From Betaproteobacteria bacterium GR16-43 (GTDB taxonomy: Bacteria; Pseudomonadota; Gammaproteobacteria; Burkholderiales; Usitatibacteraceae): DNA of 64,000 nucleotides. Both the position numbers and the translations under genes were made by a program. The stretch lies in assembly GCA_001953215.1 (NCBI GenBank), contig CP019169.1, positions 2,852,001 through 2,916,000 of the forward strand, written 5' to 3'. A model generated the notes under the pieces. That model was not told the origin of the DNA. It ran no database searches and worked only from the letters and a program-made list of their open reading frames with translations. Below, piece by piece: positions 1 through 64,000 of this stretch. Positions within the stretch are counted from its first letter, which is position 1; each line of letters begins with the position of its first letter.

Positions 1-1202
1 CACGCCGCGCCCGCGATGCCGAGCGAGATCACGAGCCCGCCGGCCACGATGAACGGGCGCGCGGTGCCGTAGAGGTCGCGGGTCCACGCGCTCTTCGCGC
101 GTTCGGGCGCGCCCCAGCCGATCGCCAGGCCGATCACGATCACCACCACGACCGGCAGGAGGTAGAGCGCGATCCTCCGCGGCTCGGTGCGCGCGAGCCA
201 GTCGCCGATCACGAGGGCCAGCATCGGGAAGACGGGCAACAGGTAGGCCGGGAGCTTCGAGCCCGAGGCGCTGAAGAACAGGAAGATGAATCCCGCCCAG
301 AGGAGGGCGAAGCGCCGCCAGGGAAACGAGCGCCGTTCGCGCTCGGCAAGCCAGGATGCCGCGGCCACCGACGGCAGCGTGAACATCCACGGCAGCACGC
401 CGAAGAAGAGGATGGGGACGAAGTACCACGCCGGCTCCACGCGCCGGTGCTGCGTGGTGAGGAAGCGCTCGAAGTGCTCGTGCACGAAGAAGAAGTGCGC
501 GAACTCCGGATTGGCCCGCGAGACCATCACGAACCACGGCGCGGCGATGGCGAGGAAGATCGCGATCCCGCGTCCCCATGCGAGGCGCTTCAGCAGCGTC
601 CAGTCGCGATGCAGGAGGCAGTGGAGAAAGATGGCCGCCGCGGGGAAAACGATCCCGATGAGGCCCTTCGAGAGCACGGCGAGCGCCATGCCGGCCCACG
701 CCACCCCCATCGCGCGGCGCCGCGTCGGCTCGCTCGTGCCATCGGATTGCGCGTAGAGGAAGCCCGCCAGCGCCACGGTGAGCCAGCACGTGAGGCCCAT
801 GTCGAGCGTGACGATCACGCCCAGCGCCATGAAGTACGGGCTGGAGAGCAGCACGCCCGTGGCGAGCAACGCGGTCTCGTTGTTCGTGAGGCGGCGCATC
901 GTGAACCACGTTGCGAAGAGCGTGAGCAGCCCGCAGAACGCCGTGTAGAAGCGCGCGGTGTACTCGTTCTCGCCGAAGAGGCTGAACGAGACCGCGGTCG
1001 CCCAGTACTGCAGCGGCGGCTTCTCGAAGTACTTGAGGCCGTTCAGGCGCGGCGTGATCCAGTCGCCGGAAGCGGCCATCTCGCGCGAAATCTCCGAGTA
1101 GCGGCCCTCGTCGGGATTGGCGAGCGGGCGCTCGAGGGTATCGATGCCGACGACCAGCGCCAGGATCGCGAGCAGGATGAAGAGGCGCCGCCGGCTCGCC
1201 AT
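1..1202 (-). CDS. ArnT/PMT-family membrane glycosyltransferase (C-terminus cut off)
   Basis: About 400 codons are present, reading from an ATG at 1202 to the window edge; the C-terminus lies outside. The N-terminus has a hydrophobic helix (about residues 6-20), then the acidic loop LANPDEGRYSEIS and the run LKYFEKPPLQYW. These are the hallmark of ArnT-like (GT83) enzymes, which move a sugar from a polyprenyl-phosphate carrier to lipid A or another acceptor in the periplasm. The Asp-Glu pair in the loop is the usual catalytic site of this fold. The rest is hydrophobic. The gene starts 4 bases after the Smr gene's stop and so probably shares its transcript. The exact acceptor cannot be told. 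Confidence 0.85.
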   Translation of the reverse strand, partial: MASRRRLFILLAILALVVGIDTLERPLANPDEGRYSEISREMAASGDWITPRLNGLKYFEKPPLQYWATAVSFSLFGENEYTARFYTAFCGLLTLFATWFTMRRLTNNETALLATGVLLSSPYFMALGVIVTLDMGLTCWLTVALAGFLYAQSDGTSEPTRRRAMGVAWAGMALAVLSKGLIGIVFPAAAIFLHCLLHRDWTLLKRLAWGRGIAIFLAIAAPWFVMVSRANPEFAHFFFVHEHFERFLTTQHRRVEPAWYFVPILFFGVLPWMFTLPSVAAASWLAERERRSFPWRRFALLWAGFIFLFFSASGSKLPAYLLPVFPMLALVIGDWLARTEPRRIALYLLPVVVVIVIGLAIGWGAPERAKSAWTRDLYGTARPFIVAGGLVISLGIAGAA

Positions 1203-1206
1203 CGCG

Positions 1207-3499
<2,293 letters not shown>

Positions 3500-3531
3500 G
3501 ACAATCGGGCATTACGCAGGACGATGCATCG

Positions 3532-5811
3532 ATGGCCGATCTCCCGCAGCGCGAATCACCCGCCCAAGCCAACCCCCGGCTGGGCCGCCTCCTTCGCGAG
3601 GCGCTGTGGATCCTCCTGCTGGCCGCCGGCCTGTACCTCGCGCTGGCCCTCATCAGCTACGACAAAGGCGACCCCGGCCCGTTCTATAGCGGCAGCGGCG
3701 CTGCGCTCGCGAATCGCGGTGGTGCCCTCGGCGCGTGGATCGCGGATGCGATGCTCTATCTCTTCGGTCTTTCGGCCTGGTGGTGGGTCGCCCTCGCCGC
3801 GGTCGGGATCCTCCGCCTGTATGGCCGCGTGGAATCGTGGGGACTCGTCGATCGCCGCACGCTGGCCGTGTGCCTGGCGGGCTTCGCGCTCGTGCTGGCC
3901 TCGAGCGCCACGCTGGAATCGCTGCGCCTGCATAGCCTCACAGCCGCACTGCCCGGGTCTCCGGGTGGCGTGCTGGGCGGCGTGCTCGCGCGCTTCGCCA
4001 TGACCGCTTTCGGATTCACGGGCGCCACGCTCGGATTGATCGCCGTGCTGGCCGCGGCCTTCAGCGTCTTCACGGGATTGTCCTGGATCCGCTTCGCCGA
4101 ACGCGTCGGGGCCGGCGTCGAGTGGGCCTTTGCCACGATTCGCTCGCGCATCGAGGCCAAGCGCGACCGCGAAGAGGGCAAGATCGCTGCGCAGGTCCGC
4201 GAAGAGAAAGTGGAAGAGGCGAAGAAGGTTTTCGAGGAGCACGAGCCGATCCGCATCGAGATGCCCGTGCTCGAGATTCCCCGCAGCGAGCGCGTGGTGC
4301 GCGAGAAGCAGAGGCCGCTCTTCGCCGATTTGCCCGACTCGCCCCTGCCGCCGCTGGCGCTGCTGGACGCGCCCGATCCGCACATCGAACGCCCCACGGC
4401 CGAGACGCTCGAGTACACCTCGCGCCTCATCGAAAGGAAGCTCCTCGACTTCAACGTGCAGGTGAAGGTGGTCGCCGCCTATCCGGGCCCGGTCATCACG
4501 CGCTACGAGATCGAGCCCGCGGTGGGCGTGAAGGGATCGCAGGTCGTGAACCTCGCGCGCGACCTGGCGCGTGCGCTGTCGGTCACGGCCATTCGCGTGG
4601 TCGAGACCATCGCCGGCACGTCCTGCATGGGCCTGGAGATCCCGAACCCGAAGCGCGAGATCGTGCGCCTCTCGGAGATCGTGGGCTCGCAGGCCTACGC
4701 CGACATGGGCTCCAAGCTCGCCATCGCGCTCGGCAAGGACATCGCCGGCAAGCCGGTGGTCGCGGACCTCGCGAAGATGCCCCACCTGCTCGTGGCCGGC
4801 ACCACCGGTTCCGGCAAGTCGGTGGCCATCAACGCGATGCTGCTTTCGCTGATGTACAAGGCGACGGCGAAAGAGGTGCGCTTCATCCTGATCGACCCGA
4901 AGATGCTCGAGCTCTCGATGTACGAGGGCATCCCGCACCTGCTGGCGCCGGTGGTCACCGACATGAAGCACGCCGGCGCCGCGTTGAACTGGTGCGTGGT
5001 GGAGATGGACCGGCGCTACAAGCTCATGTCCACCTTCTCGGTGCGCAACCTCGCCAGCTACAACACCAAGGTGCACGAAGGCATCGAGAAGAAGCAGCCG
5101 CTCGTGAACCCGTTCAGCCTCACGCCCGACGATCCCGAGAAGCTCGAGCCGCTGCCCTTGATCGTGGTCGTGATCGACGAACTTGCCGACCTCATGATGG
5201 TCAGTGGAAAGAAGGTGGAGGAACTGATCGCCCGCCTCGCGCAGAAGTCGCGCGCCTCGGGCATCCATCTCATCCTCGCCACCCAGAGGCCTTCCGTGGA
5301 CGTGATCACCGGCTTGATCAAGGCGAACGTGCCGACGCGCATCGCGTTCCAGGTGAGCTCGCGCATCGATTCGCGCACGATCCTCGACCAGCAGGGCGCC
5401 GAGAGCCTGCTGGGACAGGGCGACATGCTCTACCTCCCGCCGGGCACCGGCCTCACGCAGCGCGTGCACGGCGCGTACGTGTCGGACGGAGAGGCCATGA
5501 AGGTGGTCGAGAACGTGAAGAAGCAAGGCGAGGCGCAATACATCGAGGGCATCCTCGACGAGCCGGACCTCGCCGATGCGGCCGGTGGCGGCGATGCACC
5601 CGCGGGCGAAGCCGACCCGCTGTACGACCAGGCCGTGCAGATCGTGCTGCAGAACAAGCGGGCCTCGATCTCGCTCGTGCAGCGGCACCTGCGCATCGGC
5701 TACAACCGCGCGGCCCGCCTGATCGAGGACATGGAGCGCGCCGGCATGGTGTCGTCGATGGCCTCCAACGGCAACCGCGAGATCCTCGTTCCCACGCGCG
5801 TGGAGAAGTGA
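3532..5811 (+). CDS. ftsK: DNA translocase FtsK
   Basis: 759 residues. About four hydrophobic helices in the first 190 residues anchor it at the division septum. A charged linker follows (about 190-330), then the RecA-like motor with Walker A GTTGSGKS at 423-430 and Walker [13 protein letters not shown]. The C-terminal winged-helix gamma domain ([24 protein letters not shown]), which reads KOPS sites, is intact. It pumps chromosome dimers toward XerCD at dif during cell division. The linker is short compared with the E. coli protein, typical of betaproteobacteria. The start ATG is the first in frame, 32 bases after the regulator gene. The stop overlaps the lolA start. Confidence 0.96.
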
Positions 5812-6428
5812 CCCTGAAGAATTTCCTCCTGGCGGCGGTGCTCGCCGCGTCTCCCGCCGCGTTCGCCAACGCACTCGACGATTTCCTCGCGTTCAATGCG
5901 CAGGCGAAGACCGCCACGGCTCATTTCGAGCAGCAGGTGTTCGACCAGCGCGGCAAGGTCGTCGACCGTTCCTCGGGCACATTCGCTTTCGCGCGACCGG
6001 GAAAATTCCGCTGGGTCTACGAGAAGCCGGTGAAGCAGGCCCTCGTGGGCGACGGTGCGAAGCTCTGGATCCACGACGCGGACCTGAACCAGGTCACGGT
6101 GAAGCGCATCGACAAGGCGATGTCGGCTACGCCCGCCGCGCTGCTCGCCGGCAAGGACGACATCACGAAGGTCTTCCTGCTCACCGACGCAGGAGAGAAG
6201 GACGGGCTGGGCTGGGTCGTCGCCACGCCGAAGGAGAAGGACACCGGCTTCGAGAGCGTGCGGATCGGCATGAAGGGCAAGACGCTCGCCGCGATGGAGC
6301 TCTCCGATTCGCTCGGCGGACGCACCAGCCTCGTGTTCTCGGACCTGAAGCCCAACGCCGCGCTGCCGCCCAACACCTTCACGTTCACGCCGCCCAAGGG
6401 CGCCGACGTGATGGACGAAACCAAGTAG
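5808..6428 (+). CDS. lolA: Outer-membrane lipoprotein carrier protein LolA
   Basis: 206 residues with a Sec signal (about residues 1-20, ending AFA). The mature part matches the LolA fold: [20 protein letters not shown], then the FRWVYEKP strand, and C-terminal [13 protein letters not shown]. LolA accepts lipoproteins from LolCDE in the inner membrane and carries them through the periplasm to LolB. The GTG start lies inside the ftsK stop (GTGA), so it is translationally coupled. The ftsK-lolA-rarA order is common in proteobacteria; here rarA is displaced by about 5.9 kb of mostly minus-strand genes. Confidence 0.93.
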
Positions 6429-6431
6429 AAA

Positions 6432-6483
6432 AAATCGGGGTCAGGGTAGAAATATCTAGATATTTCTACCCTGACCCCGATTT
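6432..6483. repeat. 52-bp perfect palindrome, copy 1 of a dispersed repeat
   Basis: Two 24-base arms (each with the core GGGGTCAGGGTAGAAAT) flank a 4-base centre CTAG, giving a perfect palindrome. The same arm occurs three more times at 13634-13714. It lies between convergent lolA and the pseudouridine synthase and supplies the last codons and stop of the latter. It could act as a two-way terminator. The form resembles REP elements spread by Y1-type transposases, but no transposase gene is in the window. Confidence 0.9.
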
Positions 6484-7380
6484 GGTTTGGAGGCGTTCGA
6501 GCATTGCCTGGAAGTCGGCCGGGGGCTCGCGCTGGAAAAGGACGTGCTTGCCGGTTCGGGGATGCAGGAATCCGAGCGTCTGCGCGTGGAGCATCGGACG
6601 CGGCGACTCGATCTTCGCGCCGGTGTAGTCGCGGATGTACACGCGTTCGCCGGCCAGCGGATGCCCCAGTTCCGACAGGTGGATGCGAATCTGGTGCTGG
6701 CGTCCGGTTTCCAGGCGGCATTCGACCAGCGTGGCACCCTTGAGCGAAGCCAGCGGCGAGAGGACCGTGATCGCGCGTCGTGCGATGGCCGGAGGATCGC
6801 CCGTCGCACGCTTGTAGTGGCCGTACGAGCCCCGCAAGCCGTCGCCTCGATCGGGAATCAGGTAGGTCTCGACCCGCGCGGCGGCGACGGTGCCGTGGGC
6901 GATGGCCTGGTAGACGCGATCGACCTCGTGGTCCCGGAACTGCGCCGCGAGCGCGCGCTGGGCCGTCGCGGTTCGCGCAAACGCCATCGGGCCGCTCGTG
7001 TCCTTGTCGAGGCGGTGGACGACGGCCAGCGCGGTGTCCTCGGCGCCCATCCGCCGCAGCAGCGTTCGCGCGTGGACGCCGAGCGTGTCCTTGTTGCCCG
7101 GCACGTCGGGAACGCTCAGCATTCCGGCCGGCTTGTCGACGATCACCACGTCCCGGTCGAAGAAGAGGATCGCTTCGCGGGAAAGCGGCCCGGCGGGTTG
7201 CTTCGGCCCCTGCAGGTCGACCACGACCACCGCGCCCTCGGGAACGCGCTCGGCCGGATCGAGGCAGCGCTTGCCGTCGACCGTGACACGCCCGTCCGTG
7301 CAGAGCTTCCGGGCCCGGGACCAGGAGAGGTGGGTCTGCTCGCGAACGACGGCTGCGACGGTGGGCGGAGTCGACTGCAT
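6466..7380 (-). CDS. RluA-family 23S rRNA/tRNA pseudouridine synthase
   Basis: 304 residues. An S4-like RNA-binding region (about 15-60) precedes the catalytic domain, which carries the motif HRLDKDTSG with catalytic Asp125 and later GRQHQIRIHLSELGHPL. It isomerises uridine to pseudouridine in structured RNA. Similarity is to the RluA/RluC/RluD group; the target uridine cannot be assigned, and a separate RluD is encoded at 61345. The C-terminus is unusual: the last residues (KSGSG) and the stop codon are read from the palindromic repeat, so the original end has been replaced or extended. Confidence 0.88.
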   Translation of the reverse strand: MQSTPPTVAAVVREQTHLSWSRARKLCTDGRVTVDGKRCLDPAERVPEGAVVVVDLQGPKQPAGPLSREAILFFDRDVVIVDKPAGMLSVPDVPGNKDTLGVHARTLLRRMGAEDTALAVVHRLDKDTSGPMAFARTATAQRALAAQFRDHEVDRVYQAIAHGTVAAARVETYLIPDRGDGLRGSYGHYKRATGDPPAIARRAITVLSPLASLKGATLVECRLETGRQHQIRIHLSELGHPLAGERVYIRDYTGAKIESPRPMLHAQTLGFLHPRTGKHVLFQREPPADFQAMLERLQTKSGSG

Positions 7381-7408
7381 ACCGGTCGCATGTTACGCAA
7401 ACCGCGGT

Positions 7409-8653
7409 TCAGGTATTGATCGACCCCGTCGAATGGGAAGCGTAGACGACCTCCGACCGTGCAACCCGCCGCTTTGCCACGGGATCCGTTCGCCTCCAGT
7501 ACGTCTGCGCGGCCGCGACGCCGCTCCCGGCCTCCACGGGAATCCCGACGTCGGCCATCGCCATCTCCACGCCGCCCAACGCGCCCAGCAGCATCAGCTC
7601 GTTGAGATCGCCAAGGTGCCCGATGCGGAAGAGCTTGCCGGCCATCTTGCTCAATCCCGCGCCGAGCGCCAGGTTGTAGCGCCGGAAGGCCACGTCGATC
7701 ACGTGAGCGCCGTTGATGCCCTGCGGCACCATCACCGCGGTGACCGTGTTCGAGTACCAGCGCGGATCGCGGCAACAGGTCACGAGCCCCCACGCATCGA
7801 CCGCCTCGCGCACGCCTTCGGCCAGCCGCGCGTGTCGTGCATAGACCTGGTCGAGTCCTTCCTCGTTCAGCAGGTCGAGCGAGGCGCGCAAGCCGTAGAG
7901 CAGCGGCAGCGCCGGCGTGTACGGGAAGTAGCCATCGCCGTTCGCGCGGCGCATGTCGGCGAAGTCGAAGAAGACGCGCGTGCACTTGGCCGTCTTCGTG
8001 GCTTCGATGGCCTTCGGGCTTGCGCAGACGATCCCCAGGCCCGCGGGCAACATGAGCCCCTTCTGCGAGCCGGCGACGGCGAGGTCCACGCCCCAGTCGG
8101 TCATGTGGAACTCGATGCTGCCGAGCGAGCTCACCGCGTCCACGTAGAGCAGGGCGGGGTGCTTGGCCGCATCCATCGCACGGCGCACGGCGGCGAGGTC
8201 GCTGGTGACGCCCGTGGCCGTCTCGTTGTGCACGATCATCACGCCCTTGATCCTGTGGCCCTTGTCGGCGCGCAGCGCTTCCTCGATGCGCGACTCCGGA
8301 GCGCCTTCGCCCCATTCGGTCTCGAGCACCTCCACGTCGAGGCCGAGCCTTTGCATCATGTCGATCCACAGGTGGCTGAACTGCCCGAAGCGCGGGGCGA
8401 GCACCTTGTCGCCCGGCGAGAGCGTGTTGCAGAGCGCCGCTTCCCAGGCGCCGGTGCCCGTCGAGGGAAAGATGAACGCCTCGCCGTTGCGGCAGCCGTA
8501 GATCTTCAGCAGGTCGGGAAAGAGCCCGCGCGTGAGTTCGGGGAAGCGCGAGGAGCGGTGGTCCTCCATCGCGATCACCATCGAGCGCATCACGCGGTCC
8601 GGGACGTTGGTGGGCCCGGGAACGAACAGGAAATGCCGGCCGGCCATTCTCAT
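7409..8653 (-). CDS. Serine-glyoxylate aminotransferase (class V)
   Basis: 414 residues of the class V PLP aminotransferase fold. It begins [14 protein letters not shown], the family signature, with the PLP lysine Lys198 in SQKGLML. Closest in pattern to serine-glyoxylate or alanine-glyoxylate transaminases, which make hydroxypyruvate and glycine from serine and glyoxylate. Its start overlaps the glyA stop by 4 bases (ATGA), with GGAGG just upstream. Pairing with serine hydroxymethyltransferase points to the serine-cycle or photorespiratory glycine/serine exchange. No other serine-cycle genes (hydroxypyruvate reductase, glycerate kinase, malyl-CoA lyase) lie nearby, so a full cycle is not shown. 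Confidence 0.88.
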
Positions 8654-9933
8654 ACCGCCTCCGTGGTTTCGAGCGCGCGGCGCTTCATCGCGCGATAGAC
8701 GGGGAACGCGTCGCAGATCTCGCGCACCTGCTTCTGCACGCGCACCAGCCGCAGGTCGTCGCCGCGAGCCACGAGCGCGTCGGCCACGAGTCCGGCCACC
8801 ACGCGCGCCTCGACCACGCCCAGCCCGCGCGTGGTGAGCGCGGCGCTCCCGATGCGGATGCCGCTGGTGACCATGGGCTTCTCGGGATCGTTGGGGATCG
8901 CGTTCTTGTTCACCGTGATCTGGGCACGGCCCAGCGCGGTTTCGGCGTCCTTGCCGGTGACGGCGAGCGGCCGCAGGTCCACGAGGAACATGTGGCAGTC
9001 CGTGCCGCCCGAGACGATGCGCAGCCCGCGCGAGGCGAGCACCTCGGCCATCGCGCGTGCGTTGGCGAGTACCTGGACCTGGTCGTTGTGGAATCCGGCC
9101 GTGCCCGCTTCGTGGAAGGCGGCGGCCTTGCCGGCGATCACGTGCATCAGCGGCCCGCCCTGCAGGCTCGGGAAGACGCTCGAGTTGATGGCTTTCTCAT
9201 GCTCGACGCCCGAGAGCACGAATCCTCCGCGCGGCCCGCGCAGCGTCTTGTGCGTGGTGCTGGTCACGAAGTCGGCGACCGGCACCGGGTTGGGATACAG
9301 GCCCGCGGCGATGAGCCCGGCGTAGTGGGCCATGTCCACCATCAGTTTCGCGCCGACTTCGGTGGCGATCTCGCGGAAGCGCGACCAGTCGATGACGCGC
9401 GAGTACGCCGAGGCGCCCGCGACGATCATCCGCGGGCGATGCTCGCGGGCGAGGTCGCGTACCTGGTCGAAGTCGATGCGCTCGTTCGCGTCGAGTCCAT
9501 AGGCGGCGGCGCGGAACACCTTCCCCGAAAGGTTCACCGCGGCGCCGTGCGTGAGGTGGCCGCCGTGCGCGAGCGACATGCCGAGGATCGCGTCTCCCGG
9601 CTTCAGCGCGGCGAAATACACGGCTTGATTCGCCTGCGAGCCCGAATGCGGCTGCACGTTCGCGTAGCCCGCGCCGAAGAGGCGCTTCACGCGCTCGATC
9701 GCGAGGCGCTCCACGTCGTCCACGTGTTCGCAGCCGCCGTAGTAGCGCTTGCCGGGATAGCCCTCCGCGTACTTGTTGGTGAGGACCGAACCGGTCGCAC
9801 GCAGCACGGCGGGCGAGCAGTAGTTCTCGGAGGCGATCAGTTCCAGGTGCTGCTCCTGGCGCACGGCCTCGGCATCGATGGCGCCCCAGAGTTCCGGGTC
9901 GCTCGTCGCGGGATGGGTATTCGAATCGAACAT
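8650..9933 (-). CDS. glyA: Serine hydroxymethyltransferase
   Basis: 427 residues, the usual length. SHMT converts serine and tetrahydrofolate to glycine and methylene-tetrahydrofolate in the cytoplasm. The PLP lysine is Lys229 in [14 protein letters not shown]; the N-terminal [11 protein letters not shown] and [11 protein letters not shown] match the folate and substrate loops. The start ATG follows a GGAGACC run. It is probably co-transcribed with the downstream aminotransferase (4-base overlap) and with the reductase gene 16 bases upstream. Confidence 0.96.
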
Positions 9934-9949
9934 GGGTCTCCTCGGATTC

Positions 9950-10924
9950 TTATTGGCGGACTGTGGCTTCGAGCAATCGGGTGCAGGCGTAGACGGCGCG
10001 GATGTTGGGAACGTCGGAACCGGTGAGGCGGGCGAGCTCGATCACCGAGCCCAGCAGCGGATCGAGCTCGGTGGGCCGCCCGGCTTCGATGTCCTGCAGC
10101 ATCGAGGTCTTGTGGCCCCGCACCTTCGAGGCGCCTTCGATGCGCCGTTCGATCGGCACGCGGAAGGAGATGCCCAGCCGGCCCGCGACGAGGGCGGCCT
10201 CGGTCATCATCGCGGCGGCGAGTTCGCGCGTGAGCGGCTCGGCGCAGATGCGGTCGAGGGTCGCGCGGGTCAGGGCGGAAAGCGGGTTGAACGTGAGGTT
10301 GCCCCAGAGCTTCAGCCAGATCTCGGAGCGGATGTCGGTCAGCACCGGCGCCTTGAGTCCGCCGTCCTGGAACGCCCGCGAGATCGCCTCGACGCGCGGG
10401 GTGACGGTGCCGTCCAGCTCGCCCAGCGGGAGGCGCTCGCCTTCGACGTGGCGGATCACGCCGGGCGACGCGATCTCGCTCGCGGGATAGACCACGCAAC
10501 CGACGATGCGCTCCGCGGGAATGGCCGCGGCGAGCGCGCCCGACGGATCCACCGAGGCGAGGCTGAGGCCTTCGTGCTCGCCGCCGTGGCGCTGGAAGTA
10601 CCACCAGGGCACGCCGTTCTGCATCGGCACGACGACCGTGCCGTCGTGGAAGAGGTTGGGGAGGTCCGCGGCCATGGGGCCGAGCTGCATGGCCTTCAGG
10701 GTGAGCAGGACCACGTCCGCGGGCCCGGCTTCGGAGACGTGGCCATGCGCGGCCACGCGATGCGTGTGGCGCGTTCCATCGGCTTCGAGGACGGTGATGC
10801 CATCGCGCTTCAGCGCGGCGAGGTGCGGGCCCCTCGCGACGAGCGCAACCTCATGGCCCGCGCCGGCCAGGCGCGCAGCCACGAACCCGCCGATGGCTCC
10901 GGCGCCGACGATGCAGAATTTCAT
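9950..10924 (-). CDS. 2-dehydropantoate 2-reductase family protein
   Basis: 324 residues. An N-terminal Rossmann fold begins [21 protein letters not shown], the NADP-binding motif of the ApbA/PanE family. The C-terminal helical domain contains [18 protein letters not shown], matching the family's substrate-site region, and a late Glu/Arg pair. It may make pantoate for coenzyme A, but paralogues of this family act on other 2-oxo acids and it sits beside glycine/serine genes rather than panBC. It is upstream of glyA with a 16-base gap, on the same strand. Confidence 0.8.
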
Positions 10925-10954
10925 GGTCGGCGCGGTCGGCGGGCTTTCCGGGGA

Positions 10955-11221
10955 TCAGGCCGGCTTGAACTGTTCGATCGACAGCGGCGCGGAAGCCTTG
11001 CGCGACTTCGCGGCCAGCACCAGCGAGACCAGGGCGTCGAGGTCGTAGGACTCGAGCAGGTGCGGGCGCTCCTTGCGGATGAAGGCTCGGATCACGTCCG
11101 CGTCGTCGGTGGCGCCCTTGGCGGCGTGGGCAAGTCCTTCGCGGGCCCCGTAGAGCAGGCCCAGGGTCGAGAGCGCTTCGGCGAGGCCGTGCGCGTCGAC
11201 TGCGGGAGCGGTGTTGGTCAT
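10955..11221 (-). CDS. Small protein of unknown function
   Basis: 88 residues from an ATG preceded by a good ribosome site (GGAGGAAG, about 6 bases away); a longer in-frame form from 11269 has no such site. The protein is soluble, Ala/Leu-rich and probably helical, with no signal peptide or Cys. I do not recognise a family. It heads the minus-strand block that runs into the PanE-like gene and glyA and is divergent from a LysR-type gene 122 bases away, so it is a candidate target of that regulator. Confidence 0.6.
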   Translation of the reverse strand: MTNTAPAVDAHGLAEALSTLGLLYGAREGLAHAAKGATDDADVIRAFIRKERPHLLESYDLDALVSLVLAAKSRKASAPLSIEQFKPA

Positions 11222-11300
11222 GTCGGTCTTCCTCCGTTGCACGGCCTCACCGGACCGCGACGAACCCATGCTAGCTCCGGGGCAGCCTTAGGCATAGTTA

Positions 11301-11325
11301 AACTTACTTTGCTTTTAGGTAAGTT
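11301..11325. promoter_or_regulatory. Candidate LysR operator
   Basis: A perfect inverted repeat AACTTAC-N11-GTAAGTT sits in the divergent gap between the 88-residue gene and the LysR-type gene. It contains the T-N11-A spacing typical of LysR-type binding sites. The surrounding 50 bases are much more AT-rich than the rest of the window. Confidence 0.55.
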
Positions 11326-11342
11326 ATTGCTAATGTAATCGC

Positions 11343-12305
11343 ATGCGTTCCGCCACCTTGCGCCAGCTGCGGGTGTTCGCCTCCGCCGCGGCCCACCTCT
11401 CCTTCGCCCGCGCCGCGGCGGAGCTGCACCTCACCGCGCCGGCCGTCTCGCTGCAGGTCGCGGAGCTCGAGCGCCACGCCGGCACGCCCCTGTTCGAACG
11501 GCTCGGCCGGCGCGTCTACCTCACCCCCGCGGGCGAGACCATGCGCCGCGCCACCACGGCCATCCTCGACCAGTTGCGCGGCCTCGAGGACGACCTCGCC
11601 GCCCATCGCGGCGTGGAGGGCGGCACGCTCAACGTGGGCGTCATCAGCGCGGGGGATTATTTCTTTCCCACGCTGCTGAACGCGTTCTGCGCCAACCACG
11701 AAGGCGTGAACGTCGCGCTGTCGGTCTGCAACCGCGACGAGTTGTTGCGCCGCCTCGACCGGAACCTGGTGGACCTCGGGATCATGAGCCTGCCCCCGGC
11801 CGACGGCGATTTCCGCGCGAGCGAATTCGCGACCAATCCCCACGTGATCATCGCCCCGCCGGGCCATCCGCTCGCGGCCTCGCGCCGCATCCCGATGTCC
11901 TCGCTCGGGCGCGAGCCGTTCATCGCGAGGGAGCAGGGCTCGCTCACGCGCGGCGTGATGGACGAGGTCCTCAAGCGCGCGCGCATCCGGCCGCGCATCG
12001 TGATCGAGGCGGCCAGCAACGAGACGTTGAAGCAGGCGGTGTCCGCGGGCTTCGGCGTGGCGTTCATGTCGGCCCACGCGATCGCGCTGGAAGTCGAGGC
12101 GAAGCGCCTCGTGGTGCTGGACGTGGTCGACTTCCCCATCCGCCGGCGCTGGTACTGCGTGCATCGGCGGGGCAAGCGGCTGCCCCCCGTCGCCTCGGCC
12201 TTCGAGCAGTTCCTGCGCGAGGGCGGCGACGAGGCCATCCTGCGGCTGGTGCCCGCGTCGATGAAACGCTTCTGGCGCGTCGGGAAAGGGGCCGGCACGG
12301 CCTAG
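11343..12305 (+). CDS. LysR-family transcription regulator
   Basis: 320 residues. The N-terminal winged helix-turn-helix (about 1-60) has LRQLRVFASAAAHLSFARAA and LTAPAVSLQVAELE, and the effector-binding periplasmic-protein-like domain follows (about 90-300). The N-terminal pattern and the QVAELE helix resemble CbbR-like members, but there is no carbon-fixation gene here. It is divergent from the block that ends in glyA and the aminotransferase, with an inverted repeat in the gap, so control of that block is a reasonable guess. The downstream rarA gene begins 9 bases after its stop. Confidence 0.9.
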   Translation: MRSATLRQLRVFASAAAHLSFARAAAELHLTAPAVSLQVAELERHAGTPLFERLGRRVYLTPAGETMRRATTAILDQLRGLEDDLAAHRGVEGGTLNVGVISAGDYFFPTLLNAFCANHEGVNVALSVCNRDELLRRLDRNLVDLGIMSLPPADGDFRASEFATNPHVIIAPPGHPLAASRRIPMSSLGREPFIAREQGSLTRGVMDEVLKRARIRPRIVIEAASNETLKQAVSAGFGVAFMSAHAIALEVEAKRLVVLDVVDFPIRRRWYCVHRRGKRLPPVASAFEQFLREGGDEAILRLVPASMKRFWRVGKGAGTA

Positions 12306-12314
12306 AATAGCGGG

Positions 12315-13631
12315 GTGGAACGCGACCTCTTCAACGAGTCCGGGGCGGCCTATGTGCCGCTGGCGGAGCGCCTCCGGCCGCAGAAGGTCGAGGAGGTGGT
12401 CGGCCAGCGCCACCTGCTGGGCGAGGGCAAGCCCCTCTGGATCGCGCTGCACGCGGGCCGGCCCCATTCGATGATCCTCTGGGGTCCCCCCGGCGTCGGC
12501 AAGACCACGCTGGCCCGCCTGATGGCCCAGGCCTTCAAGGCGGAGTTCATCGCCATCTCCGCCGTCCTCGCGGGCGTGAAGGAGATCCGCGAAGCGGTGG
12601 AGCGCGCGAAGCTCACCCGCGAGCAGTACGGCCGCTCCACGATCATGTTCGTGGACGAGGTGCACCGCTTCAACAAGTCGCAGCAGGATGCGTTCCTGCC
12701 GCACGTGGAGTCGGGCCTGCTCACGTTCATCGGCGCCACCACGGAGAACCCGTCGTTCGAGGTGAACGGCGCGTTGCTCTCGCGCGCCGCGGTGTACGTG
12801 CTGGAGAGCCTGACCGCGGACGACCTCGACACGCTGATCCAGCGCGGCTTCGAGGCCGAGCAGGTCGACGTGACTTCCGAGGCGAAGAAGCGCATCGCCG
12901 AATTCGCGGACGGCGACGGCCGCCGCGCGCTGAACCTGGTCGAGCAGATCGCGCAGGCCGCGCGCCTCGAGGGCCGGCGTGGCGCCGACGTGGACTACGT
13001 GGACGCGGTGGCCCAGCGCGCCGGGCGGCGCTTCGACAAGGGCGGCGACAACTTCTACGACCAGATCTCCGCGATGCACAAGAGCATGCGCGGCAGCGAC
13101 CCCGACGCGGCCCTCTACTGGCTCGTGCGCATGCTCGACGGCGGCGCCGACCCGCGCTACATGGCCCGCCGCATGATCCGCATGGCGAGCGAGGACGTGG
13201 GGCTCGCGGACCCGCGCGCCCTCGAAGTGGCGCTGAACGCGGCCGAAGTCTACGAGCGATTGGGCAGCCCCGAAGGCGAGCTGGCGCTGGCCGAATGCAT
13301 CGTCTACCTCGCGATCGCCGCCAAGTCGAATGCGGTCTACACGGCGTACAACGAGGCGAGGGCCTTCATCCAGAAAGACGGCACGCGTCCGGTGCCGATG
13401 CACATCCGCAACGCGCCCACGAAGCTCATGAAGAACCTGGGATACGGCGACCACTACCGCTATGCCCACGACGAGACCGAAGGCTACGCGGCGGGCGAGA
13501 ACTACTTCCCCGAGGGCATGGAGCGTCCGAACTGGTATCGCCCGACCGACCGCGGCCTTGAATCGAAGATCCGAGAGAAGCTCGAGCACCTCCGTTCACT
13601 GGACGCGAAGGCCCGCAAACAAGGAAAATAG
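12315..13631 (+). CDS. rarA: Replication-associated recombination protein A
   Basis: 438 residues of the AAA+ clamp-loader-like family (RarA/MgsA, homologous to eukaryotic WRNIP1). Walker A GPPGVGKTT has Lys63; Walker B is IMFVDEVHRFNKSQQD; sensor 1 is GATTENPSF. The C-terminal tetramerisation domain contains YDQISAMHKSMRGSDPDAALYWL, a strong family signature. It acts at stalled replication forks with SSB. The start is a GTG, with no ATG in frame nearby. A palindromic repeat begins directly after the stop, so transcription may end there before serS. Confidence 0.95.
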   Translation: MERDLFNESGAAYVPLAERLRPQKVEEVVGQRHLLGEGKPLWIALHAGRPHSMILWGPPGVGKTTLARLMAQAFKAEFIAISAVLAGVKEIREAVERAKLTREQYGRSTIMFVDEVHRFNKSQQDAFLPHVESGLLTFIGATTENPSFEVNGALLSRAAVYVLESLTADDLDTLIQRGFEAEQVDVTSEAKKRIAEFADGDGRRALNLVEQIAQAARLEGRRGADVDYVDAVAQRAGRRFDKGGDNFYDQISAMHKSMRGSDPDAALYWLVRMLDGGADPRYMARRMIRMASEDVGLADPRALEVALNAAEVYERLGSPEGELALAECIVYLAIAAKSNAVYTAYNEARAFIQKDGTRPVPMHIRNAPTKLMKNLGYGDHYRYAHDETEGYAAGENYFPEGMERPNWYRPTDRGLESKIREKLEHLRSLDAKARKQGK

Positions 13632-13633
13632 AA

Positions 13634-13714
13634 AAATCGGGGTCAGGGTAGAAATATCTTCATATTTCTACCCTGACCCCGATTTCAAAGATATTTCTAC
13701 CCTGACCCCGATTT
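13634..13714. repeat. Palindromic repeat, copy 2 with an extra third arm
   Basis: Arms at 13634-13657 and 13662-13685 are identical to those of the 6432 element, with loop CTTC instead of CTAG. A third copy of the right arm follows at 13691-13714 after the linker CAAAG. The third arm ends 7 bases before the serS start codon and so replaces the normal leader and ribosome site. It looks like a REP/BIME-type mosaic. Confidence 0.9.
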
Positions 13715-13721
13715 CTCCCCA

Positions 13722-15013
<1,292 letters not shown>

Positions 15014-15017
<4 letters not shown>

Positions 15018-15646
15018 CCACGCGCTTCATCGTCGTGCGCCATGGCGAGACCGCGTGGAATGTCGCCGCGCGCATCCAGGGCCACTCGGACAGCAACCTC
15101 ACCGACGTGGGCCGTTCGCAGGCCGCGGCGATCGGGGCCCGCCTGCGCGCGGAGGATTTCGAGGCCCTCGTCTCGAGCGACCTGGGCCGTGCGTACGAGA
15201 CGGCACGCATCATCGCCTCGCTGACCGGGCACAAGGTCGCGCGCGACGCGAGGCTGCGCGAGCGGTCCTTCGGCGTCGGGGAAGGCCTGACCTACGGCGA
15301 GCTGGACCACCAGTACCCGGACGCCTTCTCGAAGGTGCGCGATACCGATCCGGATTTCGCGATTCCCGGGGGGGAGAGCCGCCGGCAGTTCTACGTGCGC
15401 GTGAAGGAGGCCTTCGAGGCGCTGGCCCGGGAGCACGCCGGATCGCGGCTCGCGGTCGTGGCGCACGGCGGCGTGCTCGCATCGCTCTACCGCGTGATCC
15501 ACGGCCTCGCGATCGCGGCTCCGCATCCCATCCCGATCGCCAACGCGTCCTTCAACGCCCTCGCGTTCGACGGTTCAAGCTGGACCGTCGAGGCCTGGGG
15601 CGACACTTCTCACCTGGACGCGGGCGCGCTCTTCGAGACGCTCTGA
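15014..15646 (+). CDS. Histidine phosphatase family protein (phosphoglycerate-mutase-like)
   Basis: 210 residues. The N-terminal [10 protein letters not shown] holds the phosphoacceptor His in the RHG motif; a second catalytic His lies in VVAHGGVL, and GEGLTYGEL matches the acid region. This is the dPGM-like phosphatase branch (GpmB/CobC-like), and the substrate cannot be told. The GTG start overlaps the serS stop (GTGA), so translation depends on reading through the repeat-derived serS tail. The 3' end overlaps the convergent mltF gene by 37 bases. Confidence 0.87.
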
Positions 15647-17025
15647 ACCGGCTCGAGCACGGCGGGCCGCGGGATGAGCGGCGTGTCGCGCGGCGAGAGG
15701 CGGTCGATGATGTCGCGGTAGTTCCGGATGTTGTCCACGAAATCGAGCGTCTCGTAGCCGCGCGCGTACCCGTGCTTCAACGTGGGATAGATCTTCGGGT
15801 CGGCGAGCTTCTTCAGCACGAAGCGCACGTTCTGCCACTGGTCCGGGTCCAGGCCCGAGCGCTGCGCGAGGATGCGCGCGTCCTCCAGGTGGCCCATCCC
15901 CACGTTGTAGGCGGCGAGCGCGAGATACGTTCGGTCGGGCTCGGGAATGCGCTGCGGAACGTTGTCCTTCATCAGCACGAGGTAGCGCGCGCCGCCGAGG
16001 ATGCTCTCGCGGGCATCGAGGCGGTCCTTCACCTGCAGCCGCTGGGCGGTGTCCTCGGTGAGCATCATCAGCCCGCGCACGCCGGTGGGCGAGGTGGCCT
16101 TCGGGTCCCAATGCGACTCCTGGTAGCCGATGGCCGCGAGGAGGCGCCAGTCGACGCCGCTCGCCCGCTCCGCTTCGATGAAGTAGCCGCGCAGCGCCGG
16201 CAGCGTGGTGTCGATGCGTTCGAGGAACGTGGAGGCATCCACCACGGAGATGCTCTTCACGTGGCCGTAGTGCCGGTCCACCAGGCGCTTCAGCGTGCCG
16301 TCCTTCGTGACGCGTTCGAAGAACGGTCTTGCCGCGCCGAGAATCCGATCCTTGTCGATCGACGCGACGAGCCACGCATGGTCCACGGGCTTGCCCACGT
16401 CGAAGGCGGTGTCGAGCTGGGGGAAGTGCTTGCGCAGGAGCGTAAAGCGCGTGGACTCCATCAGCGCGTAGTCGAGCTTCCCATCCACGAGCTGCTGCAG
16501 CAGGTCGCCGGTGGGTGTGCCCGGCGGGAGGCGCTCGATCGGTACGGAGAGCTTCGGCGGCTCCATCAGCAGCGAATCCGCGTAGGACTCCTCGACCACG
16601 CCCACGCGCTTGCCCGAGAGCTCCACCAGCGACTTCGGTTTCGGCTCCGCGGTCCGGTAGACGACGACGTGCTGCGCGGTGAAGTACGAGGGACCCCAGG
16701 TCGTGCCGCCCGGGAGATCGAGCTGGCGCACGAGCGCGGCCGCCGCCAGGTGCGCCCGGCCGGCCTTGATCGCGGGTTCGATCTTCGACACGTCGTCGGC
16801 AAGCACGAACCGCACCTTCACGCCGAGGTCCTTGGCGAAGAGCGTGACCAGGTCGTATTCGAAGCCGGACGCGTGGCCCTCGGCGTCCTCGAAGTAGGTC
16901 GCGGGGCCGTTCACCGTGAGAACGACGAGTTCCCCGGCCTGGTCGATCGTGCCGATAGGCTTCGGCCCGACGTCGCATCCGGAGGCGAGGCAAGCGAGAA
17001 ACACGAGGAGTCGCCGCGCCAGCAT
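15610..17025 (-). CDS. mltF: Membrane-bound lytic transglycosylase F
   Basis: 471 residues. A lipoprotein signal ends LASGC with lipid-acceptor Cys17. An ABC-type solute-binding domain (about 30-255) precedes an SLT domain (about 270-430), with catalytic Glu303 in AIGYQESHWDP and the later LALAAYNVGMGHLEDAR. MltF cleaves the glycan strands of peptidoglycan at the outer membrane. The two-domain order and length match the family. It is convergent with the phosphatase gene (37-base overlap) and divergent from ispD. Confidence 0.93.
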   Translation of the reverse strand: MLARRLLVFLACLASGCDVGPKPIGTIDQAGELVVLTVNGPATYFEDAEGHASGFEYDLVTLFAKDLGVKVRFVLADDVSKIEPAIKAGRAHLAAAALVRQLDLPGGTTWGPSYFTAQHVVVYRTAEPKPKSLVELSGKRVGVVEESYADSLLMEPPKLSVPIERLPPGTPTGDLLQQLVDGKLDYALMESTRFTLLRKHFPQLDTAFDVGKPVDHAWLVASIDKDRILGAARPFFERVTKDGTLKRLVDRHYGHVKSISVVDASTFLERIDTTLPALRGYFIEAERASGVDWRLLAAIGYQESHWDPKATSPTGVRGLMMLTEDTAQRLQVKDRLDARESILGGARYLVLMKDNVPQRIPEPDRTYLALAAYNVGMGHLEDARILAQRSGLDPDQWQNVRFVLKKLADPKIYPTLKHGYARGYETLDFVDNIRNYRDIIDRLSPRDTPLIPRPAVLEPVQSVSKSAPASR

Positions 17026-17062
17026 GGACCCAGTTTACAATGGCCGCCTCACTCGAACTCAC

Positions 17063-17764
17063 ATGCCGAAGATCTTCGCTCTCGTGCCCGCCGCCGGGCA
17101 GGGCACGCGCCTCGGGGATGCCGTTCCGAAGCAGTACATCCCGCTGGCCGGCAAGCCCATGATGTTCCACGCGCTGGAGACGCTCGCGTCGATCGCGCGC
17201 ATCCACACGGTGGTCGCCATCCTCTCGCCGCTGGATCGGCACTGGGGCGAACATGACTGGAGCGAATTCCCCGAGAAGATCGAAGCCGCCTTCACCGGCG
17301 GGGCCAACCGCGCCGAAAGCGTCGTGAACGCGCTGGAGCACCTGGCGCCGCGCATGGCGAAGGACGACTGGGTGCTGGTCCACGATGCCGCGCGCCCCTG
17401 CATCACGAAATCCCTGGTGGAGCAGTTCCTGGACGAGGTGATCACCGATCCCGTGGGCGGCCTGCTCGCGATGCCGCTGGCCGATACGTTGAAGCGCGCC
17501 GAAGTCACCTTGCGCGTCGCCGAGACCGTGCCGCGCGAGCACCTCTGGCGCGCCCAGACTCCGCAGATGTTCCGTTGCGGAATCCTGAAGCGCGGCCTGG
17601 CCTCGAAGCCCGATGCGACCGATGAATCCCAGGCCGTCGAGAACCTGCTCGGCCAGGCGCCGAAGCTGGTCCAGGGCGAGAACTCGAACATCAAGGTCAC
17701 GTTCGCCGAGGATCTCGAGCTCGCCGAACTCATCCTCCTGCGCCGCGCGATGGTGCCCGCGTGA
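17063..17764 (+). CDS. ispD: 2-C-methyl-D-erythritol 4-phosphate cytidylyltransferase
   Basis: 233 residues. The nucleotidyltransferase signature [12 protein letters not shown] lies near the N-terminus, [10 protein letters not shown] in the middle, and VRAxTPQ-like RAQTPQMFR further on. IspD makes CDP-methylerythritol from MEP and CTP in the non-mevalonate isoprenoid route. The ATG before [11 protein letters not shown] is chosen; an upstream ATG at 17025 would add about 13 residues without family support. It is coupled to ispF by a 4-base overlap. Confidence 0.95.
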
Positions 17765-18234
17765 CGATGCGCATCGGCCAGGGCTTCGACGTCCACCAGC
17801 TGGTCGCGGGCCGCAAGCTCGTGATCGGCGGCGTGGAGATTCCGCACGAGAAGGGTTTGCTCGGCCACAGCGATGCCGATGTGCTCCTGCATGCGATCTG
17901 CGATGCGTTGCTGGGCGCGGCGGCGCTGGGGGACATCGGGAAACATTTTCCCGACAGCGACCCGCGCTACAAGGGCATCGACAGCCGCGCGCTGCTACGC
18001 CACATCTTCGCGCTGCTGAAGGAGAAGGGCTATCGCGTCGTGAACGTGGACGCCACGATCATCGCGGAAGCCCCGCGGATGGCGCCGCATATCCCGGCCA
18101 TGTGCGTAAACATCGCCGCCGATCTCGATGTCGGGGTGAACGACGTGAACGTGAAGGCCACGACGACCGAGAAGCTCGGGTTCACCGGGCGCGGTGAGGG
18201 GATTGCCGCTTCCGCGGTTTGTCTGATTGACTGA
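17761..18234 (+). CDS. ispF: 2-C-methyl-D-erythritol 2,4-cyclodiphosphate synthase
   Basis: 157 residues, the usual length. [11 protein letters not shown] and [27 protein letters not shown] carry the zinc-binding Asp/His/His set; [16 protein letters not shown] is the C-terminal signature. It closes the ring in the MEP pathway step after IspE. The start may be the GTG overlapping the ispD stop or the ATG six bases later (17767); both give a normal protein. Confidence 0.96.
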
Positions 18235-18242
18235 CTAGGGCA

Positions 18243-18390
18243 AAAGGCGCTCTCCGCAGATAAACGCAGATAAACGCCGATGACCCCCTCAAGCAAATGG
18301 AAAGGACATTGGGTTTAACCCCAGTTCTTCTTGTTGTTGCTTGAGGAGATCATCGGCGTTTATCCGCGTTTATCTGCGGAGGGAGCCTTT
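18243..18390. repeat. Long imperfect hairpin, 54-base arms (GATAAACGC units)
   Basis: Arms 18243-18296 and 18337-18390 are inverted copies with 5 mismatches in 54 and a 40-base loop. Inside the arms a short unit (CGCAGATAAA) is repeated. It fills the gap between convergent ispF and the kinase gene and could end transcription from both sides. The architecture matches the hairpins at 22175 and 27381, though the sequences differ. Confidence 0.88.
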
Positions 18391-18404
18391 CGCCGTAACG
18401 CGCG

Positions 18405-19694
18405 CTAGCGCCGGAATTGCGCCAGCACCGAAGAAGTCCACGTCAGCCGCTCGATGAGCGTGCGCAGGAACTCCCGGTTGAAGCGAAGCTGGCAGCCGTC
18501 GGAGAGGCTCTCCAGCTGCGTCGCCTGGATCTTCAGCAGGTGCACTTCGGAGACGGAGATGATCGAGGCCGAGCGCCGGGCGCGGTCGCCCGAGAGGTAG
18601 GCCATCTCGCCGAAGCAATCGCCTTCCTTCAGGACGTTGAGCAGCTTGCCGTCCTTGACCACTTTCACCTGCCCACCCACCACGATGAAGAAGGCCTGGC
18701 CGACTTCACCCTCGACCAGCAGGTTTTCGTCGCGTCCATGCGTTTCCCACACGGCGCCGCGCAGCACTTCCCAGAGCTCGGCATCGCGGAACTCGCGGAA
18801 GAACGGCAGCGAGCGCAGCTTGTTGAACTTCTCCGTCGAGCTGATCTCGTGCGAATAGCGCTCGAGCTGCGGGAAAGTGTTGGCAAGGTCCGTGGCCATC
18901 TCGAACCAGGAGCCGTAGCGCACCTTCGGATCCTTGTGCATCGCCTTCTTCACGATCTCCATCAGCTTCTCGGGGAGGTCGGGGCGCAGCTGGTCGATGG
19001 GGACCGGATCCTCGTTCAGGATCTTGTTGATCATCGCGACCGAGTTCTCGGCGCGGAACGGCAGCTTGCCGGTGAGGAGCTCGTACATCACCACGCCCAG
19101 CGAGTAGATGTCCGACTGGACGCTGGGGCCTTCCTCGTTGATCTGCTCGGGCGACATGTAGGCCGGCGAGCCGAGGAAGCCGTCGATCTGCGTGTGGGTC
19201 GCGTGCGAGATCTTCGCGGTGCCGAAGTCGCTGATCTTGATGTCGTCGCGGTCGCTCAACAGGATGTTGGCGGGCTTGATGTCGCGGTGGATCACGCCGT
19301 TCTGGAAGGCGTAGTCGAGCGCGCGGCACATCTTGAAGATCACCAGCACGGCCTGGCGCACGGGCAGCAGGTTGGTCTCGGTGCAGTACTTCTTGAGCGA
19401 GCCGCCCGTCACGTACTCCATGACGATGTAGCGCTGGTCGCCTTCGACCACGGCATCGAACACGCCGACGATGTTCGGGTGGTTCAGCTTCCCCGCGAGC
19501 GAGGCTTCGTTGAGGAACAGCTTCTCGAAGCGGATCGCTTCCTCTTCGCCCATCTCGGAGTCGCTCTTGGCGACCTTCACGGCCACCTTGCGATCGTTAA
19601 ACGGGTCCTCGGCCAGGTAGACGACCGCAGAAGCGCCCTGGCCCAGTTCGGACAGGAGGTTGTACTTGCCGATCTTCGAGGGGCGGTCGGACAC
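18405..19694 (-). CDS. Ser/Thr protein kinase fused to a cyclic-nucleotide-binding-like domain
   Basis: 429 residues from a GTG before SDRPSKIGKYNLL. The kinase domain (about 10-275) is complete: Lys40 in VAVKVAK, HRDIKPAN at 136-143 and DFG at 156-158, with GSPAYMSPEQ as the activation segment end. The C-terminal region (about 305-420) is a CRP-type sensor barrel with VEGEVGQAFFIVVGGQVKVV and GDCFGEMAYLSGDRARRSASI. Phosphorylation gated by a nucleotide or a similar ligand is likely. No membrane segment is seen. A start at 19772 would overlap mnmH by 41 bases and add residues unlike kinases. The targets are unknown. Confidence 0.88.
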   Translation of the reverse strand: MSDRPSKIGKYNLLSELGQGASAVVYLAEDPFNDRKVAVKVAKSDSEMGEEEAIRFEKLFLNEASLAGKLNHPNIVGVFDAVVEGDQRYIVMEYVTGGSLKKYCTETNLLPVRQAVLVIFKMCRALDYAFQNGVIHRDIKPANILLSDRDDIKISDFGTAKISHATHTQIDGFLGSPAYMSPEQINEEGPSVQSDIYSLGVVMYELLTGKLPFRAENSVAMINKILNEDPVPIDQLRPDLPEKLMEIVKKAMHKDPKVRYGSWFEMATDLANTFPQLERYSHEISSTEKFNKLRSLPFFREFRDAELWEVLRGAVWETHGRDENLLVEGEVGQAFFIVVGGQVKVVKDGKLLNVLKEGDCFGEMAYLSGDRARRSASIISVSEVHLLKIQATQLESLSDGCQLRFNREFLRTLIERLTWTSSVLAQFRR

Positions 19695-19731
19695 GAGGCC
19701 AGCGCCGGAGGGTGCGCAAGGAAGGATTATT

Positions 19732-20820
19732 TCAAGCGAGTTTAGCCGAAATCTCCCGGGCAATCCGCACAAACCCCTCGCCGGAGACGTCCGTCACCGT
19801 TACAGGCGTGGCCGTCTGCGCATCCTGGTAGTTCCGGTACATCGAACGCCGGTAGGCCGGGTCGTAGTGTTCGTCCAGCAGGTCGGCCACCAGGTCCTTC
19901 CAGCGGCCCTCCGAGGCGTGGGTACGCCATCGCTCGATGCGCTCGGCCCCGTGCAGCGGCCGCAGGCAGTCGATCTTCTCCAGCAGGACCGCGGGGCGCT
20001 CGATGAGGTGCACGTAGTCCTCCAGGAGCAGCGCGATGCGGCCCTCCCGGGTGGTGTCCAGGCGCAGGCACCGGCCCGCGCGCATGCGCTCCATCAGCAC
20101 CTCGGGGACGCGCAGGTTGCCCACCTTCCGGCTCTCGGACTCGACGAACACCGGGCGCGCGGCGTCGAAGGTCGAGAGCGCGGCCCAGATCGCCGTCTCG
20201 AACGCCTTCTGGGTCGGTTGCGGGGCGTCGGGCAGGTCGCCCAGGAGCGATCCGCGATGGGCCGCCAGCACCTCGAGGTCGAGCACCTGCGTGCCCTGGC
20301 CCGCGAGCGCCTCCAGCAGCCGGCTCTTGCCCGTGCCCGTGGCACCGCAGACCACGCGGAAGTCGAAGCGCACCGGCATTTCGTCGAGTTCCTCGACCAC
20401 CTGCTTGCGAAAGGCCTTGTATCCCCCTTCGAGCCGGAAGGCGTCCCAGCCGACCTGCCGCAGCAGGTACGCGAGCGCGCCGGAGCGCGCGCCCCCGCGC
20501 CAGCAATAGGTCAGGGGCCGCCATTCGCGCGGCTTGCCGGCGAAGGACTCGGAGATGTGGCGCGCCACGTTGCGGGCCGCCATCGGGGCCCCGATGCGCT
20601 TGGCCTCGAAGGCGCCCTGCTGCTTGTATGCGGTGCCCACGACGATGCGCTCCTCGTCGTCGAGCGTGGGGCAGTTGATCGCACCGGGCAGGTGGTCCTC
20701 GGCGTACTCCGAAGGGCTGCGCGCGTCGATGATCGCGTCGAATCCGCGCAGTTGCGCGAGGGTCAGCGGTGGCGCGATGAGGCCCGCGGGGCGCTCTCGA
20801 ACGAACGGAAGCTCGGTCAC
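19732..20820 (-). CDS. mnmH: tRNA 2-selenouridine/geranyl-2-thiouridine synthase
   Basis: 362 residues. An N-terminal rhodanese domain carries catalytic Cys106 in TYCWRGG, and the C-terminal half has a P-loop GATGTGKS at 159-166. MnmH replaces the sulfur of mnm5s2U34 in tRNA by selenium, using selenophosphate, and also makes geranylated thiouridine. The GTG start lies in the tesA stop (GTGA). The selenophosphate synthase gene selD, often next door, is not in this window. Confidence 0.93.
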   Translation of the reverse strand: MTELPFVRERPAGLIAPPLTLAQLRGFDAIIDARSPSEYAEDHLPGAINCPTLDDEERIVVGTAYKQQGAFEAKRIGAPMAARNVARHISESFAGKPREWRPLTYCWRGGARSGALAYLLRQVGWDAFRLEGGYKAFRKQVVEELDEMPVRFDFRVVCGATGTGKSRLLEALAGQGTQVLDLEVLAAHRGSLLGDLPDAPQPTQKAFETAIWAALSTFDAARPVFVESESRKVGNLRVPEVLMERMRAGRCLRLDTTREGRIALLLEDYVHLIERPAVLLEKIDCLRPLHGAERIERWRTHASEGRWKDLVADLLDEHYDPAYRRSMYRNYQDAQTATPVTVTDVSGEGFVRIAREISAKLA

Positions 20821-21452
20821 GAAGCCTTCTTCGGCACGAGCACGGGCTGCAGCACGGCCCAGACGTTGTCCAGGATCCGGGGTTGCGCCTCGGCCGTCGG
20901 GTGCAACTGGTCGGCCTGGAAGAGCTCGCGCTTGTCCGCCACGCCCTCCAGCAGGAACGGCACGAGCGGAATCTTCATGCGCTTGGCGATATCGCCATAC
21001 ATGTCGCGGAACTGTGCCGCGTATTCGATGCCATAATTCGGTGGAATCATGAGGCCCACGAGCACGGGCGTGGCTTTCGCCTCTCGTGCGAGGCGCACCA
21101 TCTGTTCGAGGTTGGCCCGCGCGGCGGCGATCGGCAGTCCCCTCAGCGCGTCGTTCGCGCCGAGCGCGATCACCACCACCTGCGGGCGGTGCAGCTTCAG
21201 GTCTTGCGGAAGGCGGCGCAAGCCCCCGGCGGTCGTTTCGCCGGAGACGCTGGCGTTCACCACCTTCCACGCGGGCGCCTTCTGCTCCAGGCGGCGCTCG
21301 AGCAGCGCGGGCCAGCCCTGGGTCGTGGCGAGCCCGTAGGCGGCCGAGAGGCTGTCCCCGAACACCAGCACGTTGCCGGCACCCGCGGCGCTGCCGGCCG
21401 TGGCAATGAAGGCGAAGACAACGCGAAGCAGGGCGGAGAAGAATGGACGCAC
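20817..21452 (-). CDS. tesA: Periplasmic GDSL esterase/thioesterase I
   Basis: 211 residues with a Sec signal (about 1-25). The SGNH hydrolase blocks are all present: FGDSLSAAYG with nucleophile Ser34, SGETTAGG, GANDALRG, and ADQLHPT with the Asp/His pair. The family (TesA/Apr) hydrolyses acyl-CoA, lysophospholipids and aryl esters in the periplasm. The start is a GTG. The first codons overlap the divergent ABC ATPase gene by 10 bases, the usual tesA-ybbA arrangement in proteobacteria. Confidence 0.92.
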   Translation of the reverse strand: MRPFFSALLRVVFAFIATAGSAAGAGNVLVFGDSLSAAYGLATTQGWPALLERRLEQKAPAWKVVNASVSGETTAGGLRRLPQDLKLHRPQVVVIALGANDALRGLPIAAARANLEQMVRLAREAKATPVLVGLMIPPNYGIEYAAQFRDMYGDIAKRMKIPLVPFLLEGVADKRELFQADQLHPTAEAQPRILDNVWAVLQPVLVPKKAS

Positions 21453-22162
21453 GGACGCAGGATGGGATTCAGCCGGTGGGGCAGGAAGTCCGCCCCGCCG
21501 CCATTGTGAGGGCGGCGGGCCTCACGAAACAAGTCGCCACGCCCGACCACACGCTGGTCATCGTGCGCGATGCGAACCTCGCGGTGCAGGCCGGCGAAGC
21601 CGTCGCCATCCTCGGAGCCTCGGGTTCGGGGAAGTCCACGTTGCTGGGATTGCTCGCCGGGCTGGACGTTCCCTCGTCCGGCAAGGTGTGGATCGACGGC
21701 GAGGACCTCTTCGCGCTGGACGAAGACGGCCGCGCCCGCCTTCGCGGCCGCATGGTCGGTTTCGTGTTCCAGTCGTTCCAGCTCCTGCCGGCCCTGACGG
21801 CCCTCGAGAACGTGATGTTGCCGCTCGAGCTCGCCGGCGGTCGCGATGCGAAGGCGCGAGCGTCCCGCGTTCTCGAAGAAGTGGGGCTGGGCGATCGCCT
21901 CGGCCACTATCCCCGCCAGCTTTCGGGCGGCGAGCAGCAAAGGGTCGCGGTGGCACGCGCGTTCGTGACGGAACCCAAATTGCTCTTCGCGGATGAACCG
22001 ACGGGGAACCTCGATTCGGTGACCGGTGACCATGTGATCGAGTTGCTGTTCCGCATGAATCGCGAACGGGGGACCACGTTGGTGTTGGTCACGCATGACG
22101 AGCACCTGGCGGCGCGATGCGGGCGGCGGATCCGGATCGTTTCGGGCGTGGTGCAAGAGTGA
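21443..22162 (+). CDS. ABC transporter ATPase (YbbA/LolD type)
   Basis: 239 residues. Walker A GASGSGKST (58-66), Q-loop FVFQSFQLLP, signature LSGGEQQRVAVARA and Walker B LLFADEPTGNLDS are all intact. It belongs to the MacB/LolD/YbbA group that pairs with FtsX-fold permeases. The partner permease follows at 22308 but is separated by a 145-base gap holding a hairpin repeat. It is divergent from tesA with overlapping starts. Confidence 0.92.
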   Translation: MDARTQDGIQPVGQEVRPAAIVRAAGLTKQVATPDHTLVIVRDANLAVQAGEAVAILGASGSGKSTLLGLLAGLDVPSSGKVWIDGEDLFALDEDGRARLRGRMVGFVFQSFQLLPALTALENVMLPLELAGGRDAKARASRVLEEVGLGDRLGHYPRQLSGGEQQRVAVARAFVTEPKLLFADEPTGNLDSVTGDHVIELLFRMNRERGTTLVLVTHDEHLAARCGRRIRIVSGVVQE

Positions 22163-22174
22163 AGATGAAAGGCA

Positions 22175-22296
22175 TTGAACCGCAGAGGACGCAGAGGTCG
22201 CAGAGGAAAGGCGAGGCTGCGAACCTGGCTCCACGTTGCTCAATCACGCATTTGACCCGGGTTTCCTCTGCGTCCTCTGCGTCCTCTGCGGTTCAA
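22175..22296. repeat. Hairpin repeat with 35-base arms of CGCAGAGGA units
   Basis: Arms 22175-22209 and 22262-22296 are inverted copies with one mismatch and a 52-base loop. Each arm is three near-identical 9-base units (CGCAGAGGA). It lies between the ATPase and permease genes of one transport system and would form a strong RNA hairpin in their shared transcript. Confidence 0.9.
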
Positions 22297-22307
22297 CGCT
22301 CTATTCC

Positions 22308-24797
22308 ATGAATCGTCTCGGTCTCTCCCTTCGTCTCCTTCGCCGCAACTGGGCCGCGGGTGAATCTCGCGTCCTCCTCGCCGCGTTGTTCATCGCGGTC
22401 GCGAGCGTGACCACGGTGGGCTTCTTCGCGGATCGCGTACGCAGCGCGCTCGACCGGCAGGCGAATGAATTGCTCGGCGGAGACCTCGTCGTGATCGCCG
22501 ACCAGCCCCTCGCCGCGGGATTCCTCGAGGCCGCCGCGAAGCAGGGCCTCGGGGTTGCGCAGACGCGAACGTTCCCCAGCATGGTGTCGAACGGCGACGC
22601 GGTGAACCTCGCCGAGATCAAGGCCGCGACGGACGGTTTCCCGCTGCGCGGGCGCATTCGCCTCACCGATGCGCCCGGCGCGCCGGAACGCGAAGTCGAT
22701 GGGGGTCCCAAGCCGGGCGCGGTGTGGATCGGCATTCCGCTGGTGGGACGCCTGAAGCTCCAGGTTGGAGACACGCTCGCGGTCGGCCGCGCGAAGCTCA
22801 CGGTGGCCGCGCTCATCTCGCGCGAGCCCGACAGCGTCCTCGACTACTTCGGAATCGCGCCGCGCGTGCTCATGAATGCGGCGGATGTCGATGCGACCGG
22901 TCTGCTGCAAGTCGGAAGCCGCGTCACGTACCGGCTGCTGGTGAAGGGCGAGCCCGATGCGGTCGCGCGCTTCCGCGCCGAGGTGACGCCGATGCTGGCG
23001 CGGGGCCAGCGCGTCGAGGGCGTGCGCGATGCGAGGAGCGAAGTCCGCTCGTCGCTCGAGCGCGCGCAACGCTTCCTCGGCCTCGCATCGCTGCTGTCCG
23101 TGGTGCTCGCCTCGGTGGCGGTGGCGCTGGCCGCGCGGCGCTTCTCGCAGCGCCAGACGGATGCGGCGGCGATGATGCGTTGCCTGGGCGCCAGCCAGGC
23201 CGACATCTTCGCGATCAACGCGTGGCAATTCGTGATCCTCGGCGTGATCGGCTGCGCGCTCGGCACGCTGGCGGGATACGGGGCGCAGGCCGTGCTGGCG
23301 ACCTGGCTCACCGGATTCTTCCAGGTGGCCCTTCCGTTGCCCGGAGCCACGCCCGCGTTGCAGGGCGCGGTGATCGGCTTCGTCCTCCTGCTGGGCTTCA
23401 CGCTGCCGCCGCTGCTGCGCTTGCGCAATGCGTCCACCTTGCGCGTGCTGAGGCGCGACTTGGCACCCGCCGAGCCGCTCAGCGTCGTCGCCTTCCTGCT
23501 CGGGCTCTCCGCGCTGTCCGCGCTGATCATCTGGCAGGCGGGCGACGTGAAGCTGGGCGCCATCACCATCGCCGGTTTCGCGATCGCCATGGCCGTCGCG
23601 GCAATCCTCGGCTACGGGTTGATCGTGCTCGCCTCGCGCCTGCGCGGCGCCGCGCCGGGGCCGTGGCGCTACGGGCTCGCCAACCTGCGCCGGCGCACCG
23701 GGGGCAGCCTCGTGCAGATCATGGCGCTGGGCCTGGGCATCATGGCGATGGTGTTGCTCACGGTCGTGCGCTCGGACCTGATCGCGAAGTGGCAGCAATC
23801 GATGCCGGCGGACATGCCCAATCGCTTCGCGATCAACATGCAGACCGACCAGTTGCCCGAGATCCGCCGCTTCTTCGCCGAGCAGAACCTCGCCACGCCC
23901 GACCTCTATCCGATGATCCGCGGCCGGCTCGTGGCCATCAATGACAAGAAAGTCTCCGGCGCCGACTACAAGGAAGAACGCGCCAAGCGCCTGGTCGAGC
24001 GCGAATTCAACCTCTCGTACACCGACAAGCCGCGGCCGGACAATCGCATCGTCGCCGGCACGTTCTGGAAGGAGCGCTCGGGCAAGCCCCAGTTCTCGGT
24101 CGAGGAGGGGATCGCCAAGACGCTGAACATCCAGATCGGCGATTCGCTCACCTACGAAGTGGCGGGCTCGCGCTTCACCGCGCCCGTCACGAGCTTCCGC
24201 AAGGTGGACTGGGATTCGTTCAAGGCGAATTTCTTCGTGATCGCGAACCCGGAGCTGATGGAGTCGTACCCGGCGAGCTGGATCACGAGCTTCCGCCTCG
24301 ACCGGGGTCGCGAGGAAGTCGTCTCGGCGCTGGTGCAGAAATTCCCGAACGTGAGCGTGATCGACCTCTCCGCGATCATGGAGCAGGTCGTTCGCGTGAC
24401 CGACCAGGTCTCGCGCGCCGTAGAGTTCGTGTTCCTCTTCGCGATCGCCGCGGGGCTCGTGGTGCTGTTCGCCGCGATCACGACCACGCAGGACGAGCGC
24501 GTCTTCGAAGGCGCCATCCTGCGCACGCTGGGTGCCAGCAGCGCGCAGCTGACGGCCATGCAACTCGCCGAATTCCTGGCCATCGGCCTGCTCTCGGGCA
24601 CGATCGCGGCCGCGGGATCCGTCGGACTCGCGATGGTGTTGTCCGACAAGGTGCTGGGCATCCCCTACGAGTTCAACGCGACCGTGCCGCTGGTCGGGCT
24701 CTTCGCGGGTGCGATCGGCGTGGCACTCGCCGGCCTTCTCGGAACGCGTCGTGTGGTGTCCTCGCCGCCGCTGCCGACGATCCGGGCTGTTACGTGA
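22308..24797 (+). CDS. FtsX-fold ABC transporter permease (YbbP type)
   Basis: 829 residues from the ATG before NRLGLSLRLLRRNW; the upstream in-frame extension is only translated repeat (CVLCVLCG). The N-terminal helix (about 20-42) is followed by a large periplasmic domain, a block of helices (about 255-400 and 405-460), a second periplasmic domain (about 490-700) and three C-terminal helices. Two FtsX-like units in one chain is the YbbP layout. With the ATPase it may move lipids or hydrophobic compounds; its substrate is not known for the family. Note its link to tesA. Confidence 0.88.
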   Translation: MNRLGLSLRLLRRNWAAGESRVLLAALFIAVASVTTVGFFADRVRSALDRQANELLGGDLVVIADQPLAAGFLEAAAKQGLGVAQTRTFPSMVSNGDAVNLAEIKAATDGFPLRGRIRLTDAPGAPEREVDGGPKPGAVWIGIPLVGRLKLQVGDTLAVGRAKLTVAALISREPDSVLDYFGIAPRVLMNAADVDATGLLQVGSRVTYRLLVKGEPDAVARFRAEVTPMLARGQRVEGVRDARSEVRSSLERAQRFLGLASLLSVVLASVAVALAARRFSQRQTDAAAMMRCLGASQADIFAINAWQFVILGVIGCALGTLAGYGAQAVLATWLTGFFQVALPLPGATPALQGAVIGFVLLLGFTLPPLLRLRNASTLRVLRRDLAPAEPLSVVAFLLGLSALSALIIWQAGDVKLGAITIAGFAIAMAVAAILGYGLIVLASRLRGAAPGPWRYGLANLRRRTGGSLVQIMALGLGIMAMVLLTVVRSDLIAKWQQSMPADMPNRFAINMQTDQLPEIRRFFAEQNLATPDLYPMIRGRLVAINDKKVSGADYKEERAKRLVEREFNLSYTDKPRPDNRIVAGTFWKERSGKPQFSVEEGIAKTLNIQIGDSLTYEVAGSRFTAPVTSFRKVDWDSFKANFFVIANPELMESYPASWITSFRLDRGREEVVSALVQKFPNVSVIDLSAIMEQVVRVTDQVSRAVEFVFLFAIAAGLVVLFAAITTTQDERVFEGAILRTLGASSAQLTAMQLAEFLAIGLLSGTIAAAGSVGLAMVLSDKVLGIPYEFNATVPLVGLFAGAIGVALAGLLGTRRVVSSPPLPTIRAVT

Positions 24798-24825
24798 GCC
24801 CCGGGCGGTTGCGTGAGCCGCTGCG

Positions 24826-26439
24826 CTACTTGAGCGAGGGATGGCGCGCGACGTATCGCGCGATGCGCGGCGGCTCCTCGCCCAGGTGGAAGGCGTAGCG
24901 CTCCGCTTGAAGCTGTTCGTCGCCGGCGGTGAAGCGGTCGAAGCGCCGCAGGTAGTCGGCCCACGAATCGCACGCGAAGTACTCCACGAAACGCCCCGGG
25001 CGTTGCACATCCTCGAAGAGACCCCATGACACCGCACCGTGGCGCAGCCGCGCGCTGCGGCTGCGTGCCATGACCCGGTCGAACTCGGCGGCGCGATCCG
25101 GATCGATGAGGTATTCGATCGTGCACATCACCGGGCCTTCGAAGGGCTCGATGGCGCGCGCGGGAACCGGTTCGTCCCACGGATGCGTCGGCGTGTAGTC
25201 CTCGTCGCCTTCGGCGTCGAGCGTGCGCTTGCGCGTGAGCAGGGCGGCCACGATGGCCAGGGCCCCGGCGATCGCCAGGCTGGTCGGCACGCTCGTCAGG
25301 CCCGCGATGTGTCCCCAGAGCGCGGCGCCGAACGCGGAAGCCCCCATGATCGACATCTGGTACATCGACATGCCGCGCGCGCGAACCCAGTTCGGCAGCG
25401 CCAGTTGCGCGGCCGTCGTGACCGCGTTGGCCACCGCGATCCAGGCCACGCCCGCGACGAACAGGATCGGCACCGCCACCCAGATGTTGGGCGCGTAGGC
25501 GACAAGCACGATGCAAAGGCCCGTGATCGCGGTGCCCCACAGCGTGAAATGGTCGCGAGTCCACTTCGCGCGCATCTTCGGCAGTTGCGTGGCGGTCACG
25601 ATCGCGCCCGCGCCCATCGAAGCCAGCAGCAGCGTGAAGGTCCCCGCACCGCCGCCTTCGCCCAGTTGCTTCACCACGAGCGGCAGCAGGGCCAGCAGCG
25701 CGGTCGAGTGGAAGAAGAACACCGAGATGCGCACCAGCGCATCCTTCATGCGGCGCGATTCGCGCACGTACTGCACGCCGATGCGCATCGCCCCGATGAA
25801 GCGCTCGCCGGGCAGGACCGAGGGCTTCACCTCGCGCTTCCAGCGCGAAACCGCGATGGCCGCGGCCACCGACAGGACGAAGTTGAGCGCGAAGACGAAC
25901 TCGGTGCCGATCGACGCGATGGTCACGCCCGCCACCAGCGGACCCACGACGCGGGAGAGGTTCATCGCGACGGCATTCAGAGCGAGTGCGGTGGGTAGCA
26001 GCGGGCGCTCGACCAGTTCGGGAACGACCGCCGCGTAGACCGGCCAGCGCATCGCGAGGCCGATGCCGTTGGCGAACACGAGGGCCAGGAGCACCGGCGC
26101 GGTGAGCCAGCCCAGCGCCGAGACCGCGAAGAGGGCGGCCGCGTTTGCCGCGATCCAGATCTGCGTGCCCATCAGCAGGCGACGGCGATCGACGATGTCC
26201 GCCACCGCGCCCGAGGGCAACCCCAGCAGGAAAACCGGCAGCGACGAAGCCGTCTGCACGAGCGCGATCAGCACCGGGGAGGTCGTGAGGCCGGTCATCG
26301 CCCACGCCGCGGCGACGTCGTTCATCCACATGCACGTGTTGGCGGCGAGCCACGCCAGCCACAGCATGCGAAACACCGGCTCGCGCAGCGGCGTCCAGGC
26401 GGTGATGGCCGCGGGCGGCTCGGGCAACGGGGCATTCAT
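24826..26439 (-). CDS. MFS transporter with C-terminal monooxygenase-like domain
   Basis: 537 residues. The first 410 or so form about 11-12 membrane helices of the MFS_3 (EntS-like) exporter family, with LPSGAVADIVDRRRLL in the loop between helices 2 and 3. The last 110 residues are soluble and resemble the antibiotic-biosynthesis-monooxygenase ferredoxin-like fold (CTIEYLIDPDRAAEFDRVM ... GLFEDVQRPGRFVEYF). Such fusions occur in annotated MFS_3 proteins; the role of the tail is unknown. The gene is convergent with the permease (28-base gap) and divergent from the EamA gene. Confidence 0.85.
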   Translation of the reverse strand: MNAPLPEPPAAITAWTPLREPVFRMLWLAWLAANTCMWMNDVAAAWAMTGLTTSPVLIALVQTASSLPVFLLGLPSGAVADIVDRRRLLMGTQIWIAANAAALFAVSALGWLTAPVLLALVFANGIGLAMRWPVYAAVVPELVERPLLPTALALNAVAMNLSRVVGPLVAGVTIASIGTEFVFALNFVLSVAAAIAVSRWKREVKPSVLPGERFIGAMRIGVQYVRESRRMKDALVRISVFFFHSTALLALLPLVVKQLGEGGGAGTFTLLLASMGAGAIVTATQLPKMRAKWTRDHFTLWGTAITGLCIVLVAYAPNIWVAVPILFVAGVAWIAVANAVTTAAQLALPNWVRARGMSMYQMSIMGASAFGAALWGHIAGLTSVPTSLAIAGALAIVAALLTRKRTLDAEGDEDYTPTHPWDEPVPARAIEPFEGPVMCTIEYLIDPDRAAEFDRVMARSRSARLRHGAVSWGLFEDVQRPGRFVEYFACDSWADYLRRFDRFTAGDEQLQAERYAFHLGEEPPRIARYVARHPSLK

Positions 26440-26477
26440 CGGTTCGAGCGTAACACCCCGATATACTCGCAGGCTCG

Positions 26478-27377
26478 ATGACGTCGTTCCGCGCCTCGCC
26501 CTACCTGCTGCTCACGCTCACGTCCCTGTTCTGGTCGCTGAACTGGATCGTGGGCAAGGCCATCGTGGGCCATGTGACGCCGCTCACGCTCACCTTCATC
26601 CGCTGGGTGGTGGCGGCGGTCGCACTCCTGCTCTTCGCGTGGCCCCAGGTTCGGGCCAACCTCCCCGTCGTGCGGCGCCACTGGAAGTTCATCGTGCGGC
26701 TGGGTTTCTGGGGCACCGGGCTGCACAACGCCTTCGCGTATGTCGGCCTCCAGTTCACCACGGCCACCAACGGCGTGATCCTCAACAGCGCGATCCCCAT
26801 CCTCATCATCCTGCTCGGGTGGCTGGTCTATCGCGATTCCCTCACGCGCATCCAGACCCTGGGCGTCGGCGTTTCGATGGCGGGCGTGCTGTCGGTGCTG
26901 ACCGGCGGGGACCTCACGGTGCTGGCGCAGCTCGAGTTGAACAAGGGCGACGTGATCGTGCTCGCGGGCATGGTGTTCTGGGCCGCGTACACGGTCTTCC
27001 TGCGCGAGAAGCCCGCGGAGTTGCCGGGCATCGTGTTGCTCGTCTGCTGCGCGTGCGTCGGCGTGATGCTGCTCTTTCCGCTGATGCTCGTGGAGGTCCT
27101 GGTCTTCGAGGGGCACGCCGAGTTCACGCCGGCCACGATCGGAGCGATGCTCTACGTGGGGCTCTTCCCTTCGTTCCTCGGGTACATCTTCTGGAACCGG
27201 GGCGTCTCCGAAGTGGGTTCGAACGTGGCGGGCATCTTCGTGCACTTGATGCCGGCGTTCGGGAGCCTGCTGGCCTGGATGTTCCTCGGCGAAACGATCC
27301 ACCTGTATCACTTGATGGGCATCGCGCTCATCCTCGCGGGCATCGCGCTCACGACGCGCGGGAGGAAAACGAACTAA
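26478..27377 (+). CDS. EamA/DMT-family permease
   Basis: 299 residues with ten predicted membrane helices in two EamA repeats; the second repeat starts near LNKGDVIVLAGMVFWAAYTVF. GVILNSAIPILIILLGWLVYRD fits the drug/metabolite transporter superfamily. The substrate is unknown. A TATACT hexamer lies 11 bases before the ATG, so the leader may be very short. A tandem-unit hairpin follows its stop. Confidence 0.88.
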   Translation: MTSFRASPYLLLTLTSLFWSLNWIVGKAIVGHVTPLTLTFIRWVVAAVALLLFAWPQVRANLPVVRRHWKFIVRLGFWGTGLHNAFAYVGLQFTTATNGVILNSAIPILIILLGWLVYRDSLTRIQTLGVGVSMAGVLSVLTGGDLTVLAQLELNKGDVIVLAGMVFWAAYTVFLREKPAELPGIVLLVCCACVGVMLLFPLMLVEVLVFEGHAEFTPATIGAMLYVGLFPSFLGYIFWNRGVSEVGSNVAGIFVHLMPAFGSLLAWMFLGETIHLYHLMGIALILAGIALTTRGRKTN

Positions 27378-27380
27378 CCC

Positions 27381-27521
27381 AAAGGCATTGGACACAGATA
27401 AACACAGATAAACACAGATGAACACAGATAAAACCAAGCTGGGTCGGAGACGTCGGCGAACTGAATCCCCATTGCCTTTGTCTGTGTTCATCTGTGTTCA
27501 TCTGTGTCCCCTTGCCCTTTC
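27381..27521. repeat. Hairpin repeat with GATAAACACA tandem units
   Basis: The left part (27390-27430) is four near-identical 10-base units (CAGATAAACA); the right part (27481-27509) is the inverted form (TCTGTGTTCA units), with about 50 bases between. AAAGG and CCTTT close the ends. It sits between the DMT permease and sixA. It has the same design as the 18243 and 22175 elements. Confidence 0.85.
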
Positions 27522-27542
27522 TTGAATAGCCCGGAGGGCTGA

Positions 27543-28001
27543 ATGGAATTGATTCTTTGGCGGCACGCGGAGGCAGAGGACGGCACCGGCGACGACATGG
27601 CCCGAGCCCTCACGAGGCGCGGCCACAAGCAGGCGAAGCTGATGGCCGCATGGCTCCGGCCCCGCCTGGGCAACGACTGGAAGATCCTCTCCAGTCCCGC
27701 GAAGCGAGCGTTGCAGACCGCGGAAGCGCTGGAACGTCACCTCGAGATCCGCGAACGCCTCGACACCTCGTGCGGTCCCGCCGATGTCCTGCGCGAGTCG
27801 GGATGGCCGGACGCGAAGGGCTCCGTGATGGTCGTCGGCCACCAGCCGACCCTGGGGCAGGTCGCGGCGCAACTGCTGGGCGTTCCCGGCGACGTGGCTT
27901 TCCGCAAGGGCGCCGTCTGGTGGTTCTCCACGCGGCAGCGCGACGGCGGCGGGGAGACCGTGCTCAAGGCGGTGCTGAATCCCGATCTCCTCGAAGATTG
28001 A
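27543..28001 (+). CDS. sixA: Phosphohistidine phosphatase SixA
   Basis: 152 residues, the short histidine-phosphatase form. The catalytic His8 lies in LILWRHAEAED, and the second His in VVGHQPTLGQVA. SixA dephosphorylates histidine phosphotransfer proteins (ArcB; also Npr of the nitrogen PTS). GGAGGG lies just before the ATG. A phosphorelay partner is not visible nearby, so the substrate is open. Confidence 0.88.
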   Translation: MELILWRHAEAEDGTGDDMARALTRRGHKQAKLMAAWLRPRLGNDWKILSSPAKRALQTAEALERHLEIRERLDTSCGPADVLRESGWPDAKGSVMVVGHQPTLGQVAAQLLGVPGDVAFRKGAVWWFSTRQRDGGGETVLKAVLNPDLLED

Positions 28002-28032
28002 GTACGATGGTGTTTCCCGTGTGGAGGCCCCG

Positions 28033-28875
28033 ATGAAGCTCACGCCCGAGCAACTCGCGCAATTCGACCGCGACGGCTACCTGTTCTTCCCGTCGCTGTT
28101 TTCGCCCGCGGAAATGAAGGTCCTCCTCGACGAAGTGCCGAAGCTCTACGCCCAGCGCCGCCCGGAGAACGTGCGCGAGAAGGGCAGCGAAGCGGTACGC
28201 ACCAATTTCGCCGCGCACCTCTACAGCGAGCCCTTCGCGAGGCTTGCCCGGCATCCGCGCATGGTCGAGCCGGCGATGCAGCTCTTCGGCGAGCCGGTGT
28301 ACATGCACCAGTTCAAGATCAACGGGAAGATGGCCTTCGAAGGCGACGTCTGGCAGTGGCACCAGGACTACGGGACCTGGATGAACGATGACCTGATGCC
28401 GGAAGCACGCGCGATGAACGTCGCGATCTTCCTGGACGAGGTGAACGAATTCAACGGCCCGCTCATGTTCATTCCCGGCAGCCACAAGCAGGGCGCGCTG
28501 CCCGCGGGGCACGACACGAGCACGACGAGCTATCCGCTGTGGACGATCGATAGCAATGCCATCACGAAACTCGTGGAGAGTGGCGGCATCGTGGCGCCCA
28601 AGGGGCCGGCCGGTTCGATGATCCTCTTCCACGGCTGCCTCGTGCATGCGTCGACGTCGAACCTCTCGCCATGGAACCGCGTGAGCGTGTACCTCTCGCT
28701 CTGCGCGGTGTCGAACCACATCCGCCGCTTCAAGCGCCCCGAGTACATCGCGCATCGCGACTTCACGCCCATCGAGATGCTGCCCGACGATTGCCTCACG
28801 AAGCCGTATCCCGTACACCTCCCGTGGAAGGACGGCACGCCGCCCTCCGCGTACAAGACGGAGCTCGCTGCCTGA
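28033..28875 (+). CDS. Phytanoyl-CoA dioxygenase (PhyH) family protein
   Basis: 280 residues of the Fe(II)/2-oxoglutarate oxygenase fold. The metal facial triad is likely His110 and Asp112 in WHQDYGTW and His205 in GCLVHASTSNLS; the Arg in NRVSVYL would bind 2-oxoglutarate. It begins DRDGYLFFPSLFS, as in EctD-like and phytanoyl-CoA hydroxylases. The start ATG has GGAGG five bases upstream; a GTG at 28021 is less likely. An aldehyde dehydrogenase gene follows one base after its stop, so the two may oxidise one substrate in turn. The substrate is not known. Confidence 0.85.
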   Translation: MKLTPEQLAQFDRDGYLFFPSLFSPAEMKVLLDEVPKLYAQRRPENVREKGSEAVRTNFAAHLYSEPFARLARHPRMVEPAMQLFGEPVYMHQFKINGKMAFEGDVWQWHQDYGTWMNDDLMPEARAMNVAIFLDEVNEFNGPLMFIPGSHKQGALPAGHDTSTTSYPLWTIDSNAITKLVESGGIVAPKGPAGSMILFHGCLVHASTSNLSPWNRVSVYLSLCAVSNHIRRFKRPEYIAHRDFTPIEMLPDDCLTKPYPVHLPWKDGTPPSAYKTELAA

Positions 28876-28876
28876 C

Positions 28877-30307
28877 ATGAAACACTATCCCCTGATGGTT
28901 CCCGGCGCCACGCCCGGTGCGAAGCGCGCCGAGGTGCGCTCCCCCAACGACATGCAGGTCTTCGCGACGGCCGACACGGGAGGCGCGGCCGTGGTCGAGA
29001 GGGCGCTCGCCACGGCGTATGGCCTCTTTCGCGATCGCGACCAGTGGATCCCGGTGCCCAAGCGCATCGAGGTGCTGCACAAGGCCGCGGAGATCATGCA
29101 GAAGCGCTTCGAGGAACTCGCGCTGCTGATCGCGCAGGAAGGCGGCAAGCCCCTCATCGATGCGCGCGTCGAAGTCGCGCGCGCGATCGACGGCGTGAAG
29201 AACTGCGCCGACCTTCCGCGTTCGCACCCGGGCCACGTGATCCCGATGAACGTGAATCCGGCGTCCGCCGGGCGCATGGCCTTCACGCAGAAGGAGCCGA
29301 TCGGCGTCGTCGTCGCCGTGAGCGCCTTCAACCATCCGCTGAACCTGATCGTTCACCAGGTGGCGCCCGCGGTGATCGCCGGCTGCCCCGTGATCGTGAA
29401 GCCCGCGGCCGATACGCCACTCTCCTGCTTCACGTTCGTGCAGATCCTGCGCGACGCCGGTTACCCCGACGTGTGGGCGCAGGCACTGATGACGGAGAAT
29501 CGCGAAGCGGCGACGCAACTGGTCGCGGACAAGCGCGTGGCGTTCTTCAGCTTCATCGGCAGCGCGGCGGTGGGCTGGAAGCTGAAGGCGCAACTCGCGC
29601 CCGGTGCGCGCGCGGCGTTGGAGCATGGCGGCGCGGCCCCGGCCATCGTCGCCGAGGATGCGGACCTCGACCTCACGCTGCCCAAGCTTTCGAAAGGCGG
29701 CTTCTATCACGCCGGGCAGGTGTGCGTGTCGGTGCAGCGCGTGTTCGCGCACCGTTCGATCGCGGAGAAGCTCGCCAAGGGTCTCGCCGAGCTCGCGAAG
29801 AAGCTGAAGGTGGGCGACGCGACCAAGCCCGACACTGAAGTGGGCCCGCTGATCCGCCCCGCCGAACTGAAACGCGTCGACGAGTGGGTGCAGGAAGCGG
29901 TGAAGGGCGGCGGCAAGCTGCTTTGCGGCGGCAAGGCGATCTCGGAGACTTTCTACGAGCCGACGGTCATCCTCGAGCCGCCGGCCGACAGCAAGCTCTC
30001 GAAGATGGAAGTGTTCGGCCCGGTGGTGTGCGTCTACGCGTACGACAACATGGACGAGGCCATCGCGCGAGCCAACTCGCTGCCGGTGGCGTTCCAGGCG
30101 TCGATCTTCACGCGCAGCTATTCGACGGCGTTGCGCGCGTACCAGCGCCTCGATGCGTCGGCTGTGATGCTGAACGACCACACGGCCTTCCGCGTCGACT
30201 GGATGCCGTTCGCGGGATTGCGCGAATCGGGCTTCGGCGTCGGCGGCATTCCGTACACGTATCACGACATGACCATCGAAAAGATGTTCGTCGCGCCGAC
30301 GGCGTAG
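28877..30307 (+). CDS. Aldehyde dehydrogenase family protein
   Basis: 476 residues with the ALDH active site: Glu249 in LEHGGAAP and Cys283 in HAGQVCVSVQRV; AFNHPLNLIVHQVAPA is the cofactor region. It is NAD(P)-dependent and oxidises aldehydes to acids. LEHGG in place of the usual LELGG and the pattern around it suggest the group that includes succinate-semialdehyde and lactaldehyde dehydrogenases, but the substrate is not settled. One base separates it from the PhyH gene upstream, so they form an operon. Confidence 0.88.
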   Translation: MKHYPLMVPGATPGAKRAEVRSPNDMQVFATADTGGAAVVERALATAYGLFRDRDQWIPVPKRIEVLHKAAEIMQKRFEELALLIAQEGGKPLIDARVEVARAIDGVKNCADLPRSHPGHVIPMNVNPASAGRMAFTQKEPIGVVVAVSAFNHPLNLIVHQVAPAVIAGCPVIVKPAADTPLSCFTFVQILRDAGYPDVWAQALMTENREAATQLVADKRVAFFSFIGSAAVGWKLKAQLAPGARAALEHGGAAPAIVAEDADLDLTLPKLSKGGFYHAGQVCVSVQRVFAHRSIAEKLAKGLAELAKKLKVGDATKPDTEVGPLIRPAELKRVDEWVQEAVKGGGKLLCGGKAISETFYEPTVILEPPADSKLSKMEVFGPVVCVYAYDNMDEAIARANSLPVAFQASIFTRSYSTALRAYQRLDASAVMLNDHTAFRVDWMPFAGLRESGFGVGGIPYTYHDMTIEKMFVAPTA

Positions 30308-30334
30308 GCGTCGGTGTCGGGTAGGATTCGTGTC

Positions 30335-32080
30335 ATGCGAATCCTCCCCGTAGTCCTGGCGGCGTGCGCCAGCCTCACCGCCGGCGCCGACTTTCTCTTC
30401 CCCGCCGTTCCCGTGCTGGGCACGATGCAGGCGGAATTCACGGTCACCACCGTCAGTGGCGCGCCGCTCGGCGGGCTGCCCGTTTCGCTCACCGTGACGG
30501 GCCAATGCGGAACCGTCAGTCCGTCCTCGGTCACGACGGATTCCGCGGGAGTCGGGCGATTCACCTTCGTCGCCGGCAGCAATCCCGGCGTTTGCACCAT
30601 CGCGGGCAGCAGCAGCGGCACGACGCTCTTCGGGCGCACGACGATCTTCCGTCCGTCGGATGTTCAAGTGGACCCCGCGCTGTGGGTCCTGCAGCCGGGC
30701 ACGGGAACGATCGAGTCCACGCTGCGAATCACCGCGGCGAATCAAGCCCTGGCCCTGGTTGCGGTCGACGCGGGCCAATTTCCCTCGGGAGGACCGAACT
30801 GGCTTTCCGGCTCGCGCGTGACGACGGACGCTTCGGGAACCGCGCGCTATCGCTACCGGGGAACGAACCAGCCGGGCATCTACGACCTTCCGATCCAGGT
30901 CGCGGGCTTCGAGCGGCGGATTCGCGCGAATGTGCTCGCCCCTTCCTTCGAAAGCGTCCCCAACGGCGTGAAGGTCCAGGGCCAGCCCTGGGACGACATC
31001 CGCGTGATCCTGCTGAACGGTTCGGAGACGGGGTGCGGGCTCGCTTCCGCGCTCAAGTCCAGGGGCGTCGTGCCGCCGGGCTCCGTCGACCTCTTTGGCG
31101 GCTCGATCGCGATGAACCTCACGTGCGCGGGAACCTCCCCGTTGCAGATCCGCATCGACTATCCGGATCCGCTGCCGGCCGACGGGCAACTCTGGCAGTT
31201 CGATTGCGGCGCTACGTGCCCGAAGCAGCTCACCGCCGCAATCAGTGGCAACTCGGTGACGTTCACGGTTTCCCAGTTCCAGCGCCAGAGCGGTTCCACG
31301 CTGGGAAAGGCTTCGGTGGGCATTTCACGGCCCGGAGCTTCGCCGGCGCCGGTTCCTCCGATGGTCCAGGACATGTGGTGGAGCGGCCCTGCGGAGAACG
31401 GGTGGGGAATGAGCATCCTGCGGCTGCCCTCGGGCGGGCTCTTTTCGGCACTCTACGGCTACGATGCGGCCGGTGAGCCCACGTGGTGGGTGATGTCCGA
31501 TGGCGAATGGCTCACGGGGCGCGAGAAGCTCTTCACCACGGCCGCTTATTCGCCGGTTGGTACGCCCTGGTACGACTATGACGCCCCGGTCCTCGTCGTC
31601 GGCGACCCCGTGGGACGCATGCAGATGCGGTTTTCCGACACCGGGCACGCAACCCTGGACTACACGTTCAACGGAATCGCGGGACACAAGGCGATCGAAC
31701 GCCAGATCTTCATGTCGACTTCGGGATCGGGGCGCCCGGTCGTCGGCGGCATGTGGTGGGGCGGCCCGGCCCAGAACGGCTGGGGGATCGCGGTGATCCA
31801 GCAAGGCGGCGAGCTCTTCAGCGTCTGGTTCACCTACGACGCCGCGAACAAGCCGCGTTGGTACGTGATGCCGGCTGGCCGGTGGTCCGACGCGACCTCC
31901 TACGAAGGGCGGCTCTATCGCACGCACGGTTCGCCGTTCCTGGGCGTGGCATACGACCCGGCACGACTCCAGGTGAACGACGTGGGCTCCTTCAAGCTGA
32001 CGTTCAGCGGCGACCGCGCGACATTCCGCTACAGCCTCGAAGGTCGCGAGGGCACGCTCGCACTGCAGAAGCAATTCTGA
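30335..32080 (+). CDS. Secreted protein with Ig-like domain and two Trp-rich repeats
   Basis: 581 residues from the ATG before RILPVVLAACA; a Sec signal covers about 1-18. The next part (about 25-110) resembles a bacterial Ig-like fold. Two copies of a Trp-rich unit begin at residues 347 (MWWSGPAENGWG) and 473 (MWWGGPAQNGWG), 126 residues apart; each continues with a [LF]F..[LW]..YDA..[EK]P.W[WY]VM pattern. This unit occurs in exported betaproteobacterial and Xanthomonas proteins of unknown role. Cell-surface or periplasmic binding is plausible. No catalytic motif is seen. Confidence 0.75.
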   Translation: MRILPVVLAACASLTAGADFLFPAVPVLGTMQAEFTVTTVSGAPLGGLPVSLTVTGQCGTVSPSSVTTDSAGVGRFTFVAGSNPGVCTIAGSSSGTTLFGRTTIFRPSDVQVDPALWVLQPGTGTIESTLRITAANQALALVAVDAGQFPSGGPNWLSGSRVTTDASGTARYRYRGTNQPGIYDLPIQVAGFERRIRANVLAPSFESVPNGVKVQGQPWDDIRVILLNGSETGCGLASALKSRGVVPPGSVDLFGGSIAMNLTCAGTSPLQIRIDYPDPLPADGQLWQFDCGATCPKQLTAAISGNSVTFTVSQFQRQSGSTLGKASVGISRPGASPAPVPPMVQDMWWSGPAENGWGMSILRLPSGGLFSALYGYDAAGEPTWWVMSDGEWLTGREKLFTTAAYSPVGTPWYDYDAPVLVVGDPVGRMQMRFSDTGHATLDYTFNGIAGHKAIERQIFMSTSGSGRPVVGGMWWGGPAQNGWGIAVIQQGGELFSVWFTYDAANKPRWYVMPAGRWSDATSYEGRLYRTHGSPFLGVAYDPARLQVNDVGSFKLTFSGDRATFRYSLEGREGTLALQKQF

Positions 32081-32088
32081 TCGCGCTC

Positions 32089-33075
32089 ATGCGGGCCATC
32101 ACCATCGACCGGTATGGTGGGCCCGAGGTCCTGCAGCATCGAGACATCCCGATTCCCGAACCGGGTCCCCGCGACGTGTTGGTGAAAGTCGCCTGTGCGG
32201 GCATCAACTTCATGGACATCCACACGCGGCAGGGCAAGTACGCGAAGTCGCGGACCTACCCCGTGCGATTGCCGTGCACGCTGGGGATGGAAGGCGCGGG
32301 CGAGGTCGTAGAGGTGGGCGCGGAAGTCACGCGCATTGCCGCGGGCGACCGCGTCGCGTGGTGCATCTCGTGGGGCAGCTATGCGGAGTACGCGCGTGTT
32401 CCCGAAGCGCGCCTCGCGAAGATTCCCGCGGCGATCGGCTTCGACGTCGCGGCGGCGAGCATCTTCCAGGGATCGACGGCGCACTACCTCGTGAACGATG
32501 TCGCGCAACTCGGCGCTGGCACGACCTGCCTCGTGCACGCCGCCTCGGGAAGCATCGGCCAGATCCTCGTGCAGTTGGCGAAGGCTCGTGGCGCGACGGT
32601 CTTCGCCACCGGCAGCTCCGAAGAGAAGTGCGAAGTGGCACGCCACCTGGGAGCGGATCACGCGATGCAATACGCGGGCTTCGCGGAGCGCGTGCACGAG
32701 GCCACCGCCGGGCGCGGCGTCGACGTCGTGTTCGATTCGGTGGGGAAGGCGACGTTGCGCGAGAGCTTTCGCGCAGCGCGTACGCGAGGGCTGGTGGTCA
32801 ACTACGGGAATGTTTCGGGTTCGGTCGACGACCTCGATCCCATCGAACTCGGTGAAGCCGGATCGCTCTTCCTCACGCGCCCGCGGCTCGCCGACCACGT
32901 GGCCGATGCGCAGGTCGTCCAACGGCGGGCGGACGACGTGTTCGCGGCGCTGCTCGACGGCGCGTTGAAGATTCCGATCGCGGCGCGCTACACGCTCGAG
33001 AATGTCGAGCAGGCGCACGCGCTCATCGAGGGGCGCGAGCAGATCGGGAAGGCGGTACTGGACCTGCCTCGCTAG
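32089..33075 (+). CDS. Zinc-independent quinone oxidoreductase (MDR family)
   Basis: 328 residues. The GroES-like N-terminal half (about 1-120) is followed by an NADPH Rossmann domain (about 120-270) with VHAASGSIGQILVQLAKARGATV. GVDVVFDSVGK and the C-terminal YTLENVEQAHALIEGR match quinone oxidoreductase (QorA/CryZ-like). No zinc-binding Cys set is present. It reduces quinones or alkenals with NADPH in the cytoplasm. It starts 8 bases after the secreted protein's stop. Confidence 0.9.
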   Translation: MRAITIDRYGGPEVLQHRDIPIPEPGPRDVLVKVACAGINFMDIHTRQGKYAKSRTYPVRLPCTLGMEGAGEVVEVGAEVTRIAAGDRVAWCISWGSYAEYARVPEARLAKIPAAIGFDVAAASIFQGSTAHYLVNDVAQLGAGTTCLVHAASGSIGQILVQLAKARGATVFATGSSEEKCEVARHLGADHAMQYAGFAERVHEATAGRGVDVVFDSVGKATLRESFRAARTRGLVVNYGNVSGSVDDLDPIELGEAGSLFLTRPRLADHVADAQVVQRRADDVFAALLDGALKIPIAARYTLENVEQAHALIEGREQIGKAVLDLPR

Positions 33076-33956
33076 GCATCCTCCAGCACTTCCCGAAGGG
33101 TGGCTCGCGGGTTCGCCCACTCGGCGGCGCTCGTCTGCGAAAGACGCGCGGCAAGGATGAGCCCCTTCCACAGCGTCCAGGCCCGCGCGCGGCACCACGT
33201 TCCTGCATCTAGCGGAAGGCGCGAGCGAAACGCCCTCCGACCTTCGCCTCGCAAGACGGTCCAGGCCATCGAGAGGTCGCACGCGGGGTCACCCACCGCC
33301 ATCGATCCGAAGTCGATGACGCCCGCCAAACGACCGTTGCGCACGAGGAGATTTCCAATGGCGATGTCGCCGTGCACCCACACAGGCAGGCGAGCCCACT
33401 CGGTACGAAGGGCGGCTTCCCACAGATCGGTGACTGCGCGCGAGTCGATTGTGGAACCGAGGATCCGGATCGCTTCGCGCGTTTCACCATCGTAGTTCGC
33501 GAGCGAACCACCCCGGTGGAAGTTGTGCGCACCCGGAGCCGGACCGTCCGCGGAGTCGATGCCTTGAAGGGCTACGAGGAAGTCGGCAACGTCCGCCGCA
33601 AAGCGGGAGGATCCGGCAACGTCGTCGGGCGCGACGACATCCCCTTCGATCCACCGATGGATCGACCATCGCCACGCGTATTGCGCGTCAGGCTCGCCGA
33701 ACGCGACCGGCGTCGGGATCGGATGGGGCAGCGATGGCGCGAGATGGGGGAGCCAGCGATGCTCCTTCTCGACCTGGTTCGCGTATTCGGCGGCGCTCGG
33801 CATGCGAACGACGAACTCGCTGCCGAGGCGGAACGATCGATGGTCCCAACCCCCGGGGACCACGGGCGTGACGGGCAGGTGTGCCCACTGCGGAAACTGC
33901 CGGCGCACCAAACGGCGCGCCAGCCCGGCATCGATTTCAGCCGCCGCGTTTTCCAT
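33072..33956 (-). CDS. Aminoglycoside-phosphotransferase-fold kinase
   Basis: 294 residues. The small-molecule kinase signature is present: [17 protein letters not shown] (Brenner's motif, catalytic Asp) and [21 protein letters not shown] (metal-binding Asp). The N-terminal lobe begins with [22 protein letters not shown]. The family phosphorylates antibiotics, choline, homoserine or other small alcohols. Resistance is not implied; many environmental bacteria carry such genes of unknown substrate. The start overlaps the dehydrogenase gene by 20 bases and the end overlaps the convergent oxidoreductase gene by 4. Confidence 0.85.
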
Positions 33957-35520
33957 TCACGCGCGTCGGAACGCTTGAACCGTCGCGAAGCGCCTCCGGC
34001 AGGAGCTCCGCCGGGAAGTCCTGGTAGCACACGGGCCGCAGGAAGCGGTAGATCGCGAGGCTGCCCACCGACGTCGAACGCCCGTCCGCCGTCGAGGGGA
34101 ACGGACCGCCATGCACCATCGCGTGCGCGACTTCCACGCCGGTCGGGAAACCGTTCACGAGCAGGCGCCCGGCCTTGCGCTCGAGCACGGGCAGCAGCGC
34201 CTTCGCGTAGGCCATGTCCTCGGGATCCATCTGCAGCGTGATGGTGAGCTGGCCCTCGAGCGATTCGAGGATGTCGCGCATCGTGTTCACGTCCGGGCAA
34301 CGCACCAGCAGCGAGGAGGAACCGAAGACTTCATCTCGCAAAGCGTGGTCGGCGAGGAAGGTCTTGGCACTCGTCGAAAAGAACGCAGCCTGTCCCGCGT
34401 TCGGACCCGCAGGCGCTTGCCCGCGCGCGACCGTGTTCACGCCCGCGATCTTCGCGAGCTTCTCGACGCCGCCGCTGTAGGCCTTGTGGATGCCGGGCGT
34501 AAGCATCGTCTGCGATGCGCAAGCGGGGAGGTTCTCCGCGACCTTGCCGACGAAGGCATCGAGGTCCTTGCCCTCCGCGCCGAGCAGCAGGCCGGGGTTG
34601 GTGCAGAACTGTCCGGCGCCGAGCGTGAGCGACCCGATGAAGGCCTTCGCGATCGCTTCGCCGCGAGAGGCCAGCGCGTGCGGCAGCACCAGCACCGGGT
34701 TGATGCTGCTCATCTCCGCGTAGACGGGGATCGGCTCCGGCCGCGCGTTGGCCGTGCGCATCAGCGCCGTCCCGCCGCCGCGCGAGCCCGTGAAGCCCAC
34801 GGCTTTGACGCGCGGGTCCGACACGAGCGCGGTGCCGAGCGAGTTGCCCGGCCCGTAGAGCAGCGAGAACACGCCCTCGGGCAGGCCGCACGTCTTCACC
34901 GCGGCCTGCACGGCACGGCCCACCAGCTCGGAGGTGCCGGGATGCGCGTGGTGCGCCTTCACGATCACGGGGCAGCCCGCGGCCAGCGCGGACGCCGTGT
35001 CGCCACCCGCGACGGAGAACGCGAGCGGGAAGTTGCTCGCGCCGAAGACCACCACCGGACCCACGGGCACGTTGCGCATGCGCAGGTCGGAGCGGGGCAG
35101 CGGTTTGCGGTCGGGCATCGCGGGATCGATGCGCGCCTCCAGCCAGCTGCCTTCGCGCACGACTTCCGCGAAGAGCTTCAGCTGGTTCATCGTGCGGCCG
35201 CGCTCGCCTTCGATCCGCCCGCGGGGCAGGCCGCTCTCCTGCATCGCCCGCACCACCAGCGCATCGCCGATCGCGAGGATGTTGTCCGCGATCGTCTCGA
35301 GGAACTTCGCGCGCACCTCGAGCGTCGTGCCCCGGTACGCATCGAAGGCCGCGTGGGCGAGGGCACACGCGCGCTCGATGTCCTCCGGGCGCGCGGCGCC
35401 GTACGCCGGCTCCAGCTCGGCGCCGGTGGCGGGATCGATGCCTTTGACTTCGGGAGACGCGCCGCGCTGGGAGGCGGCACCAATGAGCAATTGGCCGTTG
35501 AGGCCGATCGGGGTGTCCAT
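33937..35520 (-). CDS. 2,5-dioxovalerate (alpha-ketoglutaric semialdehyde) dehydrogenase
   Basis: 527 residues of the ALDH superfamily, about 30 longer than common ALDHs, as in the KGSADH subgroup. Active residues are Glu269 in YAEMSSINP and Cys306 in [40 protein letters not shown] is characteristic. This enzyme makes 2-oxoglutarate in sugar-acid or hydroxyproline breakdown. No matching catabolic genes (dehydratase, epimerase) are near, so the pathway is inferred from the family only. It starts 57 bases from ppx, on the same strand. Confidence 0.85.
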
Positions 35521-35577
35521 GGGAATCCTGGGAAGAGAGAAAGAAAGAAGCGGTCCAGGCGCTATTTTGCCTGAGCG

Positions 35578-37065
35578 CTACTCCTTCTCGGAAACAACGA
35601 AGTTAACACCGACCGAGTCCCACTGTTCGTGTTCGGCTTCGAGCGCGTGGGTGACGAGCGTGTTGTGTTCCAGCCAGCCGCGCTCGACTTCGAGGCGGTA
35701 GCCCTTGGGCTTGCGCTCCACCGTGAGCTTGGGAAGCTTCAGCGTGCGGCGTCCGCGATGGAAGATCACGGCGAGGCGCAGCGAGAGGGCCAGGTCCTGC
35801 AAATCGGGATCGGCCTCGAAGGCCGGACGCATCTTGCCGAGGCTGCCGCGCTGCGCGAGCACGAGGTTGGAGAGCCAGCCCTGTTCCTGGCGCGAGAATC
35901 CCGGCATGTCGGCGTAGGCGAGCACGTAGGCCGAATGCTTGTGGTAGCCCGCCTGCGAAATGGTGAGGCCCACCTCGTGCAGTTGCACGGCCCAGCCGAG
36001 GAAGGAGAGCTTGCGGAACTCCGCTTCGCCTTCGAAGGGCTCGAGCTGCTTGTAGAACGCGCGGGCGAGGTGGCCCACGCGTTGCGCCTGCGCCTGGTCG
36101 AGGTGGTAGCGCTTCACGAACTGTTCGACCGTGACCTCGCGGATGTCCCGGTGGTGCACGCGGCCCAGCAGGTCCCACAGCACGCCCTGGCGCAGCGCCC
36201 CGTCGGCCACGCGCATTTCGTCCAGGCCCAGTTCCGCGAACACGGCCGACATGATCACCACGCCGCCGGGGAAGACCGGCACGCGCTCCTCGCGCAGGCC
36301 GGGCAGCGAGAGCTTCTTCATCTCGCCGGCCTTGTGCAGCTCCTCGCGCAGGAAGGCGAGGCCGCCCTCGGTGATGGTGCCGTCGGAATGGCCGTTCACC
36401 TGGATCGCCTCGGCCAGCGCCCGCGCCGTGCCGGACGAGCCGACGGCTTCCTTCCAGCCGACCTTCTCGTAGCGGGCGACGATCGCCTGCACCTGTTCGC
36501 GCGCTGCGAGCTCCGCGGCCTTGAGCGACTTCCTGTCGAGCTTGCCGTCGGGGAAGTACCGGCGCGTGTAGCTCACGCAGCCCATGTAGAGGCTTTCCAT
36601 CGCGAGCGGGCGCAGCTTGTGGCCGATGATGAGTTCGGTCGAGCCGCCGCCGATGTCCACCACGAGCCGGTTGTGGCCCGAAAGCGGCAGAGAATGCACG
36701 ACGCCCGAGTAGATCAGGCGCGCTTCCTCGCGGCCCGAGATCACCTCGATCGGGAATCCCAGCGCGGATTCGGCGCGCGCGAGGAATTCCTTGGCGTTTT
36801 TTGCGACGCGCAGCGTGTTCGTACCCACCACGCGCACCGTTTCCCGGGGCATGCCGGTGAGGCGCTCGCGGAAACGCTTCAGCGCCGTGATCGCCTTTTC
36901 CTGGATCGCGGGCTCGAGCTTCTTGTCGGCGGTCAGGCCGGCGCCGAGGCGCACCGTTTCCTTCAGGGCGTCGAGCGGGTAGATCTGGTCGTCCACGACG
37001 CGCCCGATCTCCAGGTGGAAGCTGTTGGAGCCGAGGTCGACGGCGGCGAGGGTGTTATATTCCAT
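35578..37065 (-). CDS. ppx: Exopolyphosphatase/guanosine pentaphosphate phosphatase
   Basis: 495 residues from the ATG before EYNTLAAVDLGSNSFHL. The ASKHA-fold phosphate loops (AAVDLGSNSFHLEIG and LVVDIGGGSTELIIG) and the catalytic Glu in SGREEARLIY match Ppx/GppA. The C-terminal HD-like region (about 310-490) makes this the longer Ppx form. It removes phosphate from polyphosphate chains. A GTG upstream (37110) would enlarge it by 15 residues without family support. It is divergent from ppk1 (62 bases), so synthesis and breakdown of polyphosphate sit side by side. Confidence 0.93.
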   Translation of the reverse strand: MEYNTLAAVDLGSNSFHLEIGRVVDDQIYPLDALKETVRLGAGLTADKKLEPAIQEKAITALKRFRERLTGMPRETVRVVGTNTLRVAKNAKEFLARAESALGFPIEVISGREEARLIYSGVVHSLPLSGHNRLVVDIGGGSTELIIGHKLRPLAMESLYMGCVSYTRRYFPDGKLDRKSLKAAELAAREQVQAIVARYEKVGWKEAVGSSGTARALAEAIQVNGHSDGTITEGGLAFLREELHKAGEMKKLSLPGLREERVPVFPGGVVIMSAVFAELGLDEMRVADGALRQGVLWDLLGRVHHRDIREVTVEQFVKRYHLDQAQAQRVGHLARAFYKQLEPFEGEAEFRKLSFLGWAVQLHEVGLTISQAGYHKHSAYVLAYADMPGFSRQEQGWLSNLVLAQRGSLGKMRPAFEADPDLQDLALSLRLAVIFHRGRRTLKLPKLTVERKPKGYRLEVERGWLEHNTLVTHALEAEHEQWDSVGVNFVVSEKE

Positions 37066-37127
37066 GCGAGCCGAGAGCGTAGCAGGCTCGGAGCGTAACA
37101 GGATTGTCACACCGCCACGGCAAGATC

Positions 37128-39227
37128 ATGGCCAAGAAACCCCCCTTCGAACCCAAGCGCGTGGCGCGCCTTTCCCCCGAGCATTTCCTCAACCGCGAGT
37201 TGCAGGCGCTGGAGTTCAACCGGCGGGTGCTCGCACAGGCCGAAGACAAGTCCGTTCCCCTGCTGGAGCGCCTGCGCTTCCTGTGCATCGTGTCGTCCAA
37301 CCTGGACGAGTTCTTCGAGATCCGCGTCTCGGGCATGAAGGAGCAGATCAAGCTGGGCAGCGCTTCGGCGGAGCCCGACGGGCTCTCGCCGCCGGACGTC
37401 TTCGCGCGCGTCGCGGCCGCCGCCCACGCGGTGGTCGACCGCCAGTACGAGCTGCTGAACGGCGAGATCCTTCCCGCGCTGGCGAAGGAGGGCATCCGCT
37501 TCATCCGGCGCGGGCAATGGAACGCCGCGCAGCAGGAGTGGATCAAGGGCTACTTCTTCCGCGAGATGATGCCGGTGCTGACCCCGATCGGGCTCGATCC
37601 GGCGCACCCGTTTCCCCGCGTCTTCAACAAGAGCCTCAACTTCGCGGTCGAGCTGGAAGGGCGCGATGCCTTCGGGCGCGATTCGCGCGCGGCCATCGTG
37701 CAGGCCCCGCGCGTGCTGCCGCGGGTGATCCGCCTGCCCAAGGGCGTGGCCCAGGGCGACAACGACTACATCTTCCTCACCTCGGTGCTGCACAAGCACG
37801 TGGGCGAGCTCTTCTCGGGCATGAACGTGCTCGGGTGCTACCAGTTCCGCGTCACGCGCAATTCCGACCTCTTCGTCGAGGAAGAGGAAGTGAAGGACCT
37901 GCGCAAGGCCCTGCAGGGCGAGCTGCCGCAGCGCCACTTCGGCGATGCCGTGCGCCTCGAAGTGGCCGACAACATGTCGGAGTCGATGAAGGGCTTCCTG
38001 CTAGGGCAGTTCGGCCTCGAGGAAGCCGATCTCTACCAGGTCAACGGCCCGGTGAACCTCGTGCGCCTCATGAGCATCCCCGACGAGGTGAATCGTCCCG
38101 ACCTCATGGACCCGCCGTTCAACCCCGGCGTGCCGAAGGCGCTCGCCAAGGCCGAAGACCTCTTCGAGGTGATCCGCAAGGGCGACGTCCTGCTGCACCG
38201 GCCGTACCAGTCCTTCGCCCCGGTGGTGGAGTTCATCCAGCAGGCCGCGCGCGACCCGCAGGTGGTCGCCATCAAGCAGACGGTCTATCGCACCGGAACG
38301 GACTCGGTGATCATGAAGACGCTGATCGAGGCGGCGCGCAACGGCAAGGAAGTCACCGTCGTGGTCGAGCTGATGGCGCGCTTCGACGAGGAGGCCAACA
38401 TCAACTGGGCGGCCAAGCTGGAGGAGGTCGGCGCCCACGTCGTCTACGGCGTGGTGGGCCACAAGACCCACGCCAAGATGGTCATGGTGGTGCGCCGCGA
38501 GGAAGGCCGCCTCGTGCGCTACTGCCACCTCGGCACCGGCAACTACCATCCGCGCACGGCCCGGCTCTACACCGACTTCGACCTCCTCACCTGCAGCGAA
38601 GCCATCTGCGGCGACGTGAACGAAGTCTTCCAGCAGCTCACCGGCCTGGGCAAGATGACCAAGCTGAAGCACGTGTGGCAGGCGCCGTTCACGTTGCACT
38701 CGAAAGTCCTGGAAGCGATCGAGAACGAGATCAAGCACGCGAAGGCCGGCAAGCCGGCGCGCATCGTGGCCAAGATGAACGCGCTCCTGGAGCCGCTGGT
38801 GATCGAGGCGCTCTACAAGGCTTCGCAGGCGGGCGTGAAGATCGACCTCATCGTGCGCGGCGTCTGCGCGCTGCGCCCGGGCGTGCCGAAGATCTCCGAG
38901 AACATCCGCGTGCGCTCGGTCATCGGCCGCTTCCTCGAGCACACGCGCATCTTCCATTTCCGGAACGGGGCCGAGCCGCTGGTGATGCTGTCCAGCGCCG
39001 ACTGGATGGACCGCAACTTCTTCCGGCGCATCGAGCTTTGCTTTCCCATCCTCGACAAGAAGTTGCGCGCGCGCGTGATGAACGAGGGCCTGGCGCCCTA
39101 CCTCGAGGACAACACGCACGCGTGGGAGATGCGCCCGGACGGCACCTATGCGCGCAAGCGGCGCGGCAAGGTGGCCGCGCACAGCGCCCAGGACGAACTG
39201 CTGGGGAAGATGACGCGCGGCGGCTAG
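37128..39227 (+). CDS. ppk1: Polyphosphate kinase
   Basis: 699 residues. All four PPK1 domains fit: N-terminal LNRELQALEFNRRVL, head domain, and two PLD-like C-terminal domains. The autophosphorylated histidine is His448 in HKTHAKM; HLGTGNYHPRTARLYTDFDLLT and GVCALRPGVPKISENIRVRSVIGRFLEHTRIF follow. It makes polyphosphate from ATP at the membrane. The ATG before AKKPPFEPKRV is chosen over a TTG 24 bases upstream. A terminator-like hairpin follows the stop. Confidence 0.95.
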   Translation: MAKKPPFEPKRVARLSPEHFLNRELQALEFNRRVLAQAEDKSVPLLERLRFLCIVSSNLDEFFEIRVSGMKEQIKLGSASAEPDGLSPPDVFARVAAAAHAVVDRQYELLNGEILPALAKEGIRFIRRGQWNAAQQEWIKGYFFREMMPVLTPIGLDPAHPFPRVFNKSLNFAVELEGRDAFGRDSRAAIVQAPRVLPRVIRLPKGVAQGDNDYIFLTSVLHKHVGELFSGMNVLGCYQFRVTRNSDLFVEEEEVKDLRKALQGELPQRHFGDAVRLEVADNMSESMKGFLLGQFGLEEADLYQVNGPVNLVRLMSIPDEVNRPDLMDPPFNPGVPKALAKAEDLFEVIRKGDVLLHRPYQSFAPVVEFIQQAARDPQVVAIKQTVYRTGTDSVIMKTLIEAARNGKEVTVVVELMARFDEEANINWAAKLEEVGAHVVYGVVGHKTHAKMVMVVRREEGRLVRYCHLGTGNYHPRTARLYTDFDLLTCSEAICGDVNEVFQQLTGLGKMTKLKHVWQAPFTLHSKVLEAIENEIKHAKAGKPARIVAKMNALLEPLVIEALYKASQAGVKIDLIVRGVCALRPGVPKISENIRVRSVIGRFLEHTRIFHFRNGAEPLVMLSSADWMDRNFFRRIELCFPILDKKLRARVMNEGLAPYLEDNTHAWEMRPDGTYARKRRGKVAAHSAQDELLGKMTRGG

Positions 39228-39259
39228 GCCCGCCGGCCGGAAGGCCCCGCGCAGCGCAC

Positions 39260-39294
39260 GCAACCCCCCCATCCCGCCGGGTTGCCTTTTATTT
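39260..39294 (+). terminator. Rho-independent terminator after ppk1
   Basis: A stem GCAACCC/GGGTTGC with a 12-base loop is followed by CTTTTATTT. It stands 33 bases after the ppk1 stop and overlaps the -35 hexamer of the next promoter. Confidence 0.6.
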
Positions 39295-39311
39295 GTATTG
39301 GGGCATATAGT
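39282..39311 (+). promoter_or_regulatory. Promoter for the 39.3-57 kb cluster
   Basis: TTGCCT (39282-39287), an 18-base spacer and TATAGT (39306-39311) form a near-consensus sigma-70 promoter. It is the only clear promoter before the 20-gene plus-strand run. The start would fall at about 39318, inside the small inverted repeat described next. Confidence 0.6.
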
Positions 39312-39316
39312 AGGCC

Positions 39317-39330
39317 ACCATATCAATGGT
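39317..39330. promoter_or_regulatory. Candidate MarR operator
   Basis: ACCAT-ATCA-ATGGT is a short inverted repeat placed at the expected transcription start of the cluster. A MarR-type repressor is encoded two genes downstream, and such proteins often bind palindromes over their own promoter. The repeat is short, so chance is possible. Confidence 0.35.
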
Positions 39331-39343
39331 CGGGAGGTGGCCC

Positions 39344-40000
39344 ATGCACCGGTTCCGCAGCGCCGAAAGCCTCGAATCCCTGCGCCGCCTCGAGCGGATC
39401 GGGCTCCTCACCCCGGTGGAGGCCGGCCAGCTCCACGCCCTCGGCGGCGATCCGGCGCTCGACGAATGCCTGTCGCGGGCTGAAACGGTGCATGTCCACG
39501 TGAAGGTGGAAGACACCGATGCGCTGCCCCTCGGGGAACTCGCCGCCGCGGGAGCCGTGCTGGACCACGGCAAGCCCGGTTTCGTGAAATTCCGCCTGCC
39601 CGGCGCGGTGAATGCCATCTTCTCGCACATCCCGGTTTCGGACGACGACCTGCGCGAGGCCGCGGGAACGCGCCGGCCCCGGCCTTTCCTGGACCACATC
39701 GGCGTCGACCTGCGCAGCACCGACGAGCGTTCGCGGGCCGCCTTCGCGTCGCTGGACACGCTCGCCTCCACGCGCGGGTGGCGCACGGTGTCGCAGGGCG
39801 GCGAGGGCCAGCCCGTGCGCTGCTGCCACGTGGAGGTGCTCGAGAAGCGGTGGCTCTTCCCCACGGCGCCCGGCGCGCGGCCCGTCGAATTCGCCTTCGG
39901 TCCCCTGCGCGAGAACGCGGCGGGTTCGGGCTGCGACTTGCGGCCCTCGTCGTCCGCGGAAACGCCGAAGTGCTGCGGCGCCGCGCGGCCGCCGGCCTAG
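39344..40000 (+). CDS. Unknown protein at the head of the cluster
   Basis: 218 residues from the ATG with GGGAGG eight bases upstream; another ATG six codons earlier lacks such a site. The protein is soluble with no signal peptide. The middle reads PGFVKFRLPGAVNAIFSHIPVS and FLDHIGVDLRS, then RCCHVEVLEKRWLFP, and the tail has a second Cys pair (KCCGAARPP). I do not recognise a characterised family; the HIGVDLR and CCHVEV strands could suggest a glyoxalase-like (VOC) fold, but this is a guess. It lies 21 bases before the MarR gene. Confidence 0.7.
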   Translation: MHRFRSAESLESLRRLERIGLLTPVEAGQLHALGGDPALDECLSRAETVHVHVKVEDTDALPLGELAAAGAVLDHGKPGFVKFRLPGAVNAIFSHIPVSDDDLREAAGTRRPRPFLDHIGVDLRSTDERSRAAFASLDTLASTRGWRTVSQGGEGQPVRCCHVEVLEKRWLFPTAPGARPVEFAFGPLRENAAGSGCDLRPSSSAETPKCCGAARPPA

Positions 40001-40021
40001 CGCCCGGCGAAGGAACGCCGC

Positions 40022-40579
40022 TTGCGACACGATCACGAGAAGGATGAGGCCGCCGCGGCCCTGTCGCGGCTGGTGGGGGAGATCTCGCTCAACCGCGACT
40101 TCACCGGCCTGCACGAGGCGGCCTTCCTTTCTCTCGCGTGGACCTGGCAGCGCCTCGAGCATGTGGGCCGCGTGTTCTTCCCGCGCTATGGAATCACGGG
40201 CGTGCAGTTCAACGTGCTGATGATCCTCGACGACTACCGCGGCCGTGCCTTCCGGCAGCACGAGCTGGCCGAGATCCTGGTCGTGAATCGCGCCAGCGCG
40301 GGCAGCGTGATCGACCGCATGCAGCGCGCGGGCTGGATCGAGCGCGCGGCCGACCCGCAGGACCGCCGCGCCCAGCTGGTGTCGCTCGCCGCCGCGGGGC
40401 GGGCGAAGCTGAAGGAAGTGAAGGGGCCCTACTACCGCCTCCTCGACAGCGTTTTCGGCGAAGAGGATGCGAAGGAACTTCGCGCCGCGATCCTCTTCTT
40501 CGACCGGTTGCGCGTGCGGCTCGCGAGCGCCGAGGCGCGCCGCAGGCACGCACAGTCCCCACGACATTCGACACCCTGA
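40022..40579 (+). CDS. MarR-family transcription regulator
   Basis: 185 residues. The winged helix core is present: FNVLMILDDYRGRAFRQHELAEILVVNRASAGSVIDRMQRAGWIERAADPQDRRAQLVSL, that is the recognition helix followed by the DxRD-type wing. The start is TTG, preceded by AAGGAAC; no ATG or GTG gives the family N-terminus. Placed near the head of the radical-SAM/acyl cluster and on its strand, it is the likely local regulator; MarR proteins usually repress until a small ligand, often aromatic or lipid-like, binds. Confidence 0.88.
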   Translation: MRHDHEKDEAAAALSRLVGEISLNRDFTGLHEAAFLSLAWTWQRLEHVGRVFFPRYGITGVQFNVLMILDDYRGRAFRQHELAEILVVNRASAGSVIDRMQRAGWIERAADPQDRRAQLVSLAAAGRAKLKEVKGPYYRLLDSVFGEEDAKELRAAILFFDRLRVRLASAEARRRHAQSPRHSTP

Positions 40580-40589
40580 AAGGCCCGCC

Positions 40590-42065
40590 ATGAAGACGCC
40601 CCCGGCATACCGCGAGAGCCGCCCGTACACCTTCTTCAAGATGACGATGAGCACGTGCCCCGAGTGCCTGAAGGTGCTGCCCTGCCAGGTGGTCTTCCAG
40701 GACAACCACGTGTACTTCCTCAAGCACTGCCCCACGCACGGCGCGAGCCAGGCCATGGTGAGCGAGGACGCGGAGTACTACCGCAACGCCTTCAACTACG
40801 CGCAGCCGGGCACGAAGCCGCTGCATTTCTCGACGGAGGTAAAGCACGGGTGCCCGACCGACTGCGGCCTTTGCCCGTCGCACCAGCAGCACACGTGCCT
40901 GCCGATCGTCGAGATCACGGACCACTGCAACCTCGACTGTCCGGTGTGCATCGTGGACAACCAGTATTCCAACCACATGTCGCGCGCGGACTTCAAGAAG
41001 ATCGTCGACGGCCTGATCCGGCACGAGGGCACGCTGGAGACCATCACGCTCTCCGGCGGCGAGCCCACGAGCCACCCCGAGTTCCTCGGCTTCGTGGACG
41101 AGGCCACGCGGCCGGAAGTGGGGCGCGTGTCGGTCGTCACGAACGGCATCGCCATCGCGCGCTCGCGGGAGTTCGCGGAGAAGCTGAAGGAAAAGAACGT
41201 CTACGTGATCCTGCAGCTCGACGGCTTCGACGACGAAATCCAGCGCGCGGTCCGCGGCGTGCCGCTGATGGCGGTCAAGCACCAGGCGCTCGAGTACCTC
41301 GCCGAGTTCGACATTCCGACGCAGATCGCCTACGTGCCCGCGCGCGGCATCAACGAACACCAGCTGGGCGACGCGGTGCGCATGCTCATGGAGCGCGACC
41401 ACGTCCTGTCGCTGCTGATCCAGCCCATCGCCCACACCGGACACGGCGGGGGCATGTTCCCGGTCGACCCGATGGACCGGCTCACGATCCCCGGCGTGAT
41501 CCGGGCGATCGACGAGCAGACCGGCGGCCTGGTCGCGCGCGAAGACTTCATTCCGCTGCCGTGCTCGCACCCGCTGTGCGTTTCGCTCACCTACCTGCTC
41601 AAGCTGGACGACGGCAGCTACCTGCCGTTCCCGCGCTTCGTCGACATGAAGAAGCACCTCGACCTCTTCCAGTCCACCGCCACGCTCGAGCCGGGCGCGA
41701 AGGTGGAGAGCGCGCTGCAGCAGGCGATCATGGATCTCTGGAGCGCGGCGGGCGAGATGCCCAACTGCGACAAGATCATCACCGCGATGCGCAGGGCGCT
41801 CACGGAGATGTTCCCCGGCCGGAAGATGGACCGCGAGGACCTGATCCGCATCGCCGAGCGGCAGGCCAAGACCATCTTCATCCACCACTACATGGACCGC
41901 CACGATTTCGACCTGGAGCGGCTCATGAAGTGCTGCCACCACTATCCGCAGATCGACGGCCGCATCATGCCGGCGTGCGGCTTCAACATGTTCCATCGCG
42001 GCGCCGCGAAGGGCTCGGGCACGCCCGTCACGCTCCATCCGCGGGCCGTCATGCGCGGCGACTAG
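40590..42065 (+). CDS. Radical SAM protein resembling tetraether synthase (COG1964), copy 1
   Basis: 491 residues. A Cys-rich N-terminus holds CPEC (23-26) and CPTH (47-50), as in rubredoxin-like metal sites; a second Cys group lies at 88-103 (CPTDCGLC). The radical SAM motif is CNLDCPVC (Cys113, 117, 120), with GGEPT at 156-160 for SAM binding. More Cys are near the C-terminus (CSHPLC, KCCHHY, PACGFN), enough for extra iron-sulfur clusters. This pattern matches the MJ0619/Tes group, known to join lipid alkyl chains by C-C bonds. Assignment rests on motif order only; its substrate here is not known. Ten bases separate it from the MarR gene. Confidence 0.85.
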   Translation: MKTPPAYRESRPYTFFKMTMSTCPECLKVLPCQVVFQDNHVYFLKHCPTHGASQAMVSEDAEYYRNAFNYAQPGTKPLHFSTEVKHGCPTDCGLCPSHQQHTCLPIVEITDHCNLDCPVCIVDNQYSNHMSRADFKKIVDGLIRHEGTLETITLSGGEPTSHPEFLGFVDEATRPEVGRVSVVTNGIAIARSREFAEKLKEKNVYVILQLDGFDDEIQRAVRGVPLMAVKHQALEYLAEFDIPTQIAYVPARGINEHQLGDAVRMLMERDHVLSLLIQPIAHTGHGGGMFPVDPMDRLTIPGVIRAIDEQTGGLVAREDFIPLPCSHPLCVSLTYLLKLDDGSYLPFPRFVDMKKHLDLFQSTATLEPGAKVESALQQAIMDLWSAAGEMPNCDKIITAMRRALTEMFPGRKMDREDLIRIAERQAKTIFIHHYMDRHDFDLERLMKCCHHYPQIDGRIMPACGFNMFHRGAAKGSGTPVTLHPRAVMRGD

Positions 42066-42066
42066 C

Positions 42067-43437
42067 ATGACGCCCTTCGCGCGCAATCCGGTGGCCGCAC
42101 GCCACGCGAAGCACTTGAACGCGCCCTTCGTCGAGCTGCTCGACGTGTTGGGGTTCGGGCGGGTGTACACGCGCGCGAGCGGGACCTGGATCTGGGACGA
42201 GGAAGGGCGGCGCTACCTCGATGCGCTCGCGGGCTTCGGGGCGTTGAACCTCGGCCACAACCCGCCTCGCATCGCGGCGCGGCTGCGGGCGTTCGTCGAT
42301 GCCGAGGCCCCGAACCTCTACCACGTGGGCCCGTCGCCGTACGCGGGCGAGCTCGCGGAGGCGTTGGCCGCGCGCATGCCGGCGCCGTTGCGCGTGGCGA
42401 TGTTCTCCAGCAGCGGCGCGGAGGCGGTGGAGGCGGGCATCAAGCTCGCCCGGGCGGCCACGCGGCGTTCCGCACTCATCCATTGCGAGGGCGGCTACCA
42501 CGGCACCAACCTCGGCACGCTCTCGGTGATGGACGCGCCGCGCCTGCGCGGGCCGTTCGAACCCTTGCTCGCGGATTGCCGCGCGGTGCCGTTCGGCGAC
42601 CTCCCGGCGCTCGAACGCGCGCTGAAGGACGCGCGGGCCGCGGCCTTCGTGGTCGAGCCCATCCAGGCCGAGGCGGGCGTGCGCCTGCCGCCACCCGGTT
42701 ACCTGCGCGAGGCGGCCGCGCTCTGCAAGCGCCACGGCACGCTGTTCGTGCTCGACGAGGTGCAGACGGGCCTCGGCCGCACGGGCTCGCTGTGGGCCTT
42801 CGAGGCCGAAGGCTTCACGCCCGATGTCGTGGCGCTCGCCAAGTCTTTGGGCGGCGGGATGATGCCCATCGGCGCGACCGTCACGAGCGAGGCGTTGCAT
42901 CACGCCGCCTACGGATCGGCCGACCGCTTCGACCTGCACGGTTCCACGTTCGGCGGCAACTCGCTCGCGTGCGTGGCGGCACTGGAAACCCTGCGCACCA
43001 TCGAGGACGAGCAGCTCGTGCAACGTTCGGCCGAGCTCGGCGCGCGGTTGCTCGGAGGATTGCGCACGCGTCTCGCGGATCATCCGCTGGTGACGGACGT
43101 GCGCGGCCGAGGCTTGCTCGTCGCCGTGGAGATCGGCCCGACGGGCGCGGACTGGATGCAACGCGTCGCGGCGGGAGCCGTCACGATCGCCGCGGAGAAG
43201 GCGATCGGCCAGTGGCTCGCGGTGCAGCTGCTGGAGGACGGCGTGCTGTGCCAGCCGGCCGCGCGCGCCTGGAACGTGCTCAAGCTGCAGCCGCCGCTCG
43301 TCGCGGGCGAGGCGGAGATCGACCGGCTCATCGCGGCCGTCGGCGATGCCTTCGATGCGAACCGGCGCCTCCCGGAGGTGGCCGCACGCCTTTCCGCGCG
43401 GCTCGTTCGACGCTCGGTGGCCCGGGTGGTCGCGTGA
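42067..43437 (+). CDS. Class III aminotransferase, copy 1
   Basis: 456 residues of the fold-type I PLP family. SSSGAEAVEAGIKLARAAT and FVLDEVQTGLGRTGSLWAFE are the cofactor blocks; the Schiff-base lysine is in VVALAKSLGGGMMPIG. Class III enzymes transfer amino groups to aldehydes or ketones remote from a carboxylate (ornithine, acetylornithine, beta-alanine and similar). A long C-terminal tail rich in Arg follows the normal end. It begins one base after the radical SAM gene and overlaps the next by 4. Confidence 0.9.
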   Translation: MTPFARNPVAARHAKHLNAPFVELLDVLGFGRVYTRASGTWIWDEEGRRYLDALAGFGALNLGHNPPRIAARLRAFVDAEAPNLYHVGPSPYAGELAEALAARMPAPLRVAMFSSSGAEAVEAGIKLARAATRRSALIHCEGGYHGTNLGTLSVMDAPRLRGPFEPLLADCRAVPFGDLPALERALKDARAAAFVVEPIQAEAGVRLPPPGYLREAAALCKRHGTLFVLDEVQTGLGRTGSLWAFEAEGFTPDVVALAKSLGGGMMPIGATVTSEALHHAAYGSADRFDLHGSTFGGNSLACVAALETLRTIEDEQLVQRSAELGARLLGGLRTRLADHPLVTDVRGRGLLVAVEIGPTGADWMQRVAAGAVTIAAEKAIGQWLAVQLLEDGVLCQPAARAWNVLKLQPPLVAGEAEIDRLIAAVGDAFDANRRLPEVAARLSARLVRRSVARVVA

Positions 43438-44441
43438 ATCGCACGCTTGCGCCGCTGCGCTTCGCCTGGGGCCTCGCCGCGCGCCGGCCGTTCCAATGCT
43501 TGGTGCAGGTGACCAACCGCTGCAACATGAAATGCGGCTTCTGCGACTTCTGGCCCAACGGCGTGCCCTCGGACCAGGAGCTGACCGTGGACGACTACGT
43601 CCGCCTGTCCGACGCGCTTTCGCGCGTGGGGACGTTCCTCGTGTCGATCGAGGGGGGCGAACCCCTCGTGCGCCGCGACCTGCCGGAGATCGTGCGCGCG
43701 TTCTCGCGCCACCACCTCCCGGTGCTCTTCACCAACGGCTGGCACGTCGATCGCGAGATGGCGCGCACCTTGTTCGACGCGGGCCTGTGGCAGGTGGGCG
43801 TCTCGATCGATTTCGCCGATTCCGCGCGCCATGACATCGCGCGCCGCCTGCCGGGTGCGGGTGCCCGGGCCTGGCAAGCCATCGAGCACTTCAAGGCCGC
43901 CGCGCGCACGCCCGGTCGCCAGGTGCACGTCATGTCCATCGTGATGAAGGACAACGTGGAAGCGCTCGAGCCGCTGCTCGAGGCTTCGGCGGCGCGTGGC
44001 GTGGGGCATTGGCTCACGCTCGTCTCGGACAAGGGGCACCGGCGCGGGCCGGCCTCGACGTTGCCCGCGCCCGGCACCGGCGAGCGCTTGCGCGCGCTGT
44101 GGAAGCGCCATCCGCACCTGCGCACGTTCCGCGACTATCTCGACGGCATCGATCCCTTCCTGCAGGGCGCGCCGGACGCGCCGCGCTGCCACGCGGGCGA
44201 GCAGTCGTTCAACGTCGACCACGTGGGCAACGTCTCGCCCTGCATCGAGAAGATCGACAAGCCCGTGGGCAACGTGCGCCGCGATCCGGTCCCGATGCTG
44301 CTCGATCGCATGAAGGGCCTGGAATCCGTCGCGCGGTGCCAGGACTGCTGGACGCTCTGCCGCGGCTTCGGCCAGGTGATGGGCGCCGGCGGAACGCGCC
44401 GCGGCTGGACCGATCTCGCCAGCCGAATGCGGGGCGCCTGA
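43434..44441 (+). CDS. Radical SAM protein with Cys-rich (SPASM-like) C-terminus
   Basis: 335 residues from a GTG inside the previous stop (GTGA). The SAM cluster motif is CNMKCGFC (Cys30, 34, 37), with SIEGGEPLVRRDL as the GGE motif. The C-terminal segment holds CHAGEQSF, VSPCIEKID and CQDCWTLCRG, the spacing of a SPASM or twitch domain with auxiliary iron-sulfur clusters. Such enzymes modify peptides, sugars, lipids (HpnH-like) or cofactors. It is only distantly like the two Tes-like proteins of the cluster. Its substrate is unknown. Confidence 0.87.
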   Translation: MNRTLAPLRFAWGLAARRPFQCLVQVTNRCNMKCGFCDFWPNGVPSDQELTVDDYVRLSDALSRVGTFLVSIEGGEPLVRRDLPEIVRAFSRHHLPVLFTNGWHVDREMARTLFDAGLWQVGVSIDFADSARHDIARRLPGAGARAWQAIEHFKAAARTPGRQVHVMSIVMKDNVEALEPLLEASAARGVGHWLTLVSDKGHRRGPASTLPAPGTGERLRALWKRHPHLRTFRDYLDGIDPFLQGAPDAPRCHAGEQSFNVDHVGNVSPCIEKIDKPVGNVRRDPVPMLLDRMKGLESVARCQDCWTLCRGFGQVMGAGGTRRGWTDLASRMRGA

Positions 44442-44443
44442 CG

Positions 44444-45229
44444 ATGTGGTTCAACGGCTTTCTCGTGGCCATCGACGGCGCCCTCTCGCAAATGGGGAAT
44501 CCGTCGCTGGCGCGCCATCGCGATGCGCTGGTCCTGGGATGCTTCCGGGAGGATGTCTGGTACCTGCGCGGCATCGGCGCGGTGACGCAGAATCCGTCGC
44601 TCGACCATTTTTGCCGCCGGGACCGGCGCGGCGGATTCATTCCCTGGATCACGCGCGATGCGGGCGCATGCACCGAGAAGCTGGCGCGGCGTGCCGTGCG
44701 CGCCTGGCGTTCGGGCCGCGTCGCGCAGGCGCTGGTGGATCTCGGCCGCGCCGCGCATCCGGTGATCGACATGGCGTGCCCCGTGCATGCGCAGGGCGTC
44801 GCGCACGGAGACGATCCCTACGAGTGGCGCGTGGAAGCGATGGCACAGGAGCTGCGCCGCCTTCCCGCCGCCGAGGCGGCGCGGTGCGAGGACTTCGCGC
44901 AGGCCGCGCGCGATCTCGCGGGCCACGCGCAGAAACACCGCATCGCGCGCACGCGCGACGAGGCGGACGCCCAGGCACGCGCACTCATGCCGCTCGCCGC
45001 GGCGCACACCCGCGCCCTCTTCGAGCGCTTTGTCGCGCAGGCGGGGGACACGGCGAATCCCCGGGAGGATCGCACCGGCGAGGCGCTCGGGGCCTTGGGC
45101 ATGCCGCGCGCCGGACTGGCCAAGTGGTTCGCGCAACTCGAGGGATTCGCGCATCGCCACGGCGGGGAACGCCACTACGCGGAGTTGCTGGATTTCGTCC
45201 ACGGCATGCAGGCGCGCCTCGATGAATGA
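44444..45229 (+). CDS. Zinc-dependent phospholipase C/nuclease-fold protein
   Basis: 261 residues. It has the helical PLC/S1-P1 layout: W at the N-terminus, HRDALVLGCFREDVWY, NPSLDHFC, then LGRAAHPVIDMACPVHAQG with His105, Asp109 and His115 placed as in the zinc-binding helix of the family, and HGDDPYEWRVE. No signal peptide is seen, unlike secreted bacterial phospholipases, so it may act inside the cell or at the membrane. Cleavage of phospholipid head groups is the family activity; here it is inferred from motif order. Two bases separate it from the gene before and its end overlaps the next gene by 8. Confidence 0.7.
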   Translation: MWFNGFLVAIDGALSQMGNPSLARHRDALVLGCFREDVWYLRGIGAVTQNPSLDHFCRRDRRGGFIPWITRDAGACTEKLARRAVRAWRSGRVAQALVDLGRAAHPVIDMACPVHAQGVAHGDDPYEWRVEAMAQELRRLPAAEAARCEDFAQAARDLAGHAQKHRIARTRDEADAQARALMPLAAAHTRALFERFVAQAGDTANPREDRTGEALGALGMPRAGLAKWFAQLEGFAHRHGGERHYAELLDFVHGMQARLDE

Positions 45230-46298
45230 GACCCGCGCCGAGGTCCTCGTGGTCGGTGCGGGTCCCGCGGGGCTCGCCACCGCGGCCTCGCTCGCGGCCG
45301 AAGGCGTGCGCTTCGAGCTCGTCGATGCGCACGGAACCGCGGGTGGCGCCTATGCGCGCGCGTACGGCCCCATGGAGCTCGCGTCGCCCGCGCGCTACAA
45401 CGCCTTGCCCGGCCTTGCGATCGAGCCCGCGGGCGAGTACATGAGCGTCGCCGAGTACGCCGCGTACCTCGCGCGCTACGCGGCGCACCATCGACTCGAG
45501 CCGCGGCGCGCGCGCCTGCGCGCCGTAGCGCCCGCCGGCAGCACCTTCGAGACGACCTTCGACGAGACCGCCGCGACGTCTTCGTATCGTTTCGTCGTGG
45601 TGGCGACCGGCATGTTCGATTTTCCGAAGACCGCCCGCATCGAAGGCCTGGAAAGCTCGACGCTCGAGACGTGCCACGTCGCGCGCTGGCCGGGCGCCGC
45701 GGCCTTCCGTGGCCGTCGACTGCTCATCGTCGGTGCCGCGACAAGTGCGGTGGAGATCGCGGAGGAGTGCGGGCGGGCCGGAATCCCGGTGACGCTGGCC
45801 GCCCGCGGCGCTCGCGTGAAGCGCTTTCCACAGCGCGTCCTGGGCCGCGACATCCACGACTACCTCGTGCGCCTCGAGCGCCTGCCGCGTTTCACGATGC
45901 GTTCGTTCTGCGCCGGAAGCGAGTCGCTGCCCGGAACCGAGATGGGCTTCGCCGATTTCCAGCGGCGCGGCCTCATCCGGATCCGCGATCGCGTGGCGCG
46001 CGTCGATGCACGCACGGTGACGTTCGTCGACGGCGCGCGGGAGGACTTCGACGCCGCCGTGCTGGCGACGGGCTATCGATACGAGACGGACTTCCTTCCC
46101 GACGCGGTCGCGCGCGCCGCCGTGTCGCGCCAACCGCTCGCCGATGCGAACGAGAGCCGGTCGTGGCCGGGACTCTTCGTGATGGGGATGCCGTGCGCGC
46201 GCGGCCTCGCAAGCCCGTTCCTGAGGGGCATCGCGCAGGACGCGCCGCGGGTCGCGGGCCGGATCCGCCGCCGACTGGAGGCCTCCCATGCGCATTGA
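45222..46298 (+). CDS. FAD-dependent oxidoreductase (flavin-monooxygenase type)
   Basis: 358 residues. The FAD motif is VLVVGAGPAGLATAASLA (about 9-26) and a second dinucleotide motif is LLIVGAATSAVEIAEECG, with VVVATGMFDFPK between. The order and the late VLATGYRYETDFLP resemble the FMO/CzcO-like group, which use NADPH and oxygen to oxidise N, S or C. The length is on the short side. The start overlaps the previous gene by 8 bases. Confidence 0.87.
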   Translation: MNETRAEVLVVGAGPAGLATAASLAAEGVRFELVDAHGTAGGAYARAYGPMELASPARYNALPGLAIEPAGEYMSVAEYAAYLARYAAHHRLEPRRARLRAVAPAGSTFETTFDETAATSSYRFVVVATGMFDFPKTARIEGLESSTLETCHVARWPGAAAFRGRRLLIVGAATSAVEIAEECGRAGIPVTLAARGARVKRFPQRVLGRDIHDYLVRLERLPRFTMRSFCAGSESLPGTEMGFADFQRRGLIRIRDRVARVDARTVTFVDGAREDFDAAVLATGYRYETDFLPDAVARAAVSRQPLADANESRSWPGLFVMGMPCARGLASPFLRGIAQDAPRVAGRIRRRLEASHAH

Positions 46299-47304
46299 GG
46301 CGCGCGCGATGCTCTGGGCCATCGTCTTCGTGGCGACGGTCGCCGGGGCGGCCTGGGCGATCGGGCATTTCAGCGGCGGCTACGAACGCTTCCTCGAGCT
46401 CGCCGCGGGGATCGCGCCCGCGCAATGGGGGGCGATCGCCGCCGCGGCCTTCGTCTTCTACTCGCTCGACTACGCGCGCCTCGGGACGCTGATGGCCCTC
46501 CTCGGCGTTCGCGTGGGCCCGGCGCTGGGGGCGCGGCTCAGCTGCGTCACCTATTTCATCTCGAGCCTCACGCCCACCGCGGAGCTCAACGTGCCCGCGA
46601 TGATCCTCATGCTCCGTTCGCGCGGCATCGCGGCCTCGATCACCACGGCGGCCACGCTCGTGAAGGCGATCTACATGACGATGTGGCTGTGCGTCTTCGG
46701 GTTCGCCGCGATCTTCTTCGGAGGCGTGGGATTGCCGCCGGCCATTGCCGACCACCTGCTTCCGTTGGTCGCGCCGGCCGCGCTCATCCTGGCGGCGTTC
46801 TTCTTCGTGATGTTCGCGCCGCGCCGGGCGCTTGCGCTCGGCGAGCGCTGGGTCGCGCGGTCCACGGCCGGCGGCTGGCGGCGCTCGCTCGCCGCGGGCG
46901 TGAACCGCTGCGTCGCCGCGATCGCGCGGATCGGGGCGTCGCGCCACGGTTGGCACGCGGCGTCCCATGCCGCGTGCATCGCATCCATCGTCGCGTATGC
47001 GGTCGTCGGTTCGCTGCTCTGCCACGCCGTGGGAATCGCGATGCCGGCCGAGCGCGCGCTGGCTGTGTTCTCGGCGAGCCTGCTGGTGGCCTACCTCGCA
47101 CCCGTGCCCGGCGGCATCGGCGTGAGCGAGGTGCTCACGAGCTACTTCATCGATCCCGCGATGAGCGGCGAAGGGATGGTCGTGGCGACCCTGCTGCGCT
47201 TCGTGTGCTCGTACGCACTCGTGGTTCCCGGCGCACTCGTGCTCGCCGACGAGGTTCGCGTGGCCGGATGGCGCGCGCTCACGCAACCCTCGGAGCGCCC
47301 ATGA
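46288..47304 (+). CDS. Flippase-like membrane protein (LPG-synthase TM region)
   Basis: 338 residues with about eight membrane helices. It matches the YbhN/UPF0104 family: SLDYARLGTLMALLG in the first loop, FISSLTPTAELNVPAMILML, and late VAYLAPVPGGIGVSEVLTSYF, which is the family signature (P-x-P-G-G-x-G). The fold is shared with lysyl-phosphatidylglycerol synthase membrane domains and linked to lipid movement across the membrane. Its presence points to a membrane product. It overlaps the genes on both sides by 11 and 4 bases. Confidence 0.87.
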   Translation: MRIEARAMLWAIVFVATVAGAAWAIGHFSGGYERFLELAAGIAPAQWGAIAAAAFVFYSLDYARLGTLMALLGVRVGPALGARLSCVTYFISSLTPTAELNVPAMILMLRSRGIAASITTAATLVKAIYMTMWLCVFGFAAIFFGGVGLPPAIADHLLPLVAPAALILAAFFFVMFAPRRALALGERWVARSTAGGWRRSLAAGVNRCVAAIARIGASRHGWHAASHAACIASIVAYAVVGSLLCHAVGIAMPAERALAVFSASLLVAYLAPVPGGIGVSEVLTSYFIDPAMSGEGMVVATLLRFVCSYALVVPGALVLADEVRVAGWRALTQPSERP

Positions 47305-48056
47305 ACGCACGCGATCGCCGGCTGCTCGAAGGCAAGCGCGTGCTCGTCACCGGCGGCTCGCGCGGGCTGGGCTCGGCGATCTGCAAGGAGTTCGGCTCGC
47401 AGGGAGCCTCGGTCGCGTTCAACTATTCGAACGACGCCGAAGGCGCGGCGAAGACGCTCGCCGCCGTCGAGGCCACGGGGGCGCGCGCGCTCGCGTTCCG
47501 GGCGTCCGTCCTCGACGAGGCGGCGCTCGCCTCGATGGTGAAGGACATCGAGGGCGCGTGGGAGGGCATCGACATCCTCGTGAACAACGCGGGAATGAGC
47601 CAGCCGCTGCCGCTGCCCTTGATGGAACCGTCCGACTGGGACCTGGTGATGGACGTGAACGCGAAGGGCTCGTTCCTCGCGGCGCGGGCGGTGCTGCGCG
47701 GCATGATCCGCCGGCGGGGCGGAGCCATCCTCAATATCGGCTCGCTCGCCGGCATTCGCCTCATCGAGGCGCCGGCGCACTACGCGGCCAGCAAGGCGGC
47801 GGTCAAGGGCCTCACGCAATCGCTCGCGAAGGAAGTGGCGCGCTACAACATCCGCGTGAACTGCCTCGCGCCGGGGCTCCTCGAGGATGGCGTGGGCCAA
47901 AGCCTGCCGGAGCATCGCCTCGAGGAATACGTGCGCCACACCGCGCTCGGGCGCGTGGGCACGCTGGCCGAGGTCGCCGCGTTCGCCGCATTCCTCGTCT
48001 CCGCCCGCAACAGCTACATGAACGGCGAGACCATCCTCATGGACGGCGGCCTGTGA
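47301..48056 (+). CDS. Short-chain dehydrogenase (FabG-like), SDR 1
   Basis: 251 residues. Cofactor motif VTGGSRGLGSA, NNAG in DILVNNAGMSQ, catalytic Ser in NIGSLAGIR and YAASK. The C-terminus GETILMDGGL is typical of beta-ketoacyl-ACP reductases. NADP(H) use fits the first Arg after the glycine motif. It may reduce a keto-acyl chain or oxidise an alcohol ahead of the aminotransferase that follows. The ATG overlaps the previous stop (ATGA). Confidence 0.9.
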   Translation: MNARDRRLLEGKRVLVTGGSRGLGSAICKEFGSQGASVAFNYSNDAEGAAKTLAAVEATGARALAFRASVLDEAALASMVKDIEGAWEGIDILVNNAGMSQPLPLPLMEPSDWDLVMDVNAKGSFLAARAVLRGMIRRRGGAILNIGSLAGIRLIEAPAHYAASKAAVKGLTQSLAKEVARYNIRVNCLAPGLLEDGVGQSLPEHRLEEYVRHTALGRVGTLAEVAAFAAFLVSARNSYMNGETILMDGGL

Positions 48057-49348
48057 ATCCCTCCGCCTACCAGGCGTTCGCGCGCCACGTGAATCCCCCG
48101 CTCGCGCGGTACCTGGCCCTTTCGGGCCGCGACCAGCGCTTCGCACGCGCGAGCGCCTGCGAGATGGAGACCGACGCGGGCGAGGTGTACACCGACTGGA
48201 TCGCGGGATTCGGCAGCCTCAACCTCGGCCACAATCCGCCGGCGCTCGTCGAGGCCGCGCGCGCGCACCTCGCGAGCGGCGTGCCGAATCTCTTCCTGGA
48301 ATGCCTCAATCCGGTGGCGGGGCTGCTCGCCGAACGCCTGGTGCAGGCCGCCGGCCCCGGATTCGCGACGGCGTATCTCTGCAACAGCGGGACGGAAGCC
48401 GTGGAGGCCGCGGTGAAGCTCGCGATGGCCGCGACGGGACGCCGCGGCATCGTGTACTGCGAGGGCGCCTATCACGGCACCACGCTGGGCTCGCTCTCGA
48501 TGATGGCCGATGGCGAGTACCGCGCTCCGTTCGAGCCGCTGCTGCCCCATTTCAGGCGCATCCCGTTCGGCGACCTCGATGCGCTCGCGACGGCGCTCGA
48601 CGCCGGGCCGGCCGCCCTGGTGATCGAGCCCATTCAAGTGGAGAAGGGCGTGCGCGCGCTTCCCGGTGGCTTCCTCGCGCGCGCGAAAGCGCTTTGCCAC
48701 GACCACGGCGCGCTCCTCATCCTCGACGAGGCGCAGACCGGCATGGGACGCACGGGCTCCCTCTTCGCGTTCCAGGAGGAAGGCGTCGCGCCCGACGTGC
48801 TGGTGCTTGCCAAGGCGCTGGGCGGCGGCGTCGTGCCCCTGGCCGCGATGGTGGCGGGCGAAGGACTCTTCGAGCGCGCCTATGGCGATCCGCTGCGCTG
48901 CGAAATCCACAACTCGACTTTCGGAGGCAACTCGCTCGCCTGCCAGGTCGGCCTCGAAGCGCTCGCGCGACTCGCATCGCCGGAATTCCTCGACGACGTC
49001 CGGGCTCGCGCCGCCGAGCTCGCCCGGTTGCTGGAAGCGCAGGTCGCCCACCATCCCCTCGTGGAGCGCTGCTTCGTGAAGGGATTCCTCGGGGGCATCC
49101 GCCTGCGCGAAGGCGATCATCCCTGGTTCACGTGGAGCCACTGGGGCATGGACGAGTTCGCCGCTCGGCCCGCGATGGGTGCGCTGCTCGTGCACCGGCT
49201 GCATCGCCGGCGCATCCTCGCGCAGGTGTGCGCCCACGACTGGTCCAGCGTGCGCATCGAGCCGCCGCTGGTGGTGACCGTCGCGCAGTGCCAGGCCTTC
49301 GTCGCGGCGCTGCGCGAGGAACTCGACTGGATCGCCGGCCATGGCTGA
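48053..49348 (+). CDS. Class III aminotransferase, copy 2
   Basis: 431 residues from a GTG overlapping the SDR 1 stop. LCNSGTEAVEAAVKLAMAATGRR, LILDEAQTGMGRTGSLFAF and the lysine in VLAKALGGGVVPL are all present. It is related to copy 1 (D) and both begin with the same NLGHNPP block, so they are likely an old duplication. The C-terminal part differs (HPWFTWSHWGMDEFA), suggesting a different substrate. It lies between two SDR genes, an arrangement fitting oxidation of an alcohol then amination. Confidence 0.88.
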   Translation: MNPSAYQAFARHVNPPLARYLALSGRDQRFARASACEMETDAGEVYTDWIAGFGSLNLGHNPPALVEAARAHLASGVPNLFLECLNPVAGLLAERLVQAAGPGFATAYLCNSGTEAVEAAVKLAMAATGRRGIVYCEGAYHGTTLGSLSMMADGEYRAPFEPLLPHFRRIPFGDLDALATALDAGPAALVIEPIQVEKGVRALPGGFLARAKALCHDHGALLILDEAQTGMGRTGSLFAFQEEGVAPDVLVLAKALGGGVVPLAAMVAGEGLFERAYGDPLRCEIHNSTFGGNSLACQVGLEALARLASPEFLDDVRARAAELARLLEAQVAHHPLVERCFVKGFLGGIRLREGDHPWFTWSHWGMDEFAARPAMGALLVHRLHRRRILAQVCAHDWSSVRIEPPLVVTVAQCQAFVAALREELDWIAGHG

Positions 49349-50096
49349 GCGCGAGCCCCTGCGTTGCCTGGTGCTGGGCGGCTCCGGCTACGTCGGCTCG
49401 GCCGTGTGCCGCGCGTTGCATGCGGAGGGCGCGCGCGTTGCCTTCACGTTCAGGTCGCGCGAGAACGAGGCGCGCGTGCTCGAGCGCGAGCTGCCGGGCA
49501 GCCGCGCGATCGCGCTCGACTTTGCGTCGCACGAGGCGGTGGGCGCGGTGGTCGACTCCCTCGCGCGCGACTGGGGCGGGCTCGACGCGCTGGTGCAATG
49601 CGCCGGCACGGCCGGCAACCCGGCGCTGTATCGCAACGATCGCACGCCCAAGCCCGACAAGTTCCTCGACATCGATGCGCCCGGCTGGCACGAGATGATG
49701 GATGTCACCGTCGGCAGCACGTTCGCCGCGTGCCAGGCCGCGGTGCGTGCGATGACCGGCGGTGGACAGATCGTCGTCGTGGGTTCCATGGACGGCGTGA
49801 AGTCGGTGCCGGCGCCGGTCCATTACGCCGCGAGCAAGGGCGCGTTGCGTGCGATGGTGACGGCGCTCGCCCACGAGCTGGGAAAGCGCCGCATCCTCGT
49901 GAACATGGTGGCGCCCGGCCTGCTCGACGGCGGCATGGCGAAGTTGCTGAGCGACGACCTGCTCGCGGACTACGTGAAGCACTGCTCGCTCAAGCGCACC
50001 GGAACCGCGGCCGAGATGGCGGAGCTGGTCGCGTGGCTCGTGATGGAGAACACCTACGTGACCGGACAGTCGATCCTGCTGGACGGAGGCCTGTGA
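49341..50096 (+). CDS. Short-chain dehydrogenase, SDR 2
   Basis: 251 residues. The glycine motif is LGGSGYVGSA, slightly off the usual TGxxxGIG; VVVGSMDGVK and YAASK give Ser/Tyr/Lys. The Asn of the NNAG motif is replaced (QCAGTAGN). GQSILLDGGL closes the protein. The changed motifs suggest a distinct substrate or a reduced activity compared with SDR 1 and 3. The start overlaps the aminotransferase stop by 8 bases. Confidence 0.86.
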   Translation: MAEREPLRCLVLGGSGYVGSAVCRALHAEGARVAFTFRSRENEARVLERELPGSRAIALDFASHEAVGAVVDSLARDWGGLDALVQCAGTAGNPALYRNDRTPKPDKFLDIDAPGWHEMMDVTVGSTFAACQAAVRAMTGGGQIVVVGSMDGVKSVPAPVHYAASKGALRAMVTALAHELGKRRILVNMVAPGLLDGGMAKLLSDDLLADYVKHCSLKRTGTAAEMAELVAWLVMENTYVTGQSILLDGGL

Positions 50097-50650
50097 TGAA
50101 CCTGTCACGCGCCTGGGGCCTGCTGCCGTTCGGCTTCTTCGTCGCCTACCTCGCCATGGCCGTGAACGCCGGGCGCGGCTGGGATGCGTTGTGGGTCTGC
50201 CACGTCGCGAACCTGCTCCTGGCCGCGGGCATTTTCGCGCGCCGGGTGCGGTGGGCCCGCGCGGCACTGCTGCTGATTCTCGCCGGCCTGCCGCTCTGGG
50301 CCGCCGACATGGCGCACACGGGCCACGTCGAAGGGGTCTCGGTTGTCTCGCACCTCGGCGGATTCGCGGTGGCGGTGTTCGCGCTGCTGCGCTCCCCGCG
50401 GCCGCCGGGCCCGGCCTGGGGACTCGCGCTCGCCACCTACCTCGCCGCGCAGCTTGCCGCGCGCCTCTTCGCACCGCCCGCGCTCAACGTGAACGTGGCG
50501 CATGCTCCGTACCCGGGCTGGGAGGGATGGTTCGAAAGCCATGCCGCCTACTGGGTGTTCGTCACCGCGGCCACCGCCGCGGCGCTGTGGCTCGGGGATC
50601 GCCTCCTCCCGCGCCGCTTCCTGCCAACGCACCGGGAGTCCAGACCGTGA
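50096..50650 (+). CDS. Small integral membrane protein, unknown
   Basis: 184 residues with about five or six helices. Several His lie near helix ends (VCHVANLL, DMAHTGHVE, VSHLGGF, ESHAAYW), which might bind haem, a metal or quinone, but no recognised motif links them. I do not recognise the family. The ATG overlaps the SDR 2 stop by one base (TGATG), and its stop overlaps the next gene's GTG. Confidence 0.75.
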   Translation: MNLSRAWGLLPFGFFVAYLAMAVNAGRGWDALWVCHVANLLLAAGIFARRVRWARAALLLILAGLPLWAADMAHTGHVEGVSVVSHLGGFAVAVFALLRSPRPPGPAWGLALATYLAAQLAARLFAPPALNVNVAHAPYPGWEGWFESHAAYWVFVTAATAAALWLGDRLLPRRFLPTHRESRP

Positions 50651-52116
50651 CCTCCACGCTCCTCAAGGAAACGACCAGCCTCTGCACCACGTGCAAGACC
50701 GGCATTCCCGCCGCGATCTTCGAGAGCGACGGGCGCATCGTCATGCGCAAGTCCTGCACGCGGCACGGCGAACAGGAAGTCCTCATCGCCAGCGACGCGG
50801 CGTGGTACCACGGCGCCATGGCGTTTCCGGCGGCGCTGAAGAAGCCGTCGCACGTGGCCAAGCCCGTGGACGCCGGCTGTCCCTACGATTGCGGCGCCTG
50901 CCCGAGCCACGAGCAGTCGGTGTACCTGCCCGTGATTCCCATCACGAGCGCGTGCAACCTCGACTGCCCGATCTGCTACACGATCAACAAGAACGACGGC
51001 GCGTTCCACATGTCGCTGGAGGAATTCGATCGCACGCTCGCCGTGATCCGCCGCAACGATCCGGACATGCGCATCATCAACCTCACCGGCGGAGAACCCA
51101 CGCGGCACCCGCAACTGGTCGACATCGTGCGGCGCTGCCACGCCGCGGGCATCCACCGCGTCACCATCAGCACGCACGGCCTCACCTTCATCCACGACGA
51201 GGACATGCTGAAGGAGCTCGCGGCGCTGGATGCGCGCATCGTGCTCTCCTTCGATTCCTTCGACGAGGAGGTGAACCGGCGCATGCTGGGTGCGACCATC
51301 TTCAAGGCCAAGCTGAAGGTGCTGGAGCAGCTCGCGAAGCACGACGTGGCCACGACGCTGATCCCGGTGCTCGCGATGGGCGTGAACGACCACGAGGTGG
51401 GCGCCCTCATCGACCTCGCGCTGAAGAGCGACTTCATCCGCAGCCTCGAGATCCACACGATGACTTTCACGGGGCAAGGCGGCACCGGCTTCGACGCCAC
51501 GGCGCGCCTCACCGTCCCCGACGTGCTGAAGGGCATCGAGGCCTCCACCGGCGGGCGCATCGCGATGAGCGACTTCGTGCCCTCGCCCTGCGCGCATCCG
51601 CTGTGCTACCAGACGTGCTATCTCCTGGGCACGGGCGGCGGCGAGTTCGTGCCGTTCGCGCGCTTCATGGACCAGCAGGACCTGCGGGCGCTCCTCACCG
51701 ACAACCTCTACATCGAGCCCGGGGAGAAGATGGAGCGCGTGCTGGGCGGCGTGATCGCCGACCTGTGGTCGCGGGAGATGCCGGACGGCACCGCCGATCG
51801 CGTGCTGGCCACGCTGAAGCGCCTGATCGGCGAGCTCTTCCCGGCGCGCCCCGTCCCCTACGCCGAGCAGCAGCGCATCGCGGAGCGCTCGTCGAAGACG
51901 ATCTACATCCACTCGCACATGGACGAGGCCAACTTCGACACCGACCGCATTCGCCAGTGCTGCGTCGGCGTTCCCTCGGCCGACGGCGGCAACGTGCCCA
52001 CGTGCTCGTACAACATCCTCTACCGCGAGCGCGACATGCGCTTCGCTTCGAAGCCCAAGCCCGAGATCAACACGCTGCCGGGCGGAAGGAAATGGCATGC
52101 GATTCATCCTCGTTGA
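50647..52116 (+). CDS. Radical SAM protein resembling tetraether synthase (COG1964), copy 2
   Basis: 489 residues from a GTG in the previous stop. As in copy 1, an N-terminal metal site is CTTC (13-16) with CTRH (37-40), then CPYDCGAC (78-85), and the radical SAM motif CNLDCPIC (Cys103, 107, 110) and LTGGEPTRHP. C-terminal Cys are in CAHPLCYQTC, QCCVGV and PTCSYN. The two copies share this entire Cys layout but differ widely elsewhere, so they are probably old paralogues doing different steps. The end overlaps the dehydratase gene by 20 bases. Confidence 0.85.
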   Translation: MTSTLLKETTSLCTTCKTGIPAAIFESDGRIVMRKSCTRHGEQEVLIASDAAWYHGAMAFPAALKKPSHVAKPVDAGCPYDCGACPSHEQSVYLPVIPITSACNLDCPICYTINKNDGAFHMSLEEFDRTLAVIRRNDPDMRIINLTGGEPTRHPQLVDIVRRCHAAGIHRVTISTHGLTFIHDEDMLKELAALDARIVLSFDSFDEEVNRRMLGATIFKAKLKVLEQLAKHDVATTLIPVLAMGVNDHEVGALIDLALKSDFIRSLEIHTMTFTGQGGTGFDATARLTVPDVLKGIEASTGGRIAMSDFVPSPCAHPLCYQTCYLLGTGGGEFVPFARFMDQQDLRALLTDNLYIEPGEKMERVLGGVIADLWSREMPDGTADRVLATLKRLIGELFPARPVPYAEQQRIAERSSKTIYIHSHMDEANFDTDRIRQCCVGVPSADGGNVPTCSYNILYRERDMRFASKPKPEINTLPGGRKWHAIHPR

Positions 52117-52576
52117 CCGCGTCGACGCGCTCGAGCCCGGGCGCCACATCGAGGGCGTGAAGAACGTCGCGATGAGCGAGGACGTGTTCGCCGACCACTT
52201 CCCCGACAACCCGCTCTACCCGGGAACGCTGCTCGTCGAGTCGCTCGCGCAGCTCGGCGGCTGCCTCGCGGAGTTCAGCTTCCACGCGGGCTCCGAGGAG
52301 ACGCGCCGGGCCGTGCTCATGCACATCCGCGAGGCCAAGTTCCACGCGCCATGCCGTCCCGGCGACCAGTTGCGGATGCGCTGCGAGCTCACGAGCGAGC
52401 TGCAGGAAGTGGCGCTGGTCTCCGCGGTCGCGCGCGTGGGCGAGGCGAAGGTCGCCACCGCGGAGCTCACCTTCCGGCTGGTGCGGGTCGATTCGCCGCG
52501 CCTCCACGAACATCGACAGGCTCTCTATCGCACATGGATGCGGGACCTCGACACCACCAGGCTCGCGCTGCGCTAG
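52097..52576 (+). CDS. FabZ-like 3-hydroxyacyl-ACP dehydratase
   Basis: 159 residues of the hot-dog fold. ADHFPDNPLYPGTLLVESLAQ holds the catalytic His34 and Glu48, the FabZ/FabA signature. CRPGDQLRMRCELTSEL is the second strand set. It removes water from 3-hydroxyacyl-ACP to give enoyl-ACP. It opens the acyl-chain core of the cluster (dehydratase, KS-like, KS, reductase, ACP). It overlaps the genes before and after. Confidence 0.88.
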   Translation: MRFILVDRVDALEPGRHIEGVKNVAMSEDVFADHFPDNPLYPGTLLVESLAQLGGCLAEFSFHAGSEETRRAVLMHIREAKFHAPCRPGDQLRMRCELTSELQEVALVSAVARVGEAKVATAELTFRLVRVDSPRLHEHRQALYRTWMRDLDTTRLALR

Positions 52577-53412
52577 CCGTCACGGCGGCCGGCGCCTGCG
52601 TGCCGCGCGACGGCGACGACACGATGTCGGCCGTCGTCCCGTTCCTGCGCGTGCCGAAGACGCGCAAGTTCATGGGCAAGCAGGACCGCATGGCGGTGAT
52701 CGCCGCGGGCCGCGCGCTCGCGGGCGTGGACCTCCCGGCCGAAGCCCGCATCCGCACGGGTTTCTATCTCGCCGTGGGGTTCATCCCCTTCGAGCGCCCG
52801 GAGATCGAGACGCTCGCCGAGCATTCGGCGGAGGCGGGCGCGTTCTCGATGGCGCGCTTTTCCGGCGAGGCCATCCACCGCGTGAACCCGCTGCTCACCT
52901 TTCGCTGCCTGCCCAACATGCCGATGTTCCACGTGTCGGCCAACTTCGGCGTGATGGGCGGCTACCTCGTCACCTATCCGGGCGCGGGCCAGCTCTACGT
53001 GGCGCTCCAGGAAGCTGCGTGCGCGCTCGAGGCGGGCGAGATCGACCGCGCGTTGGTGGGAGGCGTGGCCGACCAGGACAATTTCCTGGTCGAGTTCGGA
53101 CTGCGCCGGTCGCCCCCGTGCGACGGCGCCCGGCCCGTGGACGCGGCCGCGTTCGTGCTGCTGGAGCGCGAGGCGGATGCGCGGGCGCGCGGCGTGACGC
53201 CGGGCTTGAGGCTCACCGCGCTCGACGTGGCCTACAACCCCCGCGAGGAAGCGACGCACGAAGAGACGCCGAACGCGGGCGGGCACGACTACTTCGGTCC
53301 CGCCTCGTTGCCGATGGCGCTCACCGAAGCATTCCGCGAGCGGCGATCGCTCCGGCATCGCGTGACCACGCGCGACGGCTTCGACGCCGCCAGCACCTGG
53401 GAGGCCGCGTGA
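52534..53412 (+). CDS. Ketosynthase-like protein without catalytic Cys (chain-length-factor type)
   Basis: 292 residues, only the N-terminal half of a ketosynthase. ALAVTAAGACVP matches the KS start, and ALQEAACALEAGEIDRALVGGVAD the helix after the active site, but the Cys of the SACxS block is Asn137 (HVSANFG). Both catalytic His regions are absent. Stand-alone proteins of this kind pair with an active KS as chain length factor in aryl-polyene and type II polyketide systems. The ATG chosen overlaps the dehydratase gene by 43 bases; other starts are possible. Confidence 0.8.
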   Translation: MDAGPRHHQARAALAVTAAGACVPRDGDDTMSAVVPFLRVPKTRKFMGKQDRMAVIAAGRALAGVDLPAEARIRTGFYLAVGFIPFERPEIETLAEHSAEAGAFSMARFSGEAIHRVNPLLTFRCLPNMPMFHVSANFGVMGGYLVTYPGAGQLYVALQEAACALEAGEIDRALVGGVADQDNFLVEFGLRRSPPCDGARPVDAAAFVLLEREADARARGVTPGLRLTALDVAYNPREEATHEETPNAGGHDYFGPASLPMALTEAFRERRSLRHRVTTRDGFDAASTWEAA

Positions 53413-54623
53413 GGCGGGTTGCCGTCACCGGGATGGGCATCGTGTCGCCGCTGGGCACGAGCCTCGGCGAATACCGCGACCGGTTGCTCGCGGGCGAGCC
53501 GGCCGGCGCGCCCATCACGCTCTTCGATCCCGCGGCGCTTTCCACGCGCATCGCCGCCGAGGTGCGCGGCGACGTGGGCGAGCGCGTGGAGCGCGACCGC
53601 AAGGTGGCTTTCGGCGTGGCTGCGGCGCGCCTTGCAATGGCCGACGCGCAGATCCAGGGCGCGCCGCTCACGCCCAACGGCGCGGGCGTATCCATGGGCA
53701 TGGGCCTCGAGCTCTTCTGCATGGACGACATGGTCGAGTTCATGGGCGCGGAGCGCATCCCGGCCGGCCGCGACGCGTCCACGTTCCTGCAGACGCCTTC
53801 GGACACCTGCATCCACCGCATCGCGCGCGAGCATGGGTTGCGCGAACCCCCGATGCTGCACGTGTCCGCATGCGCCGCCTCCACCGACGCCATCGGCGCG
53901 GCCTTTCGCCAGGTGCGGTCCGGACGCCGCCGCTGGATGCTCGCGGGCGGCGCCGATTCGATGATCAACCCGCTGGGCGTGGCCGGCTTCTGCAAGATCG
54001 ATGCGATGACCACGCGCAACGGCGATCCGTCGCGCGCCTCGCGGCCGTTCGACCGCGACCGCGACGGTTTCCTGCTGGGCGAGGGCGCGGCCGTGCTGGT
54101 GCTGGAGGACCTGGACGACGCGCTCGCCCGCGGCGCCCGGATCCACGCCGAGATCCTGGGCTACGGCAGCTCGCTCGACGCGCACGGCATCAGCGAGCCG
54201 CATCCGGAAGGCGAGGGTGCGTTGCTCGCGATGCGCCGCGCGCTCGATTCCGCGGGCGTCGGTGCCGGCGAGGTCACGCACGTGAACGCGCATGGCACCT
54301 CCACGCCGAAGAACGATCCGGTGGAAACGCTCGCGCTGCGCCGGCTCTTCGGCGAGCGTGCGGGAGAGGTCACGGTGAACGCGACGAAGTCGATGATCGG
54401 CCACCTGGTGAGCGCCTCGGGTGCCGCCGAGCTCGTGGCGCACATGGCTTGCGCCGGCGCCGGCTGGATCCATCCCACGATCAACCTCGAGAACCCTGAC
54501 CCGGCCTGCGACCTCGACTACGTGCCGCGCGTGCCGCGCCGCATGCGTTCGCCGCTGGCCCTCAAGAACTCGTTCGGCTTCGGCGGCCAGAACGCCTCGA
54601 TCGTGGTCCGCGCGCCATGCTGA
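53409..54623 (+). CDS. Beta-ketoacyl-ACP synthase (FabF type)
   Basis: 404 residues from a GTG in the previous stop. All three active residues are present: Cys155 in SACAASTD, His295 in NAHGTSTPKND and His332 in KSMIGHLVSASGAAE. PLALKNSFGFGGQNASIVV is the FabF C-terminus. It extends an acyl-ACP by malonyl-ACP condensation. It is a second KS beyond the one needed for general fatty-acid synthesis, so is likely dedicated to the cluster product. Confidence 0.92.
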   Translation: MRRVAVTGMGIVSPLGTSLGEYRDRLLAGEPAGAPITLFDPAALSTRIAAEVRGDVGERVERDRKVAFGVAAARLAMADAQIQGAPLTPNGAGVSMGMGLELFCMDDMVEFMGAERIPAGRDASTFLQTPSDTCIHRIAREHGLREPPMLHVSACAASTDAIGAAFRQVRSGRRRWMLAGGADSMINPLGVAGFCKIDAMTTRNGDPSRASRPFDRDRDGFLLGEGAAVLVLEDLDDALARGARIHAEILGYGSSLDAHGISEPHPEGEGALLAMRRALDSAGVGAGEVTHVNAHGTSTPKNDPVETLALRRLFGERAGEVTVNATKSMIGHLVSASGAAELVAHMACAGAGWIHPTINLENPDPACDLDYVPRVPRRMRSPLALKNSFGFGGQNASIVVRAPC

Positions 54624-55360
54624 AGGGCCGCTTCGTGGTGGTGACGGGTGCCACGCGCGGCATCGGCGAGGCGATCGCACGGACCTGCGCGCGCGAAGGC
54701 GCGGTGGTGGGGCTCAACTATCGCGGCGACGACGGCCGCGCCCGCGCCCTGGCCGAGGCGCTGCGCGGCGAATTCGGCACGGAGGTGGAGCTCCTGCGCT
54801 TCGACGTGAGCGATGCGGCCCAGGTCGAGGCCGCGTGCGAGGGTCCGATCGCCGCGCGGGGCGGCCTCGGCGGCTGGGTCAACAACGCCGCGATCAACCT
54901 GCAGGGCCTGGTCCTGAACCAGGACGACGAAATGATCGCGCGCCAGTTGCGCACCAACGTCGAGGGCACCGTGATCTGTTGCCGCTATGCGCTGCGGCAC
55001 ATGCTCGCGCGGCGCCGGGGCGCGATCGTGAACCTGGGTTCCATCGCGCGCGAGTCCGCGGCGCCGGGCCAGGCGGTCTACGCGGCCACGAAGGGGGCGG
55101 TGGCGGCGCTCACGCGCGCCCTCGCGCTGGAGTACGGCCGCAAGAACGTGCGCGTGAATTGCGTCGAGCCCGGTCCGGTGCGCACGGACATGCTCGAGAA
55201 GACCCTGCAGCTGGCCGAAGGGCGCGTGGAAGACCGCGTTGCCTTGCGGCGGCTGGGCGAGCCCGCGGAGGTGGCCGAAGTCGTGGCCTTCCTCCTCTCG
55301 GACCGCGCGAGCTACATGACCGGCGCCACGGTCGCCGTCGACGGAGGATATTCGCTATGA
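54617..55360 (+). CDS. Beta-ketoacyl-ACP reductase (FabG-like), SDR 3
   Basis: 247 residues, a standard FabG length. VVTGATRGIGEAIA, NNAAIN, Ser in NLGSIARE, YAATK and the end GATVAVDGGYSL are all as expected. It would reduce the 3-ketoacyl-ACP made by the ketosynthase. It overlaps the ketosynthase gene by 7 bases and the nitroreductase by 4. Confidence 0.91.
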   Translation: MLKGRFVVVTGATRGIGEAIARTCAREGAVVGLNYRGDDGRARALAEALRGEFGTEVELLRFDVSDAAQVEAACEGPIAARGGLGGWVNNAAINLQGLVLNQDDEMIARQLRTNVEGTVICCRYALRHMLARRRGAIVNLGSIARESAAPGQAVYAATKGAVAALTRALALEYGRKNVRVNCVEPGPVRTDMLEKTLQLAEGRVEDRVALRRLGEPAEVAEVVAFLLSDRASYMTGATVAVDGGYSL

Positions 55361-55998
55361 ACCTCGAGGAACTCATCCGCTCGCGGCGCTCGATTCGCCG
55401 CTACAAGCCCGAGGCGCCGCCGCGCGAGACGATCGAGGCGCTGATCGCGGTGGCGGCGCTCGCACCCTCGGCGAGCAACAAGCAGCCGTGGCGCTTCTTC
55501 GCCTGCGACGACCGCGCGACGATCGACCGCATGGCGGCCGCGGTGCAGGAGAGCGTCGATCGCATCGCCGCACGGGTGGACGCGCGCCTGATGGAGCAGT
55601 TCCGTGCCTATGGCGACTACTTCGTGCGCTTCCGCGAGGCGCCGGTGGTGATCGTCCCCGTCTTCCGCGAGATGGCGGTGCTGTCGCATCTCGTGGACGC
55701 GGACGTGGACGCGGCCGACCGCGAGCGCATCGCCGAGCTCGAATTCAACTCGGGCATCGTCTCGGCGTCGCTCGCGTTGCAGAACCTGATGCTCTACGCG
55801 CACTCGATCGGCCTCGGGTCGTCGTCGATGACCGGTCCGTTGCTGGCGGCTCCGGCGATCAAGGCCATCCTCGGCATCCCGCCGTCGTGGCGCATCGTCG
55901 CGATGGTGCCCGTGGGCTTTCCCGCCGAAGCGCCGGCGCCCACGCCGCGCAAGGCCGTGGAAGACGTGGTGCGCTGGAGCCCGGAGGTGCGGACATGA
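55357..55998 (+). CDS. Nitroreductase-family flavoprotein
   Basis: 213 residues. LIRSRRSIRRYKPEAPP at the N-terminus is the FMN-phosphate-binding start of the family, with PSASNKQPWRF next. IGLGSSSMTGPL and C-terminal VPVGFPAEAPAP complete the pattern. Members use NAD(P)H and FMN to reduce quinones, nitro groups or enones; some reduce or desaturate intermediates in natural-product routes. In this set it could act as an enoyl reductase, since no dedicated one is seen. The ATG overlaps the SDR 3 stop. Confidence 0.88.
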   Translation: MNLEELIRSRRSIRRYKPEAPPRETIEALIAVAALAPSASNKQPWRFFACDDRATIDRMAAAVQESVDRIAARVDARLMEQFRAYGDYFVRFREAPVVIVPVFREMAVLSHLVDADVDAADRERIAELEFNSGIVSASLALQNLMLYAHSIGLGSSSMTGPLLAAPAIKAILGIPPSWRIVAMVPVGFPAEAPAPTPRKAVEDVVRWSPEVRT

Positions 55999-56384
55999 CG
56001 ACCATGGACAGGAGCACCATCTTTCCGGCCGTGGCCGATCTTCTCGCCGACAGCCTCGCCATCGACGCGGCGCGGATCCAGCCCGATTCGCGCCTCATCG
56101 ACGACCTCGGCATGGACTCCCTCGACTTCGTGGAGCTCGTCTTCAGCCTCGAGCGGCGATTCGACGTGAAGATGCGTAGCGCCGAGCTGGACATGCTGCT
56201 GCGCGCGGAGTTCGACCCGAAGCGGCTCGTGGAGGGCCGGTACCTGCCTCCGGAGGACGTGGCGCGGATGCTCGAATGGATGCCCAACCTCGCGAGGGCC
56301 GATGCCGCGCGCGTCACGCCCCGGGATCTCTACGGGTTCATCAGCGTCGAATCCCTGGTCCGGCTGGTGGATCGCCGGCTCTGA
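55995..56384 (+). CDS. Acyl carrier protein with enlarged C-terminal region
   Basis: 129 residues compared with about 80 for ordinary ACPs. The phosphopantetheine Ser is Ser42 in LGMDSLDFVEL. After helix II (to about 58) some 45 extra residues (about 62-108, RAEFDPKRLVEGRYLPP and on) come before the last helix (DLYGFISVESLVRLVDRRL). The insert is mostly polar and helical. It may help recognition by the cluster's own enzymes. The gene follows the nitroreductase by overlap. Confidence 0.87.
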   Translation: MTTMDRSTIFPAVADLLADSLAIDAARIQPDSRLIDDLGMDSLDFVELVFSLERRFDVKMRSAELDMLLRAEFDPKRLVEGRYLPPEDVARMLEWMPNLARADAARVTPRDLYGFISVESLVRLVDRRL

Positions 56385-56980
56385 TGCTGCTGCCGGCCGC
56401 GCTTTCGCCGCTGGTGCCCGCGCCGCTCTACCTTCCGTATTGCCTCGCGTTGCTTGCCCTTGCGCGCCGGCGGCTCGATCGCCGCGGGGAGGTGGAGGGC
56501 GTGCCCGTGTACGAGCTTGCCGGGGGCGGCGCGCACGATGCGATCGGCATCGGCCTGGGAAATGGCGGCCTGATCCTCGCTTCCCGGGCCGCGATGGCCG
56601 ATGCCGCGTGGCCCGGGCTGCGCGCGCATCTCGCGAGCCACGTCCGGCGTCGCGACGGATTGCGCGTGTCCTTCGTCATCACGACTTCGGTCCTGCTGGC
56701 CGCGTGGCAGCCGTGGGTCCTCGTGCCGGGCGCGCTGTGGCTCGCGTGGACGGCGCGGGACGCCGAGCGGCATGCGGATCTCGCCGCCGCGAGGGCCGTG
56801 CGCCACGACGGGGATGCCCTGGCGGCGTTCGCGCGATATGCGGCGATCGATGGCGCGCGCGGCCGCAGCCTTCCGTTCCGATGGACGCTCGAAGGGCTGC
56901 GGGCGCTGCGCCTGTCGTCGCATCCGCGCCCAGAGCTGCGGCGCGAGAACTTCCTGCGGATGGCCTCGACGGCGGCCTAG
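56384..56980 (+). CDS. M48-peptidase-like protein lacking the catalytic Glu
   Basis: 198 residues with two hydrophobic segments (about 8-28 and 97-122). GLGNGGLILASRAAM and AHLASHVRRRDG align with the M48 (HtpX-like) block that normally reads HExxH; here it is HLASH at 82-86, so the His pair remains but the Glu is Leu. DAERHADLAAARAV fits the third zinc ligand helix and SSHPRPELRRENF the usual late STHP block. It is probably inactive as a protease and may be a scaffold or have a new role. It overlaps the convergent binding-protein gene by 4 bases and closes the cluster. Confidence 0.75.
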   Translation: MLLPAALSPLVPAPLYLPYCLALLALARRRLDRRGEVEGVPVYELAGGGAHDAIGIGLGNGGLILASRAAMADAAWPGLRAHLASHVRRRDGLRVSFVITTSVLLAAWQPWVLVPGALWLAWTARDAERHADLAAARAVRHDGDALAAFARYAAIDGARGRSLPFRWTLEGLRALRLSSHPRPELRRENFLRMASTAA

Positions 56981-58095
56981 CGAATGAACTTCCCGTCCTT
57001 GCTGATCATCGTCATCTCCATGTAGTCCGAGCCGGTGCGACCATGCCCGGCGAAGTCGACGATGAAGCCGCCGGTGTCGTACTTGCTCAAGCCCGACAGA
57101 GCCTTGATCACCGCCTCGCGGTTCGGATTCGGCCCGGCGCGCCTCAGCGCCTCCGTCATGATCTTCGCCGCGAGGAAGCCCTCCATCGCCGAGTAGGACT
57201 GCGCGAGCTTGTATTCCGCCGCGAGCAACCGGAACTCCTTCGAGGCGAGCGGCGTATCCGAGAAGGGATACGGGTAGACCTGCGTCACGATCACGCCGCG
57301 TGCGGCCGCTCCGAGATCCTTCACGTAAGCACCGGAGCTCGTGTTCGAGAGCGACACGAACTGTGCGTAGACGCCCTTGGTCCGCAACTGCTTCACGAGC
57401 GCGGCGCAGCTCTTGGCGATGCAGATGCCGACGATCGCATCGGGCTTGGCGGCCGCAAGTTTTTCCACGGCCTCTTCCACCTTCGGCTCGCCCCGCGGGA
57501 TCGTGACGAGCGCGGCCGGCTCGAGGTTCGCCGCCTTGAGGCCGGCGAGCGCGCCCTTGTGCGCGTCGTTGCCGAGGGCGTCGTCCACGTAGGCCACGGC
57601 GATCTTCTGCAGGCCCTGCGAGGCGAGCTGCGCCACGGCGCGCTCGGCTTCGAGGCGGTGCATCGGGCGGATATTGAACAGGAAGTGGTCGGGAGGCGTA
57701 TGCATGAGCTGCGAGCCGCCCACCGGGGCCAGGACGGCGATCTTGCGCTCTCGCGTGAACGGGATCAGCGCTTCGGCATTCGCCGTGCCGCGGCTCAGCA
57801 TGAGCGCCAGCACCGGCCGCTCCGTCGCCAGCTTCGTGGCGTTGGCCACGGTGCGCTTGGGATCGAAGCCGTCGTCGAGCGACTCGAGCACGATCGGCCG
57901 GCCCTTCACGCCGCCCTGCTTGTTGACCCAGTCGAAGTAGGCCCTCGCCGCGTCCGTCGTTTCCTTCACGGGTGCGGCCTGCGGTCCTGAGAAATCCGCC
58001 GTCTGTCCGATCAGCAGCGGTTCGGCGGCAAGGGCGCAGGTCGCTGCCGCCGCCAAAAAGGCGATGGCCGCGCCGCGCAGGCGCAACAAGTCCAT
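56977..58095 (-). CDS. ABC transporter substrate-binding protein (branched-chain amino acid type)
   Basis: 372 residues with a Sec signal (about 1-23, ending ALA). The mature protein has the two-lobe periplasmic-binding fold of the Leu/Ile/Val family: LLIGQTADFSGPQAAPVKE, VLAPVGGSQLMHTPP and AYVDDALGNDAHKGALAGLK. No permease or ATPase gene is next to it, so it may serve a distant transporter or work as a sensor. A ribosome site AGGGAGAA precedes the ATG. It lies 58 bases after the aldolase gene on the same strand. Confidence 0.88.
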   Translation of the reverse strand: MDLLRLRGAAIAFLAAAATCALAAEPLLIGQTADFSGPQAAPVKETTDAARAYFDWVNKQGGVKGRPIVLESLDDGFDPKRTVANATKLATERPVLALMLSRGTANAEALIPFTRERKIAVLAPVGGSQLMHTPPDHFLFNIRPMHRLEAERAVAQLASQGLQKIAVAYVDDALGNDAHKGALAGLKAANLEPAALVTIPRGEPKVEEAVEKLAAAKPDAIVGICIAKSCAALVKQLRTKGVYAQFVSLSNTSSGAYVKDLGAAARGVIVTQVYPYPFSDTPLASKEFRLLAAEYKLAQSYSAMEGFLAAKIMTEALRRAGPNPNREAVIKALSGLSKYDTGGFIVDFAGHGRTGSDYMEMTMISKDGKFIR

Positions 58096-58153
58096 GACGT
58101 TCTCCCTGATGGACCGCGCGCTCCCTCTGCCGGGGACCGTCGCGGCTGAAAAA

Positions 58154-58933
58154 TTACGAGAGCGCTTCCTCCGACTGTTTGAGGATGCGGCGTGCGAAAT
58201 AGTGGAAGGTCGCCCCGACGGCCTTGGGCTTCAGGCGGTAGTCGTGGGCTTCCTTCGCGTGCTCGGGGTTGATGGGCCGGATCTCGCCCACCGAACGCGC
58301 GAGCAACTGCATGCGGGCGGCCCGTTCGATGAACACCGCGAGGACCGTCGCCTCTTCCATCGAAGCGCAGGCGACGAGCTGGCCATGGTGGGCGAGGAGG
58401 ATCGCGCGGTTCTTCCCGAGCGCCTCGTGGATGATGCGGCCCTCTTCGTCGCCGATCGGCACGCCCGGCCATTCGGGGAGGTAGGCGCAGTCGTCGAAGA
58501 ACATGGTGGTGTCCATGTGGGCGACCTTGAGCGGCTCGCCCACGAGCGAGAGCGCGGAGATGTAGGGCGGGTGCGTGTGGATGATCGCGTTCACCTGCGG
58601 GCGGTGGCGGTAGATCCACAGGTGGAAGCGATTCGAGGGATTCACGAAGCCGCGGCCCTCGAGGAGGTTCAGGTCGTCGTCGCAGAGGACGATGTTGGTG
58701 GCCATCGCCTCGTCGAAGCCCAGCCCGAAGCTCAGCATCCAGTACGTTCCGGGGCGTGGCCCGCGCATGGTGATCTGCCCCGCGAGGGCCGACTCGTGGT
58801 TCTCCGAGGCGAGGATGCGGCAGGCGAGGGCCACCTTCTGCTGCGGCGTCCAGTCCGGAACCTTGAAGAAGCGCTCCATGTTGGCGCTGGTCTTCGCGTG
58901 GTACTCGCTCTTGTCGCGGACGATGGGATCCAT
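58154..58933 (-). CDS. Class II aldolase/adducin family protein
   Basis: 259 residues. IIHTHPPYISAL holds the two zinc His, the third is in LAHHGQLVACA, and ASENHESALAGQITMR is the N-terminal substrate region (ASGN-like). Members split or decarboxylate small hydroxy-keto compounds or sugar phosphates. GGAGG lies just before the ATG. It sits 13 bases downstream of the Bug protein gene, so uptake and use of one substrate may be linked. Confidence 0.87.
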   Translation of the reverse strand: MDPIVRDKSEYHAKTSANMERFFKVPDWTPQQKVALACRILASENHESALAGQITMRGPRPGTYWMLSFGLGFDEAMATNIVLCDDDLNLLEGRGFVNPSNRFHLWIYRHRPQVNAIIHTHPPYISALSLVGEPLKVAHMDTTMFFDDCAYLPEWPGVPIGDEEGRIIHEALGKNRAILLAHHGQLVACASMEEATVLAVFIERAARMQLLARSVGEIRPINPEHAKEAHDYRLKPKAVGATFHYFARRILKQSEEALS

Positions 58934-58946
58934 GGCGGGCCTCCGT

Positions 58947-59915
58947 TCAATCGGCTTTGATGTCGGACTGCTTCACGATCTGGTTCCAGCGCGGCAGCTC
59001 CAGGCGCACGTACGTGGCCAGTTGCGTGGGCGTGCTCGCCACGACCTCCGCGCCCTGCAGGGCCAGCTTGGAGACGATGTCCGGGTCCTTGAGGGCAGCC
59101 GCGACCGAGTTGTAGAGCAGTTCGAGCACGGGGGCGGGCGTGCCCGCGGGCGCGAAGAGCATGTAGTCGTTCGTGGCCACGATCGCGGGGAAGCCCTGTT
59201 CGACGGCCGTGGGGACCTCGGGCATGTTCTTGCTGCGTTCGCGGCTCGCGACGGCCAGCGCGCGTGCCCGTCCGGAACGCACGTGGGGCTGCAATGCCAG
59301 CATCGTCTCGAACGCGAGATCGATCTCGCCGGCGATGAGCGCGGCGACCACCGGAGCGCCGCCCTTGTAGGGCACGTGCGTGACCTGGATGTTGTTCTCG
59401 CGCTTGAACACTTCCGTGGCGAGGTGGAAGACCGTGCCGTTGCCCGCGGATCCGTAATTCAAGTTGGTGTTCGTCCGCGCGAGCGCGACCAGTTCCGCGA
59501 GGCTCTTCGCCGGCACCTTCGCCGCGACCGCGACGAGGATCGGCGTCGAGGCCACCATCGAGATCGGCGCGAAATCGCGTTCCGTGTTGAACGGCAGCTT
59601 CGGATAGATGCTGGGATTGATGACGTGGCTCGTGGGCACGAGCATCAACGTGTAGCCGTCCGCGGGAGCCTTCGCCGTGAGGTCGGTGCCGATCGAGCCC
59701 CCGGCCCCGGCCTTGTTCTCGACGACGAATTGCTGTTTCAGTTCACCCGAGAGTTTCTGCGCGAGGATGCGAGCCACCACGTCGGTGCCTCCGCCCGGAG
59801 CGAAGGGAACGATGATGCGCACGGGCTTGTTCGGATATTCATCCGCGGCGCGGGCAATGGGCGCGGCGAAGGCGGCGATGCAGGATGCGATGAAGAACGC
59901 GGCGATCCGGACCAA
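58947..59915 (-). CDS. Bug/TctC-family tripartite tricarboxylate binding protein
   Basis: 322 residues. A Sec signal (about 1-22) is followed by YPNKPVRIIVPFAPGGGTDVVARILA, the defining start of the Bug family, with NYGSAGNGTVFHLATEVF and VPYKGGAPVVAALIAGEID later. These periplasmic proteins bind small acids and are very numerous in betaproteobacteria. The start is a TTG with AAGGAG 7 bases upstream; no ATG or GTG is suitable. GGTAACC palindromes lie just upstream. Confidence 0.92.
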   Translation of the reverse strand: MVRIAAFFIASCIAAFAAPIARAADEYPNKPVRIIVPFAPGGGTDVVARILAQKLSGELKQQFVVENKAGAGGSIGTDLTAKAPADGYTLMLVPTSHVINPSIYPKLPFNTERDFAPISMVASTPILVAVAAKVPAKSLAELVALARTNTNLNYGSAGNGTVFHLATEVFKRENNIQVTHVPYKGGAPVVAALIAGEIDLAFETMLALQPHVRSGRARALAVASRERSKNMPEVPTAVEQGFPAIVATNDYMLFAPAGTPAPVLELLYNSVAAALKDPDIVSKLALQGAEVVASTPTQLATYVRLELPRWNQIVKQSDIKAD

Positions 59916-59935
59916 GTGATTCTCCTTCGAAAAAT

Positions 59936-60065
59936 GGTAACCGAAATAACGTTTGTTACCTACCCGGACCACGCTTGAAACGGCTTTTCCTTCGCGTCGC
60001 GCCGTCGCGAAGTGCCGTTTCTGGTCGGTAACCGACGAAGGAGGTTTGTCGGTTACCGACGAAGG
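59936..60065. promoter_or_regulatory. Group of GGTAACC/GGTTACC palindromic sites
   Basis: GGTAACC at 59936-59942 and GTTACC at 59955-59960 form an inverted pair about 20 bases upstream of the Bug gene's start. Two more copies, in GTCGGTAACCGACGAAGG (60024-60041) and GTCGGTTACCGACGAAGG (60048-60065), are direct repeats 24 bases apart. The spacing suggests an operator bound by a dimer at several sites. The regulator is not in the window. Confidence 0.55.
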
Positions 60066-60189
60066 CGGTGAGGTTGCAGTTGTATTGGCGGGCGAGACCG
60101 GATTGTGTGGGGATCCACAGCCTCCCGGCAGGGCGCAACGGATGATGGATTCCATCGCGGCCGCCGGCCGTCCGCAGGAATCGAAAGCC

Positions 60190-60525
60190 ATGAATTTCCG
60201 TCTTCGCTGGATTGCAATCCTTGCCACCGCCTTCGGCGCCTGCGCCGCAACGGCCGCCCCGGTCTCCGGACCCGGCTTCAACTCGGCCGATGAAGGCCGC
60301 GCGGTGCTCGACGTCCTCGAAGGCAAGGCGGCCGCGGCTTCCGTGACCACCAACCTCTACGATGCCGTGATGGCTGCCCGTGAAACCGCGTGGGCCGACA
60401 ATCAGCGGATGCTCGCGGTCCCCGCGACGCTGCGGATCCATGCGATGGCGCCGGGCAAGCCGGGCGCGCTGGTCACCGTCGGCGATCCTTCGCCCGAGGT
60501 GGCCGCGCTGCTGCGTGCCCAATAG
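60190..60525 (+). CDS. Small secreted protein, unknown
   Basis: 111 residues. A Sec signal (about 1-23, ATAAP) is followed by a short soluble part with no Cys; I do not recognise the family. No clear promoter or ribosome site was seen in front of it. An ATG at 60142 could extend it. The 274 bases between it and the Bug gene hold the GGTAACC repeats only. Confidence 0.6.
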   Translation: MNFRLRWIAILATAFGACAATAAPVSGPGFNSADEGRAVLDVLEGKAAAASVTTNLYDAVMAARETAWADNQRMLAVPATLRIHAMAPGKPGALVTVGDPSPEVAALLRAQ

Positions 60526-60551
60526 GGCCGCGCCCTAGTTCCAGGACCTTC

Positions 60552-61346
60552 CTAGTTCCAGAACTTCCACCACGAACCCGTGCGGTTCGATTGCGAGGCA
60601 TCGGGGAAGTTCTTCGCGAGGACCTTCTTCGCGTCGTCGCGCAGCTCCGGCAAGGCCATGCGGTCGTAGGCCTCGACCATGATCTGCAGTGAAATGCGCC
60701 GGTCGTCCGCGCTCGCGTTCGGGAACCGCGTGAGCACGTCCTGGGCGCGGTTGGCCGCCGCGAGGTAGGCGCCGCGGGCGAGGTAGTACTGGGCCACGTG
60801 CACTTCGTGGCGCGCGAGGGCTTCCACCAGGTACGTCATGCGCGCCCGCGAGTCGGCGGCATACCGGCTTTCCGGGAAGCGGTTCACCAGCTCCTTGAAC
60901 ACTTCGAACGATTCGCGCGCCGCCTTCGGATCGCGGTCGGCGAGGTCCTGGCTGATGATGCGCGCGAGCGGCCCGAGGTCTTCCTTGAAATTGATGAGGC
61001 CCTTCAGGTACAGGGCGTAGTCGAGGTTCTGGTGGTTCGGGTGCAGCTTCACGAAGCGCTCGATCGCCGACAGGGCCTGCGCCGAATCCCCCGCCTTGTA
61101 GTAGCAGTAGGCGATCTCGATCTGCGCCTGCGTGGCGAACTTGCCGAACGGGAACTTGGACTCGAGCTGCTCGTAGAGCTTGGTCGCCTGTTCCCAGTTG
61201 CCGTTGTCGAGCTGCTCCTTGGCCGCGTTGTAGTACTCGGGCGCGCCCCAGTCCTTCTTCGGGTCCTTCTTGTCGCCGAAAACGCCGCAGCCCGCGAGGG
61301 CCATCGCAAGGGCGAACGCGACGAATCCCATTACACTTCGATTCAT
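60552..61346 (-). CDS. bamD: Outer-membrane assembly lipoprotein BamD
   Basis: 264 residues. A lipoprotein signal ends LAGC (about residue 20). The mature protein has TPR repeats: YYNAAKEQLDNGNWEQATKLYEQLESKFPFG, then IAYCYYKAGDSAQALSAIERFVKLHPNH. BamD is the essential partner of BamA in beta-barrel insertion. Its start codon shares two bases with the divergent rluD ATG (CATG). Usual length and order. Confidence 0.94.
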   Translation of the reverse strand: MNRSVMGFVAFALAMALAGCGVFGDKKDPKKDWGAPEYYNAAKEQLDNGNWEQATKLYEQLESKFPFGKFATQAQIEIAYCYYKAGDSAQALSAIERFVKLHPNHQNLDYALYLKGLINFKEDLGPLARIISQDLADRDPKAARESFEVFKELVNRFPESRYAADSRARMTYLVEALARHEVHVAQYYLARGAYLAAANRAQDVLTRFPNASADDRRISLQIMVEAYDRMALPELRDDAKKVLAKNFPDASQSNRTGSWWKFWN

Positions 61347-62295
61347 GGTGAATCCTGTTCCCGGAAGCGCGGATTATACCGCGCCGGATGGGGCCGCCCG
61401 CCGCGTGCGCCTCACGATCCCCACCGAATTGGCGGGCCTGCGGCTGGACCAGGCCCTGGCCCGCCTGCTCCCCGACCACTCCCGCAGCCGCCTCGCGAAG
61501 CTGATCGCCGAAGGGCACGTGTTGGTGGACGGGGCAGCGGGCAAGGGGCCCGCCCGCATGCGCAGCGGCGAGGCCCTCGAGGTGACGCTCGTCCCGCGCC
61601 CGGAGGAGGAATCCTTTCGCGCGGAGGCGCTCGACCTGCCCCTCGTCTTCGAGGACGACGACGTGATGGTGGTCGACAAGCCCGCGGGCCTGGTCGTGCA
61701 TCCGGGCTCGGGCAACTGGGCCGGCACGATGCTGAACGCGCTCCTGCACCACGCCCCGCAGGTGAAGCACCTGCCGCGCGCGGGCATCGTGCATCGCCTC
61801 GACAAGGAGACGAGCGGCCTGCTCGTGGTCGCGAAGACGGAAGCCGCGCAGAACGACCTCGTGCGCCAGTTGCAGGCGCGCACCGTGAAGCGCACGTACC
61901 TCGCCATCGCCCGCGGCAAGGTTCCCGACCAGGGAACGGTCGACCAGCCCATCGGCCGCCATCCGGTGAACCGGACGCGCATGGCCATCGTGGCGAGCGG
62001 CAAGCCGGCGGTCACGCACTTCCGCGTGAAGGAGCGCCTTCCGCACCACACGCTCGTGCAATGCGAGCTGGAGACGGGCCGCACGCACCAGATCCGCGTG
62101 CACCTCGCGTCCCTGGGCCATCCGCTCGAAGGCGACCCGGAATACGGCGGGCGAGGCCCGCGGCGGCTGCCGAGGCAGGCGCTGCACGCGTGGAAGCTCG
62201 CGTTCCGCCATCCGCGCACGCAGGAGACCGTGTCGTTCGAGTCGCCCGTGCCCGCGGATTTCCAGGCGCTCCTCGAGGCCTTGCGCAGCGAATGA
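61345..62295 (+). CDS. rluD: 23S rRNA pseudouridine synthase RluD
   Basis: 316 residues. An N-terminal S4 domain (about 25-85) and a catalytic domain with GIVHRLDKETSGLLVVAKT, catalytic Asp in HRLD, and GRTHQIRVHLASLGHPLEGDPEYGG. It modifies helix 69 of 23S rRNA, supporting ribosome assembly. The ATG at 61345 is coupled to the divergent bamD start; the first 25 residues are less conserved. Its stop overlaps the pgeF start. bamD-rluD-pgeF is the usual proteobacterial order. Confidence 0.93.
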   Translation: MVNPVPGSADYTAPDGAARRVRLTIPTELAGLRLDQALARLLPDHSRSRLAKLIAEGHVLVDGAAGKGPARMRSGEALEVTLVPRPEEESFRAEALDLPLVFEDDDVMVVDKPAGLVVHPGSGNWAGTMLNALLHHAPQVKHLPRAGIVHRLDKETSGLLVVAKTEAAQNDLVRQLQARTVKRTYLAIARGKVPDQGTVDQPIGRHPVNRTRMAIVASGKPAVTHFRVKERLPHHTLVQCELETGRTHQIRVHLASLGHPLEGDPEYGGRGPRRLPRQALHAWKLAFRHPRTQETVSFESPVPADFQALLEALRSE

Positions 62296-63032
62296 GTTCG
62301 CACCCCTGGATCGTTCCCGACTGGCCCGCGCCGCCCAACGTGCGCGCGTTCGCGACCACGCGTGAGGGCGGCGTGAGCGAAGGAGCGTACGCAAGCTTCA
62401 ATCTCCGCGCGAGTGGCGGCGACGACCCGGGGCACGTCGCGCGCAATCGCGCCATCCTGCGCGAGCACCTGCCCGAGATGCCGCAGTGGTTGATCCAGCG
62501 CCACACGATCGACGCCGTGCGCTTCGGCGCCGAGCATCTGCCCGCGAATCCCGTGGCCGATGCCGCCGTGACGTCCGTCCCGGGCCGCGTGTGCGCCGTG
62601 CTCACCGGGGACTGCATGCAATTGTTGCTCTGCAACGACGCGGGAACGCAGGTGGGCGCGGTCCACGCGGGCTGGCGTGGCATGGCGAACGGCGTGATCG
62701 AAAGCGGCGTGCGGGCGATGGACTGCCCGCCCGGCACCCTCATGGCCTGGATGGGGCCGACCATCGGGCAGGACGCGTTCGAGGTCGGCCCGGAAGTGCT
62801 CGAAGCCTTTCGCCCGGGCCACCCCGATGCGCCCCGGGCCTTCCGGGCCGGCAAGCCGGGCAAGCTCCACGCGGACCTCTACCGCCTCGCGCGGCAACGC
62901 CTCGAGAACGCCGGCGTCACGCGCGTCCATGGCGGTAACTTCTGCACATTTACCGAATCCGATCGCTTTTTTTCCTATCGCCGCGAGAAGGAAAGCGGCA
63001 GGATGGGCGCCTTCATCTGGCTGAACCCATGA
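62292..63032 (+). CDS. pgeF: Peptidoglycan editing factor PgeF (YfiH/laccase-domain)
   Basis: 246 residues. The metal and active site is TGDCMQLLL (Cys of the Cys-His pair; usually T-A-D-C) and VHAGWRGMANGVI (His), with a late FFSYRREKESGRMGAFIWL. The family cleaves wrong L-Ser-linked muropeptide precursors and has copper/zinc-dependent activities. The ATG overlaps the rluD stop (ATGA). Confidence 0.92.
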   Translation: MSSHPWIVPDWPAPPNVRAFATTREGGVSEGAYASFNLRASGGDDPGHVARNRAILREHLPEMPQWLIQRHTIDAVRFGAEHLPANPVADAAVTSVPGRVCAVLTGDCMQLLLCNDAGTQVGAVHAGWRGMANGVIESGVRAMDCPPGTLMAWMGPTIGQDAFEVGPEVLEAFRPGHPDAPRAFRAGKPGKLHADLYRLARQRLENAGVTRVHGGNFCTFTESDRFFSYRREKESGRMGAFIWLNP

Positions 63033-63802
63033 CCACGCTCGCCTGGATCCTGCTTTCCTGCGTCGCCGGAGGGGCCCTTTCCCTCGGCATCGCGGCGCTC
63101 GTCGCCTTCCGCGTGAAGGCGCGCTGGATCTCCACGCTGGTGAGCTTCGCGGTGGGCGCATTGCTGGGCGCGGTCTTCCTCGACATCCTCCCGCACCTCT
63201 TCGAGCACAACCCGCACCCCGGGGCGACGGCCGGGATGCTGCTCGCCGGCATCCTCGTGTTCTTCGTGCTGGAGAAGGTGCTGCTGTGGCGCCACCACCA
63301 CCACCATGGCGGGGACGACGAGTCCGAGCACGGGCACGGCGAGCACGACCACGGCCGCTCGGGCTGGATGATCGTGTTCGGCGATTCGTTCCACAATTTC
63401 ACCGACGGCGTGATCATCGCCGGCGCCTTCCTGGCCGACGTGCGGCTGGGCATCACCACGTCGCTCGCGATCATCGCGCACGAGATCCCGCAGGAGATCG
63501 GCGATTTCCTGATCCTGCTGCACTCCGGCTTCGGCAAGCAGAAGGCGCTGCTGCTGAACGCGCTTTCCAGCTTCGCGACCGTGGTGGGCGCGCTCCTCGG
63601 CTACGTGATGCTGAAGGACGCGCAGGAATGGGTGCCGACGCTGCTTGCGTTGGCGGCCGCGAGCATGATCTACGTGGCGGTCGCGGACCTGATCCCGGGC
63701 CTGCACCGCAAGTCGGCGTTGCGCGAGACCGTCATGCAAGTCGTGTTCATCCTGCTGGGGGTGGGGCTCATCGCCGCCATCCACGAACTCGCGGGCCATT
63801 GA
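63029..63802 (+). CDS. ZIP-family metal transporter
   Basis: 257 residues with about eight helices. The His-rich cytoplasmic loop (WRHHHHHGGDDESEHGHG) lies between helices 3 and 4; HNFTDGVIIAGAF and HEIPQEIGDFLILL are the metal-binding helices 4 and 5 (HNxxDG, HExPxExGDF). It imports zinc or other divalent metals down a gradient. It overlaps pgeF by 4 bases. Confidence 0.92.
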   Translation: MTTLAWILLSCVAGGALSLGIAALVAFRVKARWISTLVSFAVGALLGAVFLDILPHLFEHNPHPGATAGMLLAGILVFFVLEKVLLWRHHHHHGGDDESEHGHGEHDHGRSGWMIVFGDSFHNFTDGVIIAGAFLADVRLGITTSLAIIAHEIPQEIGDFLILLHSGFGKQKALLLNALSSFATVVGALLGYVMLKDAQEWVPTLLALAAASMIYVAVADLIPGLHRKSALRETVMQVVFILLGVGLIAAIHELAGH

Positions 63803-63849
63803 CACTCCGCAAGGCTTGGCCTTCAATCCCCGGTAGCATCCGTACGACC

Positions 63850-64000
63850 ATGGCCAAGCCGCTCCCGCCCGCACTCCCCCTCGAAGAGACGCCGACCCAG
63901 CAGGTGATGGCCTCCTTCGCGGACACCTATCGCGCGTGGATGGAGTCCTTCCTGGCCCGCCCCGACGCGATGGTCGAGCAGCAACGGCGCTTCTACGAGG
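63850..64000 (+). CDS. Start of a gene, possibly class I PHA synthase
   Basis: About 50 codons are present before the window ends. The protein starts AKPLPPALPLEETP and continues with a helical segment and DAMVEQQRRFYE. This N-terminal pattern (a W near residue 30 and QQ..FY) is like PhaC, but is short; no active-site region is visible. The assignment is provisional. No strong ribosome site is seen before the ATG. Confidence 0.45.
   Translation, partial: MAKPLPPALPLEETPTQQVMASFADTYRAWMESFLARPDAMVEQQRRFYE

Follow-up and report, generated by a model that had tools for sequence, protein, structure and literature searches.

What would a betaproteobacterium make with two class III aminotransferases and the enzymes of a type II acyl-chain core when these are encoded next to radical SAM proteins related to tetraether synthase (Tes)? 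The question is raised by a window of 64,000 nucleotides from Betaproteobacteria bacterium GR16-43 (CP019169.1, positions 2,852,001 to 2,916,000), in which positions 39344-56980 hold 20 consecutive open reading frames, all on the + strand. With the chosen starts, 14 of the 19 junctions overlap and 17 have gaps of at most 10 nt, the larger ones being g1-g2 and g14-g15 (the latter with an uncertain g15 start), as in one tightly coupled operon. We infer, in line with the original prediction, a modified, perhaps aminated, crosslinked or cyclised, acyl product, which is the best-supported reading of the locus. In its fuller form, a horizontally acquired operon whose acyl product is aminated and either cross-linked through C-C bonds or cyclised, and is most likely a membrane-associated aminolipid, we give it about an even chance. 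The features, with domain labels taken from Pfam and NCBIfam profile matches, are as follows.

g1, 39344..40000, + strand: 218 aa without a family match; no counterpart seen in relatives
g2, 40073..40579, + strand: MarR-family regulator, which may start at GTG 40073 or TTG 40022
g3 (rSAM-A), 40590..42065, + strand: Tes-like radical SAM enzyme
g4 (AT3-A), 42067..43437, + strand: PigE-like class III aminotransferase
g5, 43434..44441, + strand: radical SAM enzyme whose C-terminal part matches SPASM weakly (20.6 bits; the cut-off is 21.5)
g6, 44444..45229, + strand: Zn-dependent phospholipase C-like, weak, under the Pfam cut-off
g7, 45222..46298, + strand: FAD/NAD(P)H oxidoreductase (Pyr_redox_3, FMO-like)
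g8, 46288..47304, + strand: LPG_synthase_TM flippase-like membrane protein
g9 (SDR1), 47301..48056, + strand: FabG-like
g10 (AT3-B), 48053..49348, + strand: PigE-like class III aminotransferase
g11 (SDR2), 49341..50096, + strand: SDR
g12, 50093..50650, + strand: membrane protein; best PDB structural match TMEM164 (weak)
g13 (rSAM-B), 50647..52116, + strand: Tes-like radical SAM enzyme
g14, 52097..52576, + strand: FabZ-like dehydratase
g15, 52600..53412, + strand: short Cys-less ketosynthase, chain-length-factor-like; start ATG 52534 or GTG 52600
g16, 53409..54623, + strand: FabF-like ketosynthase with Cys-His-His
g17 (SDR3), 54617..55360, + strand: FabG-like
g18, 55357..55998, + strand: nitroreductase-fold protein
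g19, 55995..56384, + strand: acyl carrier protein, at 129 aa long for an ACP
g20, 56384..56980, + strand: originally labelled M48; match not significant (E 0.15)
Inserted segment, ppk to bamD, 39228..60551, no strand assigned: missing from all four congeneric genomes with a readable junction

The open reading frames and their Pfam and NCBIfam matches bear out the 20-gene + strand cluster that had been described, with most of its domains; two labels, M48 for g20 and phospholipase C for g6, stay below threshold, the latter with PF00882 at E 0.0011 and 19.3 bits where 26.8 are required. The list given at the time summed to 18 genes, the remaining two being g1 and g12. All three radical SAM proteins named in it are such, but the Tes-like character applies only to g3 and g13. 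The weak SPASM match of g5 invites comparison with Gms, a SPASM-type radical SAM enzyme that joins lipid chains by C(sp3)-C(sp3) bonds, according to the available part of the report (PMC11186832); g5 might be of like build, the two being likened by description.

The operon lies inside a 21 kb insertion that separates ppk from bamD and is missing in all four sister genomes of the genus with a readable junction. Searches for relatives of g13 gave none in five congeneric genomes (E <= 1e-60) and none in a sample of 398 further genomes of the order (E <= 1e-100), and the core is missing from 397 other genomes sampled in the window's phylum. It recurs, partly or wholly, in sparse genomes of Myxococcota and Planctomycetota, to which most relatives belong, and in two bins titled Pseudomonadota; the closest relative sits in a bin titled Bordetella. 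The recurring genes are those for the ketosynthase (KS), the Cys-less KS, the dehydratase, SDRs, the nitroreductase-fold protein (NTR), the ACP, rSAM-A, rSAM-B, g12, an aminotransferase and the SPASM-type radical SAM enzyme, often accompanied by a third Tes-like paralogue, and the common core amounts to about 14 genes. Among 20 genomes, including three read by tblastn (G479, G822, G743), we counted SDR1 in 20, rSAM-A in 16, rSAM-B and SDR2 in 15 each, the dehydratase in 14, KS in 13, AT3-B and NTR in 12 each, and g12 and the Cys-less KS in 11 each. The figure for rSAM-B is 15 and not 17, as the matches in G732 and G975 were short, partial ones to a different radical SAM protein. These counts are underestimates, several contigs being only 4.5-20 kb long and the g12 of G417 having been seen but left uncounted; KS was not found in 40 kb of the 73 kb contig of G417 or in the 38 and 20 kb of two contigs of G652. 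The radical SAM counts are biased because rSAM-B was the bait for the 20 genomes, and those of SDRs and class III aminotransferases weigh little by themselves because these families are common, so that the evidence lies in the other genes. The regulator, g1, the PLC-like g6, the FAD protein g7, the flippase-like g8 and the M48-like g20 each occur in none or one of the 20 relatives at the thresholds used. The neighbourhood is thus conserved in other genomes, across phyla, and a horizontally spread pathway is the best reading.

The catalytic residues of this core, together with the Pfam and NCBIfam matches, uphold the earlier view that class III aminotransferases and a type II acyl-chain core are accompanied here by Tes-like radical SAM enzymes. 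The Cys-His-His of the g16 family is kept in 17 of 17 sequences, and the Cys-less KS lacks a Cys at the active column in 11 of 11, the window being included in both counts; the two genes are adjacent, as in a type II ketosynthase pair. The DSL motif of the ACP is present in 7 of 12 candidates. Both g4 and g10 keep the class III Lys and Asp, and for both the best NCBIfam model is that of PigE from prodigiosin biosynthesis (NF053554; 435.5 and 371.3 bits), matched below its cut-off of 850 bits and over the aminotransferase part only, about positions 377-729 of 837. The best PDB match of g4 is 4PPM, which we take to be PigE (310.6 bits). KS, Cys-less KS, KR, dehydratase and ACP are also present in aryl polyene and highly reducing type II polyketide clusters, and aryl polyene clusters carry genes for an MMPL exporter and acyltransferases. 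The present operon shares the set but adds radical SAM enzymes and aminotransferases, a comparison by description. The distinction from aryl-polyene clusters holds in that no MMPL exporter or acyltransferase has a Pfam match among the 20 genes; a different sort of acyltransferase may nonetheless be encoded by g12.

This protein bears on whether the product is a lipid. The predicted model of g12 shows six long helices, and M1, W34, C36, G65, H87, N132 and N134 are invariant in 12 of 12 sequences. Foldseek relates it to TMEM164 with a probability of 0.99 and a TM score of 0.63 by query length, but at an E value of 0.32; sequence and profile searches for a link to TMEM164 yielded no relative, and a viral-library search nothing better than E 0.11. 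The catalytic residues of TMEM164 are a Cys and a His. As TMEM164 is a phospholipid acyltransferase in the portion of the source available (PMC10474074), the weak likeness, of fold and not of sequence, hints at a similar role. A PF04116 fatty-acid hydroxylase lies beside the cluster in G418, with members of its BLAST family in G485 and G642 and a further hydroxylase in G415. The lipid part of our reading is accordingly the softer one, built on the weak g12-TMEM164 likeness, the flippase-like gene and these hydroxylases of four relatives; g6, g7 and g8, which contribute to it, are found in at most 1 of the 20 relatives.

The strongest competitor abandons the membrane lipid in favour of a diffusible polyketide-derived amine or N-heterocycle, a prodiginine-pyrroline-like pigment or signal, for which the KS pair would make a short polyene, an aldehyde, aminated by the PigE-like transaminases, would cyclise, and carbocycles would be closed by the Tes-like enzymes. 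That PigE is nearest to both aminotransferases, that the ketosynthase pair with KR, dehydratase and ACP is a type II polyketide set, and that a patchy distribution fits secondary metabolism all agree with such a product. It accounts less well for the membrane protein g12, the flippase-like gene and the fatty-acid hydroxylases, and crystals of Tes itself contained lipids, as stated in the accessible text of PMC9433317; we regard it as a serious contender, albeit a rather unlikely one.

What do the radical SAM enzymes contribute? Both g3 and g13 are full-length relatives of Tes. To MjTes, g13 aligns with 223.6 bits (E 3.5e-65), and its AlphaFold model (pLDDT 90.6) has the overall fold of 7TOL/7TOM, with 7TOL as the best Foldseek match (E 1.1e-39, TM 0.78, 495 alignment columns). 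Common to the pair and Tes/GDGT-MAS (MJ0619) are fold, length, the rubredoxin-like site, the cysteines of the N- and C-terminal auxiliary clusters and the CX3CX2C motif. In the alignment columns of 43 Tes-like sequences, which include the partial G539 and the long-branched G445_012, the radical SAM cysteines are kept in all 43, the N-cluster cysteines in 42, the presumed N-cluster His in 43 and the three C-cluster cysteines in 43, 42 and 42, this His and the C-cluster cysteines having been chosen by conservation; as the fourth ligand of the rubredoxin-type Fe, 32 have His and 10 have Cys. Two positions are reported, in the part of PMC9433317 available, to be completely conserved among archaeal homologues, the labile Met439 (1000 homologues) and Tyr459. 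The Met439 column holds His in 41 of the 43, g3 and g13 among them, Met in one, and is not covered in one. Tyr is found at the Tyr459 column in g3 and in 15 of 43 overall, only in clade A of the three clades (A, B, C) formed by the Tes-like paralogues of carrier genomes; g13 has Val.

As Met439 is replaced by His, the chemistry may differ from that of Tes. Both proteins miss the cut-offs of the Tes equivalog (NF045702, 450 bits; g3 259.4, g13 256.1) and of the TrsS model (NF045646, 490 bits; g3 272.9, g13 248.0), the two models scoring about equally, with g3 higher for TrsS and g13 slightly lower. One may therefore ask whether the pair performs radical chemistry other than C-C bond formation, such as dehydrogenation or the transfer of a methyl group or of sulfur, and whether it may stand nearer to TrsS. 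The profile scores and the exchange at Met439, with Tyr459 confined to clade A, leave room for it, but the full-length structural match to Tes, the retained cofactor ligands and the reported activity of the Tes variant M439A, with Y459 not essential (PMC9433317, from the same available text), make this an improbable alternative. The His-for-Met change at the auxiliary cluster poses a specific mechanistic question. In the available portions of PMC9433317 and PMC8941075, bacterial Tes relatives are known from sequence, and their roles are mostly hypothesis. Unlike Tes, g3 and g13 sit with a KS/ACP set and aminotransferases, and clades A, B and C are tied to such genes across several phyla; this co-occurrence offers a testable route to the roles of some bacterial Tes-like enzymes.

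For the aminolipid that we favour, a putative order of reactions can be sketched. KS g16 with the Cys-less g15, SDR g17, the FabZ-like g14 and the flavoprotein g18 would assemble a chain, acyl or polyene, on ACP g19; the families are recognised, and the chain is predicted from them. Next, g3 and g13 would abstract hydrogen from unactivated carbons, either of this chain or of a lipid that bears it. In keeping with their fold and ligands, they would presumably form C-C bonds as Tes does, by way of a substrate-sulfur adduct at the auxiliary cluster of the C-terminus. The SDRs g9 and g11 would set carbonyl or alcohol groups, g4 and g10 would aminate aldehydes or ketones, the probable substrates given their PigE-like family, and g5 could add a further radical step. 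Finally, g12 might use its invariant Cys and His to move an acyl group onto or off a phospholipid, a role modelled on the weak fold match, and g8 might flip the product. The result would perhaps be an aminolipid of a new class, cross-linked or carbocyclic. A more daring version, which we consider a long shot, is a bolaform aminolipid for which the Tes-like enzymes would join two acyl chains tail to tail and the two PigE-like aminotransferases, each with its SDRs, would aminate one end apiece. No less speculatively, this would be a membrane-spanning, double-ended amino alcohol, a bacterial counterpart of the rhizochalin-type two-headed sphingolipids of sponges, for which the accessible part of PMC11767167 states that neither the mechanism of coupling nor its enzymes are known.

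No characterised pathway of this kind is described in the open-licence PMC papers searched. The swf cluster of sponge symbionts, as far as the available text of PMC3908369 describes it, likewise combines PKS/FAS with a radical SAM gene and has a product that is not known, but its PKS is of type I, SwfC has a predicted B12-binding domain, and its three-gene operon is without an aminotransferase. A ladderane or branched-tetraether (brGDGT) pathway is suggested by Tes-like enzymes next to FAS-like genes and by carriers among Planctomycetota, six genomes of which are positive for rSAM-B (E <= 1e-80). Two of these, G416 and G975, have HZS_alpha matches (1 and 16), which we read as non-anammox paralogues. 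Because HZS_alpha (PF18582) is not anammox-specific, occurring in 57 of 294 genomes and several times with at least 10 matches, we took as likely anammox the 17 genomes with 1-2 matches in a frame of 800-850 aa; none of the 17 carries rSAM-B at E <= 1e-80, which supports the proposed contrast with ladderane clusters. The candidate ladderane clusters of Kuenenia, where FAS genes also adjoin radical SAM genes, contain phytoene-desaturase-like genes, and aminotransferases are not mentioned in the available part of the paper (PMC2649909), a comparison drawn from its description; the matches of g7 to phytoene-desaturase models are weak and lie at the FAD site (24.7 bits, against 238.1). Such a pathway is thus highly improbable. 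A chance neighbourhood of unrelated metabolic genes can practically be dismissed, for although genes for SDRs and class III aminotransferases are common, the operon is coupled, much of its gene set recurs across phyla, and both of the Tes-like genes examined at a greater distance (about 30% identity) lack such neighbours except for one SDR.

No thioester-release enzyme was identified for the cluster, nor, by Pfam, one common to the relatives among the neighbours sampled. These neighbours, which include 15 unannotated families seen in at least two contigs, comprise fatty-acid hydroxylases, an extra KS-like protein, ABC transporter genes and a hexapeptide protein, among others. A His-rich membrane protein, one tested member of which gave no Pfam match, recurs in four genomes.

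Our analysis describes a cluster family that is real, mobile, biosynthetic and spread over several phyla, and within it an unusual subfamily of radical SAM enzymes resembling tetraether synthase (Tes). The window, a portion of a single-contig genome of 4.8 Mb, carries the following features:

39344-56980, plus strand: operon of twenty consecutive genes (g1 to g20), from the gene calls
56977-60353: periplasmic binding protein, class II aldolase and TctC protein, right of the operon and within the same insertion

For the starts chosen, overlaps occur at 14 of the 19 operon junctions and the spacing is at most 10 nt at 17, consistent with a single operon. Most gene labels of the original prediction are borne out by Pfam and NCBIfam; its phospholipase-C (g6) and M48 (g20) labels both fall under the cut-off, and the same profile searches returned no family for g1 or g12. 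The catalytic Lys and Asp are kept in both aminotransferases, g4 and g10, as in all 19 family members, and the nearest NCBIfam model for both is the aminotransferase part of PigE, which for g4 a PDB search also returned. Ketosynthase g16 has the Cys-His-His set, as do 17/17 of its family, and its short partner g15 lacks the active-site Cys, as do 11/11. The acyl carrier protein g19 (55995-56384) is, at 129 aa, long for a free-standing one; its relatives have 123-144 aa.

How did the operon come to its present place? In the four congeneric genomes with a readable junction, ppk is followed directly by bamD, with no operon between them; the matched frames lie about 20-30 nt apart in three of these genomes and about 230 nt apart in the fourth. 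In the window the interval measures 21.3 kb. These empty sites give horizontal acquisition good support, and more of it than composition does: the operon has a GC of 0.707 vs 0.674 on both flanks, and GC3 is no different (0.908 vs 0.905). A search of the window for tRNA genes found none. TctC genes also lie near the cluster of genome G414 (contigs L027, L028).

Five relatives came from a scan of genome contigs; their records are titled Bordetella parapertussis, Deltaproteobacteria (placed in Myxococcota by the taxonomy), Planctomycetota, Pseudomonadota and Polyangiaceae. The first (L009, L027, L028) is a 6.4 Mb metagenome bin with the cluster's closest relative, and its species label looks doubtful. 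Whole-genome searches with g13 (E <= 1e-80, the two bait genomes counted in) found relatives in 11/282 genomes from the phylum of the Polyangiaceae record and 6/294 from that of the Planctomycetota record; the window's own phylum gave 1/398, its own genome only, and its order 1/399 at E <= 1e-100. Neighbourhoods were read in all 20 positive genomes (5 from the contig scan, 10 further from the phylum to which the Polyangiaceae record belongs, 5 further from that of the Planctomycetota record), and the conservation on which the original prediction depended was seen in shared genes near the radical SAM genes: SDR1 in 20, rSAM-A in 16, rSAM-B and SDR2 in 15 each, the dehydratase in 14, the ketosynthase in 13, AT3-B and the nitroreductase-fold protein in 12 each, g12 and the Cys-less ketosynthase in 11 each, the acyl carrier protein in 10, rSAM-C, rSAM-SPASM and SDR3 in 9 each, and AT3-A in 6. 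At the thresholds used, the FAD and PLC-like genes were each found in one of the 20, and no genome had the MarR, M48-like, g1 or flippase gene; a flippase match of 27% occurs in G415. No ketosynthase turned up in the long stretches read of G417 and G652, or in five further genomes with shorter contigs. Two Tes-like genes from the same order as the window, but more distantly related, served as a control; both lack these neighbours, bar one SDR match.

A module of rSAM, SDR, aminotransferase and SDR headed by an rSAM-C gene is repeated in, for example, G833, G418 and G415; the window carries no rSAM-C. A simpler Planctomycetota cluster (L061, L062) combines ketosynthase, Cys-less ketosynthase, dehydratases, SDRs and a nitroreductase-fold protein with a deeper Tes-like radical SAM, and the short Planctomycetota contig L063 carries just part of it. 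A His-rich polytopic membrane protein recurs near clusters (L028:4096-5241; relatives in G416, G417 and G833), and the member tested had no Pfam match.

The Tes-like pair g3 and g13 shares 36% identity, and both proteins combine an HMPTM zinc ribbon with radical SAM domains. Among proteins of solved structure, g13 has its best match in the tetraether synthase of M. jannaschii (E 3.5e-65). An AlphaFold model of g13 built from a 27-sequence alignment (mean pLDDT 90.6) matched 7TOL and 7TOM best in Foldseek (TM 0.78 by query length), the remaining 48 listed matches having TM <=0.38. Reported Tes ligands (PMC9433317) were transferred via the g13-MjTes alignment and scored over 43 sequences, g3 and g13 among them; the N-cluster His and C-cluster cysteines were chosen by conservation, the available passages of that paper giving no numbering for them. 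The radical SAM cysteines are retained in 43/43, the N-terminal cluster cysteines in 42/43 and its presumed His in 43/43, and the three C-terminal cluster cysteines in 43, 42 and 42. Met439, the labile ligand, is reported to be completely conserved across 1000 archaeal homologues (PMC9433317); its column here holds His in 41, Met in 1 and is uncovered in 1. As the M439A variant is still active (PMC9433317), this His does not rule out Tes chemistry. The Tyr459 column holds Tyr in clade A (rSAM-A, n=15), Val/Ile in clade B (rSAM-B, n=14) and Asn/Asp in clade C (rSAM-C, n=9), clades with tree supports of 96/93, 91/85 and 100/99; a deeper group of four from the simpler clusters also separates. Both g3 and g13 fall under the Tes and TrsS equivalog cut-offs of NCBIfam. 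With ligands and fold retained and these cut-offs missed, they are therefore built like Tes, yet are not Tes by the criteria tested. In the tree, the Planctomycetota-derived sequences of G416 and G833 nest among Myxococcota-derived ones, a placement that fits transfer between phyla. An extra Tes-like radical SAM adjoining the G445 cluster (L044:13491-15152) has Met at the Met439 position and a long branch.

From the families and folds observed we infer a putative pathway, its substrates, step order and product included. The type II core would assemble an ACP-bound chain, the Tes-like enzymes would make C-C bonds at unactivated carbons, and pairs of SDR and aminotransferase would install amines; g12 and the flippase-like g8 may then put the product into the membrane. 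The predicted product could, as the main rival has it, be a diffusible polyketide amine, but the fatty-acid hydroxylase genes beside four of the relative clusters favour a lipid. The helical membrane protein g12 has M1, W34, C36, G65, H87, N132 and N134 invariant in 12/12 sequences. The PDB structure nearest to its model (pLDDT 91.1) is TMEM164, an enzyme that shifts acyl chains between phospholipids (PMC10474074), with a Foldseek probability of 0.99 but an E of 0.32; we treat this likeness as a lead. Sequence searches with g12 found no relative, and a viral structure library held nothing below E 0.11.

Searches of open-licence papers turned up no description of this gene set, and no characterised pathway that would speak against the original prediction. 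Also upheld was the proposed difference from anammox ladderane clusters: none of the 17 genomes that we picked as likely anammox (one or two HZS_alpha matches, frame of 800-850 aa) is among the six Planctomycetota positives. Two of these positives, G416 and G975, have HZS_alpha-domain matches, which we take for paralogues. The ladderane candidate paper, in the part available, lists phytoene-desaturase-like genes but no aminotransferase (PMC2649909); in the window, g7 matches such models no more than weakly, at the FAD site. In the swf cluster the PKS is of type I and the radical SAM of B12 type (PMC3908369), in contrast to the type II core and Tes-like radical SAMs here. Gms, described as a SPASM-type enzyme, also joins lipid chains (PMC11186832); g5, a radical SAM whose own SPASM match in Pfam is weak, may be of the same type. 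Three radical SAM matches also cluster outside the window in the same genome, on the minus strand (G000:C1:2780476-2783949).
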